64,000 bases of DNA, taken from NCBI GenBank assembly GCA_964019415.1, contig OZ025880.1, forward strand, positions 694,802 to 758,801, given 5' to 3'. The notes under the pieces were generated by a model. It did no database searches. It was not told the DNA's origin and worked only from the letters and a program-made list of their open reading frames with translations. Below, piece by piece: positions 1 to 64,000 of the stretch (positions are counted from its first letter, which is position 1; every line of letters begins with the position of its first letter). This stretch comes from Ianthella basta (lineage: Eukaryota; Porifera; Demospongiae; Verongiida; Ianthellidae). Both the position numbers and the translations under genes were made by a program.

Positions 1-6070
<6,070 letters not shown>

Positions 6071-6208
6071 CATCCAATAGTTTACAGCACTTTCATGTGT
6101 TAATTATGCAATTAACTGTAATACTACCATAGTACCATATACACATGCTTGTACAGCTATGCAATAACTAAGCTATATATAGCCTTTGTCCACAATAACG
6201 TTATAGCT

Positions 6209-6214
6209 AATAAA
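6209..6214 (+). terminator. Poly(A) signal of chitin synthase
   Basis: AATAAA lies about 140 bp after the TGA stop at 6070, in an AT-rich 3' region, the expected place for the cleavage/polyadenylation signal. The next gene, locus 1, is convergent and ends less than 800 bp away. Confidence 0.7.
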
Positions 6215-6464
6215 CATTTACCTTTACCTTTAGTGTGTGCACCAGTTCATTGTAATAATTCTTCAAATGAACTATGAATGTCAATTTGTAATGATTGTTA
6301 TCTTCTATTTCTGAGATCTAACAATCAGATGTATGACCCCTTTAGGTCATACTATGGTCCCTTATCCTCTGTCTCTCCAATACATATACCCTCCAGTTAT
6401 GCATCACATCTGTTCAGACACTGAAACACATGGATCTTGTTCGTGCTTACCAGTGACATATGCA

Positions 6465-6497
6465 CACAAACACACACACAACACGCACACACACATG

Positions 6498-6583
<86 letters not shown>
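6465..6583. repeat. (CA)n microsatellite
   Basis: CA-rich tract with a short GCGCGC interruption, between the chitin synthase 3' end and locus 1. Reading frames through it are simple-sequence artefacts. Confidence 0.95.
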
Positions 6584-6585
<2 letters not shown>

Positions 6586-6590
6586 TGCAT

Positions 6591-6668
6591 GATATCAGGA
6601 GCGCATAATGAGTAAAAACGGAAGGGGTACCTCTTCTGTTTTTACTCAGATGCACTCCTGATAATATC
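6591..6668. repeat. Near-perfect inverted repeat (hairpin)
   Basis: The left arm at 6591-6624 (core TGAGTAAAAACGGAAG) and the right arm at 6632-6668 (core CTTCTGTTTTTACTCA) are complementary over about 34 bp, with a few mismatches and one 3-bp gap, around a 7-base spacer. It directly abuts the (CA)n tract. It could be a small fold-back element. The position also allows a 3'-end role, but nothing supports that. Confidence 0.8.
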
Positions 6669-7001
6669 TAACTATGCACATAACCTGCAGTCACGTGTTC
6701 TACTCTGATGTCTCCAATGCATGCAAGGATGCAATAGCACCTTTTGAGTATCATGATCATGACAACAACTGTAGGGTATTGAGATGTTTGGTGCTTAGCT
6801 GTATGTGTAGCTATGTAGGATATTCGCAGTAGCTAGATGCAAAATGTGCACACATTCTCAGCACTAACGAAGTAAATCACTGAAGCAAACTGAGCGCACT
6901 GTGTTTATAACAATTCTACTGTAGTGACTGCATGTCTTGACTAACAGCACCTGCTTATCTATATGTATGCACCTAAGGTTACAAGTATTGCAAACAGTGT
7001 G

Positions 7002-8438
7002 TCAGTATATGTAGAGTTCCAACTGCTCAACGGCAATTGTGCTACTACCTGGCTGGCAAAAGCGAACCTCAAGGTCAGATACAGTTGCCTCTGGCATGGC
7101 TTTCCAGAACCACGGCATACGAGTGTTCTTGCAGCACTTGCTACCACGGTAACATCCTTCACCATCCCACAGTGGGTTTGAGGTGTGCCACCGGCTGTAT
7201 ACAATTGTATGTGGGCCTGACTCGCAATAGTAGTCATTACAAACAAATGATGGAGCAGCTGTTCCTGGGTTAGCAGCACATGGGCAGTTCCCTGTATTGG
7301 AACGAGATTCATAATTGCCAGCAACATAGCTCCAGATGTGCTGACGCTGTCCTTCTTTCCAGTAAGTGATGGACAATCCACTCAGATAAGCATTGTCAAT
7401 AGTGTTGTATCCACTGAGAGTACTGTAGTGGAATGTATTCTGAACAAAATGGCTATAACCCACCACTTTGCCACAAACATAGTCAAATGGAATGCTGTAA
7501 GTAGGGAATGAGTACAAATCACACAGATTACATCCACGATATGCAGTCGACCCACACATCTTCTTCCCTGATGAGGTAAATGTTTCCATATTACGAGGAC
7601 ATCTAGCAGAAGGTCCAGTCATATTGATGTATGCCACACGCATCAGTCCACTCACCCCACACAGATCAGCCTTCATGTAACAGTAGATATAAACATAGGA
7701 GTATAGTGGACCTTGGAGAGGGTATGCCTTCATCCAGTAATAGCCTGATGGAAGGGAATTATCACAGGCATGGATTTCGTAGCAAGATGTTGCAGGATTG
7801 AGGGGAGTGCTTCCAGGACAGCGCTTTCTACTTGTGTTCTCACATTTGGATGGCATGTCTGTTGGTTGTGATGATGCTGTGGTTATTGGGCTTCTTGTAG
7901 GAGGGGTACTCTTGTTTGATTCAGTACGAGGTGTGGATAGAGGAGTATGAGTTGTTTGAGTGACTGAACCACTTCTGTTATTACCGCACTCCACTACCAC
8001 TTTAATAGGGTCCTGAGGAGGAGGAGAAGTGGTCAAATTCTTCACTTCCTCTTTTGTTATCAAGCGTACAATCTCTCTAAGTTCTGCAACATCTAGCCCA
8101 CTGGGGCCAGGGAGACCAGGGGATCCTTGTTTTCCATCCATGCCATCTCTACCTGGCTGCCCATCACTGCCATTGTTACCAGGTGGTCCTGGGGGACCTG
8201 GACGCCCTTATTGTCCATCACGTCCTGCTCTGCCTTCTCTTCCAGGTGGCCCCTCAAGTCCGTCTCTACCGGGAGAACCCTGAATCATGTAGCCTACATT
8301 GCACTGTCCAGTGGTGTTGGTACTCTGAGTGGGGTGAGGCTGTAGTGGAGGGGAATCAGTGCCCTTATCTCTAAAGGCAGAAGGCAGAATGATAAGGAAA
8401 CAGGTCAGAGCCACCACACAGGGAAGGTTGAACTTCAT
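7002..8438 (-). pseudogene. Locus 1: collagen-like secreted protein, one nonsense codon
   Basis: First member of the array. The ATG at 8436-8438 opens a signal peptide (MKFNLPCVVALTCFLIILPS), a Pro/Thr-rich leader with the conserved TTGQC and about 20 Gly-X-Y triplets. A TAA at 8208-8210 sits at a Y position inside the collagen stretch. The same frame continues without further damage through one [15 protein letters not shown] segment, the Thr/Pro linker and a complete head ending ELYIY at 7002. Paralogues with this stretch have a Pro codon here, so at least two base changes are implied. It may be a young pseudogene, a null allele or an assembly error. Its leader and first triplets differ from the type A genes, while its head is closest to locus 9. 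Variable-loop residues include SHFVQNTF and FCQPGSSTIAVEQ. Confidence 0.8.
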
Positions 8439-8475
8439 GGCTTGTAGTTGTTCATTGTAGCTCCTGTTGTGCCAG

Positions 8476-8483
8476 CATTTATA
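8476..8483 (-). promoter_or_regulatory. TATA box, locus 1
   Basis: TATAAATG on the minus strand, about 40 bp before the ATG. A TATA at nearly the same distance recurs before loci 3, 4, 5, 7, 9, 10, 11 and 12. Confidence 0.55.
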
Positions 8484-9448
8484 TCCAATCCTATTCTCAG
8501 TGTCACAATGAGGTCATAAGTAAGCTATTGTCTGCCACACATACCTATGGGTACCCATGCACCAGGAGAACTCAAGCACTGCTTATGAACAAGCAATTAC
8601 ACCACCTCTGCACCATAAACAATTAGTTAGGCCCCCTTTGCACTGGACCCACTACTGATGGTACTTATAACAAAACCTTTGAACTCCACAGAGTGCACTA
8701 ATCACATTGCAGTAGGTAGCCAACACTGTGCTGAGTCAGCAACTGATGATATAAGCCTACAAGCTACTGTGGTCTCGCTTGCAGCCCTATTTCTCTACCT
8801 TCTCTCCTTATTATCTATGCATGAATGCACAATAATAGGGGCTGGCACAAGAGACTACAGCTACTGTTACTGTACCTTCAGCTCTTCTAGGCCAAAATAT
8901 TGTGTTAGCTGTCAGACTATAATACTCTTATGACTCAGCTCAACCTCACTGCAAGGACAGATATAGTAATATTCTCTACTTGTATCATTAAGATACAGTT
9001 ACTATATACTTTGTGAGTGTGTATATGTACGTATAATGTGTACATGTACGTATATTGCACATATCATGCTTGGTTAACTGCATAACATATATATCATTCT
9101 ATGAGTCTCAGTAACTGAGGAAAGCAGTCATGTATAACCCATAACATATTTATTGATCATGACTAGCTCTGTGACCCATTGTTTTACTCACTAACTATTA
9201 TACGTACATACCACCCTCCCTCACAGCTTGTACCCCACTAGCTGTTGTAGCCACTGCCTCACCACACTTCACAGTACAATCCCTATATTCCTCCCCATAC
9301 ATACATCCCTTTCAGCACAACCTGAATACACTGGTCAGAACCAGTCTGCCTCCAGGAGAACCAGTGTGTATAATGTTGTGAACTTCAACAGCAAATTGCT
9401 ATTTTCTCAATCTGACACTACAGCCTCAACAAACCTAAACAAATCTAA
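8484..9448. other. Intergenic, loci 1-2
   Basis: AT-rich spacer with no supported gene. The plus-strand frames at 8658-8933 and 9228-9533 have no recognisable domain, and I treat them as chance. Confidence 0.5.
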
Positions 9449-10872
9449 CTACATATGGTTACAAGTAATGCAATCAGCGTATGTAGAGTTTGCATTTTGC
9501 TCAACGGCAACTATAGCATTATGGCTTGGCTGACAAAAGCGAACCTCGAGGTCGGATGATATTTTCTCTGGCATGGCCTTCCAGAACCACGGCATACGAG
9601 TGTTGTCACAGCACTTGCTACCATGGTAACATCTCTTGCTGTCCCACAGTGGATTGTAGGTATGCCACTGTTCAGATGGTGTTGAGTGAGTTCCAGACTC
9701 ACAGTAATAGTCATGGCCAACAAACCATGGAGCAGCATTGCCTCGTTTAGCAGCACAGGGACAGTTGTGTGGATTGGATATATTCTCCCGTAACCCTGCT
9801 ACATAGCTCCAGATGTGCTGACACTGCCTTTCCTTCCAATAAGTTATGGACACTCCACTGAGATAGCCAATATCAATGGTATCATATCCATAAAATCTGA
9901 ATCCATACGGGTGATGCCAGCTGTAGCCAACCACTTTGCCACAAACATAGCCAAATGGAATGTTATAAGTACGAAATATGTGTGAATCACACACTTTCTT
10001 TCCACATGTAGCATTGGTCCTGTTCATATTGATGTATGCCACACGCATCAGTCCACTCATCCCACACAAGTCATCCTTCATGTAACAGTAGACGTGGATA
10101 TAGGAGAATGATGGACCAGGGAGATGGTGCGTTTTCACCCAATAGTGGCCTGATGGAAGGGAACGATCACAGGCATGGATTTCATAGCAAGAAGTGGCTG
10201 GATTGAGGGGAGTGCTTCCAGGACAGTGTTTTCTACTTGTGTCTGTTGTTTCTGTGGGTGCTGTTGGGGTAGTTATTGGTCTTCTTGTGGTGGGGCTGTA
10301 CTTGTTCCATTCAGTGCGAGGTGTGGATGGAGGAGTGGGAGTTGTATGAACTACTGAACCACTTCTATTATTGCCGCACTCCACTACCACTTTGATAGGG
10401 TCCTGAGGAGGAGGAGAAGTGGTCAAGTTCTTCACTTCCTCTGTTGTAATCAGGCGCACAATCTCTCTCAGCTCTGCAACACTGATAGGACCCTGAGGCA
10501 CAGTTGTTTGGTTTTTAACTTCCTCTTTTGTTATCAAGGTACTATCTCTCTGATCTCCTCAAGGTCTACCCCACTGAAACCGGGGGGACCAGGAGTACCT
10601 GGCAGACCATCAGCACCGTTTCTTCCTGGTTGTCCGTCAGCTCCTTCCTTTCCTTGGGGCCCAGATGGTCCAGGGAGACCGTCACGTCCGTCTCTACCTG
10701 GAGGACCCATCTGTGGTCCTTAAACCAAGTAGCCTGCATTGCACTGTCCTGTGGTGTTGACAGCTGGAGAAGGTTGGGTTTGCAGTGGAAGTGAGTCAGT
10801 TCCTTCAGCAGCAAAAGCACTGGAAATAGCCAGGAGCAAGCAGCTCAGAAGCAGGACACTTGTCAACTTCAT
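9449..10872 (-). pseudogene. Locus 2: type C collagen-like gene, multiply broken
   Basis: Aligns throughout with intact loci 6 and 8. Visible lesions: a TAA at 10720-10722 where paralogues have CAA (Gln of YLVQG); a one-base deletion near 10538 (TCAAGGTAC versus TCAAGCGTAC) shifting frame inside the first helical segment; an in-frame loss of about 21 codons of the head near 10010 (between NATC and GKKVCDS), which removes a cysteine; and a small insertion near 9497 that replaces the usual ELYIR end. The ATG (MKLTS) is at 10870-10872. The intact 3' part still shows the two-segment type C arrangement, the linker and most of the head. This is clearly a pseudogene, though the remaining frame from 10537 to 9449 is long. 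Confidence 0.88.
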
Positions 10873-12132
10873 CACTGCTCCAATTACAGAAGATACTGTG
10901 GCTGTAGCTCCTTGGGCACTGGGCTGTGTGTATCACCTGACATTCCTCCAATCCCGTGACCCGATGGGGTGACCATTTGTTGACACTGCAAAGTTGATAA
11001 CTGTCCCACCTACAGATGTATCTTCATGCACACAAAGCAGAACACAATGATATTCATGAGCTGCAATGACAACTTCTGTACACCATGCAAGTAGTGCTCA
11101 GTTGCCAAACACACATGCCTCACATGATGTGTCATGTGAAGACTGATGTTTGTATAAATTATGTGTGTGTATACTTATGCATAATTATAATGTTGCATGT
11201 GCCCTTGCTTATCTGTGTTTGCAAGTGTGAGTGCATGTGTGCTATGTGCTGTGCGTATGTGTACATACCTATGAGAGACAGTGGGTGCTGTGCATACGTA
11301 TACAGTGACAGCAAGAACTATTCCATGAACACATGCACATGGATAGGAGGATCATGATCTAATCCATGAACTTGGATGCTGACAGACATGCAGACTGGGG
11401 AATGGACACAGAATGGCATACGTATCTGGATGCTTCACCGATGATTAATACATAGTGGTATATACAATGACATACTGTACTAGTAACAACCAGTCAGAGC
11501 AAGTTGCACACAATTACTAATAGATAAGCTACGTAGACAGTTGCACTATACGTAAGATGTAGCTGGCTAAGCTACAGTAACTATGTATTGCAAAGGAACT
11601 ATTTTCCAAGTGCATAATCTTCCATTCTAAAGCTTAGTAAGCTTATGAATATTTCTAGATGTGCAATGCCGATGTAGTCGTGAACCCTTCCAATATTGGG
11701 CTGATGCCAGCAACTTCAAGGTCGCTGGTGTCAAAACCACTAAATGCATTGTGGGACAGGCTCTGGACTATCTTCAAAGGAAGACCAGAATGCACACACA
11801 TTTACACATAAGTACTGATATGTAGCTAACTTGTATGGATAAGCATGCAGTTGGCAGTTGACAGATGGTGTCATTCTATACAATCCATGTACTGTAAGGA
11901 AGGTAATATAACCCCGAGAACATCACAAGAATTACTGCATAGGATAGTGAGAATCTGATGCTGCAGTCATGCAATATTTGGCATCCTGCATTCTTTATGC
12001 ATGCTCACAGGATCAGCCAATCAGTCACATTAAACACACTGCATCTATAACAATTCTATTAACACTCTACATATCTCTGACTGACAACACTCTCTAATCT
12101 AGCTAACATTACTGGTAATTGCAATTAGTGTG
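10873..12132. other. Intergenic, loci 2-3, with a head relic
   Basis: The spacer is paralogous to those above loci 6 (26717-27840) and 8 (36051-37221). It contains TG-rich sequence near 11160-11260 that corresponds to the LINE insertion site at 27.1 kb, and the small relic described at 11655-11765. Confidence 0.7.
11655..11765 (-). pseudogene. Short relic of a head C-terminus
   Basis: The minus strand reads '..FDTSDLEVAGISPILEGF..', followed by a stop. It matches the '[10 protein letters not shown]' end of the head weakly, with its Cys lost. The paralogous relic at 36800-36905 is better preserved and supports this reading. Confidence 0.45.
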
Positions 12133-13659
12133 TCAGTATATGTAGAGTTCCAACTGCTCAATGGCAAAGATGTAGCCAGTTGGCTGGCAAAAGCGAACTT
12201 CGAGGTCAGATACAATTGTATCTGGCATAGCCTTCCAGAACCATGGTAGACGAGTATTGCTGCAGCACTTGCTACCACGGTAACATCCTTTGCCATCCCA
12301 GAGTGGGTTTGAGGTGTGCCACTGGTTGGATGGTGATCCGTGAGTGCTAGACTCACAATAGACATCAATGCCAATGAATGACGGAGCAGCTCTACCTGGG
12401 CTAGGAGCACATGGACAATTAGCATCATCGCTACCTGTTTCACGATACCCTGCAGCATAGCTCCAGATGTGTTGACGCTGCCTTTCTTTCCAGTAAGTGA
12501 TGGACAATCCACTCAGATAAGCATTATCAATAGTGTTGTATCCACTACTAGTGCTGTAGTAGAATGCGTACTGAGCATACTGGCTATAGCCAACCACTTT
12601 GCCACAGACATAGTCAAATGGAATGCTGTAAGTAGGGAACGTGCGCGAATCACACAGTTTGCTTCCACGATGTACAGTCGACCCACACATCTTCTTCCCT
12701 GATGAGGAAAATGTTTCCATATTTTGAGGACAACTAGCATTAGTCTTGTTCATATTGATGTATGCCACACGCATCAGTCCACTCATCCCACACAGATCAT
12801 CCTTCATGTAGCAGTAGACATAAACATGGGAATACAACGGACCATGGACATGGTGTGTCTTCAACCAGTAATAGCCTGATGGAAGAGAATGATCGCAGAC
12901 ATGGATTTCATAGCAAGAAGATGCAGGATTAAGAGGAGTGCTTCCAGGACAGCGCTTTCTAGTTGTGTTATTGCATTTAGATGGCATGTCCATTACTTGT
13001 TGTGACGGTGCTGTGGTTATTGGGCTTCCTGTGGTAGGGGTACTCGTGTTCAACTGGATACGGGATGTGAATAGAGGAGTACGAGTCGTTTGGATGACTG
13101 AACCACTTCTGTTATTACTGCACTCCACTACCACCTTGATGGGGTCATGAGCAGGAGGAGAAGCAGTCAAGTTCTTCACTTCCTCTTTTGTTATCAAGCG
13201 AACAATCTCTCTCAGTTCACCCATGTTCAACCCACCGGGACCAGGTGGACCAGGGGGTCCCTGTTTTCCATCTAAGCCATCCCTTCCTGGCTGTCCGTCC
13301 TTACCATCTCTACCCGGCTGCCCATCGCCGCCGTCGTTACCTGCTGGACCAGGTGGTCCTGGGGGACCTCTACGTCCTGGCTGTCCATCACGTCCTGCTC
13401 TGCCATTGGTACCTGGTATACCTTCTCTTCCTGGCGGCCCCTCACGTCCGTCTCTACCTGGAGTGCCCATTAGCGGTCCTTGAACCAAGTAGCCTGCATT
13501 GCACTGTCCTGTGGTGTTGGTACTCTGAGTGGGCTGAGGCTGTGTTGGAAGCTGTGACTGCACTGGAGGGGAATCAGTGCCCTTCTTATAACTAGTGCCA
13601 AGGGCAGCTGGTGGGATGAGGAGGAGACAAGTCAGAATCACTACACTGTGTAGGTTCAT
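12133..13659 (-). CDS. Locus 3: type A secreted collagen-like protein with cysteine-rich head
   Basis: Intact, 508 residues, single exon. Signal peptide about 1-20 ([20 protein letters not shown]); Pro/Thr/Gln-rich leader with Cys53 just before the collagen stretch, suited to interchain disulfides; 26 uninterrupted Gly-X-Y triplets (about 65-142) rich in charged GRD/GRE/GKD; a helical [15 protein letters not shown] segment (about 148-163) that could register the trimer; a Thr/Ser/Pro linker with NXS/T sites; and a head (about 232-508) with about 17 Cys. The head has [37 protein letters not shown], the QHIWSYAAG motif, NCPCA, a [13 protein letters not shown] motif and EQLELYIY. The first part resembles the start of fibrinogen-like domains. 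Ligand unknown; role as a secreted oligomeric binding protein is inferred. Variable loops: [29 protein letters not shown]. Confidence 0.88.
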
Positions 13660-13696
13660 GGTTTGTAGCTGTTACTTGCAGCTGCTGCTGAGCCAC

Positions 13697-13704
13697 TATT
13701 TATA
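13697..13704 (-). promoter_or_regulatory. TATA box, locus 3
   Basis: TATAAATA on the minus strand, about 40 bp before the ATG at 13659, within a block conserved between the type A and B genes (GCTCAGCAGCAG then the leader and CTACAAACCATGAA). This implies a leader of only some 10-20 nt. Confidence 0.6.
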
Positions 13705-13804
13705 GCAAATGTAAGGGTCTAATTCTATTTTCAGTACCACTATGATGATGTCATATATACCCATTTAAGCCATATAAACAACGCTACATTATGTCATATT
13801 GTAC

Positions 13805-14156
13805 TACAGTGGAACCTGTCCAAGATGGCCACTTTATATAGCAGCCACCTCTCTGAAACAGCCAGACTTCCTGGCTCCAAACAGCACTATCATAGCACTA
13901 AAGCATTGTAGCCTACCTCTGTAATGCAGCCCCTCACTACGTATATAACTGGGCCACAGGTGAGCGTCATAGATAGGTTTCACTGTACTGTCTAAGGCAA
14001 CCACCTCTGGGCCAGTTCTACCTGGTCTTTATAAAGAGGTGGCTGCTCTACAGAAGTAGACTGTATATGTTTTAGAGCTATTTGGGGCCAGGGAGGCTGG
14101 TTGATTTAGAGAGTGGCTGCCTAACTCAGTGGCCATCTTAGACAGGTTCTACTGTA
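13805..14156. mobile_element. MITE-like element, long composite form
   Basis: About 350 bp. The terminal inverted repeats extend about 27 bp with two mismatches and begin CAGTGGAACCTGTCCAAG (right end CAGTAGAACCTGTCTAAG). TA flanks both ends. It shares its ends and much of its interior with the 160-bp copy at 2486, but has extra internal sequence, including further inverted segments ('acctctgtaatgcagcc' and 'ggctgctctacagaagtag'). It may be a head-to-head fusion of two shorter copies. Non-coding. Confidence 0.7.
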
Positions 14157-15713
14157 TGCATTTACTGTAGGTACAGAAGCTTGGCTTGAGAGAATGATAA
14201 TCTGTTGGGCCTGCATATTCACTGTGACCCAGTCACAAGCTACTGAACTCCACCATTACAAGCTGGAGTAGAACAGGGCTACTACTCACAATGCTATCAC
14301 TTTTTGTCACACATGCATACGTATGTGTGTGTGTCATCCAGTCCCATTCCTTCTGTGAATGCTGTATATGGAGAGTACTATTACGGTGTGCAATCTACAC
14401 ATCAGAAGGCATGCTAAACATGTGCAAGATCATTCCATGCCATGCTGGATACCACAATGACTGCTGGTCTATCACACATGCCTGCAAGCAACCATGTTAG
14501 CCATGCAGTATTCTGTCATGCAGCAATTCCTTCATCACTGCTTGTTGCAGCACTTCAATTGACAACAGTAAAACAGATCTAGACTAAGATGTCTTTGAGC
14601 CAGGCACACCAAACAACATTCTGTCACATATACAGACCCCGTTTTAGCTTAATGTTCTCTATTGATGTGCTGATGAAACAACCCATCTCCACTAATGCAA
14701 TTACCCTTGAACATACAAGTGTATTAGCATCGGACTGTTGTAAACAGGTTTGTGGAGTCATGAGTGGGCTTTGGTACACATGACAGGTCCCCAAGTTTCC
14801 ACACATCTGAGAGCCAAGTCATATGGCTCCCCCTTCCCCATCACTTGTGGGAACTCAACCTCATTAGTGCCCAATTAATGATGTCGACTGCATGCTGACA
14901 TGTCCTGGAGAGGCAGATGCGTAACTAGGGCTGAGACTACTGGCAGATTCATGGAGTGCTGCAAGTATTTATATATCACAATCTGTGATATGATCATATG
15001 CTCTGTGTTACTATTGCAGCTCTTATTAGCCACACGTATCCCATACAGGTCTTATACGTAAGTGGTGTTTGCGCATAAAAGTAGCAAGAACGCACCTTTA
15101 CACATTTGCTACTTGAGCTGCTTATACAGTATGTAGGGACCAGACATGCAAAGTGTTCACTAATCTGTCTGACTTGCAGTCACGCAATGCAACACAGTCA
15201 CTGTTTACCAACATGCTTTTAAGAGATGGCTAGTTCCAGATTGTGCATGGGGAGCAAACCCTTATGACCCACCCTCCATGTCTTAAAAGACTTCTACCTC
15301 CCTTAGTGTCTAACTGCATGTACTAACTGCATGTCGTTGTAGTGCAGTTGTAGCACTGTGCATAGATTAAGTTACTGCAGCACTGCATGTACTAAAGTCA
15401 ACATCAAACAACCATGCACTGGCTAGAATGCACTGCATCATGATTTCATTCGCACATGTCAGTAACAGTCTCTTGTTCACTGATCACACTTCAGCAAAAA
15501 ACACTTGAAGTATACATACACGTAGTAGTGTGCTATAGGAGCATACACTACAGCTCACTAGTAATAGTATCTTTTCAGCAATGAATGGCTAAATGTTTCA
15601 AATTACAAAACAGAGGTAACTACTAATTATCAAAGTGTGATACTGATCACGCTTTCAACTATTGTGCACACACAATTCAAGTAGTATACGAGGTAGTACT
15701 GCTGCTAAAGAGT
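14157..15713. other. Intergenic, loci 3-4, with repeat modules
   Basis: No gene. It carries a copy of the recurring module (AAACAGGTTTGTGGAGTCAT, then the GAGCC...GGCTCCC hairpin and 'CATCACTTGTGGGAA') at about 14740-14960. Confidence 0.7.
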
Positions 15714-17159
15714 TCAATACACATAAATTTCAAGTTGTTCAATGCCAGTTTTGTCTGAGCCAATCCCATTTGGCTGGCACCAGCGAATTTCAATGTCGGA
15801 TGTAGCCTCCACAGGCAAGGTCTTCCAGAACCATGGCGCACGATTACATCCATGATTGCAGCACCTGCTACTACGGTAACAACCTTTGTTATCCCACAGT
15901 GGGTTGGAGGTGTGCCACTGTTTGGCCGGTGTTGAGTGAGTGCCAGACTCACAATAGAAGTCATTTCCAACAAATGCTGGAGCCACTCTACCTGGGGTAG
16001 CAGCACAGGGACAATTACATGTATGGGAACTAGTTTCACGATACCCACCAACATAGCTCCAGATGTGTTGACGTTGTCCTTTCTTCCTATTGGTGATGGA
16101 CAACCCGCTGAGGTAAGGACTGTCAATGTTGTTGTACCCACTACTGGTACTGTAGTGGAATCCACAGTTAGCATAATACCCATAGCCAACTGCCTTGCCA
16201 CACACAACATTGTATGGGACATGATGAGTGTGGAATATCAGAGGATCGCATTTGGTTTTGTCAGTGTTAGATGGCCCACATAATTTCTTTCCTGATACAG
16301 TATAAAGTGCCAGAGGATCAGGGCACATGGTGGTTGTCCTAGTAACATTCAAATACCCAATGCGCATAACTCCAGCTATCCCACACTTGTCTTCTTTCAT
16401 GTAGCAGTAAACACGAACAGGTAAGTGTAACTGATCATAGGGATGGTACCTCTGTATCCAGTAGTAGCCAGAAGGGAGAAAACGGTTGCAGAGGAGAACA
16501 TTACGGCATGAGGTGGCGGGATTGTAGGGGGTGAGGCCAGGACAGTCTTCATGCGATGTGTTGTCACACTTGTATGGCAGAAGACTGGTGAATGTACCTA
16601 AAGGTGTACTTGGCAGTTGAGCACTGGGGGTAGCTGTCCTATGCACATGAGGACCAGTTACATTGGAGCACTCCACCACCACCTGGATAGGGTGCTGAGG
16701 TGCCATCAAGCGAGCTATCTCTCTGAGTTCATTCATGTCTAACCCACCAGAGCCAGGGGGACCAGGGGGTCCCTGTTTTCCATCTAAGCCATCCCTTCCC
16801 GGCTGTCCGTCATTACCATCTCTACCCGGCTGGCCATCACCGCCGTCGTTACCTGCTGGACCAGGTGGTCCTGGGGGACCTCTACGCCCTGGCTGTCCAT
16901 CTCGTCCTGGTTTCCCATTCAAGCCTGGTATGCCTTCTCTTCCCTGTGGCCCTTCTCGTCCGTCTCTCCCCGAGGGGCCTTGAACCAAGTAGCCTGCATT
17001 GCACTGTCCTGTGGTGTTGGTACTCCGAGTGGGCTGAGGCTGTGTTGGAAGCTGTGACTGCACTGGAGGGGAATCAGTGCCCTTCTTATAACTACTGCCA
17101 AGAGCAGGAGGAAGGATGAGGAGGAAACAGATCAGAATCACTACACTGAGTAGGTTCAT
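15714..17159 (-). CDS. Locus 4: type B secreted collagen-like protein with cysteine-rich head
   Basis: Intact, 481 residues. Signal peptide [20 protein letters not shown]; leader with TTGQC; 26 Gly-X-Y triplets; then '[14 protein letters not shown]' instead of the LITKEEVKN segment; a shorter Thr/Pro linker; and a divergent head ([82 protein letters not shown]). All landmark cysteines are present, plus extra ones (ANCGF, SSHTC, NHGCNR). The tail loop is longer than in type A (CQPNGIGSDKTGIEQ). It is duplicated, flanks included, as locus 7. Function inferred as for locus 3. Confidence 0.87.
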   Translation of the reverse strand: MNLLSVVILICFLLILPPALGSSYKKGTDSPPVQSQLPTQPQPTRSTNTTGQCNAGYLVQGPSGRDGREGPQGREGIPGLNGKPGRDGQPGRRGPPGPPGPAGNDGGDGQPGRDGNDGQPGRDGLDGKQGPPGPPGSGGLDMNELREIARLMAPQHPIQVVVECSNVTGPHVHRTATPSAQLPSTPLGTFTSLLPYKCDNTSHEDCPGLTPYNPATSCRNVLLCNRFLPSGYYWIQRYHPYDQLHLPVRVYCYMKEDKCGIAGVMRIGYLNVTRTTTMCPDPLALYTVSGKKLCGPSNTDKTKCDPLIFHTHHVPYNVVCGKAVGYGYYANCGFHYSTSSGYNNIDSPYLSGLSITNRKKGQRQHIWSYVGGYRETSSHTCNCPCAATPGRVAPAFVGNDFYCESGTHSTPAKQWHTSNPLWDNKGCYRSSRCCNHGCNRAPWFWKTLPVEATSDIEIRWCQPNGIGSDKTGIEQLEIYVY

Positions 17160-17196
17160 GGTTTGTAGCTATTCACTGGAACTGCTGCTGAGCCAT

Positions 17197-17204
17197 CATT
17201 TATA
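17197..17204 (-). promoter_or_regulatory. TATA box, locus 4
   Basis: TATAAATG on the minus strand about 40 bp before the ATG at 17159; the same block precedes locus 7. Confidence 0.6.
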
Positions 17205-18413
17205 GCAATTGTAAGGGATCTAATTCTATTATTAGCATCACATGATGTCATACTCATCTTAGCTATCATGGTTAATATAATATTGCCATGCATCCCAGCT
17301 GTATCAAAGAGAGTACACTGTAGACAATCTGAGAATGTATTAAATACATGTATTAGGAGTATAATTATGTATGCAGACTTGTTGTGTTATGTACATATGC
17401 TTACAAGGTGTGTTGTGTTGTATTTGTATTGTATTTCTATACTATAGTTTGGTTTGACTTAATTTGATCATTTAGCATGCAGTCTGGTATGTATTAACGA
17501 GAACCAGTCACAAAGCTATGCTCTGTGCACCACCATTGCAAGCTGCACTGAGTAGAACAGGGCTAATACTGTATTCACATCATAGCCACCTTAACTCTGT
17601 CACTCATGTATGTGAGTCACCCATTCCTCTACCTTTCTATTAATGTTGTATACATATATACCATGCATAACCCATACACATCAGAAGCCAAGTCACACAC
17701 GTGCAGGGTCATGCTATATGGAAGCTACAATGTCTGTTGGCTACATGTGCTTGCAAGAGATCATGCTAGTAGGCATTCTAGCTGCATGTTGTGGACTTGA
17801 AGTGACTGCACTACGTAAGTCTTGCATGCCTGAACTTATGTAGTTGTCAATGAGGCAGGCATACCACAACCATCCATGCTCATGCATATACAGTCATAAC
17901 TCAATCCATAGTGTATCTGACAAATTGTGTATGTACATACATATATTGCACCACACAGTGCTCTAATGAAATATATAACCCATTTGCACTAATGTAATTT
18001 CCTTTGGACATACAAGTTCATTATACTGTTGTAAACAGGTTTGTGGGAGACAAAAGTGGGCTTCGACATGTACTGAAGACAGGTTCAGAGGCTTCTAACA
18101 TCGGGAGCCAAGCCATATGGCTCCCCCTCCTCCTCCATCACTTGTGGGAATTCAGCCTCATTAGTACCTAATCACTGCTAACATGTCCTGGAGTGCAGAG
18201 GCAGGCAGGATCACACAAGGCCTGTAGACTATAGGCAGACAAATATAAGTGCCAAGACATATTACGAGTTGCCCTTCCCCCTATCACTTGTGGGAGTTTA
18301 ACTTGCATGTCTAGCATAGCAAGGAAGGAGAGTAGTTCAACTCAACATGGAAAGAAAACTCAATCCAAATTGTCTCCAACAAATTATATGTGCTATCCAT
18401 ACAGTAACACACC
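17205..18413. other. Intergenic, locus 4 upstream
   Basis: No gene. About 17205-18060 is nearly identical to 30271-31110 upstream of locus 7. Two recurring modules occupy 18030-18370. Confidence 0.75.
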
Positions 18414-18676
18414 ATGGAGTTCAAGCTATTCAATGCCAATTTTCTTCTTGGCAATCCCATTTAGTTGACACCAATGAACCTCAATATCAAACATAGCTTC
18501 CTTGGGCAAGGTTTTCCAAAACCATGGCATACGAGTGTTGTCGCAGCACTTGCTACCACTGTGACATTATTTGCCATCCCAGAGTGTGTTGGAGGTGTGC
18601 CACTGGTTGGGTGGTGGTGAGTGAGTTCCAGGCTCACAATAGTAGTCACTGCCATATGGCAGAGCAGCTCTACCTC
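18414..18676 (-). pseudogene. Relic of a type B head
   Basis: The minus strand gives fragments in the expected order: [21 protein letters not shown] followed by a stop, [18 protein letters not shown], then DIEVHWCQLNGI and IGIE followed by a stop. Only the last third of the head survives, and there are at least two nonsense changes. It marks an extra, dead copy between loci 4 and 5. Confidence 0.8.
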
Positions 18677-19179
18677 TGAACTCTACCTATGACACTTACA
18701 GCAATATTGTATATACTGCGTAAGAGAAGAGTATAGTGAGTTGTTGAAGTTCCAAGTCCTCTACTGCTAAGGTTGTAACCACCACCTCCACCACAAGTGC
18801 ACCCCAAGGATAGCATGCAGGCAGTCTTCAGTGTGGAGACCACTCATAATGCAGCAGATAAAAACCTTTGTGAATAAGCAATTGATGCCATTCTATTCTG
18901 ATGCCACAATATGTCTTCCATGTAAATAAGGCAGTAACACTACATAAACATCATAACAACCACTACAGGACAGTGAGGTCCTGCATGGTGGTCATGCTGT
19001 ATGTATACTGTAGCTGTATATGCATGCATGTACACACACATGATCTTCAAACTAATTCTATAATTCACTCAATCAAACTGAATACACTGCATCTGTAACA
19101 ACTCTACTACATGTCTCTGACTAACATTACACACTTGGTAATCTAGCTAAGGTTGGTACTGGGTAATGTCCTTAATGTA

Positions 19180-20715
19180 TCAGCGTATGTAGAGCTCCAG
19201 CTGCTCAATGGCAATTGTCGTGCTAGTAGTTGGCTGACAAAAGCGAACCTCGAGGTCAGATGTTATCTCCTCATGCACAGCCTTCCAGAACCACGGCATA
19301 CGAGTGTTGTTGCAGCACTTGCTAGTACGGTAACATCCTTTGCCATCCCACAGTGGGTTTGAGGTGTGCCACTGGCCAGATGGAGATGAGTGAGTGCCTG
19401 ACTCGCAATAGAAATCATTGCAAACGAATGCTGGAGCAGCTGAACCTCGGTTAGCAGCACAGGGACAGTTGTATCCACTGGAGCTAGATTCATACAATCC
19501 AGCAGCATAGCTCCAGATGTGCTGACGCTGTCTCTCTTTCCAGTAAGTGATGGACAATCCGCTCATATAAGCATCATCAATAGTGCTGTATCCACCAGAT
19601 ACGCCATGGTAGAACCCATATGCATAGTACTTGGCATAACCAATTGCTTTGCCACAGACATAGTTAAATGGAATATTGTAAGTAGGGAATGTGCGCGAAT
19701 CACACACTTTTGTTCCATGATGTACAGTTGACCCACACATCTTCTTCCCTGATGAGGTAAATGTTTCCATATTTTTAGGACACGTGGCATTAGTCTTGTT
19801 CATATTGATGTATGCCACACGCATTAACCCACTCATCCCACACAAGTCATCCTTCATGTAGCAGTAGACATAAACATGGGAGAATGATGGACCATGGAGA
19901 TGGTGCGTCTTCACCCAGTAGTAGCCTGACGGAATGGTATGATCACAGGCATGGATTTCATAGCAAGAAGTGGCAGGGTTGAAGGGAGTGCTTCCAGGAC
20001 AGCGCTTTCTAGTTGTGTTCTTGCATTTAGATGACATGTCTGCTACTTGTTGTGATGGCGCTGCGGTTATTGGGCTCCCTGTGGTAGGGGTACCTCTGTT
20101 CAACTCGGTATGGGGTGTGGATAGAGGAGTACGAGTTGTTTGAGTGACTGAACCACTTATGTTATTGCTGCACTCCACTACCACCCTAATGGGATCATGA
20201 GCAGGAGGAGAAGTGGTCAAGTTCTTCACTTCCTCTTTTGTTATCAGGCGCACTATGTCTCTAAGTTCATCCACATCTAACCCACCGGGGCCAGGGGGAC
20301 CAGGAGGTCCTTGTTTTCCATCTAAGCCATCCCTTCCTGGCTTTCCGTCTTTACCATCTCTACCTGGCTGCCCATCACCGCCGTCGTTACCTGCTGGACC
20401 AGGTGGTCCTGGGGGACCTCTACGTCCTGGCTGTCCATCACGTCCTGCTCTGCCATTGGAACCCGGTATGCCTTCTCTTCCTGGCGGCCCCTCACGTCCG
20501 TCTCTACCTGCAGGACCCATCAGTGGTCCTTGAACCAAGTAGCCTGCATTGCACTGTCCTGTGCCAGTGGTATTGGTGCTCTGAGTGGGCTGAGGCTGTG
20601 TTGAAGGCTGAGGCTGCACTGGAGGGGAATCAGTGCCCTTCTTATAACTGGTGCCAAGGGCAGGAGGAAGGATGAGGAGGAAACAGATCAGAATCACTAC
20701 ACTGAGTAGGTTCAT
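19180..20715 (-). CDS. Locus 5: type A secreted collagen-like protein with cysteine-rich head
   Basis: Intact, 511 residues, ATG at 20713-20715. Same layout as locus 3: signal peptide, TTGTGQC leader (two residues longer), 26 triplets, [17 protein letters not shown], Thr/Pro linker with [10 protein letters not shown], full head. It has the most divergent type A loops: [32 protein letters not shown] and [13 protein letters not shown]. It ends ELYIR, like the type C genes. It has an extra Cys in FVCNDFYC, shared only with locus 1 among the loci with a readable head. It has no counterpart in the 28.8-36.4 kb duplicate, where this stretch is missing. Confidence 0.88.
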
Positions 20716-20752
20716 GGTTTGTAGCTATTCACTGGAACTGCTGTTGAGCCAT

Positions 20753-20760
20753 CACTTATA
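20753..20760 (-). promoter_or_regulatory. TATA box, locus 5
   Basis: TATAAGTG on the minus strand about 40 bp before the ATG at 20715, in the conserved upstream block. Confidence 0.55.
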
Positions 20761-23700
20761 GCAAAATGTACTGGATCCTATTCTATTTTTAGCATCACAA
20801 TGTTGTCATACTCAATTTTTAGCCATCGTTAATATAATTTAATTAGCATGCTTGGTCTACTTGCCTTGGTCAACTATTTCATGTGAACCAGTCACAAGCT
20901 ATGTACTGTGCACCACCACTGCTAGCTACATGGAGAGGAACAGGGCTAGTACTAGTTGCCGTAATTTGTCACTCATGCATATGTATGTGTGTCACCCATT
21001 CCCCTTCCTTTCTATGAATGCTGTATACACAGTATGACATTGTACAGATCAATGGATTACAGTGCATAGCCCATACACAGCAGAAGCCACATCAAACATG
21101 TGCAAGGTCATGCTGCATGGAAGCCACAATGTCTGTTGGCTACATGTGCTTGCAAGAGATCATGCTAGCCAGTATATTCCCAGCACTGCATGTTCTTCAA
21201 GTGATCAAACTGATAGACTAAGAGCACTTGCCTGCCTGGACTTAATTAGGCAGGCACACCACAATCATCTTGCACTTTCAGATGTCATTTCAGCTCATTG
21301 TTCTCTTTCAATATATGTCCTGCTAGAGCACTTGGACCTACGTAGGTAACAGTTGATAATGTGGTAGAGGCTCATGCTACGTTGTATAGCAGATTTATGG
21401 AGTGTTGATGAGCATTCACGTAGCTGTAAGTCTGATTCCAGTAAAACATTTCGACCGCAAGGGTCTTCATCAGTTACAAAACAGGTTAGGTAACAGAACA
21501 GTTTTGTGTACACTTAGACATTTGCCAGATGGTGAGATTTCTGCATAATGTGTTTTAGCTGTGCTTTAGTTAAACCTGTCCAGCATATATATATAGCAAG
21601 GAGAGTATATAGTCCAGCTCAACATAGAAAGAATGGAACAGTCCCAGTCATAACTCAATCCATGCTGTATTCGGCAACTTGCATTACGTGTATGTACAGA
21701 CATATATTGCACCATGCAAAGATCTAATGAAATAACCTATTTGCATGCACAAATGTACGTAATTCCCTTTGGACATGCAAATCCATTATACTGCTGTAAG
21801 CAGGTTGTGGAGAAAGAGTGGGCTTCAACATGTACCGAAGACAGGTTCAGAGGCTTCTAACATCTGGAGCCAAGACATATGGCTCCCCCCCCCCCCCCCT
21901 CCATCACTTGTGGGAACTCAGCCTCATTAGTACCTACTTACTACTAACATGTCCTGGAGTGCAGAGACAGGTAGGATCACACAAGGCTTATAGACTCCTA
22001 TAGGCAGACAAATATAAGTGCCAAGTCATATTACGAGTTGCCCTTCCCCCTATCACTTGTGCAAATTTAACTTGCATGTCTAGTATAGCAAGGAACGAAG
22101 GAGAGTAGTTCAACTCAATGTGGAAGAAAACTCAATTCAAATTGTCTCCAGCAAATTATATGTGCTATCCATACAATAACGCACCAGCACTCTAAGGGCA
22201 CATCCCATCTCTGTTGATGCAATTCCCTTTGGATGTACAAGCTCATTAGTGTCAGTCTATAAACAGGTTTGTGGAGTCATGAGTGGTCTTCAGTACAGTA
22301 AACAGGTCCATAGGGTTTCCACACATCTGGAGCCAAGTCATATGACTCCGCCTCCTCCTGTTTGTCAAAGGACAACTCCGGACTGTGGGGAGCAAAGCCT
22401 TACCACCTCTGCCCCATCCCTCATGGGGCTTCTACCTCATTAGTGCAACATGTCCCACAGTGTAGAAGTGGACAGGTATTCAGAAGATCAATTGACTTCT
22501 ATATAGCTGCAAACATGCATGTCGTGCATACACTGCATAACCTGCAGTGACATATGTCATTCTATAGTAGAACACATGGTATGTACAGAGGACAGGTTCA
22601 GAGGCTTCTAACATCTGGAGCCAATTAAGTCATAAGAGTCGCCCTTCACCCATCACTTGTGGGAATTGAACCTGCATGTCTAGCATAGCAAGGAAGGAGA
22701 GTAGTCCAACTCAACGTGGAAGGAAAGCTCAATCCAATTTGCATCTGGCAAATTGGATTGTAGCAGCTGCTATAATTATACACACCATGTATACATACAG
22801 TAATGCACCAGCACTCTAAGGACACATCCCATCTCTGTTGATGAGTCCTTTTGGATGTACAAGCTCATTAGTGTCAGACTATAAACAGGTTGTGGAGTCA
22901 TGAGTGGTCTTCAGTAGAGTAAACAGGTCCATAGGGTTTCCACACATCTGGGAACCAAGCCACATTGCTCCCCTCCCCGGCCATCACTAGTGGGAATTCA
23001 AACTCATTAGTGTCTAATTACTGCTAACATGTCCTGGAGTATATGTAGAGACAGGCAGGATCACACAAAGGCCCATAAACTCCTATAGGCAGACATGATA
23101 AGTGCTCAAGCACCTTTTGTAACATAATACAGACACACACCACTCTGTATTACATAGGCCACATGTATGTACACATGGGTAATCATACCATCTTGCAGTC
23201 AACCTTCCTGTGGGTTCTTTGTCTTAAGCAGAAAGGCACACCCCCCCACAGGAGGGTGAACAAAGATGATGAGCTCTGTATTACTGATGCAGCTCTTTAT
23301 TGCCTACATCAATTTTGTATAAACATAGAAAGAAGTGTACCTTTGTACATTTGTTTCTTGAGCAAGGAACGTGACAAGGAAACGCCTTCCAAATCATTCT
23401 TCCAGAGCTGGATTGTGTTTGTAACATGCCTGTTGGATTGTAATTCAGAAATGTAGAATGTCACAATGTGCTGACTTTGTGTAGTGTGAATGTTAAAGTA
23501 ATGCACCATGCATGTGGCTGATGCTCTAGTGACCCTACTTATGCTGTAAAATGTTTGTCAAAGGGCAGCTCCAGACTGTGGGGAGCAAAGCCTTACCACA
23601 CACCTCTCCCCCATCCCTCATGGGGCTTCTACCTCATTAGTGCAACATGTCCCACAGTGTGTAGAAGTGGACAGGTATACTGTATGTACATATTCAGAAG

Positions 23701-25246
23701 ATCAATAGACATCAATCCACATGTAAACATGTCATACACTGCATGACCTGCTGTGACATACGTCATTCTATACTAGGACACATTCATTTTACATGGACTA
23801 ATTCCACATGTTAGGACTAATCAGGACAGTCTGCTACAGTTTACACCCTGCCCCACATGTATTACTTTGCTCCCCAGCAAAGTTAACTCCTTCTCATCCA
23901 TTCCTCCCTGGAACCATGCGAACACTACTAATAGTCCTTGAACCAATTCAGTAGCCTCATGTACCTGTGTGCATGTGCATGCATGCCCCTACAGTGTTGG
24001 TACATGATGAAGTCGAAGGTTGTGTTGAATCAGGACTGCCGTGGCTGACCACATACACATGCAGGGTGCACAGCATACTCCCTGTGAAGAGTACTAGTAT
24101 GCATGTACACTATAGGATGTTCAGCTGCTAACAGTAAAATGTGCTTGAATTCCACTCCTTCAGCATTGGTCCTGTAATTCCCATTGAACACATATTGGTA
24201 TATTATTATCATTGCATTTCAAACCAGCTCACTACTACTGGGGTGCTCTGACATGATGTCATCATGACACTACTGCACGATGCACACATGCACGCAAGCA
24301 CATTTGTGCAAAAGTTGTTGCAAGCAAAAATGATCTGTGCCAGTGGCTCCCCATTCCTACTGGGTACTTTCCCCCCAAAGTACATTCCTAGTGGGACTTC
24401 AAGTTTTAGCAGTGGCTAATGACTGCCAGCATGCATGTCCTGGAGTGCAGAAGCAGACAGCATTCAGAAAGTCTATGGAGTGCTGTAATCACTCCACTGT
24501 ATATGTTGTGGGTAACATCCTGTTGTGTATTTCCTAACCACTTACTTTCCATACAGAATTGAGAGCTCATGTCTAGGAAGAAGGTGCTTTTCGGGTGTTT
24601 CTTGAACAGGAATATGATTATAGGTAGCAAACGTTAGTCATCCTTCAGGTACTGGATTGTGTGACTTTGTGACTGCTAATTTTATGAGAAGTTCACTGTG
24701 TACGGAAGCTGTGTCATAATAATGGAATGCACACTCTAAACCCCCTCCAGTACCACAAGGAGCATGACTGTTTTATAATACATAACCACAAAAGGACAAC
24801 ATGTATGAGCACACCAAGTACATGATCACTCTCATTCAATGTGAGCACATGTAGAAAATTACATCACTTACACACAGCACACTCATTGGGTTCATAATTG
24901 CCTATACCCCTCACAGCACCATCACACATGCTTGTAGTGTCAATCCAAACAGCATAATTGTTTCATAGCCAGCGAACCTTGTGGACACACATATTAACAA
25001 TCTAATATAGCAGGATGAAGGAGATTGATGCATTGTGCTTGGAATTCATGCTGTAGGTAGCTGCATTCATAATTATGCATGCATGGTCTTTGCATTCATT
25101 ATGATTTATTCAATGAAACCAGAGACACTGCAGTGTATTCACCTGTAACAATTCTACTTGATAGCTATGACCACCTGTCTATAAGACCAATAGCACACAC
25201 TAATTTATAACCATATTTAATATATGGTCACTGACAAGTATGAATG
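20761..25246. other. Long intergenic region, loci 5-6, built of repeat modules
   Basis: No supported gene in 4.5 kb. From about 21800 on it is paralogous to 31115-34580. It contains several copies of the two recurring modules: 'CATCACTTGTGGGAA' type near 21900, 22650 and 23000, and 'GGGGAGCAAAGCCTTACCAC' type near 22385 and 23580. It also holds the small insertion at 21353-21486. Short frames here have no domain and recur with the repeats. Confidence 0.7.
21343..21496 (-). mobile_element. Penelope-like scrap with hammerhead-like core, 10-bp target duplication
   Basis: A 134-bp insert (21353-21486) is flanked by the direct repeat TAGGTAACAG (21343-21352 and 21487-21496). The paralogous site near 44180 has the sequence uninterrupted. 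On the minus strand, CTGATGA (21467-21473) and GAAA (21449-21452) bracket a 4-bp stem GACC/GGTC with loop CTTGC. This is the catalytic-core arrangement of hammerhead ribozymes, known from Penelope-like elements. I could not find a convincing stem III and cleavage site, so activity is not claimed. Confidence 0.6.
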
Positions 25247-26716
25247 TCAGCGTATGTAGAGTTCCATTTGCTCAACAGCAATTCTCTCATTAACATATGG
25301 ATGACAAAAGCGAACTTCAAGATTGGATGTAATTGTCTCAGGCATGGCCTTCCAAAACCACGGCATACGAGTGTTGTCACAGCACTTGCTACCACGGTAA
25401 CACCCTTCACCATTCCATAGTGGGTTGGAGGTGTACCACTGACCAAATGTGGTTGAGTGAGTGCCTGCCTCACAATAGAAGTCTCTGCCAACAAAACATG
25501 GAGCAGCAGTGCCTTGCTTAGCAGCACAGGGGCAGTTAGCTCCATTCCCGAAAGCTTCACGATTGCCAGCAACATAGCTCCAGATGTGCTGACGCTGCCT
25601 TTCTTTCCAGTAAGTGATGGACAATCCACTTAGATAAGCATTATCAATTGTGTTGTATCCACTGCGAGTACTATAGGCAAATCCATACGGATGATTCCAG
25701 CTATAACCAACCGCTTTGCCACAAACATAGCCAAATGGAATGTTATAAGTACGAAATATGTGTGAATCACACACTTTCTTTGCACGATTTACAGTCGACC
25801 CACACATTTTCTTTCCTGAAGAAGTAAATGTTTCCAGGTAAGGAGGACAAGTAGCATTGGTCCTGTTCATATTGATGTATGCCACACGCATCAGTCCACT
25901 CATCCCACACAAGTCATCCTTCATGTAGCAGTAGACATGGATATAGGAGAATGATGGACCAGGGAGATGGTGCGTTTTCACCCAATAGTAGCCTGATGGA
26001 AGGGAAAGATCACAGGCATGGATTTCATAGCAAGAAGATGCAGGGTTGAGGGGAGTGCTTCCAGGACAGCGCTTTCTACTTGTGTCTATTGTTTCTGTGG
26101 GTGGTGTTGGGGTAGTTATTGGGCTCCTTGTGGTGGGGCTGTACTTGTTCCATTCAGTGCGAGGTGTGGATGGAGGAGTGAGAGTTGTATGAACTACTGA
26201 ACCACTTCTGTTATTATCACACTCCACTACCACTTTGATAGGGTCCTGAGGAGGAGGAGAAGTGGTCAAATTCTTCACTTCCTCTTTTGTAATCAGGCGC
26301 ACAATCTCTCTCAGCTCTGCAACACTGATGGGACCTTGAGGCACAGTTGTTTGGTTTTTAACTTCCTCTTTTGTTATCAAGCGTACTATCTCTCTGATCT
26401 CCTCAAGGTCTACCCCACCAGGGCCAGGGGGACCAGGGGTACATGGCAGGCCATCAGCACCGTTTCTTCCTGGTTGTCCGTCAGCTCCTTCCTTTCCTTG
26501 TGGCCCAGATGGTCCAGGGAGACCGTCACGCCCATCTCTACCCGGAGGACCCATCAGTGGTCCTTGAACCAAGTAGCCTGCATTGCACTGTCCTGTGGTG
26601 TTGACAGCTGGGGGAGGTTGGGCTTGCAGTGGCAGTGAGTCAGTTCCTTCAGCAGCAAAAGCACTGGAAATAGCCAGGAGCAAGTAACTCAGTAGCAGGG
26701 CACTTGTCAACTTCAT
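25247..26716 (-). CDS. Locus 6: type C collagen-like protein, Gly-to-Cys in the helix
   Basis: Intact, 489 residues from the ATG at 26714-26716 (a GTG just upstream is not needed). The signal peptide differs from type A (MKLTSALLLSYLLLAISSAFA). Leader with VNTTGQC; only 15 Gly-X-Y triplets; then two copies of the helical segment ([18 protein letters not shown] and [18 protein letters not shown]) separated by [10 protein letters not shown]. One triplet reads CTP instead of GTP (GGT in locus 8, TGT here), breaking the Gly repeat with a cysteine. Linker and full head follow, ending ELYIR. Loops: SWNHPYGFAYS, NREAFGNGA, GTHSTTFGQWYT, CHPYVNERIAVEQ. It is almost identical to locus 8, about 9.3 kb away. 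Confidence 0.87.
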   Translation of the reverse strand: MKLTSALLLSYLLLAISSAFAAEGTDSLPLQAQPPPAVNTTGQCNAGYLVQGPLMGPPGRDGRDGLPGPSGPQGKEGADGQPGRNGADGLPCTPGPPGPGGVDLEEIREIVRLITKEEVKNQTTVPQGPISVAELREIVRLITKEEVKNLTTSPPPQDPIKVVVECDNNRSGSVVHTTLTPPSTPRTEWNKYSPTTRSPITTPTPPTETIDTSRKRCPGSTPLNPASSCYEIHACDLSLPSGYYWVKTHHLPGPSFSYIHVYCYMKDDLCGMSGLMRVAYINMNRTNATCPPYLETFTSSGKKMCGSTVNRAKKVCDSHIFRTYNIPFGYVCGKAVGYSWNHPYGFAYSTRSGYNTIDNAYLSGLSITYWKERQRQHIWSYVAGNREAFGNGANCPCAAKQGTAAPCFVGRDFYCEAGTHSTTFGQWYTSNPLWNGEGCYRGSKCCDNTRMPWFWKAMPETITSNLEVRFCHPYVNERIAVEQMELYIR

Positions 26717-27067
26717 CACTGCTCCAATTACAGAAGATACTGTAGCTCCTTGGGCACTGGGCTGTGTGTATCACCTGACATTCCTCCAATCCTGTGATCC
26801 TCATGGGGTGACCATTTGTTGACACTGCAAAGTTGATAACTGTCCCACCCACAGATGAATCTTCATGCACACAAAGCAGAACACAATGACATTCATGAGC
26901 TGTAATGACAACTACTACAACTTGTGCTCAGTTACCAAACACACATGCCTCACATGATGTGTCATGTGAAGACTGATGTTTGTATAAATTATGTGTGTGT
27001 ATACTTATGCATAATAAATGTTGCATGTGTCCCTGTGCATATGTGTTTGCATGTGTGAGTGCATGTG
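26717..27067. other. Upstream region of locus 6
   Basis: Paralogous to 10873-11240 and 36051-36400, the regions upstream of loci 2 and 8. I see no TATA at the position used by types A and B, so type C genes may use a different promoter. Confidence 0.55.
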
Positions 27068-27088
27068 CGCTGTGTGTGTGTGTGTGTG

Positions 27089-27166
<78 letters not shown>

Positions 27167-27168
27167 CT
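27068..27168. repeat. (TG)n microsatellite
   Basis: Nearly pure TG dinucleotides on the plus strand, ending directly at the LINE fragment that begins near 27169. The paralogous gaps at 11.2 and 36.4 kb have only short TG-rich sequence here. Confidence 0.95.
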
Positions 27169-27504
27169 CTGGAGAACCCCCAGTGGAAGACCAACTGAGG
27201 CAAAAGAGACTGCAATGGTTTGGTCACATGCAACGAATGCCAGACCACCGTGTGCAGAAGCAGATGCTGCGGTGCCGCCCAAAAAGAAAGAAAAGGCTGC
27301 CTGGTGGAACTCAACAGCGATGGGTTGACTTACTGAACAGAGACCTAGCTAGCATCTATACCCAACTGGCAACAAGTAGTACAAGACCGAGATGAGTGGA
27401 GGTCTCTCATTTACCAGACTTAGACTGCCATAGTGTTATAACGTTGTGTCTTGGATCCTGCCCAACGTCCTCAATGGACAAGGTGTACAGAGGAGGAGGA
27501 GGAG

Positions 27505-27540
<36 letters not shown>
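27169..27540 (+). mobile_element. 5'-truncated LINE 3' end, same family as 60565-64000
   Basis: The plus strand begins within 'GEPPVEDQLRQKRLQWFGHM' and continues to a shared 3' UTR (ATAACGTTGTGTCTTGGATC) and a tail of GAG units followed by (TG)n. A 4-bp duplication (AGCT near 27350) relative to the 60-kb copy shifts the frame before the end. It is therefore a dead fragment of about 330 bp, embedded between TG repeats. Confidence 0.9.
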
Positions 27541-27542
<2 letters not shown>

Positions 27543-28791
27543 ACATAAGTATGAAAGACAGTGGGTGCTGTACATACATACAGTGATAACAAGAACTATT
27601 CCATGAACACATGCACATGGATAGGAGGATCATGATCTAATCCATGAACTTGGATGTTGACAGACATGCAGACTGGGGAATTGACACAGAATGGCATACG
27701 TATCTGGATGCTTCACCGATGATTAATACGTAGTGGTATAATTATAAGATGACATACTGTACTAGTAACAACCAGTCAGAACAAGTTGCACATACGTAGT
27801 TATGTACTAAAAGGTAAGCTACAGTGTGTGTGTGTGTACGTGAGACAGTGTGTGCTGTGCAAATGTATAACGTACACCAATCCATGAACACATTTGCATG
27901 GGTGGAAAGGTTATTACCCCATTCATGAACTTTGATGCTGACAGTTTGGGGGTAGCTTGGGGTAGAAACACAGATAAGTAGCTACATACTGTACATATCT
28001 ACCACCAATGAGCAAAACTGACACTTGCTGCCTTTGGCTAACTGCATCAGACACAGTGCACGGTATGCACATTATTAACATTGAAACACTATATAATGAC
28101 ACTGACACAGCATGATAACTTGAATACAGAAATATAGAGCTACAACACAAGCAGTTCTTACATAGTTGAACATCATCATCCTATTCTGTTACACACATAT
28201 GATAAAACAGCTACATAACTAGCTACTTACATGGCTACAGTATATGCACCACACAAGCAATCCCTAAACCCTCTATGTACTATCTGTATGTACGTACCTA
28301 TACATACTCATCCAGCACCAGGTAGTGACAATCCAATACAGGATGTAGCCATCCCTATATACCCAATTCCACTTGGACAGGCCATGCTTGAGATTACATG
28401 TGTAATCATGTTAGTTGAGGGTAGATTGGGCTTCAGTACTAGCAAACAAGTTATAGAAGCTTGCAAAATGCTGCAAAATGCAATGCAAAATCAATTGCCT
28501 GTGAAACATGCATGTTTTCCCAATTCCATTCCTATACCGAAACTTCATCACCTCCCATTCCTATTAGGAAATCCCCCTCCCCCGAGTCCCTAGAAGGGAC
28601 TTTATTCTAAGCAGTGTTCAGTGACTGCATTCACTCTGCTCCATCTGCAAATGCAATTATACAGTATACAGTATATATACTGCACTCAAAAAGACATTGT
28701 ATACAAAAGCTGAAGAAACTAATGATATACTTGACTACATAGGAATAGAGTATATAGGAGATCTCTTATGTGCTCTTGTGTCAGTAAGCTT
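27541..28791. other. Intergenic, loci 6-7
   Basis: 27541-27830 is paralogous to 11265-11540 and 36450-36700. The rest has no recognised gene. The plus-strand frame 28231-28593 lacks any domain; part of its sequence (CCATTCCTATTAGG..) resembles the degenerate repeat near 24350 and 33650. Confidence 0.5.
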
Positions 28792-30225
28792 TTAGTACAC
28801 GTAGAGTTCAAGCTGTTCAATACCAATTCTGTCATTAGACAAGCCACCTGGCTTACACCAGCGAACTTCAATGTCAGCCATACTCTCTTCGGGCATAGCC
28901 TTCAAGAACCACGGCATACGAGTGTTGTCACAGCACTTGCTACCATGGTAACACCCTTTGCCATCCCACAGTGTGTTGGAGGTGTGCCACTGGTTGGGTG
29001 GTAACCCATGAGTGCCAGACTCGCAATAGAAGTCTTGGCCAACAAAGGAAGGAGCAGCTCTTCCTGTGTAAGCAGCACAGGGGCAGTTGCCTGTACTGAA
29101 GCTAGTTTCACGATACCCTGCAGCATAGCTCCAGATGTGCTGTCGGTGCCCTTGCTTCCAGTAAGTGATGGATATCCCACTCAGATAAGCATTTTCAATA
29201 GTGTTGTAGAAACTACTGGTACTATAATGGAATGCATAGGGCCGATTGTATCCATAGCCAACTACCTTGCCACACACAAAGTTGTAAGGGACAGGATCAG
29301 TGTGGTATATTACAGAGTCACACTGTTTTCCATTAGTGTTTGTCGGACCGCACACTCTCTTTCCTGATGCATTGTACAGTGTCAGAGGGGCTGGACACTT
29401 GGTGGTTGTGTTAGTCATGTCCAAATGCACTACACGCCGAACTCCCGCTATCCCACACTTGTCTTCTTTCATGTAACAGTAGGCAAGAACAGGGATGTGT
29501 AACTGATCATACGGATCATACCTCTGAATCCAGTAGTAGCCAGAAGGGAGAAAGCGATTGCAATGAAGAACATTGTTGCATGAAGTGGCGGGGTTGTAAG
29601 GGGTGAGGCCGGGGCAGTTGCCACGAGATGTGTTGTCCCACTTGTGTGGCAGAAGACTAGTGACTGAAGGTGTTCTTGGCAGTTGAGTACTGGGGGTAGC
29701 TGACCTATGCACATGAGGACCAGTTACATTGGAGCACTCCACCACCACCTTGATAGGGTACTGAGGTGCCATCAAGCGAGCTATCTCTCTGAGTTCATTC
29801 ATGTCTAACCCACCGGAGCCAGGGGGACCAGGGGGTCCCTGTTTTCCATCTAAGCCATCCCTTCCCGGCTGTCCGTCGTTACCATCTCTACCCGGCTGGC
29901 CATCACCACCATCGTTACCTGTTCGACCAGGTGGTCCTGCGGGACCTCTACGTCCTGGCTGGCCGTCTCGTCCTGGTTTCCCATTCAAGCCTGGTATGCC
30001 TTCTCTTCCCTGGGCCCCTTCTCTTCCGTCTCTCCCCGAGGGGCCTTGAACCAAGTAGCCTGCATTGCACTGTTCTGTGGTGTTGGTACTCTGAGTAGGC
30101 TGAGGCTGTGTTGGAGGCTGTAACTGCACTGGAGGGGAATCAGTGCCCTTCTTAGAACTACTGCCAAGGGCAGGAGGCAGAATGAGGAGGAAACAGGTCA
30201 GAATCACTACACTGAGTAGGTTCAT
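28792..30225 (-). CDS. Locus 7: type B secreted collagen-like protein with cysteine-rich head
   Basis: Intact, 477 residues. Duplicate of locus 4 (flanks nearly identical), with the same signal, 26 triplets and [14 protein letters not shown]. The head has diverged: [42 protein letters not shown] and [15 protein letters not shown]. Part of it ([19 protein letters not shown] and [11 protein letters not shown]) looks more like types A and C than like locus 4, which suggests exchange. It lacks the extra type B cysteines (it has no ANCGF or NHGC). It ends EQLELYVY. Confidence 0.87.
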
Positions 30226-30262
30226 GGTTTGTAGCTGTTCACTGGAACTGCTGCTGAGCCAT

Positions 30263-30270
30263 CATTTATA
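30263..30270 (-). promoter_or_regulatory. TATA box, locus 7
   Basis: TATAAATG on the minus strand about 40 bp before the ATG at 30225; identical surroundings to locus 4. Confidence 0.6.
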
Positions 30271-33200
30271 GCAATTGTAAGGGATCTAATTCTATTATTA
30301 GCATCACAATGATGCCATACTCATCTTAGCTATCATGGTTAATATAATATTGCCATCCAAGCTGTATCAAAGAGAGTACACTGTAGACAATCTGGGAATG
30401 TATTAAATACATGTATTAGGAGTATAATTATGTATACAGACTTGTTGTGTTATGTACATATGCTTACAAGGTGTGTTGTGTTGTATTTGTATTGTATTTC
30501 TATACTATAGTTTGGTTTGACTTAATTTGATCATTTAGCATGCTGTCTGGTATATATTAATGAGAACCAGTCACAAAGCTATGCTCTGTGCACCACCATT
30601 GCAAGCTGCACTGAGTAGAATAGGACTAATACTGTATTCATATCATAGCCACCTTAACTCTATCACTCATGTATGTGAGTCACCCATTCCTCTACCTTTC
30701 TATTAATGCTGTATACATATATACCATGCATAACCCATACACATCAGAAGCCATGTCATGGTCATGCTATATGGAAGCTACAGTGTCTGTTGCTACATGT
30801 GCTTACAAGAGATCATGCTAGTAGGCATTCTGCACTGCATGTTGTGGACTTGAAGTGACTGCACTACGTAAGTCTTGCATGCCTGAACGTATGTAGTTGT
30901 CAATGAGGCAGGCATACCACAACCATCCATGCTCATGCATATACAGTCATAACTCAATCCATAGTGTATCTGACAAATTGTGTATGTACATACATATATT
31001 GCACCACACAGTGCTCTAATGAAATATATAACCCATTTACACTAATGTAATTTTCTTTGGACATACAATTTCATTATATTGTTGTAAACAGGTTTGTGGG
31101 AGACAAAAGTGGGCTTTGGTACAGTAAACAGGTCCATAGGGTTTCCACACATCTGGAGCCAAGTCATATGGCTCCCCCTCCTCCTCCATCACTTGTGGGA
31201 ACTCAACCTGATTAGTGTCTAATTACTGCTAACATGTCCTGGAGTATACGTAGAGACAGGCAGGATCACACAAGGCCTATAGACTCCTATAGGCAGACAA
31301 ATATAAGTGCCAAGTCATATTACGAGTTGCCCTTCCCCTATCACTTGTGCGAATTTAACTTGCATGTCTAGTATAGCAAGGAACGAAGGAGAGTAGTTCA
31401 ACTCAATGTGGAAAGAAGCCTCAATCCAAATTGTCTCCAGCAAATTATATGTGCTATCCATATAGTAACACACCAGCACTCTAAGGGCACATCCCATCTC
31501 TGTTGATGCAATTCTCTTTGGATGTACACAAGTTCATTAGTGTCAGACTCTATAAACAGGTTTGTAGAGTCATGAATGGTCTTCAGTACAGTAAACAGGT
31601 CCATAGGGTTTTCACATATCTGGGGCCAAGTCATATGACTCCGCCTCCTCCTGTTTGTCAAGGGACAGCTCCAGACTGTGGGGAGCAAAGCCTTACCACC
31701 TCTCCCCCATCCCTCATGGGGCTTCTACCTCATTAGTGCAACATGTCCCACAGTGTAGAAGTGGACAGGTATTCAGAAGATCAATTGACTTCTATATAGC
31801 TGCAAACATGCATGTCATGCATACACTGCATAACCTGCAGTGACATATGTCATTCTATACTAGGACACATGGTATGTACAGAGGACAGGTTCAGAGGCTT
31901 CTAACATCTGGAGCCAATTAAGTCATAAGAGTCGCCCTTCACTCATCACTTGTGGGAATTGAACCAGCATGTCTAGCATAGCAAGGAAGGAGAGTAGTCC
32001 AACTCAACGTGGAAGGAAAGCTCAATCCAATTTACATCTGGCAAATTGGATTGTAGCAGCTGCTATAATTATACACACCATGTATACATACAGTAATGTA
32101 CCAGCACTCTAAGGACACATCCCATCTCTGTTGATGAGTCCCTTTGGATGTACAAGCTCATTAGTGTCAGACTCTATAAACAGGTTTGTAGAGTCATGAA
32201 TGGTCTTCAGTAGAGTAAACAGGTCCATAGGGTTTCCGCACATCTGGGAGCCAAGCCACATTGCTCCCCTCCCCGGCCATCACTAGTGGGAATTCAAACT
32301 CATTAGTGTCTAATTACTGCTAACATGTCCTGGAGTATATGTAGAGACAGGCAGGATCACACAAAGGCCCATAAACTCCTATAGGCAGACATGATAAGTG
32401 CTCAAGCATCTATCACAGCCTTTTGTAACATAATACAGACACACACCACTCTGTATTACATAAGACACATGTATGTACACATGGGCAATCATGCCATCTT
32501 GCAGTCAACCTTCCTGTGGGTTCTTTGTCTTAAGCAGAAAGGCACACCCCCCACAGGAGGGTGAACAAGATGATGAGCTCTGTATTGCTGATGCAGCTCT
32601 TTATTGCCCACATCAATTTTGTATAAACATAGTAAGAAGTGTACTTTTGTACATTTGTTTCTTGAGCAAGGAACGTGACAAGGAAATGCCTTCCAAATCA
32701 TCCTTCCAGAGCTGGATTGTGTTTGTAGCATGCCTGTTGGATTGTAATTTAGAAATGTAGAATGTCACAATGTGCTGACTTTGTGTAGTGTGAATGTTAA
32801 AGTAATGCACCGTGCATGTGGCTGATGCTCTAGTGACCCTACTTATGCTGTAAACATGTTTGTCAAAGGGCAGCTCCAGACTGTGGGTAACAAAGCCTTA
32901 CCACCTCTCCCCCATTCCTCATGGGGCTTCTACCTCATTAGTGCAACATGTCCCACAGTGTAGAAGTGGACAGGTATACTGTATGTACATATTCAGAAGA
33001 TCAATAGACATCAATCCACCTGTAAACATGTCATACACTGCATAACCTGCTGTGACATACATCATTCTATACTAGGACACATTCATTTTACATGGACTAA
33101 TGCCACATGTTAGGACTAATCAGAAGAGACTGCTACAGTTTACACCCGCCCCACATGTATTACTTTGCTCCCCAGCAAAGTTAACTCCTTCTCATCCATT

Positions 33201-34580
33201 CCTCCCTGGAACCATGCGAACACTACTAATAGTCCTTGAACCCATTCAGTAGCCTCATGTACCTGTGTGCATATGCATGCGCATGCCCCTATATATAGTG
33301 TTGGTACATGATGAATTCAAAGGTTGGGTTAAATCAAGACTGCAATGGCTGACCACATACACATGCAGGGTGCACAGCATACTCCCTGTGAAGAGTACTA
33401 GTATGCATGTACACTATAGGATGTTCAGCTGATAACACAGTAAAATGTGCTTGAATTCCACTCCTTCAGCATTGGTCCTGTAATTCCCATTGAACACATA
33501 TTGGCATAATTGTTATTATATCATTGCATTTCAAACCAGCTCACTACTACTGGGGTGCTCTGATATGATGTCATCATGACACTACTGCACGATGCACACA
33601 TACACGCAAGCACATTTGTGCAAAAGTTGTTGCAAGCAAAAATGACCTGTGGCTCCCCATTCCTACTGGGTACTTTCCCCCCAAAGTACATTCCTAGTGG
33701 GACTTCAAGTTTTAGCAGTGGCTAATGACTGCCAGCATGCATGTCCTGGAGTGCAGAAGCAGACAGCATTCAGAAAGTCTGTGGAGTGCTGTAATCACTC
33801 CACTGTATATGTTGTGAGTACTGCTGTGTATTTCTTAACCACTTACTTTCCATACAGAATTGAGAGCTCATGTCTAGGAAGAAGGTGCTTTTCGGGTGTT
33901 TCTTGAACAGGACTATGATTATAGGTAGCAAACGTTAGTCATCCTTCAGGTACTGGATTGTGTGACTTTGTGACTGCTAATTTTATGAGTTCACTGTGTA
34001 CGGAACCTGTGTCATAATAATGGAATGCACACTCTAAACCCCCTCCAGTACCACAAGGAGCATGATTGTTTTATAATACATAACCACAAAAGGACAACAT
34101 GTATGAGCACACCAAGTACATGATCATGCACAACACTCAATTTGATTCAAAACTCAATTCAAAACTCATTCATTGTGAGTCCATGTAGAAAATTACATCA
34201 CTTACACACAGCACACTCATTGGGTTCACTAATTGTCTATACCCCTCACAGCACCATCACACATGCATGTAGTGTCCATCCAAACAGCATATAGTTTCAT
34301 AGCCAGCAAATCTTGTGGACACACATATTAACAATCTAATATAGTAGGATGAAGGAGATCGATGCATTGTGCTTGGAATTCATGCTGTAGGTAGCTGCAT
34401 TCATAATTATGCATGCATGGTCTTTGCATTCATTATGATTTATTCAATGAAACCAGAGACACTGCAGTGTATTCACCTGTAACAATTCTACTTGATAGCT
34501 ATGACCACCTGTCTATAAGACCAATAGCACACACTAATTTATAACCATATTTAATATATGGTCACTGACAAGTATGAATG
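30271..34580. other. Long intergenic region, loci 7-8
   Basis: No supported gene. It is made of duplicated DNA as described for the 28792-36420 duplicate, with copies of both recurring modules. Frames such as 32473-32760 repeat at 23163 and 45241 and show no domain. Confidence 0.7.
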
Positions 34581-36050
34581 TCAGCGTATGTAGAGTTCCA
34601 TTTGCTCAACAGCAATTCTCTCATTAACATATGGATGACAAAAGCGAACTTCAAGATCGGATGTAATTGTCTCAGGCATGGCCTTCCAAAACCACGGCAT
34701 ACGAGTGTTGTCACAGCACTTGCTACCACTGCAACACCCTTCACCGTCCCATAGCGGGTTGGAGGTGTACCACTGACCAAATGTGGTCGAGTGAGTGCCT
34801 GCCTCACAATAGAAGTCTCTGCCAACAAAACATGGAGCAGCAGTGCCTCGCTTAGCAGCACAGGGGCAGTTAGCTCCATTCCTGAGAGCTTCACGATTGC
34901 CAGCAACATAGCTCCAGATGTGCTGACGCTGCCTTTCTTTCCAGTAAGTGATGGACAATCCACTTAGATAAGCATTATCAATTGTGTTGTATCCACTGCG
35001 AGTACTATAGGCAAATCCATACGGATGATTCCAGCTGTAACCAACCGCTTTGCCACAAACATAGCCAAATGGAATGTTATAAGTACGAAATATGTGTGAA
35101 TCACACACTTTCTTTCCACGATTTACAGTCGACCCACACATTTTCTTTCCTGAAGAAGTAAATGTTTCCAGATAGGGAGGACAAGTAGCATTGGTCCTGT
35201 TCATATTGATGTATGCCACACGCATCAGTCCACTCATCCCACACAAGTCATCCTTCATGTAGCAGTAGACGTGGATATAGGAGAATGATGGACCAGGGAG
35301 ATGGTGCGTTTTCACCCAATAGTAGCCTGATGGAAGGGAAAGATCACAGGCATGGATTTCATAGCAAGAAGATGCAGGGTTGAGGGGAGTGCTTCCAGGA
35401 CAGCGCTTTCTACTTGTGTCTATTGTTTCTGTGGGTGGTGTTGGGGTAGTTATTGGTCTCCTTGTGGTGGGGCTGTACTTGTTCCATTCAGTGCAAGGAG
35501 TGGATGGAGGAGTGAAAGTTGTATGAACTACTGAACCACTTCTGTTATTGCCGCACTCCACTATCACTTTGATAGGGTCCTGAGGAGGAAGAGAAGTGGT
35601 CAAATTCTTCACTTCCTCTTTTGTAATCAGGTGCACAATCTCTCTAAGCTCTGCAACAGTGATGGGACCCTGAGGCACAGTTGTTTGGTTTTTAACTTCC
35701 TCTTTTGTTATCAAGCGTACTATCTCTCTGATCTCCTCAAGGTCTACCCCACTGGGGCCAGGGGGACCAGGAGTACCTGGCAGACCATCAGCACCATTTC
35801 TTCCTGGTTGTCCGTCAGCTCCTTCCTTTCCTTGTGGCCCAGATGGTCCAGGGAGACCGTCACGCCCGTCTCTACCTGGAGGACCCATCAGTGGTCCTTG
35901 AACCAAGTAGCCTGCATTGCACTGTCCTGTGGTGTTGACAGCTGGAGAAGGTTGGGTTTGCAGTGGAGGTGAGTCAGTTCCTTCAGCAGCAAAAGCACTG
36001 GAAATAGCCAGGAGCAAGCAGCTCAGTAGCAGGGCACTTGTCAACTTCAT
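34581..36050 (-). CDS. Locus 8: type C secreted collagen-like protein with cysteine-rich head
   Basis: Intact, 489 residues from the ATG at 36048-36050. Near-twin of locus 6: MKLTSALLLSCLLLAISSAFA signal, VNTTGQC, 15 regular triplets (GTP retained), two helical segments (the second with [10 protein letters not shown]), linker with PPSTPCTEWN (an extra Cys), full head ending ELYIR. Differences from locus 6 are scattered and few (NREALRNGA for NREAFGNGA; GEGCCSGSKCC for [11 protein letters not shown], another extra Cys). Tail loop CHPYVNERIAVEQ is identical. A recent duplicate. Confidence 0.87.
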   Translation of the reverse strand: MKLTSALLLSCLLLAISSAFAAEGTDSPPLQTQPSPAVNTTGQCNAGYLVQGPLMGPPGRDGRDGLPGPSGPQGKEGADGQPGRNGADGLPGTPGPPGPSGVDLEEIREIVRLITKEEVKNQTTVPQGPITVAELREIVHLITKEEVKNLTTSLPPQDPIKVIVECGNNRSGSVVHTTFTPPSTPCTEWNKYSPTTRRPITTPTPPTETIDTSRKRCPGSTPLNPASSCYEIHACDLSLPSGYYWVKTHHLPGPSFSYIHVYCYMKDDLCGMSGLMRVAYINMNRTNATCPPYLETFTSSGKKMCGSTVNRGKKVCDSHIFRTYNIPFGYVCGKAVGYSWNHPYGFAYSTRSGYNTIDNAYLSGLSITYWKERQRQHIWSYVAGNREALRNGANCPCAAKRGTAAPCFVGRDFYCEAGTHSTTFGQWYTSNPLWDGEGCCSGSKCCDNTRMPWFWKAMPETITSDLEVRFCHPYVNERIAVEQMELYIR

Positions 36051-37221
36051 CACTGCTCCAATTACAGAAGATACTGTAGCTGTAGCTCCTTGGGCACTGA
36101 GCTGTGTGTATCACCTGACATTCCTCCAATCTCGTGATCCAATGGGGTGACCATTTGTTGACACTGCAAAGTTGATAACTGTCCCACCCACAGATGTATC
36201 TTCATGCACACAAAGCAGAACACAATGACATTCATGAGCTGCAATGACAACTACTATACACCATGCCAGTATGTGCTGGGTAGCCACACATGCATATTTC
36301 ACATGATGTGTCATGTGCAGAGTGATGTTTATATAAATTATGTGTGTGTATACCTATGCATAGTTATGATGTTGCATGTGTCCCTGCTATCTGTGTTTGC
36401 ATGTGTGAGTGCATGTGTGCTATGTGCTGTGCGTATGTGTACTTACCTATGAGAGACAGTGGGTGCTGTACACATGTGCAGTGACAGCAAGAACTATTCC
36501 ATGAACACATGCACATGGATAGGAGGATCATGATCTAATCCATGAACTTGGATGTTGACAGACATGCAGACTGGGGAATGGACACAGAACGGCATACGTA
36601 TCTGGACACTTCACCAATGATTAATACATAGTGGTATATAAGATGACATACTGTACTGTCGTTGCACATACGTAATTACTAAAAGGTAAGCTACGCAGAT
36701 AGTTGCACTATAAGATGTAGCTGGCTAAGCTACAGTAGCAAGGGAACTATTTTACAAGTTCAAATCTTCCATACTAAAGCTTAGTAAACATTTATTTCTA
36801 GATATTCAATGCTGATTGGGTCATAAACCCTTCCACTATTACACCAGTGAGCTTCAAAGTCGTTGGTGTCAAAATCACTACGTGCATTCTTGGGACAGGG
36901 TCTGGGTTATCTTGTCTTATCTATGTATGGATAAGCATGCATGCAGTTGGCAAATGGTGTCATTCTAAATTTTCCGTACAATGGAAGGTACGTAATATAA
37001 CCCTGAGAACCACTGTGTAGGATAGTGAGCTGCGCGCTGCTTAGTGGTCATGCAGTATTTGGCATACTGTATGTGTACTCATTAGCTATGCTCACAGGAT
37101 CAGTCAGTCAGTCAAATTGAATACACTGCATCTATAACAATTCTATCAACACACTAAATATCTTTGACTAACAACAATCTCTATAGTCTAGCTAACATTA
37201 CTGGTAATTGCAATTAGTATG
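36051..37221. other. Intergenic, loci 8-9
   Basis: Paralogous to 10873-12132. It includes the TG-rich stretch near 36340-36440 (unoccupied counterpart of the 27.1-kb LINE site) and the relic at 36800. No other gene seen. Confidence 0.7.
36800..36905 (-). pseudogene. Relic of a type B-like head C-terminus
   Basis: The minus strand reads 'CPKNARSDFDTNDFEAHWCN' and then 'SGRVYDPISIEYLEI'. This aligns with the 'SDIEIRWCQP..GIEQLEIYVY' end of type B heads, keeping Trp-Cys and the EYLEI end. No upstream head sequence is recognisable. Confidence 0.6.
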
Positions 37222-38730
37222 TCAGTATATGTAGAGTTCCAACTGCTCAACGGCAAAGCTGTAAAAATCTGGCTGGCAAAAGCGAACTTCGAGGTCGGAT
37301 ACAATTGTCTCTGGCATGGCCTTCCAGAACCATGGCATACGAGTATTGTTGCAGCACTTGCTAGTACGGTAACATCCTTTGCCATCCCACAGTGGGTTTG
37401 TAGTGTGCCACTGGTTGGGTAAAGATGTATGTGGGCCTGACTCGCAATAGTAATCAGGGCCAACAAATGATGGAGCAACTCTACCTGGGCTAGCAGCACA
37501 TGGACAGTTGCCTATATGGGAATGAGATTCACGATACCCTGCAGCATAGCTCCAGATGTGCTGACGCTGTCTCTCTTTCCAGTAAGTGATGGACAACCCA
37601 CTCAGATATGCATTATCAATTGTGTTGTATCCACTAATAGTGCTGTGGTAGAATGCATACTGAGCATACTGGCTATAGCCAACCACTTTGCCACAAACAT
37701 AGTCAAATGGAATGCTGTAAGTAGGGAATGAGTACAAACCACACAGTTTGCGTCCACGATATGCAGTCGACCCACACATCTTCTTCCCTGATGAGGTAAA
37801 TGTTTCCATATTACGAGGACATCTAGCAGAAGGTCCAGTCATATTGATGTATGCCACGCGCATTAACCCACTCACCCCACACAGATCAGCCTTCATGTAA
37901 CAGTAGATATAAACATAGGAGTATAATGGATCTTGGAGAGGGAATGCCTTAATCCAGTAATAGCCTGACGGAAGGGAAGTATCGCAGGCATGGATTTCAT
38001 AGCAAGATGTTGCAGGATTAAGAGGAGTGCTCCCAGGACAGCGCTTTCTACTTGTGTTCTCACATTTGGATGGCATGTCTGTTGGTTGTGATGGTGCTGT
38101 GGTTATTGGGCTTCCTGTAGGAGGGGTACTCTTGTTTGATTCAGTACGAGGTGTGGATAGAGGAGTGTGAGTTGTTTGAGTGACTGAACCACTTCTGTTA
38201 TTACCACACTCCACTACCACTTTGATAGGGTCCTGAGGAGGAGGAGAAGTGGTCAAGTTCTTCACTTCCTCTTTTGTAATCAGGCGCACAATCTCTCTCA
38301 GCTCTGCAACACTGATGGGACCCTGAGGCACAGAAGTTTGGTTATTAACTTCCTCTTTTGTTATCAAACGTACTATCTCTCTGATCTCCTCAAAGTCTAC
38401 CCCACTAGGGCCAGGGGGACCGGGAGGACCTGGCATGCCATCAGCACCGTTTCTTCCTGGTTGTCCGTCAGCTCCTTCCTTTCCTTGGGGCCCAGATGGT
38501 CCAGGGAGACCGTCACGTCCGTCTCTACCTGGAGGACCCATTAGTGGTCCTTGAATGACGTAGCCTGCATTGCACTGTCCTGTGGTGTTGGTACTCTGAG
38601 TAGGCTGAGGCTGTGTTGGAGGCTGTGACTGCACTGGAGGGGAATCAGTGGCCTTCTTGTAACTGCTGCCAAGGGCAGGAGGATGGATGAGGAGGAAACA
38701 AGTCAGAATCACTACACTGAGTAGGTTCAT
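37222..38730 (-). CDS. Locus 9: mosaic collagen-like protein (type A leader, type C helix)
   Basis: Intact, 502 residues. The signal peptide and leader are type A ([39 protein letters not shown]). The collagen stretch is type C: 15 triplets with [16 protein letters not shown], followed by two helical segments (..[19 protein letters not shown].. and ..[10 protein letters not shown]). The linker and first half of the head closely follow locus 1 ([57 protein letters not shown]). Loop 1 ([11 protein letters not shown]) instead matches locus 3. Other loops: [33 protein letters not shown]. It has a type A upstream block with TATA. Confidence 0.87.
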
Positions 38731-38767
38731 GGTTTGTAGCTATTCACTGGAACTGCTGTTGAGCCAT

Positions 38768-38775
38768 CACTTATA
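38768..38775 (-). promoter_or_regulatory. TATA box, locus 9
   Basis: TATAAGTG on the minus strand about 40 bp before the ATG at 38730, as in locus 5. Confidence 0.55.
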
Positions 38776-41353
38776 GCAAAATGTAGGGATCTAATGCTAT
38801 TTTTAGCATCACCATGATGTCATACTCAAAATAATTCAATATTGCCATATCCAAGCTGTGCCAAAGAGAGTACGCTGTAGACAACCACGATATGCATTAA
38901 GAGTATACAGACTTACGTATTATATTGTTACATACATACATGTGCTTACAATGCAATGGAATTAACTGCATTGCTATAATTAGTTTAGCTTGACTGATTT
39001 CGATCATTTACAGTAAATACTCAGTCTGCTCAAGTGAACAGTCACAAGCTACGTACTGTGCACCATCACTGCAAGCTGCATGGAGTAGCTACAGAACACC
39101 TAGGGCAGCGACTGCTAGTCACCTTAAATCTGCCACTCATCTACGTATGAGTATCACCCATCCCTCTGCATTTCCATAAATGCTACATATACAGTACGTT
39201 TTGGGTTGGTTGTCCCGACCGGATGGTTGCAATCGGTTACGGTTATCATTTATCAACCTAGTGACGACATTTTTACGTTACCTTTATATATAGTATACGC
39301 AATTCTGTTGGCGGACGGTGTACAGGAGATTCAGAGTATGTGGCGAAGGCGGGCGACTAGAATCACCGACTAGCACTGGTAGTGATTTGAAAGATTTCTC
39401 GGTGGTCTGGAACGCAGGTTACAGAAAATCGTTGCACGCGATCGGTACGAGTCTGTTTATCCCCCGCGCTGTCTGTTCACTTATCGCGGAGGCGTTTTCC
39501 TCTTGGTAAAGAAACGTCCCCACCATTCTTAGCCTTAAATCGTCCGAATACGCTTTATTTCAGTCTTCCTCGTTACAAACGCCGCTGCTGTAACGTAGCC
39601 GCCAAAATGACGTCACCAGATCGATAACCGATAACCGATTGGGACAACCAACCCAAAAAGTACTGTACTATGAATCTGCCACTCATCTATGTATGAGTAT
39701 CACCCATCCCTCTGCATTTCCATAAGCGCTGCATATACTATGTGTGCAGTTGGATTGCAGCGCATAACTCATGCACATCAGAAGCCATGTCAACATGCAT
39801 GTGCAAGGTCATGCTGCATTGTCTGTTGGCTATATATGTGTGCTTACAAGAAAGCATGGTAGCCAGGATATTCCCAGCAACCCCCCACTGCACATTGTAC
39901 ACTTCCAGTAACCAAACTGACAGACTAAGAGCACTTGCCTGCGTAGACTGGCCATTGAGCCAGGTACATGCGCCACAACTATCCTTCTCATGCACATACA
40001 GACACCATGTTAGCTCATTGTTCTCTTTCAGTATGTGAGCCCCTAGAGCACTTGGACTTAGCTAACAGAACAGCTATTTGCCCGACTGTGAGATATCTGC
40101 ATTATGTGCTTAGTTGGGCTCTAGTTAAACCAGCATGTGCAGCATAGCAAGGTAGGAGAGTAGTCCAACTCAACGTGGAAGGAGAACTCAGTCAAATTGT
40201 ATCAAGCAAATTATAGCAGCTGCTATAATTATACACACCATGTATACATACAGTAATGTACTCTAAGGACACATCCCATCTCTGTTGATGAGTCCATTTG
40301 GATGTACAAGCTCATTAATGTCAGACTGTAAACAGGTTTGTGGATTCACCAGTGGTCTTCAGTACAGTAAATAGGTCCATAGGGTTTCCACACATTTGGG
40401 AAGCCATAAGCCTATCTCTTCTCCATCACTTGTGGGAATTCAACCTCATTAGTGCCTAATTACTGCTAACATGTCCTGGAGCGCAGAGGCAGGCAGGTTC
40501 ACACAAAGCCTATAGACTCCTATAGTTGTATAGGCAGACATGATCAATGGCGATAATAAATTTATCACAACCTGCTGTGACACATGACACATGACACAGA
40601 CACACATCACTCTGTAGTGGTCCACATGCACACATGAGCAATCATGCCATGTTGCAGTCAAATTTCCTGTGAGCTCTTCATTGTAAGAATAAATTCACAT
40701 CCCACACACAGGCAGGTAAGAGTAGTATGAACACAGCAAGAAATGCATTTTACATGTTTGAGCTAGGAAACTTAATGCAAGCAATAGACATGTGCATGTA
40801 CCTGGTATGCATTCACGTAGTACAGAACAGTCACTGCATGTACTGATGTAGTGTCACGTAAAATATGTATACATGTAATGCACTATTATTCACCCAATTC
40901 GCCTTTGACCTAATTAAAAGCTCATTAGTGGTAAATTTGCTATAAACATGTGAATTAAGAGACATGCAGCTCCAGTCTGCAGTGAACAAAGCCAATGAAT
41001 CCCCCCTCCCTTGAAAGATCTAGGCTTCAACCTGATTATTATTTAACTGTGCTATGTACCGTGTGGTTGTAGTGTGCAGTTGTAGCACTGTGCACATTAA
41101 GTTATTGCAGCACTGCACTAAAGTCAACTCATCCAATATGTGATGTCTCGTATCCACAACCATACACTGGCTGGAATGCAATGATTCATAGTCTGTTAAT
41201 TAACTGCATAGCAACTCTCGCACGTTAGTGACAATCACTTGTTGAATGTGCACACTTCAGCAATAAAGTCTTGAAATACAATGAGGAGAGGTCTTGTAGC
41301 TTGGATACAAAATTAGCTACTTATAGTTCACACAGTTCAAGTATGTAGAATGA
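38776..41353. other. Intergenic, loci 9-10
   Basis: No supported gene. It holds the TIR element at 39198-39658 and a copy of the recurring module at about 40325-40540. Confidence 0.65.
39198..39658. mobile_element. Non-autonomous TIR element with 5-bp target duplication
   Basis: Perfect 18-bp terminal inverted repeats, TTTTGGGTTGGTTGTCCC at 39199-39216 and its complement at 39641-39658, flanked by AGTAC (39193-39197 and 39659-39663). Just inside each end there are further matching AATCGGTTA-type repeats (CGGTTACGGTTATC and the complement of GATAACCGATAACCG). The interior is markedly richer in CpG than its surroundings, and the reading frames are too short for a transposase. Superfamily not assigned. 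Confidence 0.8.
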
Positions 41354-41358
41354 GGTAA

Positions 41359-41391
<33 letters not shown>

Positions 41392-41780
41392 CAGTAGTTA
41401 GCACTCCTGATGTCGCTGTTGTGGAATCCAGACTCCAGATGGACTAAATCATTACTCTCATAACACATTCACTCCTCCCCCCAATTTACAGACTAAAACG
41501 TTACTATTATCACATGTATGTTGCCCAGTATATTGTATTTGATTGATTACTGATGTAGCAGGTTGATCCACATGAAGTAGTAGTAGTAGTAGTAGTAGCA
41601 GTAGTTAGCACTCCTGATGTCGCTGTTGTGGAATCCAGACTCCAGATGGACTAAATCATTACTCTCATAACACATTCACTCCTCCCCCCAATTTACAGAC
41701 TAAAACGTTACTATTATCACATGTATGTTGCCCAGTATATTGTATTTGATTGATTACTGATGTAGCAGGTTGATCCACAT

Positions 41781-41823
<43 letters not shown>

Positions 41824-41835
41824 CATTACTAGTAG
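41354..41835. repeat. Tandem 207-bp duplication joined by (TAG)n tracts
   Basis: The segment beginning GCAGTAGTTAGCACTCCTGA occurs at 41391 and again at 41598, a period of 207 bp. Each copy is preceded by a (TAG)n run, and a third run follows the second copy (41783-41823). The two copies look identical over their unique part, so the duplication is recent. It lies just downstream of the locus 10 stop codon. Confidence 0.92.
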
Positions 41836-41861
41836 TAGTAGTTGTAGTATAGTAGTACAGT

Positions 41862-43360
41862 TTAGTACACATAAATTTCAAGTTGCTCAATGCCAACTTT
41901 GTCACGGCTGATGACATATGGCTGGCACCAGTGAACTTCAATATCAGAAGTAGCTTCTGCTGGCAAGGTCTTCTAGAACCACGGCACACGATTGAGTTCA
42001 GGACTGCAGCACTTACTACTACTGTAACAACCCTTGTTATCCCACAGTGGGTTGGAGGTATGCCACTGCTTGGATGGTGTTGAGTGACTGCCAGACTCAC
42101 AATGGTAGTCACTGCCAACAAATGCTGGAGCGGCTTTACCTGGGGTAGCAGCACAGGGACAGTTACATGAACTGGAACCAGTTTCACTGTATCCACCAAC
42201 ATAGCTCCAGATGTGCTGACGTTTCCCTAGTATCCTGTTAGTGATGGACAACCCACTGAGGTAAGGACTGTCAATGTTGTTGTACCCAATACTGGTACTG
42301 TAGTAGAATCCACAATTAGCATAATAGCTGTAGCCAATGGCTTTGCCACACACAAAGTTGTATGGAATAAAGAAGGCTGGAAATACCACAGAATCGCATT
42401 GGGTTTGAACAGGGTTGGTGGGGCCGCATAACATCTTCCCAGATATTCATTGTAGAGCTTCAAAGGAAATGGACAAACAGGATTTTCAGTCATGTTCATG
42501 TACACCACTCGCATCACTCCTGCCCTCCCGCACTTGTCATCTTCCATGTAGCAGTAGACACGTGCATGGGAATAAGATGATCCATAGTAAAAGTTTCTTT
42601 TCACCCAGTAGTAGCCAGATGGAAGAGAAGGATTGCATAGATAAATGTCATAGCACGATTTAGCAGGATAAGTGACACTAAGACCAGGGCATGGTCTAGT
42701 CATGTTGCTGCATTGGCGAGATACTTGCTGTGGCGACCTAGTTGGCTGCTGTGGTTGAGGAGCTTGGGTTGTAGGGTTTGTTGTGGGACGAATAACTCTA
42801 TGTGCACTACTGGTGTGGTTGCAGCATTCCACTACCACTTTGAGTGGACTCTGAGGAGCAGCTTTAGCAGTTATGTTCTTGATCTGCATTGCTAACACAT
42901 GGACTATCTCTCTCAGCTCCTCAAAATCTAACCCACTGGGGCCTGGGGGACCGGGAGGACCCTGTTTGCCATCTAAGCCGTCTCTACCTGGCTGACCGTC
43001 TTTGCCATCTCTACCCGGCTGCCCATCAGCTCCATCAATACCTGGAAGACTGGGGGGTCCTGGGGGACCTCGACGCCCTGGCTGTCCATCACGTCCTGCT
43101 CTGCCATTGGTACCTGGTATACCTTCTCTTCCTGGCGGCCCCTCACGTGCGTCTCTACCTGCAGGACCCACTATTGGCCCTTGAGCGAAGTAGCCTCCAT
43201 TGCACTGTCCTGTGGTGTTGGTGCTCTGAGTAGGCTGAGGCTGTGTTGGAGGCTGTGACTGCACTGGAGGGGAATCAGTGCCCTTCTTATAACTACTGCC
43301 AAGGGCAGGAGGCGGGATGAGGAGGAAACAAGTCCGAATCACTACGTTGAGTAGGTTCAT
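41862..43360 (-). pseudogene. Locus 10: broken mosaic collagen-like gene
   Basis: ATG at 43358-43360. The leader is type A-like ([25 protein letters not shown]). The roughly 26 triplets carry two Gly losses (ARE for GRE; SLP for GLP-type). A shortened helical part ([16 protein letters not shown]) and a distinct linker rich in Pro/Gln follow. The head is nearest type B ([30 protein letters not shown]). A single-base deletion near 42445, after KLYNE, shifts the frame; [10 protein letters not shown] resumes in another frame. A TAG near 41975 replaces the second Trp codon of PWFW. The sequence beyond still encodes KTLPAEATSDIEVHWC to EQLEIYVY. Two disabling lesions plus helix damage make this a pseudogene. 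Confidence 0.88.
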
Positions 43361-43397
43361 GGTTTGTAGCTATTCACTGGAACTGCTGCTGAGCCAT

Positions 43398-43405
43398 CAC
43401 TTATA
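43398..43405 (-). promoter_or_regulatory. TATA box, locus 10
   Basis: TATAAGTG on the minus strand about 40 bp before the ATG at 43360. The promoter block is conserved although the gene is broken. Confidence 0.5.
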
Positions 43406-46400
43406 GCAAATGTAAGGATCTAATTCTATTTTGCACCACAACAATGTCAGACTCAACTAGTCATTGTTAACCTAATTTAAAATTATTCGATGTTGTCATC
43501 CCAGCTGTATCAGAGTACACTGTAGACAATCATGGCATGTATTAGGAGTACACATACTTACTTATAGTGCTATATGTACATGTGCTTACAATAAATTATT
43601 GTGTTGTATTTGTATTGCATTCATAATAAGAGATTGGCTTGACTAATTGAGCATTTAGCATGCAGTCTGATCAACTATTAATGTAATTCAGTCATAAGCT
43701 ATGTGTGTACCAACACTGCAAGCTCAAGGAGCTAGTACTGTACTCACATGCAACATAGTCGCCTTAATTCTGTCACTCATCTATGTATGTGTGTCACCCA
43801 TGCATTCCCCTTAATGCTGTATATACAGTATGACATTGTGCAGATGGATTACAGTGCAAAACCATACACATCAGAAGCCATATCAAACATGTGCAAGGTC
43901 ATGCTGCAGGAAAGTCACAATGGCTGTTGGCTACATATGCTTGTAAGAAAGCATGCATGGCATAGTAGCCAGTATGCTCCCAGCAACCCCTCACTGTATG
44001 CTATGCACTTCAAGCAACCAAACTGATATATAGACTAATAGCACTTGCCTGCAGCTGCCTCAAACTTATATACATAATGAGGCAGATACACCACAACCAT
44101 CCTGCACATACAGACACCATGTTAGCTCATTGTTCTCTTTCGATATATGTCCTCCTAGAGTACTTGGACCTACGTACGTAGGTAACAGAACAGTTTCGTA
44201 TATACTTACACATTTGCCTGATGGTGAGATTTCTGCATAATGTGTTTTGGGCTTTTTAGCTGTGCTTTATAAAACCTGTCCAGCATAGCAAGGAGAGTAG
44301 TCCATCTCAACATATAGAATGGAACAGTACAAGTCATAACTCAATCCATATTGCATCAGACAAGTTGCATAATGTGTATGTGCATACACAGCTTGCATGG
44401 TGCAATGCTCTAATGAAATTACGTTTGTAACTGCAAGTTCATTATACTGCTGTAGACAGGTTTGTGGGAGACAAAAGTGGGCTTCGGTATGTACCGAAGA
44501 CAGGTTCAGAGGCTTCTAACATCTGGAGCCAAGTCATACGACTCCCCCTTCTCGTCCATCATTTGTGAGAATTCAACTTCATTAGTACCTAATTACTGCT
44601 AACATGTCCTGGAGTGCAGAGGCAGGCAGGATCACACAAGGCCCATAGACTCCTATAGGCAGACAAATATATGTGCCAAGTCATATGAGTTGCCCTTTAC
44701 CCATCACTTGTGGGAATTCAACCAACATATCTAGCATAGCAAGGAAGGAGAGTAGTCCTACTCAACGTGGAAAGAGAACTCAATCAAATTGGATCCAGCA
44801 AATTGTAGCAGCTGCTATAATTATACACACTATGTATACATACAGTAATGTACCAGCACTAGTACTCTAAGGACACATCCCATCTCTGTTGATGAGTCCC
44901 TTTGGATGTACAAGCTCATTAGTGTCAGACTGTAAACAGGTTAATGGAGTCATGAGTGGTCTTCAGTAGAGTAAACAGGTCCATAGGGTTTCCACACATC
45001 TGGGAGCCAAGTCATATGGCTCCCCCTCCTCCTCCATCACTAGTGGGAATTCAACCTCATTAGTGTCTAATTACTGCTAACATGTCCTGGAGTATACGTA
45101 CGTAGAGACAGGCAGTATCACACAAGGCCTGTAGACTCCTAGAGGCAAACATGATAAGTGCTCAAACATCTATCACAGTCTGTTGTAACACGACACAGAC
45201 ACACACCACTCTGCATGTAGTACATACATAAGCCACATGTATGTACACATGGGCAATCATACCATCTTGCAGTCAGCCTTCCTGTGGGTTCTTTGTCTTA
45301 AGCAGAAAGGCACATCCCCCGCACAGGAGGGTGAACAAGATGTTGAGCTCTGAATTGCTGATGCAGCTCTTTATTAGCCACATAGTAAGAAGTGTACCTT
45401 TGCACATTTGTTTCTTGAGCAAGGAGCAAGACAAGCAAACGCCTTCCAAATCGTTCTTCCAGAGCTGGATTGTGTTTGTAACATGCCTGTTGGATTATAA
45501 TTCAGAAATATAGAATGTCACAATGTGCTGACTTTGTGTAGTGTGAATGTTAAAGTAATGCACCATGCATGTGGCTGATGCTCTAGTGACCCTACTTATG
45601 CTGTAAACATGTTTGTCAAAGGGCAGCTCCAGACTGTGGGGAGCAAAGCCTTACCACCTCTCCCCCATCCCTCATGGGGCTTCTACCTCATTAGTGCAAC
45701 ATGTGCCACAGTGTAGAAGTGGACAGGTATACTGTATGTACATATTCAGAAGCTCAATAGACATCCACCTGTAAACATGTCATACGTACACTGCATAACC
45801 TGCAGTGACATATGTCATTCTATACTAGGACACGTTCATTTTACCTGAACTATTGCCACGTGTTAGGACTAATCAAGAGAGACTGCTACAGTATACACCC
45901 TGACATGTATTACTTTGCTCCCCAGCAAAGTTAACTCCTTCTCAACCATTTCTCCCTGGTACAGTGCATACACTACTAATAGTCCTTGAACCAATTCAGT
46001 AGCCTCATGGACCTGTGTGCATATGCATGCATGTCCCTATATAGTGTTGGTACATGATGAATTCGAAGGTTGGGTTGAATCAGAACTGCCATGGCTGACC
46101 ACATACACAGGGTACACAGCATACTCCCTGTGAAGAGCACTAATTTGCACACTACAGGATGTTCAGATGCTAACACAGTAAAAATGTGCACGAATCTAAT
46201 CTCTCAACACTGCATGGTCCTGTAATTCCATTGAACACATATTATGCTACATTTTGATTATCACTGCATTTCAAACCAGCTCACTACTAATGTAGTGCTC
46301 TGACATGATGTCTTCATGACACTATTGCACGATATGCACATGCACACAAGCACATTTGTGTGGCTGTGGCATGAGTTATCAGTTGCAGTGAAGATGCCTG

Positions 46401-47111
46401 CTAGCTGAAAGCCCTCACATGGGAGAATGGCACTGGTAATCATATGCCAATATAGGCTATCTCTCTATACCAATATATTGTGCATCCTCAGCATTGGCTC
46501 ACAGTGTGTTGATGTAGTGTTGTTAGCATGAATATGCATGTAGTGTGCATGAGTTGCATGAATATGTATGTTTTAAGTGACAATGTATATCTTTACACAT
46601 GCGTAGTTTTGTAGGAGAACACGTGTATGCATGGTGCATTTGCTGTTGTGTCATTGAAGTTGAATCTGACTGATCATTCAGTGTCACTTCCCTGATCGGA
46701 GGATACCACAGTTGACTAAATCCAATGGCAATGATAACTATCAGTTAACATACGTACCTACCTGCCTCAGGTTATGAAGCAACAGAAACACAAACTGTAT
46801 GGACAGTCTAGCTGCTCCTATGTCCACCACCAGTGAAACACTTGCGGTTTCAACAAGAGCAAATATAAGGATAACTAGTGGGGGGAAGGCATTCACTGGT
46901 TGCTGTCATGGGCTACGGCCCCCAGCCTACTGTAACACCACTGGTGTAGATTGTTGGTAAGCGTAATATCCATTGATTCACCCAAGTTCAATCTAACCCA
47001 GCTTGTCCATGCAGTAGCCAGCTACAATGAACTGCCATTTCAACAAGTCAAACTTGCTAGCTATATACTCTGAACACATTTCAACACCAAATTTATGGAG
47101 TGTGTGCACTG
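43406..47111. other. Long intergenic region, loci 10-11
   Basis: No supported gene. About 44400-47100 is paralogous to 51200-53350 plus 54600-54665 and 56518-56880, with the recurring modules near 44455, 44935 and 45615. A long G run (47227-47242) belongs to the LINE 3' end that follows. Confidence 0.65.
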
Positions 47112-47116
47112 TGATA

Positions 47117-48112
47117 TGGTATGGTATGGATGTCTTATTTCACCTGGGGAAGCCTTCACCCATGAGGCTACTTCACAAGGCACCCAGAACCATACAGACA
47201 CAAACAGTAAAAAATAAAGAGGGGTGGGGGGGGGGGGGGGGGGATGAGGGAATAAATAAATATAAAGATTAAAAAGGCCATGCATTAATAACAGTAGAAT
47301 TAAATTTAAGCATTTAAAATAGAGTGAAGAATTGTCATGCAGGCGTACACAAGTAATGTGATTCAGCAGAGTATATGCATACGTGAATGAGAGATGGCGT
47401 AAAATAGAGTAAGTTAGCAAGTGAGATTTGATGGAGCTTGAAATGCCGTTACTCTTGCTAGCTCTGATACTCACTGCAAATGCCTTCTTCCTAAGTTTGG
47501 TCCTCACTTGAGGGACACGGATGCCTCTGCAGGAAGCAGACCTGGTGACATGTTGATGGGTTCTTGCACATTGCTGGAATAATGCAGACAGATAGGCAGG
47601 ACCACGGCCAGAGACACTTTGGTAAACTACCACAGCTTCACTCATGGCCCTTCTGGAAGCCAGTGTGAGCCAGTTCAGTTCCCACTTCATGTCAGTAGCA
47701 GAGGCACCCACACGTCTGTGGAGGATGATACAGGCAGCATAATTCTGGAGATGCTCCAGACTTTTGCTTTGCCCTTGTGTGCAAGTGCCCCAGACTGCAT
47801 CTGCATAGGTGAGGTGAGGGAGTATGTACGCATTGTACATGGTGCAGAGGGCTTGCCTAGGTAAGAACCAAGACAGTCGGTGGAGGAGGTCAATCGCCTT
47901 GGCAGCTTTGCTTCGGACAAGGTCAATATGCTGACTCCAAGAGAGAGTGTCACTGATTACCACACCAAGATATTTGTAGTTCTGTACCTGCTGAATGTGG
48001 GTACCATTGAGTTGAATATCAAGGGGTGACAGGGATCTCCGACGAGAAGAGTGAATGAGCATACACTTTGTCTTTGCCGTATTCAGTCACAAATCACTTT
48101 CCAGAAGTCATT
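47117..48112 (-). mobile_element. 5'-truncated LINE (reverse transcriptase C-terminal part), TGATA duplication
   Basis: The minus-strand frame from about 48085 reads NTAKTKCMLIHSS, then YKYLGVVISDTLSW, HLTYADAVWG, ASRRAMSEAVVVYQSV and the usual end of the protein. This is the part after the catalytic motifs in CR1/Jockey-like elements. A 3' UTR with a poly-C run and a short ATACC repeat follows. A stop precedes NTAKTK, so the copy is dead. TGATA flanks both ends (47112-47116, 48113-48117). The empty paralogous site is at 56880-56884. Confidence 0.88.
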
Positions 48113-48554
48113 TGATAACACTAGGACATACAGCAGTGTACTAAGGTTGTAACCAAAACTTCCACCACTGTTGCATCCCAGGGACAGCCTTCATGTTAGC
48201 TTGAAAGGGAGACCAGAGTGCACACACATACTCACATACGTAGACAGTTACATATACTGTATAACTTGTAGGAATAAAGCTATTGGCATCATTCTATGCC
48301 TTCCATGTAAGGAAGGTAATATAACCTTGAGAACATCACAAGAACCACTGTGTAAGATAGGGAGATGTTGCATGCTTAGCGGTCATGCAGTATTTGACAT
48401 ACTGTATGTGTATACATTCTTCATGCTTACAGGATCAATTAGTCAGTCAAATTGAACACACTGCATCTGTAACAATTCTATTAACACACTAAATATCTTT
48501 AACTAACAGCACTCTCTAATCTAGCTAACATTACTTGTAATTGCAATCACTGTG

Positions 48555-50063
48555 TCAGTATATGTAGAGTTCCAACTGCTCAACGGCAAAGCTGTACAAA
48601 TATGGCTGGCAAAAGCGAACCTCGAGGTCGGATACAATTGTATCCGGCATAGCCTTCCAGAACCACGGCATACGAGTGTTATTGCAGCACTTGCTAGTAC
48701 GGTAACATCCTTTGCCATCCCACAGTGGGTTTGTAGTGTGCCACTGGTTGGATGGTGCGCTGTGAGTGCTAGACTCACAATGGACATCATTGCCAACAAA
48801 TGATGGAGCAGCTCTACCTGGGTTAGCAGCACATGGACAGTTGTATGTACTGGAACTAGTTTCACGATACCCTGCAGCATAGCTCCAGATGTGCTGACGC
48901 TGTCTCTCTTTCCAGTAAGTGATGGACACTCCACTCAGATAAGCATTATCAATAGTGTTGTATCCACTAATAGTGCTGAAGTGGAATCCGTACTGATTAT
49001 AATTGCTATAACCAACCACTTTGCCACAAACGTAGTCAAATGGAATGCTGTAAGTAGGGAACATGCGGGAATCACACAGTTTACTTCCAAGATGTACAGT
49101 TGACCCACACATCTTCTTCCCTGATGAGGTAAATGGTTCCATATTTTGAGGACATTGAGCAGAAGTCTTGTTCATATTGATGTATGCCACACGCATCAAT
49201 CCACTCATCCCACACAAGTCATCCTTCATGTAACAGTAGACATAAACATGGGAATACAATGGACCATGGACATGGTGTGTCTTCAACCAGTAATAGCCTG
49301 ATGGAAGGGAATGATCACAGACATGGATTTCATAGCAAGATGTTGCAGGATTAAGGGGAGTGCTTCCAGGACAGCGCTTTCTAGTTGTGTTCTTGCATTT
49401 AGATGGCATGTCTGCTACTTGTTGTGATGGTGCTGTGGTTATTGGGCTCCCTGTGGTAGGGGTACTCCTGTTGGACTCTGTACGTGGTGTGGATAGAGGA
49501 GTATGAGTTGTTTGGGTGACTGAACCACTTCTGTTATTACTGCACTCCACTACCACTTTGATGGGGTCATGAGCAGGAGGAGAAGTGGTCAAGTTCTTCA
49601 CTTCCTCTTTTGTTATCAAGCGAACAATCTCTCTCAGTTCACCCACATCTAACCCACCGGGGCCAGGGGAACCAGGGGGTCCCTGTTTTCCATCTAAGCC
49701 ATCCCTTCCTGGGTTTCCGTCTTTACCATCTCTACCCGGCTGCCCATCACCGCCGTCGTTACCTGCTGAACCAGGTGGTCCTGGGGGACCTCGGCGCCCT
49801 GGCTGTCCATCACGTCCTGCTCTGCCATTGGTACCTGGTATACCTTCTCTTCCTGGTGGCCCCTCACGTCCGTCTCTGCCCGGAGGACCCATTAGTGGTC
49901 CTTGAACCAAGTAGCCTGCATTGCACTGTCCTGTGGTATTGGTGCTCTGAGTAGGCTGCGGCTGTGTTGAAGGGGAATCAGTGCCCTTCTTATAACTAGT
50001 GCCAAGGGCAGCAGGAAGGATGAGGAGGAAACAGGTCAGAATCACTACACTGGGTAGGGTCAT
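48555..50063 (-). CDS. Locus 11: type A secreted collagen-like protein with cysteine-rich head
   Basis: Intact, 502 residues from the ATG at 50061-50063 ([20 protein letters not shown]); an in-frame GTG upstream is unlikely to be used. The leader is short (the PVQSQ part is missing). TTGQC, 26 triplets, [18 protein letters not shown], linker, full head. The head closely follows loci 3 and 12, except in the loops: SNYNQYGFHFS, YRETSSSTY, NDVHCESSTHSAPSNQWHT and CQPYLYSFAVEQ. Ends ELYIY. The 5' flank differs from the other type A genes right at the ATG (GCCGGC in place of the ACAAACC context). Confidence 0.88.
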   Translation of the reverse strand: MTLPSVVILTCFLLILPAALGTSYKKGTDSPSTQPQPTQSTNTTGQCNAGYLVQGPLMGPPGRDGREGPPGREGIPGTNGRAGRDGQPGRRGPPGPPGSAGNDGGDGQPGRDGKDGNPGRDGLDGKQGPPGSPGPGGLDVGELREIVRLITKEEVKNLTTSPPAHDPIKVVVECSNNRSGSVTQTTHTPLSTPRTESNRSTPTTGSPITTAPSQQVADMPSKCKNTTRKRCPGSTPLNPATSCYEIHVCDHSLPSGYYWLKTHHVHGPLYSHVYVYCYMKDDLCGMSGLMRVAYINMNKTSAQCPQNMEPFTSSGKKMCGSTVHLGSKLCDSRMFPTYSIPFDYVCGKVVGYSNYNQYGFHFSTISGYNTIDNAYLSGVSITYWKERQRQHIWSYAAGYRETSSSTYNCPCAANPGRAAPSFVGNDVHCESSTHSAPSNQWHTTNPLWDGKGCYRTSKCCNNTRMPWFWKAMPDTIVSDLEVRFCQPYLYSFAVEQLELYIY

Positions 50064-50109
50064 GGCCGGCACGTAGCTAACTGTTCACTGGAACTGCTGC
50101 CGAGTCATT

Positions 50110-50116
50110 ACTTATA
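50110..50116 (-). promoter_or_regulatory. TATA box, locus 11
   Basis: TATAAGT on the minus strand about 47 bp before the ATG at 50063; a slightly diverged form of the shared block. Confidence 0.5.
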
Positions 50117-50282
50117 CTAAATGTAGTGAATCCTATTCTATTTTTTAGCATCACAATGTTGTCATACTCAATTTAGCTTTGTTAATATAATTTAGAATAA
50201 TTCAATATTACCATAATCCCAGCTGTGCCAAAGACAGTACACTGTAGACAACTGGGGCATGCATTAGGAGTATACAGACTTA

Positions 50283-50863
50283 TAGGGTGTGGCATCAATA
50301 ATCGGTATCCAGATCTCGACTGTAACGCTTTCTTTCCGCCCGATTCTTGGCATACGTATAGGGCAGACGAAGGTAAGAGTCTGTACAGCGTTGGACCCGA
50401 ATAGGCGGTTCCGCTCGCAAGTTATTGTAACAAATACGAAGGTTTCAAAGTAACATCAAATCGTTATGGAGTCATCCAAATTCGGTCGGTGACTCGTACA
50501 CAACGACGCGAGAAGATCTGTTCAGTCTGGCCTACTACCCAGATGGGTACATCCAAGTCCTGGCCACAGCAGAAGATTCGGGCGAAATTGTTTCACGGAA
50601 ACCGAGCATCATTGACTAGACTTAGGAATCCCGGGGGTCAGCAAAAATCGGCAGGATAAAATGGCGACTGTACAGGCGAGTGTCATGTATGGCCTACTAC
50701 AGAGGACTGTGAGGGTGTTGTCAAGCCTTGGTGTAAGAAACACACTTATACATCTTGTCTTTGTCCCTTTTGTGTGCTATTCCAGCGCAAATACAGTGGT
50801 ACCGCAACGGACAGTAGTCGCACCGAACCTACTTCCTCGCCTTGGGATGCCCACACACTCATG
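50283..50863. other. CpG-rich insertion with an ATG frame
   Basis: About 580 bp unlike its AT-rich surroundings and missing from the equivalent gaps upstream of loci 5 and 10. The ends show a weak inverted match (GGTGTGGCATC and the complement of GATGCCCACAC). On the plus strand, an ATG at 50661 opens MATVQASVMYGLLQRTVRVL and could splice at GTGTAAG near 50730. It could be a DNA element, or a captured CpG-rich promoter with a first exon. I recognise no protein. Confidence 0.45.
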
Positions 50864-53689
50864 TTTGACAGATCGACTTTCCTGCCTGAACCTAATGAGG
50901 CAGACACACCACAACCATTCTTCCCACATATAGACGTCATTTTAGCTCATTGTTTTGTTTCAATATATGTCCTCCTAGAGTACTTGGACCTACGTACGTA
51001 GGTGACAGAACAGCTACGTATTATACTTACACATTTGCCTGATGGTGAGATTTCTGCATAATGTGTTTAACTGTGCTTTAGTTAAACCCGTCCAGCATCG
51101 CAAGTATATAGAGTAGTCCAGCTCAACATGGAAAGAAATGGAACAGAACCAGTCATAACTCAACCCATACTGTATCCAACAAATAATGCATTATGAATAT
51201 GTACATACATAGACTGCACCGTGCAGTGCTCTAATGAAATAAACCATTTGCACTAATGTACGTAATTCCCATTGGACATGGGAATTCATTATACTGCTAT
51301 ACGGAGGTTGTGGAGACAAGAGTCGGCTTCGGGATGTACCGAAGACAGGTTTAGAGGCTAATAACATCTGGAGCTAAGTCATATTAGTCGCCCTTCACCC
51401 ATCACTTGTGGGAACTCAACCTCATTAGTGCCTAATTACTGCTAACATGTCCTGGAGTGCAGAGGCAGGCAGGCCTGTAGACTCCTATAGGCAGAGAAAT
51501 ATATGTGCCAAGTCATATGAGTTGCCCTTCTCTTATCACTTGTGTGAATATGAACCTGCATATCTAGCATAGCAAGGAAGGAGAGTATAGTCCAACTCAA
51601 CACAGAGAGATAGCTCAATTCAAATTGTAACAGCTACTATAATAATTATACACACTATGTATACATACGTACAGTAATGCACCAGCACTCTAAGGACACA
51701 TCCCATCTCTGTTGATGCATTATTATATTCCCTTTGGATGTGTAAGTTCATTAGTGTCAGACTCTATAAACAGGTTTGTGGAGTCATGAGTGGTCTTCAG
51801 TACAGTAAACAGGTCCATAGGGTTTCCACACATCTGGAGCCAAGCCATATGGCTCCCCCCTTCTCCTCCATCACATGTGGGAACTCAACCTCATTAGTGT
51901 CTAATTACTGCTAACATCTCCTGGAGTGTAGAGACAGCCAGGATCACACAAGGCCTGTAGACTCCTATAGGCAGACATGATAAGTGCTCAAGCATCTATC
52001 ACAGCCAGTTGTAACATGACACAGACACACACCACTCTGTAGTACATAAGCCACATGCATGCACACATGGGCAATCATGCCATCTTGCAGTCTTAAGCAC
52101 AAAGGCACATCCCCCACACAGGAGGAGGGGCAAGATAATGAGCTCTGTTACTGTATTACTGATGCAGCTCTTTATTAGCCACATTTGTATGCACAGTGAG
52201 AAATGTACCTTTGTGCATTTCTTGAGCATGGAAAAAGACAAGCAAACACCTTCCAAATCATCCTTCCAGAGCTGGATTGTGTTCTGATCATTACAATTGT
52301 GTCCATCACATTACTCTAGTGACCCAACTGACCCTCAATCGCATTGGACCTTATGCTGTAAACATGTTTGTCAGGGGACAGCTCCAGTCTGTGGGGAGCA
52401 AAGCCTTACCACCTCTCCCCCATCCCTCATGGGGCTTCTACCTCATTAGTGCAACATGTCCCACAGTGTAGAAGTGAACAGGCATTCAGAAGATCAATCG
52501 ATGTCTATAATATAGTTGCAAACATGTCATACACTGTATAACCTGCAGTGACGTATGTCATTCTATACTAGAACACATTCAATTTACATGGACTGATGCC
52601 ACATGTTAGGACTAATCAAGAGAGACTGCCACAGTTTACTCCCTGCCCCACATGTATTACCTTTACCCCCAGCAAAGTTAACTCCTTCTCAACCATTCCT
52701 CCCTGGAACGGTGCATACACTACTAATAGTCCTTGAACTCATTCAGTAGCTTCATATACCTGTGTGCATATGCATACATGCCTCTATAAAGTGTTGGTAT
52801 ATGATGAATTCGAAGGTTGTGTTAAATCAGGACTGCCATGGCTGACCACATACACATGCACAGTACACATCATACTCCCTGTGAAGAGCACTAATTTGCA
52901 CACTATAGGATGTTCAGCTGCTAACACAATAAAAATGTGCACGAATTCCAATCCCTCAACACTGCATGGTCCTGTAATTCCATTGAACACATATTGCTAT
53001 ATAATTATCACTGCATTTCAAACCAGCTCACTATATACTAATGGGTGCTCTGACATGATGTCATCATGACACTACTGCATGATACGCACATGCACGCAAG
53101 CACAATTTTGTGCAAAGTTAGTACGAGCAAACAATATCTGTGCCGGTGTCTGTGGTATGAGTTGTCAGTTGCAGTGAAGAAGCCTGCTAGTGACAGCCCT
53201 CACATGGGAGAATAACACTGATAATCATATGCCAATATAGACTATCTCTCTATATATACCAATATATTGTGCATCCTCAGCATTGGCTTACAGTGTGCTG
53301 ACTAAATCTAATGGCAAAGATAACTATCAGTTAGCATATGTACCTACCTGCCTCAGTTATGAAGGTACACTAACTCAAACTGCATGCGTGGACGGTTTGT
53401 GTTAGTCAATACCTATGTAAGAAAGGCAGATAAAGGAGTCTTCTATATTTACCATTCTTGGGTATGACCCTTCTTTGTTGTATGCACCACACTGTTTGGA
53501 GAAACATGCAAGACAGATGGAAACTGCCAAATACAAATGATGGTCAACATTAACATGTAATTGTAGTTGATGCAGTATGCAAAACAGACGTCATTGCTAC
53601 AAACTACAACAATTCAACAACTATTCAATCAATTATCTTCAAATTAATGAATCAGAACTTACAGAATAGAGGACATAATAATAGTGAAG
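50864..53689. other. Long intergenic region upstream of locus 11
   Basis: No supported gene. Paralogous to 44100-46760, with recurring modules near 51300, 51770 and 52370. Confidence 0.65.
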
Positions 53690-53740
53690 CTAGTATATGA
53701 TAGCATGTGGCTGACCCCAGCGAACTTCAATTATATCAGA
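53690..53740 (-). pseudogene. Tiny head relic cut by an insertion
   Basis: The plus-strand text 'GTGGCTGACCCCAGCGAACT' followed by TCAAT matches the antisense of the '..DIEVRWCQP' codons in the type B genes. It stops where the GC-rich segment at 53741 begins. Confidence 0.45.
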
Positions 53741-53890
53741 CTAGCAAGGCGCCCGCCTTCGGCAGGCTTCTGCTATGGCAAGTCGCACAACAGCGAGTCG
53801 GCCCCAACCAGTTTTGACGTATGTGAGCTGGTAGCAACAGAAGGTAGCTGCTATAACGACGGCCGAGTTTTAAAGTAGTCTCGCAGCATG
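53741..53890. other. GC-rich insertion with stable hairpin
   Basis: About 150 bp of GC-rich sequence in an AT-rich setting. It begins CTAGCAAGGCGCCCGCCTTC and contains the short hairpin GCCCGCCTTCGGCAGGC (a GCCxGCC/GGCxGGC stem over a TTC loop). No coding potential is evident. It interrupts a head relic and is probably the end of an unidentified mobile element. Confidence 0.45.
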
Positions 53891-54004
53891 GGTGTTCCAA
53901 TCATATGATTCAGAAGTACTGTAGTTTTGGTTCAGTGCATACACAGTTCAAGTAGAATGAGGTATAATTAGTAGCAGCAACAGCAGCAGTAGTAGAAGTA
54001 CAGT

Positions 54005-54317
54005 TTAGTACACATAAATTTCAAGGTGTTCAATGCCAGGTTGTCAACTCTAATCCCCACATGGCTGGCACCAGCGAACTTCAATGTCAGGTGTTCTTAG
54101 CCTCCTCGGGCAAGGTCTTCCAGAACCATGGTACTCGACGGAGTGTGCAACAATTGCTGCCACAACAACATCCTTTGCCATCCCAGAGTGGGTTGGAGGT
54201 GTGCCACTGGGTTGATAGTGCTGGGTGAGTTCCAGACTCACAATAGAAATCATTGCAATTGTTTGCTGCTTGAGCTATATGTATGTAAGAGCCAGACAAG
54301 CAAAGGTCAACGATCAT
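54005..54317 (-). pseudogene. Relic of a type B head
   Basis: The minus strand retains [43 protein letters not shown] and, after a frameshift near 54090, DIEVRWCQPCGD and an EIYVY-like end with a stop at 54005. Upstream head and collagen sequence is gone. The flanking microsatellite (TAG/CAG near 53970) parallels the one next to locus 10, so it may descend from a locus 10-like gene. Confidence 0.8.
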
Positions 54318-54665
54318 CCTTCAAGAGTTGCATGAATTGCAAGTGTTCTTTAATTTGCGCCTGCATAGCATGTGTTCATGCAATGCAAAATAGTCACTCT
54401 ATACTGTGTCATGTAAATGGGATATGTGTACTGCACCAATTAATGCAGCAATGTTCTATAGTAACTAAGTAGTACATAATTTCATGCATCTTTTGTGCTA
54501 CTGTCTGCATGGACAATTAATCCAACTAGGGCATGAGTTAGAGGAAGCACTTGCAATTAAATATACTTACACAATAGGCTTTGGCAAGATACACATAAGT
54601 CAAACTTGCTCACAGTGTGTTGACTAAATCCAATGGCAAAGATAGCTATCATGCAGTTAACATAC

Positions 54666-56515
54666 TTTTTTTTTTTTTCAATGTCACCAATCATTATTAT
54701 TCGAAACACCAGTGCTAAAGACTGGTCAAAGAGCATGCATACAACAACAGAAAAGTGACATTAAGGTGAGCTTAACACTGCCAAAAAAAAAGGAAAGTTC
54801 TGCCGATGAACTTGCACAGTATGGTTAAGACACCAGTACAGGAATTACAAAAGCTTAAACATAAACATGCAGCAGGGTTCAAGAGGAAAGAAGAAAAAAG
54901 GATCATGCAAACTTAACTACACCAGTTCCGTTTACACCAGATGTCGTAGGACGATGCAACCACATGCTTAATTATGTCAATCTCGAAGTTCTGTCGGTCT
55001 TTGGCTTTGGCTTGTAGCAGTTTGAAGAGCTGCTGAAAGCCCACTGTGCTCAGGAAGCCTCTCGACCCGACCTCGAGAGTGATGATAGATGTGTGGCGGG
55101 AACAAGCACAGGCAGCTGCAAGGTCCCGGTACCGATGGGCCTTCCTCTCTGCAGCGTCTGCAATGTTGGTCTCAAAAGGCACCGTCAGCTCTACCAGGTA
55201 GATGGCTGAAGTTCCCCAGATAACCATGTCCGGGCGCAGGTCCGTGGGAGCAATGTCTTGGGGGAACGTGTACTGCTGGCCTGGTAGGTCAGCTATGACT
55301 TGCATTCCTGATATCAGGTTGCGCTTGGAAAAGTCAAAGATGACCTTGAGCACATCATCGTGCCTGGTGGTGTAGCGTCGCAGACTGAGGGCCTTCTGGC
55401 AGGAGTTGAGAACATGGGCCAGAGACTGTACCTCTCCACAGAGTTGGCACCGTGGTGAGGACAGCTTCTTCCACCTGAACAAGTTGGCATTGTGGGGAAG
55501 AGTGTCCGTCACCGCGTTGAGAGCAAACTTGAATACCCACTCTGGGAGGCTGAAGATGGCAGTGGACCAGTTCTGGGCCGCCCTGCCCTCGAATTCCCGC
55601 ACAGTCAACCCTTGGACTGGAAGGCTAGTGGTGTGAGCCAGTCTGGAGGCGGTGTCCTCAGCCTGGATCTTGGCCTTGACATGAGACACCACTTTCTTCC
55701 TGGGAGCCCCAGGGTCTTCCTTCATTACCCCCACCACCTCCTGGTAAGGCCGGAACAAAGCACACTGAAGTTGAGACTCACGGAGGGTGATTTGTGTGGC
55801 GATAGCTCGGACACTGGAGTCGCTTGAGCACATGTGTGAACCAGCCTTGGCAGCATGGAGCTTCTTGTACACAGTGACCAGGTGTGGGAGCTCCAGCCCA
55901 CCGTTGAACTTGGGAAGAAAGAGTCGATTGGGATCAGCAGAGCGGGCCAGACCACACCATCTTTTCAGAAACCTGGTGGCAATGGGCTGGAGGTGGTTCT
56001 GCAACCAGGAGACTGGCAGGTCTGAGATGGACAGGTCCCAGGTCAGACGAGAGCAGATGCTGACCTTGAAAAGCTTTAACTTCTGCTGACGGGTGATGGG
56101 AGTGGCATCGACCTTCTCCAGCATGGACAATAGCTTGGTCTTGAGGTGCTCTCTGGATTCCTCAGAGGTGGAGTGGATGGCCACCGGGGCTCCAAGGAAT
56201 CGAAATGTGGTGTCTCCCAGGTAGGGGATGGGCTCATTGCCAAGCTTGAGTCCGGGGTCGAAGGCCTTCCCAGAGGAGGCTTTGATCGCAACACTCACAC
56301 ACTTGGGGACATTAGCCCGCATCCCTGACCAGGCCAACCATGACTCAGTGAGATGCAACAGGTGCTGGCATGAGGAGGGTCCATCATCAATCAGGGAGGT
56401 GTCATCCGCATACTGCAGCAGGTTGATCCTACTGCGGACGGAGGCGAGGCTGTAGCCGAGCTGGGAGCAGCATTGGGTAATGGAGTCCACCAGGGTGTTC
56501 ATCACCGTATTGCCT
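54666..56515 (-). mobile_element. 5'-truncated R2/NeSL-like LINE with restriction-like endonuclease
   Basis: The minus-strand frame 56505-54913 (about 530 residues) starts inside the reverse transcriptase, just before the catalytic LLQYADDTSLI. It continues through the thumb region, a CQLCGEVQSLAHVLNSC zinc-binding motif, and a restriction-like endonuclease with RPDMVIW...YLVELTVPFE, the PD-(D/E)xK-type signature of R2, NeSL and related elements. It ends KRNWCS, then a 3' UTR and a poly(A) tail (T run at 54666-54678). The frame is open over its length, so the copy is young, but it lacks most of the protein. It appears to replace about 2 bp of the target compared with the unoccupied sites near 46758 and 53335. 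Confidence 0.88.
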
Positions 56516-57340
56516 ATAACCTACCTGCCTCAGGTTATGAAGCAACAGTAACACAAACTGTATGGACAGTCTTAGCTGCTCCTGTAACCACCACAAGTGA
56601 AACACCTGTGGTCAACAAGAGTAAATATAAGGATAACTAGTGGGGGGAAGGTGTTCACTGGTTGCTGTCAAAGTGGGCTACCTCCCCCCCCAGCCTCCTG
56701 TAACACCGCTGGTGTAGAATGTTGGTAAGCATAATATCCAGTGATTCACCCAAGTTCAATCTAACCCGGCTTGTCCATGCAGTGGTCAGCTGCAATGAAC
56801 TGCCATTTCAACAAGTCAAACTTACTAGCTATATACTCTGAACACATTTCAACACCAAATCTATGGAGTGTGTGCACTGTGATAACACTAGGACATACAG
56901 TAATGTAGTAAGAGAACAAGAGTGAAGAGTAGCAGTGTACGAAGGTTGTAACCAAAACTTCCACCACTGCTTGCATCCCAGGGACAGGCTTTGGGTTGGC
57001 TTGAAAGGGAGACCAGAGTGCACACACATACTCACATAGGCAGTTACATAATTATATAATTTTTATGAATAAGCATGCTGCTATATTGGCATCATTCTAT
57101 GCTTTCCATGTAAGGAAGGTAATATAGCCTTAAGAACATCCCAAGAACCACTGTGTAGGATAGTGAGATACTGCTTAGCGGTCATGCAGTATTTGGCATA
57201 CTGTATGTGTATACGTACTGTCTTCATGCTCACAGGATCAGTCAATCGGTGAAATTAAACAATTCAATCAACACACTGCATATCTTTGACTAACAACACC
57301 ACTAATCTAGCTAACATTACTGGTAACTGCAATTTGTATG
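56516..57340. other. Intergenic, downstream of locus 12
   Basis: Paralogous to 46760-47116 joined to 48113-48554. It provides the empty site (56880-56884) for the LINE at 47117. No gene seen; the two short minus-strand frames here are repeat-derived. Confidence 0.7.
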
Positions 57341-58870
57341 TTAGTATATGTAGAGTTCCAGCTGCTCAACGGCAATGTTGTAACCACTTGGCTGGCAGAA
57401 GCGAACTTCGAGGTCAGATACAATTGCTTCCGGCATGGCTTTCCAGAACCATGGCATACGAGTGTTGTTGCAGCACTTACTATTACGGTAACATCCTTTG
57501 CCATCCCACAGTGGGTTTGAGGTGTGCCACTGGTTGGGTATAGATGTATGTGAGCCTGACTCGCAATAGTAATCAATGCCAACGAATGATGGAGCAGCTC
57601 TACCTGAGTGAACAGCACATGGACAGTTGTATGTATTATAGGAACTAGATTCATAATACCCTGCAGCATAGCTCCAGATGTGCTGACGCTGTCTCTCTTT
57701 CCAGTAAGTGATGGACAACCCACTCAAATAAGCATTATCAATAGTGTTGTATCCACTACTAGTGCTGTAGTAGAATGCACCCTGAGAATAATGGCTATAG
57801 CCAACCACTTTGCCACAAACATAGTCAAATGGAATGCTGTAAGTAGGGAACGTGCGTGAATCACACAGTTTGCTTCCACGATGTACAGTCGACCCACACA
57901 TCTTCTTCCCTGATGAGGTAAATGGTTCCATATTTTTAGGACAAGTAGCATTGGTCCTGTTCATATTGATGTATGCCACACGCATCAGCCCACCCATCCC
58001 ACACAGATCATCCTTCATGTAGCAGTAGACATAAACATGAGAGTACAACGGACCATGGACATGGTGTGTCTTCAACCAGTAATAGCCTGATGGAAGGGAA
58101 TGATCGCAGACATGGATTTCATAGCAAGATGTTGCAGGATTAAGGGGAGTGCTTCCGGGACAGAGCTTTCTAGTTGTGTTCTTGCATTTAGATGGCATGT
58201 CCATTACTTGTTGACATGGTGCTGTGGTTATTGGGCTCCCTGTGGTAGGGGTACTCCTGTTCGACTGGGTATGTGGTGTGGATAGAGGAGTATGAGTTGT
58301 TTGAGTGACTGAACCACTTCTGTTGTTACTGCACTCCACTACCACCTTGATGGGATCATGAGCAGGAGGAGAGGTGGTCAAGTTCTTCACTTCCTCTTTT
58401 GTTATCAAGCGAACAATCTCTCTCAGTTCACCTACATCTAACCCACCGGGGCCAGGAGGACCGGGAGGTCCCTGTTTTCCATCTAAGCCATCTCTTCCTG
58501 GCTGACCGTCTTTGCCATCTCTACCTGGCTGCCCATCACCGCCGTCGTTACCTGCTGAACCAGGTGGTCCTGGGGGACCTCTACGTCCTGGCTGTCCATC
58601 ACGTCCTGCTCTGCCATTGGAACCCGATATGCCTTCTCTTCCTGGCGGCCCCTCACGTCCGTCTCTACCCGGAGGACCCATTAGTGGTCCTTGAACCAAG
58701 TAGCCTGCATTGCACTGTCCTGTGGTGTTGGTACTCTGAGTAGGCTGAGGCTGTGTTGGAGGCTGTGACTGCACTGGAGGGGAATCAGTACCCTTCTTAT
58801 AACTACTGCCAAGGGCAGGAGGCAGGATGAGGAAGAAACAGGTCAGAATCACTATGCTGAGTAGGTTCAT
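57341..58870 (-). CDS. Locus 12: type A secreted collagen-like protein with cysteine-rich head
   Basis: Intact, 509 residues; last gene of the array. Signal [25 protein letters not shown] leader, 26 triplets (one GIS GSN pair), [18 protein letters not shown], linker with TTAPCQQV (an extra Cys), full head with [60 protein letters not shown] and ELYIY. It is nearly the same as loci 3 and 11 outside the loops, which are [21 protein letters not shown] (one residue longer), [12 protein letters not shown] and [12 protein letters not shown]. Confidence 0.88.
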
Positions 58871-58907
58871 GGTTTGTAGCTGTTCAATGGAGCTCCTGTT
58901 GAGCCAA

Positions 58908-58915
58908 CACTTATA
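58908..58915 (-). promoter_or_regulatory. TATA box, locus 12
   Basis: TATAAGTG on the minus strand about 40 bp before the ATG at 58870, in the shared upstream block. Confidence 0.55.
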
Positions 58916-59925
58916 GCAAATGTAAGGGGTCTAGTTCTATTTTTAGCACCATAATGATGTCAACAATGTCAGGACAGCTAGTGCCCTCACTATTTAAGGA
59001 AGTCACCTCTATCATGTGATTATTAGTTGACACAAACATGCACACCAAGCAGAGATAACGAGATGCATGACTGTACTTGGCTCATCAACTATTCTGTGCC
59101 CATGTACAGACATGTGCAGTAATGGACGGTGTACGAGCTCCTTCCATGCTACAGTGTTCATATAATTATGTCTGACAGGTACTTTGTGTCATGCATTCTT
59201 TATACCTCAGCTTCACTGAGAAGAAGCAGTATAGTGAAGAGATACGACTGAGTGTGAAAGTTAGCCACAGTACAAGGGCTCATATCTGCACATCTGTCAT
59301 GATCTTTAACTGACAACATGGATGCATACATGGTAAAAGGGACACTCCATCTCACCCGTAAATTGCATGTATAATCATACCATCAAAGTTTCTCAATAGA
59401 TAGTTGCCTAGCCATGCAGTCTTCTATGAACACTCAACCACAACACAAGTTCCAATTGATACAAAATTTGGATGTGATCATTGATTCTACATACTTTACT
59501 GTACATGAATAGAGGCTTTAATACAGTATATGCAAACTGCACATAACTGGAAACTTCATGTTGCTATTGCAATGCATACATTAATGCATGGCTAGACATG
59601 AACCATGTAATGAAGGAGGCATGCCAACTGGGATGACCCACTTGAGAGCAACAGTCCTAGCGTCAACATGAGCTGCACCTTGGCACCAGGTATGTATACA
59701 CTCCTTGTGGTCCCCATACACACTATGACAGCTTAATCCAAATAAGGAGAAAGTATTATTACAAGTCATGGAATTAGCCCAATCCCCCTCATACTATTCA
59801 TGGACAACAAGATTATGAAATTACAGTAACACAAACTGTGTACACAACCTAGACATCACTGCCTACTCCTCCACTTTGCAGGTCATGTTCCTCCACTGCA
59901 GTGTTGCCATGGACACATACAGATG

Positions 59926-59928
<3 letters not shown>
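58916..59928. other. Intergenic, array right flank
   Basis: About 1 kb with no supported gene and none of the recurring modules. The array appears to end here. Confidence 0.55.
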
Positions 59929-60021
<93 letters not shown>

Positions 60022-60069
60022 GTAGTGAATTTGGTGGATGGTAAATGTTACCCAAGGAAATATATTCAT

Positions 60070-60110
<41 letters not shown>
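59929..60110. repeat. Two (CA)n tracts with a 50-bp unique spacer
   Basis: CA repeats at about 59929-60015 and 60070-60109 flank a short unique segment (AATTTGGTGGATGGTAAATG region). All frames across it are simple-sequence artefacts. Confidence 0.95.
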
Positions 60111-60111
<1 letters not shown>

Positions 60112-60312
60112 GAAAAGGACATTTCCTTATTAATGACAACATTACAAAAACAAGGAAATGGAGTCAGTGAGTAAACAGTGATTGCCGGCATGCTGACGGA
60201 CACATGGTACAATAGACAACTGTTTCAGACTCATGCAGAGGGTTTGAACATGGACAGGAATACAAATAATTAGCTATCGTGCAGTGGGGTCAGTGAGTTT
60301 AGTACACATGCA

Positions 60313-64000
<3,688 letters not shown>

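Follow-up and report, generated by a model that had tools for sequence, protein, structure and literature searches.

The window, a 64,000-nucleotide stretch (C13:694802-758801) of a 209-Mb sponge genome assembled in 96 contigs, carries an array of genes whose products, to judge from their translations, are secreted, collagen-stalked proteins with heads that differ mainly in four short loops. The focal variability of these loops on a constrained scaffold is real, and the rate of change is elevated at the same loops in other groups of the family. In the window's own group (group A), codon models support positive selection on the loops. The genes probably belong to a germline-diversified, collagen-multimerised recognition family of the fibrinogen/intelectin type, in which a binding surface is kept diverse.

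An array of collagen-stalked genes

Ten full heads lie between positions 7002 and 58870, all on the minus strand; nine are in open genes, and the tenth (copy 7002) sits behind a stalk interrupted by a stop. Two broken copies and two fragments accompany them. Each open gene is a single uninterrupted frame with a signal-peptide-like start and a Gly-X-Y stalk whose longest run is 12 to 27 triplets; a linker rich in Thr, Ser, and Pro leads to a Cys-rich head of ~275 residues (17 cysteines in the one example counted). The Pfam Collagen model matched all four family genes scanned, with E values of 1.3e-11 to 2.2e-12. The features are as follows, with the positions of loops 1 to 4 given in that order.

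57341..58870, minus strand: gene 57341, type A, open; signal peptide; 27 Gly-X-Y (58436-58678); head 57341-58162; loops 57773-57796, 57629-57658, 57530-57556, 57368-57388; Pfam Collagen 1.3e-11
48555..50072, minus strand: gene 48555, type A, open; 27 Gly-X-Y; head 48555-49373; loops 48984-49007, 48843-48869, 48744-48770, 48582-48602
37222..38730, minus strand: gene 37222, type A, open, clear mosaic; 16 Gly-X-Y; head 37222-38040; loops 37651-37674, 37510-37536, 37411-37437, 37249-37269
34581..36053, minus strand: gene 34581, type A, recent sister of 25247; 16 Gly-X-Y; head 34581-35402; loops 35013-35036, 34872-34898, 34773-34799, 34608-34631
28792..30225, minus strand: gene 28792, type B, open; 27 Gly-X-Y; head 28792-29616; loops 29230-29253, 29089-29115, 28990-29016, 28819-28848
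25247..26719, minus strand: gene 25247, type A, sister of 34581; 12+3 Gly-X-Y; head 25247-26068; loops 25679-25702, 25538-25564, 25439-25465, 25274-25297
19180..20715, minus strand: gene 19180, type A, open; 27 Gly-X-Y; head 19180-20001; loops 19612-19635, 19471-19497, 19372-19398, 19207-19230
15714..17159, minus strand: gene 15714, type B, open; 27 Gly-X-Y; head 15714-16544; loops 16158-16181, 16017-16043, 15918-15944, 15741-15770
12133..13659, minus strand: gene 12133, type A, open; 27 Gly-X-Y; head 12133-12951; loops 12562-12585, 12421-12447, 12322-12348, 12160-12180
7002..8432, minus strand: copy 7002, type A; head open, stop within the stalk frame; head 7002-7820; loops 7431-7454, 7290-7316, 7191-7217, 7029-7049
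9449..10806, minus strand: broken copy 9449; deletion in the head, stalk in a different frame
18414..18674, minus strand: head fragment, C-terminal part only (tblastn)
41865..43360, minus strand: broken type-B copy; the stalk and the first part of the head share a frame (42227-43360), and the remaining head is in another (41865-42458) with an internal stop
54008..54254, minus strand: head fragment in two frames (tblastn)

Elsewhere in the genome, the family is large. At least 223 distinct places on 17 contigs match the head in whole or in part, a lower bound for places that includes partial and broken copies, and most lie in tandem clusters of up to 47. The window head query gave 140 matches (137 of 575 candidates scored), 14 of them with an internal stop, and a head query from contig C1 gave 142 (142 of 601 scored), 11 with such a stop. 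We read 71 distinct head-bearing frames, of which 61 were full heads; members on C3, C5, C10, and C22, and others that first emerged with the C1 query, lie outside this set. Groups A (11 genes), B (19, two of them in the window), D (14), E (5), and F (10) account for 59 of the 61, with C12_L069 and C1_L070 excluded. After removal of near-identical copies, the mask-shift and pooled counts used 16 of the 19 group-B and 13 of the 14 group-D members, and the codon models used 17 and 13, respectively.

Variability is concentrated in four cysteine-anchored loops

Four variable windows had been described in a reading of the window made from sequence only, and all 21 loop strings quoted there are present in translated copies between 7002 and 58870 on the minus strand. 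Loop 1 comprises the 8 residues after VCGKxxGY, loop 2 is the stretch preceding NCPCA, loop 3 comprises the 9 residues after CES or CEA, and loop 4 lies between C-Q/H/K-P and EQ. An invariant cysteine adjoins every loop: C126 precedes loop 1, C190/C192 follow loop 2, and C210 and C266 precede loops 3 and 4, respectively. Per-column variability peaks at the same four places, clearly in groups A, B, D, and E and more weakly in F. Because the windows were picked by eye on the window array, fairer replication comes from D, E, F, and the larger part of B.

When a four-loop mask was slid along the head, no shift gave a loop pN as high as that observed in A (0/279), B (0/281), D (0/274), or E (0/266), and 17 of 274 shifts did so in F, bearing out the claim that the variability is focal. 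For silent change, the observed value was reached by 22 of 279 shifts in A, 209 of 281 in B, 12 of 274 in D, 21 of 266 in E, and 69 of 274 in F. These counts imply that silent change in the loops is at most mildly raised, and we therefore rejected a mutational hotspot as the sole cause of loop variability.

The same reading had called the framework frozen and the loops rich in Tyr, Ser, Asn, and His, claims that stand only in part. The framework is constrained but not frozen, with a group-A omega of 0.34; three framework strings said to be identical across the heads are unchanged in only 6 of 10 heads (a string of 19 residues), 3 of 10 (13 residues), and 7 of 10 (PWFWKAMP). Four framework codons (139, 143, 203, and 234 in group-A numbering) match the loops in variability, and the B-type heads 15714 and 28792 have only 56 and 59% identity to gene 57341. 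Enrichment of the four residues in loops versus framework is found in A (40.5 versus 26.2%), B (38.3 versus 28.0%), and D (31.6 versus 24.5%), is slight in F (25.9 versus 21.2%), and is absent from E (21.2 versus 22.2%).

Codon models support positive selection on the group-A loops

In pooled Nei-Gojobori counts, protein change in the group-A loops ran at about five times the framework rate (dN 0.509 versus 0.102; dS 0.555 versus 0.400). The corresponding loop and framework values were dN 0.352 versus 0.167 and dS 0.557 versus 0.650 in B, dN 0.608 versus 0.218 and dS 1.76 versus 1.03 (near saturation) in D, dN 0.420 versus 0.138 and dS 0.778 versus 0.438 in E, and dN 0.395 versus 0.263 and dS 1.10 versus 0.925 in F.

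Under a codon model implemented in our own MG94-type code, the group-A loops had an omega of 1.77 (2dlnL of 8.4 against 1), a value biased upward because the windows were chosen on A, so that the mixture test and the other groups are fairer. By loop, omega was 1.21, 3.83, 1.00, and 2.62 for loops 1 to 4; loops 2 and 4 drive the excess, and loops 1 and 3 are indistinguishable from 1. Recombination violates the single-tree assumption of this model. With a separate tree for each head segment, which allows recombination, the group-A loop omega was 1.56 (p 0.0003 against 1) and that of the framework was 0.30; loops and framework differed with p below 1e-15 in each of A, B, D, and E. The segment trees put loop omega at 0.95 for B, 0.88 for D, and 1.42 for E (p 0.047), the last of these being discordant with the single-tree estimate of 0.73.

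A grid mixture blind to the loops detected sites with beta > alpha in A (2dlnL of 25.6) and B (13.2), and the same type of mixture gave only 1.0, 0.2, and 1.2 in D, E, and F, respectively. Thirteen group-A sites had a posterior of >=0.9. Nine of these fall among the 33 loop codons and four among the 247 framework codons; in group A, dN/dS above 1 is concentrated in the candidate contact loops without being confined to them. All three comparable selected codons of group B are also group-A sites (hypergeometric p 8e-5), and a fourth group-B site is the first residue of the B loop 4; at a posterior of >=0.9, sites shared with A numbered 0 of 2 for D and 1 of 3 for E. On these sequence comparisons, the diversifying selection previously proposed is supported for group A; the loops of B, D, and F evolve faster than the framework with omega not above 1, and group E is unsettled.

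The loops might instead be surface turns that tolerate change, with nothing holding them. Consistent with such relaxed constraint, single-tree omega values for the loops outside group A are close to 1 or lower (B, 0.95; D, 0.63; E, 0.73; F, 0.49), where the frameworks range from 0.31 to 0.44, and group-A loops 1 and 3 are also near 1. It does not explain a group-A loop omega greater than 1, raised above all in loops 2 and 4, or the pair 37222/7002, in which loop pN is 0.33 versus a pS of 0.07 and the framework pS is 0.22. Moreover, the F ending loop 1, an E in loop 2, and an H in loop 3 are fixed in all 11 group-A heads, and the loops are therefore not free to vary. We consider relaxed constraint an unlikely explanation.

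Exchange acts on the heads

Copies of the head have exchanged sequence. The observed PHI value was reached in 0 of 500 shuffles in each of A, B, and D, whether loops were kept or removed, and the nearest relatives of gene 37222 change along its head from 7002 (first 110 columns) to 57341 and 12133 (middle), next to 57341, and finally to 48555 (end). Templated exchange had also been suggested as a source of the focal change; the heads are indeed mosaic, but exact duplicates of group-A loops are rare. In 274,576 bases of the 209-Mb genome, an exact second copy was found for 2 of the 40 scorable group-A loops versus 52% of 58 framework 27-mer draws, and both of these loops belong to the recent pair 25247/34581; four further group-A loops (one loop 2 and three loop 4), noncontiguous after columns were dropped, were unscorable and are outside the 40. 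In the same bases, the figures were 8 of 56 loops versus 35% of 57 draws in D and 40 of 76 versus 51% of 96, showing no difference, in B, with unscorable loops kept in both denominators. Recent duplicates are abundant in group B. Given the rarity of second copies among the group-A loops, exchange seems to act chiefly by reshuffling and evening out the framework and less by copying loops.

The 22-kb contig C43, either the other haplotype or a duplicate, is collinear with the window at 7.3-17.6 kb and 41.8-43.9 kb. In 300-base steps, the flanks are 0.7-8.7% different, except for 12.7-18.8% just 3' of gene 12133. The difference is 2.0-3.7% over broken copy 9449 and 4.7-8.1%, without a peak, over the broken copy at 41865-43360, and it reaches 10-16% at peaks over heads 7002, 12133, and 15714. 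Among these three diverged open heads, 7002 has an interrupted stalk. Differing loop bases number 31 of 99 in 12133 and 23 of 108 in 15714. Silent divergence in these two genes is higher in the head framework (0.22 and 0.25) than in the stalk (0.18 and 0.11) and exceeds that of most flanks, and loop pN lies below loop pS in both collinear pairs (0.289 versus 0.402 and 0.198 versus 0.288). For these reasons, part of the head divergence would be imported or old sequence and not selected point change. The heads look like units that were imported or long maintained, with the loops differing more again, and the two collinear pairs alone give no sign of loop selection.

It could thus be argued that exchange between paralogues, through gene conversion and unequal crossing-over, makes the diversity and that loop selection adds little. 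The PHI results, the shifting relatives of 37222, and the raised silent divergence of the heads relative to C43 would all be expected of such exchange; on its own, however, it would not confine change to four loops or lift dN over dS there, and the scarcity of second copies of group-A loops also counts against it. We regard this explanation as quite improbable. We find about equally improbable the idea that the loops act in allorecognition, as self-labels or as receptors for the tissue of other individuals: focal diversification and large tandem clusters would suit it, as would the divergence peaks over the heads, which would be allelic if C43 proved to be the other haplotype.

The head resembles fibrinogen-type and intelectin domains at its start

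Profile A2, built from 26 of the 61 full heads, matches solved structures only within head positions 6-84, namely, collagen C-propeptides (E 7e-6), XEEL (2e-4), intelectin-1 (4e-3), and angiopoietin-1 (0.03), and it has an N-terminal FReD-type signature. Of 26 diverse heads, 23 match the COLFI model at their start with E<=0.01; the Pfam cut-off is passed in only 1 of 4 genes and 2 of 8 heads. The loop-bearing part of the head gave no Pfam match above threshold and, in the profile search, no PDB sequence match past position 84. Fibrinogen_C (PF00147) was absent from the Pfam matches of 4 genes (E<=0.1), 8 heads (E<=1), and 26 heads (E<=0.01), as was PF01413, which we take to be the collagen IV-type NC1 domain that marks short-chain and spongin collagens, from the matches of these same sets. 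The heads did not match ApeC (PF16977), and profile comparison with one ApeC gene gave a probability of 0.3%; three ApeC matches lie elsewhere in the genome. Two structure models of the head were poor (mean pLDDT of 46.3 and 39.3), with fold matches near noise.

The least probable reading makes these proteins part of the structural matrix, as short-chain collagens of the skeleton or mesohyl, with heads that vary according to their partners in assembly and not to foreign ligands. The collagen stalks speak for it, as does the weak likeness between the start of the head and the fibrillar collagen C-propeptide, a domain that governs chain choice, but the COLFI match covers only about the first 60 head residues, the five family genes read on contig C17 have no Gly-X-Y run, and more than 220 loci with loop-focused change would be unusual for matrix.

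Relation to known recognition proteins

Snail FREPs are fibrinogen-type, diversified proteins with a presumed role in defence. The present family shares the fibrinogen-type likeness and the diversification, but it has no Ig match in the four genes scanned whole with Pfam and offers no evidence of somatic change. With ficolins and collectins it has in common a collagen stalk, a C-terminal recognition head, and a FReD-type head start; unlike in ficolins, there is no Pfam Fibrinogen_C match, and the ~200 loop-bearing residues are not a recognised FReD. The X-type lectins (human intelectin-1 and Xenopus XEEL) match the profile at head positions 16-84 (E 2e-4 to 6.5e-3), but nothing matches past position 84, and the collagen stalk and hypervariable loops set the present family apart. 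ApeC-containing proteins, according to the available source text, carry a secreted recognition domain of aquatic invertebrates; the heads lack PF16977.

Placozoan "intelectins," as described in the available part of one report (PMC6321704), number up to 31 genes in Trichoplax sp. H2, are mostly secreted and clustered, and have a short N-terminal FReD (up to 70 residues), a conserved C-terminal portion, and, in most, 10 conserved cysteines. Apart from the gene number, the heads are similar by description. That account gives them no collagen repeats, whereas most heads read here have a Gly-X-Y stalk, and the at least 223 matching places and four diversifying loops are further differences. Ficolins are reported from vertebrates and urochordates in the available text of a survey (PMC11312191), so that a ficolin-like architecture in a sponge would fall in a phylum for which that text lists none. 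The genome also has a very large SRCR repertoire, as is typical of sponges in the accessible parts of three papers (PMC10855680, PMC4772301, PMC8242945). Excerpts of two studies report regulation of fibrinogen-like and collagen genes in sponges exposed to microbial molecules (PMC6208332) and individuality of the immune repertoire (PMC8242945); the present head-gene family does not appear in those excerpts. Our searches of open-licence papers brought up no collagen-stalked, loop-diversified family of this kind in sponges.

A candidate germline repertoire for recognition

In the recognition family that we favour, the products would be secreted proteins comparable in design to ficolins and collectins. 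The collagen stalk should bundle the chains into multimers, and the C-terminal head, fibrinogen/intelectin-like at least at its start, would bind ligand, the four loops on their constrained, disulfide-rich scaffold being the likely ligand-contact residues. The repertoire would be inherited, with copies arising by tandem duplication and mosaics by exchange between copies, and selection would favour new loop residues, with its strongest effect in the window's group at loops 2 and 4. Microbial surface glycans would be the most likely ligands, with self-labels for allorecognition as the alternative, and the heads would have an immune role.

Sponges and other early animals harbour dense, specific microbiomes and reject tissue that is not their own, and we know of no antibody-like adaptive immunity in them. 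Tentatively, and with less confidence than for a recognition family as such, an early-branching animal may possess hundreds of lectin-like, collagen-multimerised proteins as a germline repertoire for individual-specific recognition of microbes or of other individuals. In one respect these proteins would be built like antibodies, each having four hypervariable loops anchored by cysteines on a disulfide scaffold; selection would diversify the loops, and exchange between copies would reshuffle the scaffold and keep it homogeneous. A large single-exon family with its diversity focused on four loops would offer a concrete, testable germline repertoire for such recognition.

Neighboring features in the window

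Outside the family genes, we recorded a chitin synthase match, repeat-rich open frames and pieces of non-LTR retrotransposons.

Other features of the window
36-2363 (+), long open frame that matches chitin synthase (Pfam Chitin_synth_2, 1.6e-29)
2788-4130 (+), open frames of His/Thr repeats
54913-56505 (−), non-LTR retrotransposon, reverse transcriptase remnant (Pfam)
60652-63996 (−), non-LTR retrotransposon open frame with endonuclease and reverse transcriptase (Pfam)

The His/Thr-repeat frames appear to be merely simple repeat rich in CA/TG. By eye, 47061-48062 also resembles the frames of non-LTR retrotransposons; Pfam gave no match there.

Related loci elsewhere in the genome

On contig C2, three pairs of heads (L030/L031, L040/L041 and L044/L045) are identical in DNA sequence at sites 75 to 172 kb apart, and L039 and L033 are nearly identical to other heads. 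Taken together, these identical and near-identical heads imply that duplication on C2 has been recent. A small contig of 22 kb, C43, is collinear with part of the array and is possibly an alternative haplotype; SRCR copies are likewise present on contig C55. Three matches to ApeC (PF16977), at L009, L010 and L011, lie outside the window in the same genome.

Unusual family members

The broken window copy at 9449-10806 (−) and locus L022 have the same kind of change at the head C terminus: what follows ...AVEQ differs from the LELYIY-type ending that is usual. One head match on C2 (946986-947768) sits inside an open frame of 2050 codons, where a few hundred are usual. On contig C17, L065 to L068 combine a signal-peptide-like start with a head and have no Gly-X-Y run. 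These stalkless loci are naturally suited to studying the contribution of the stalk.
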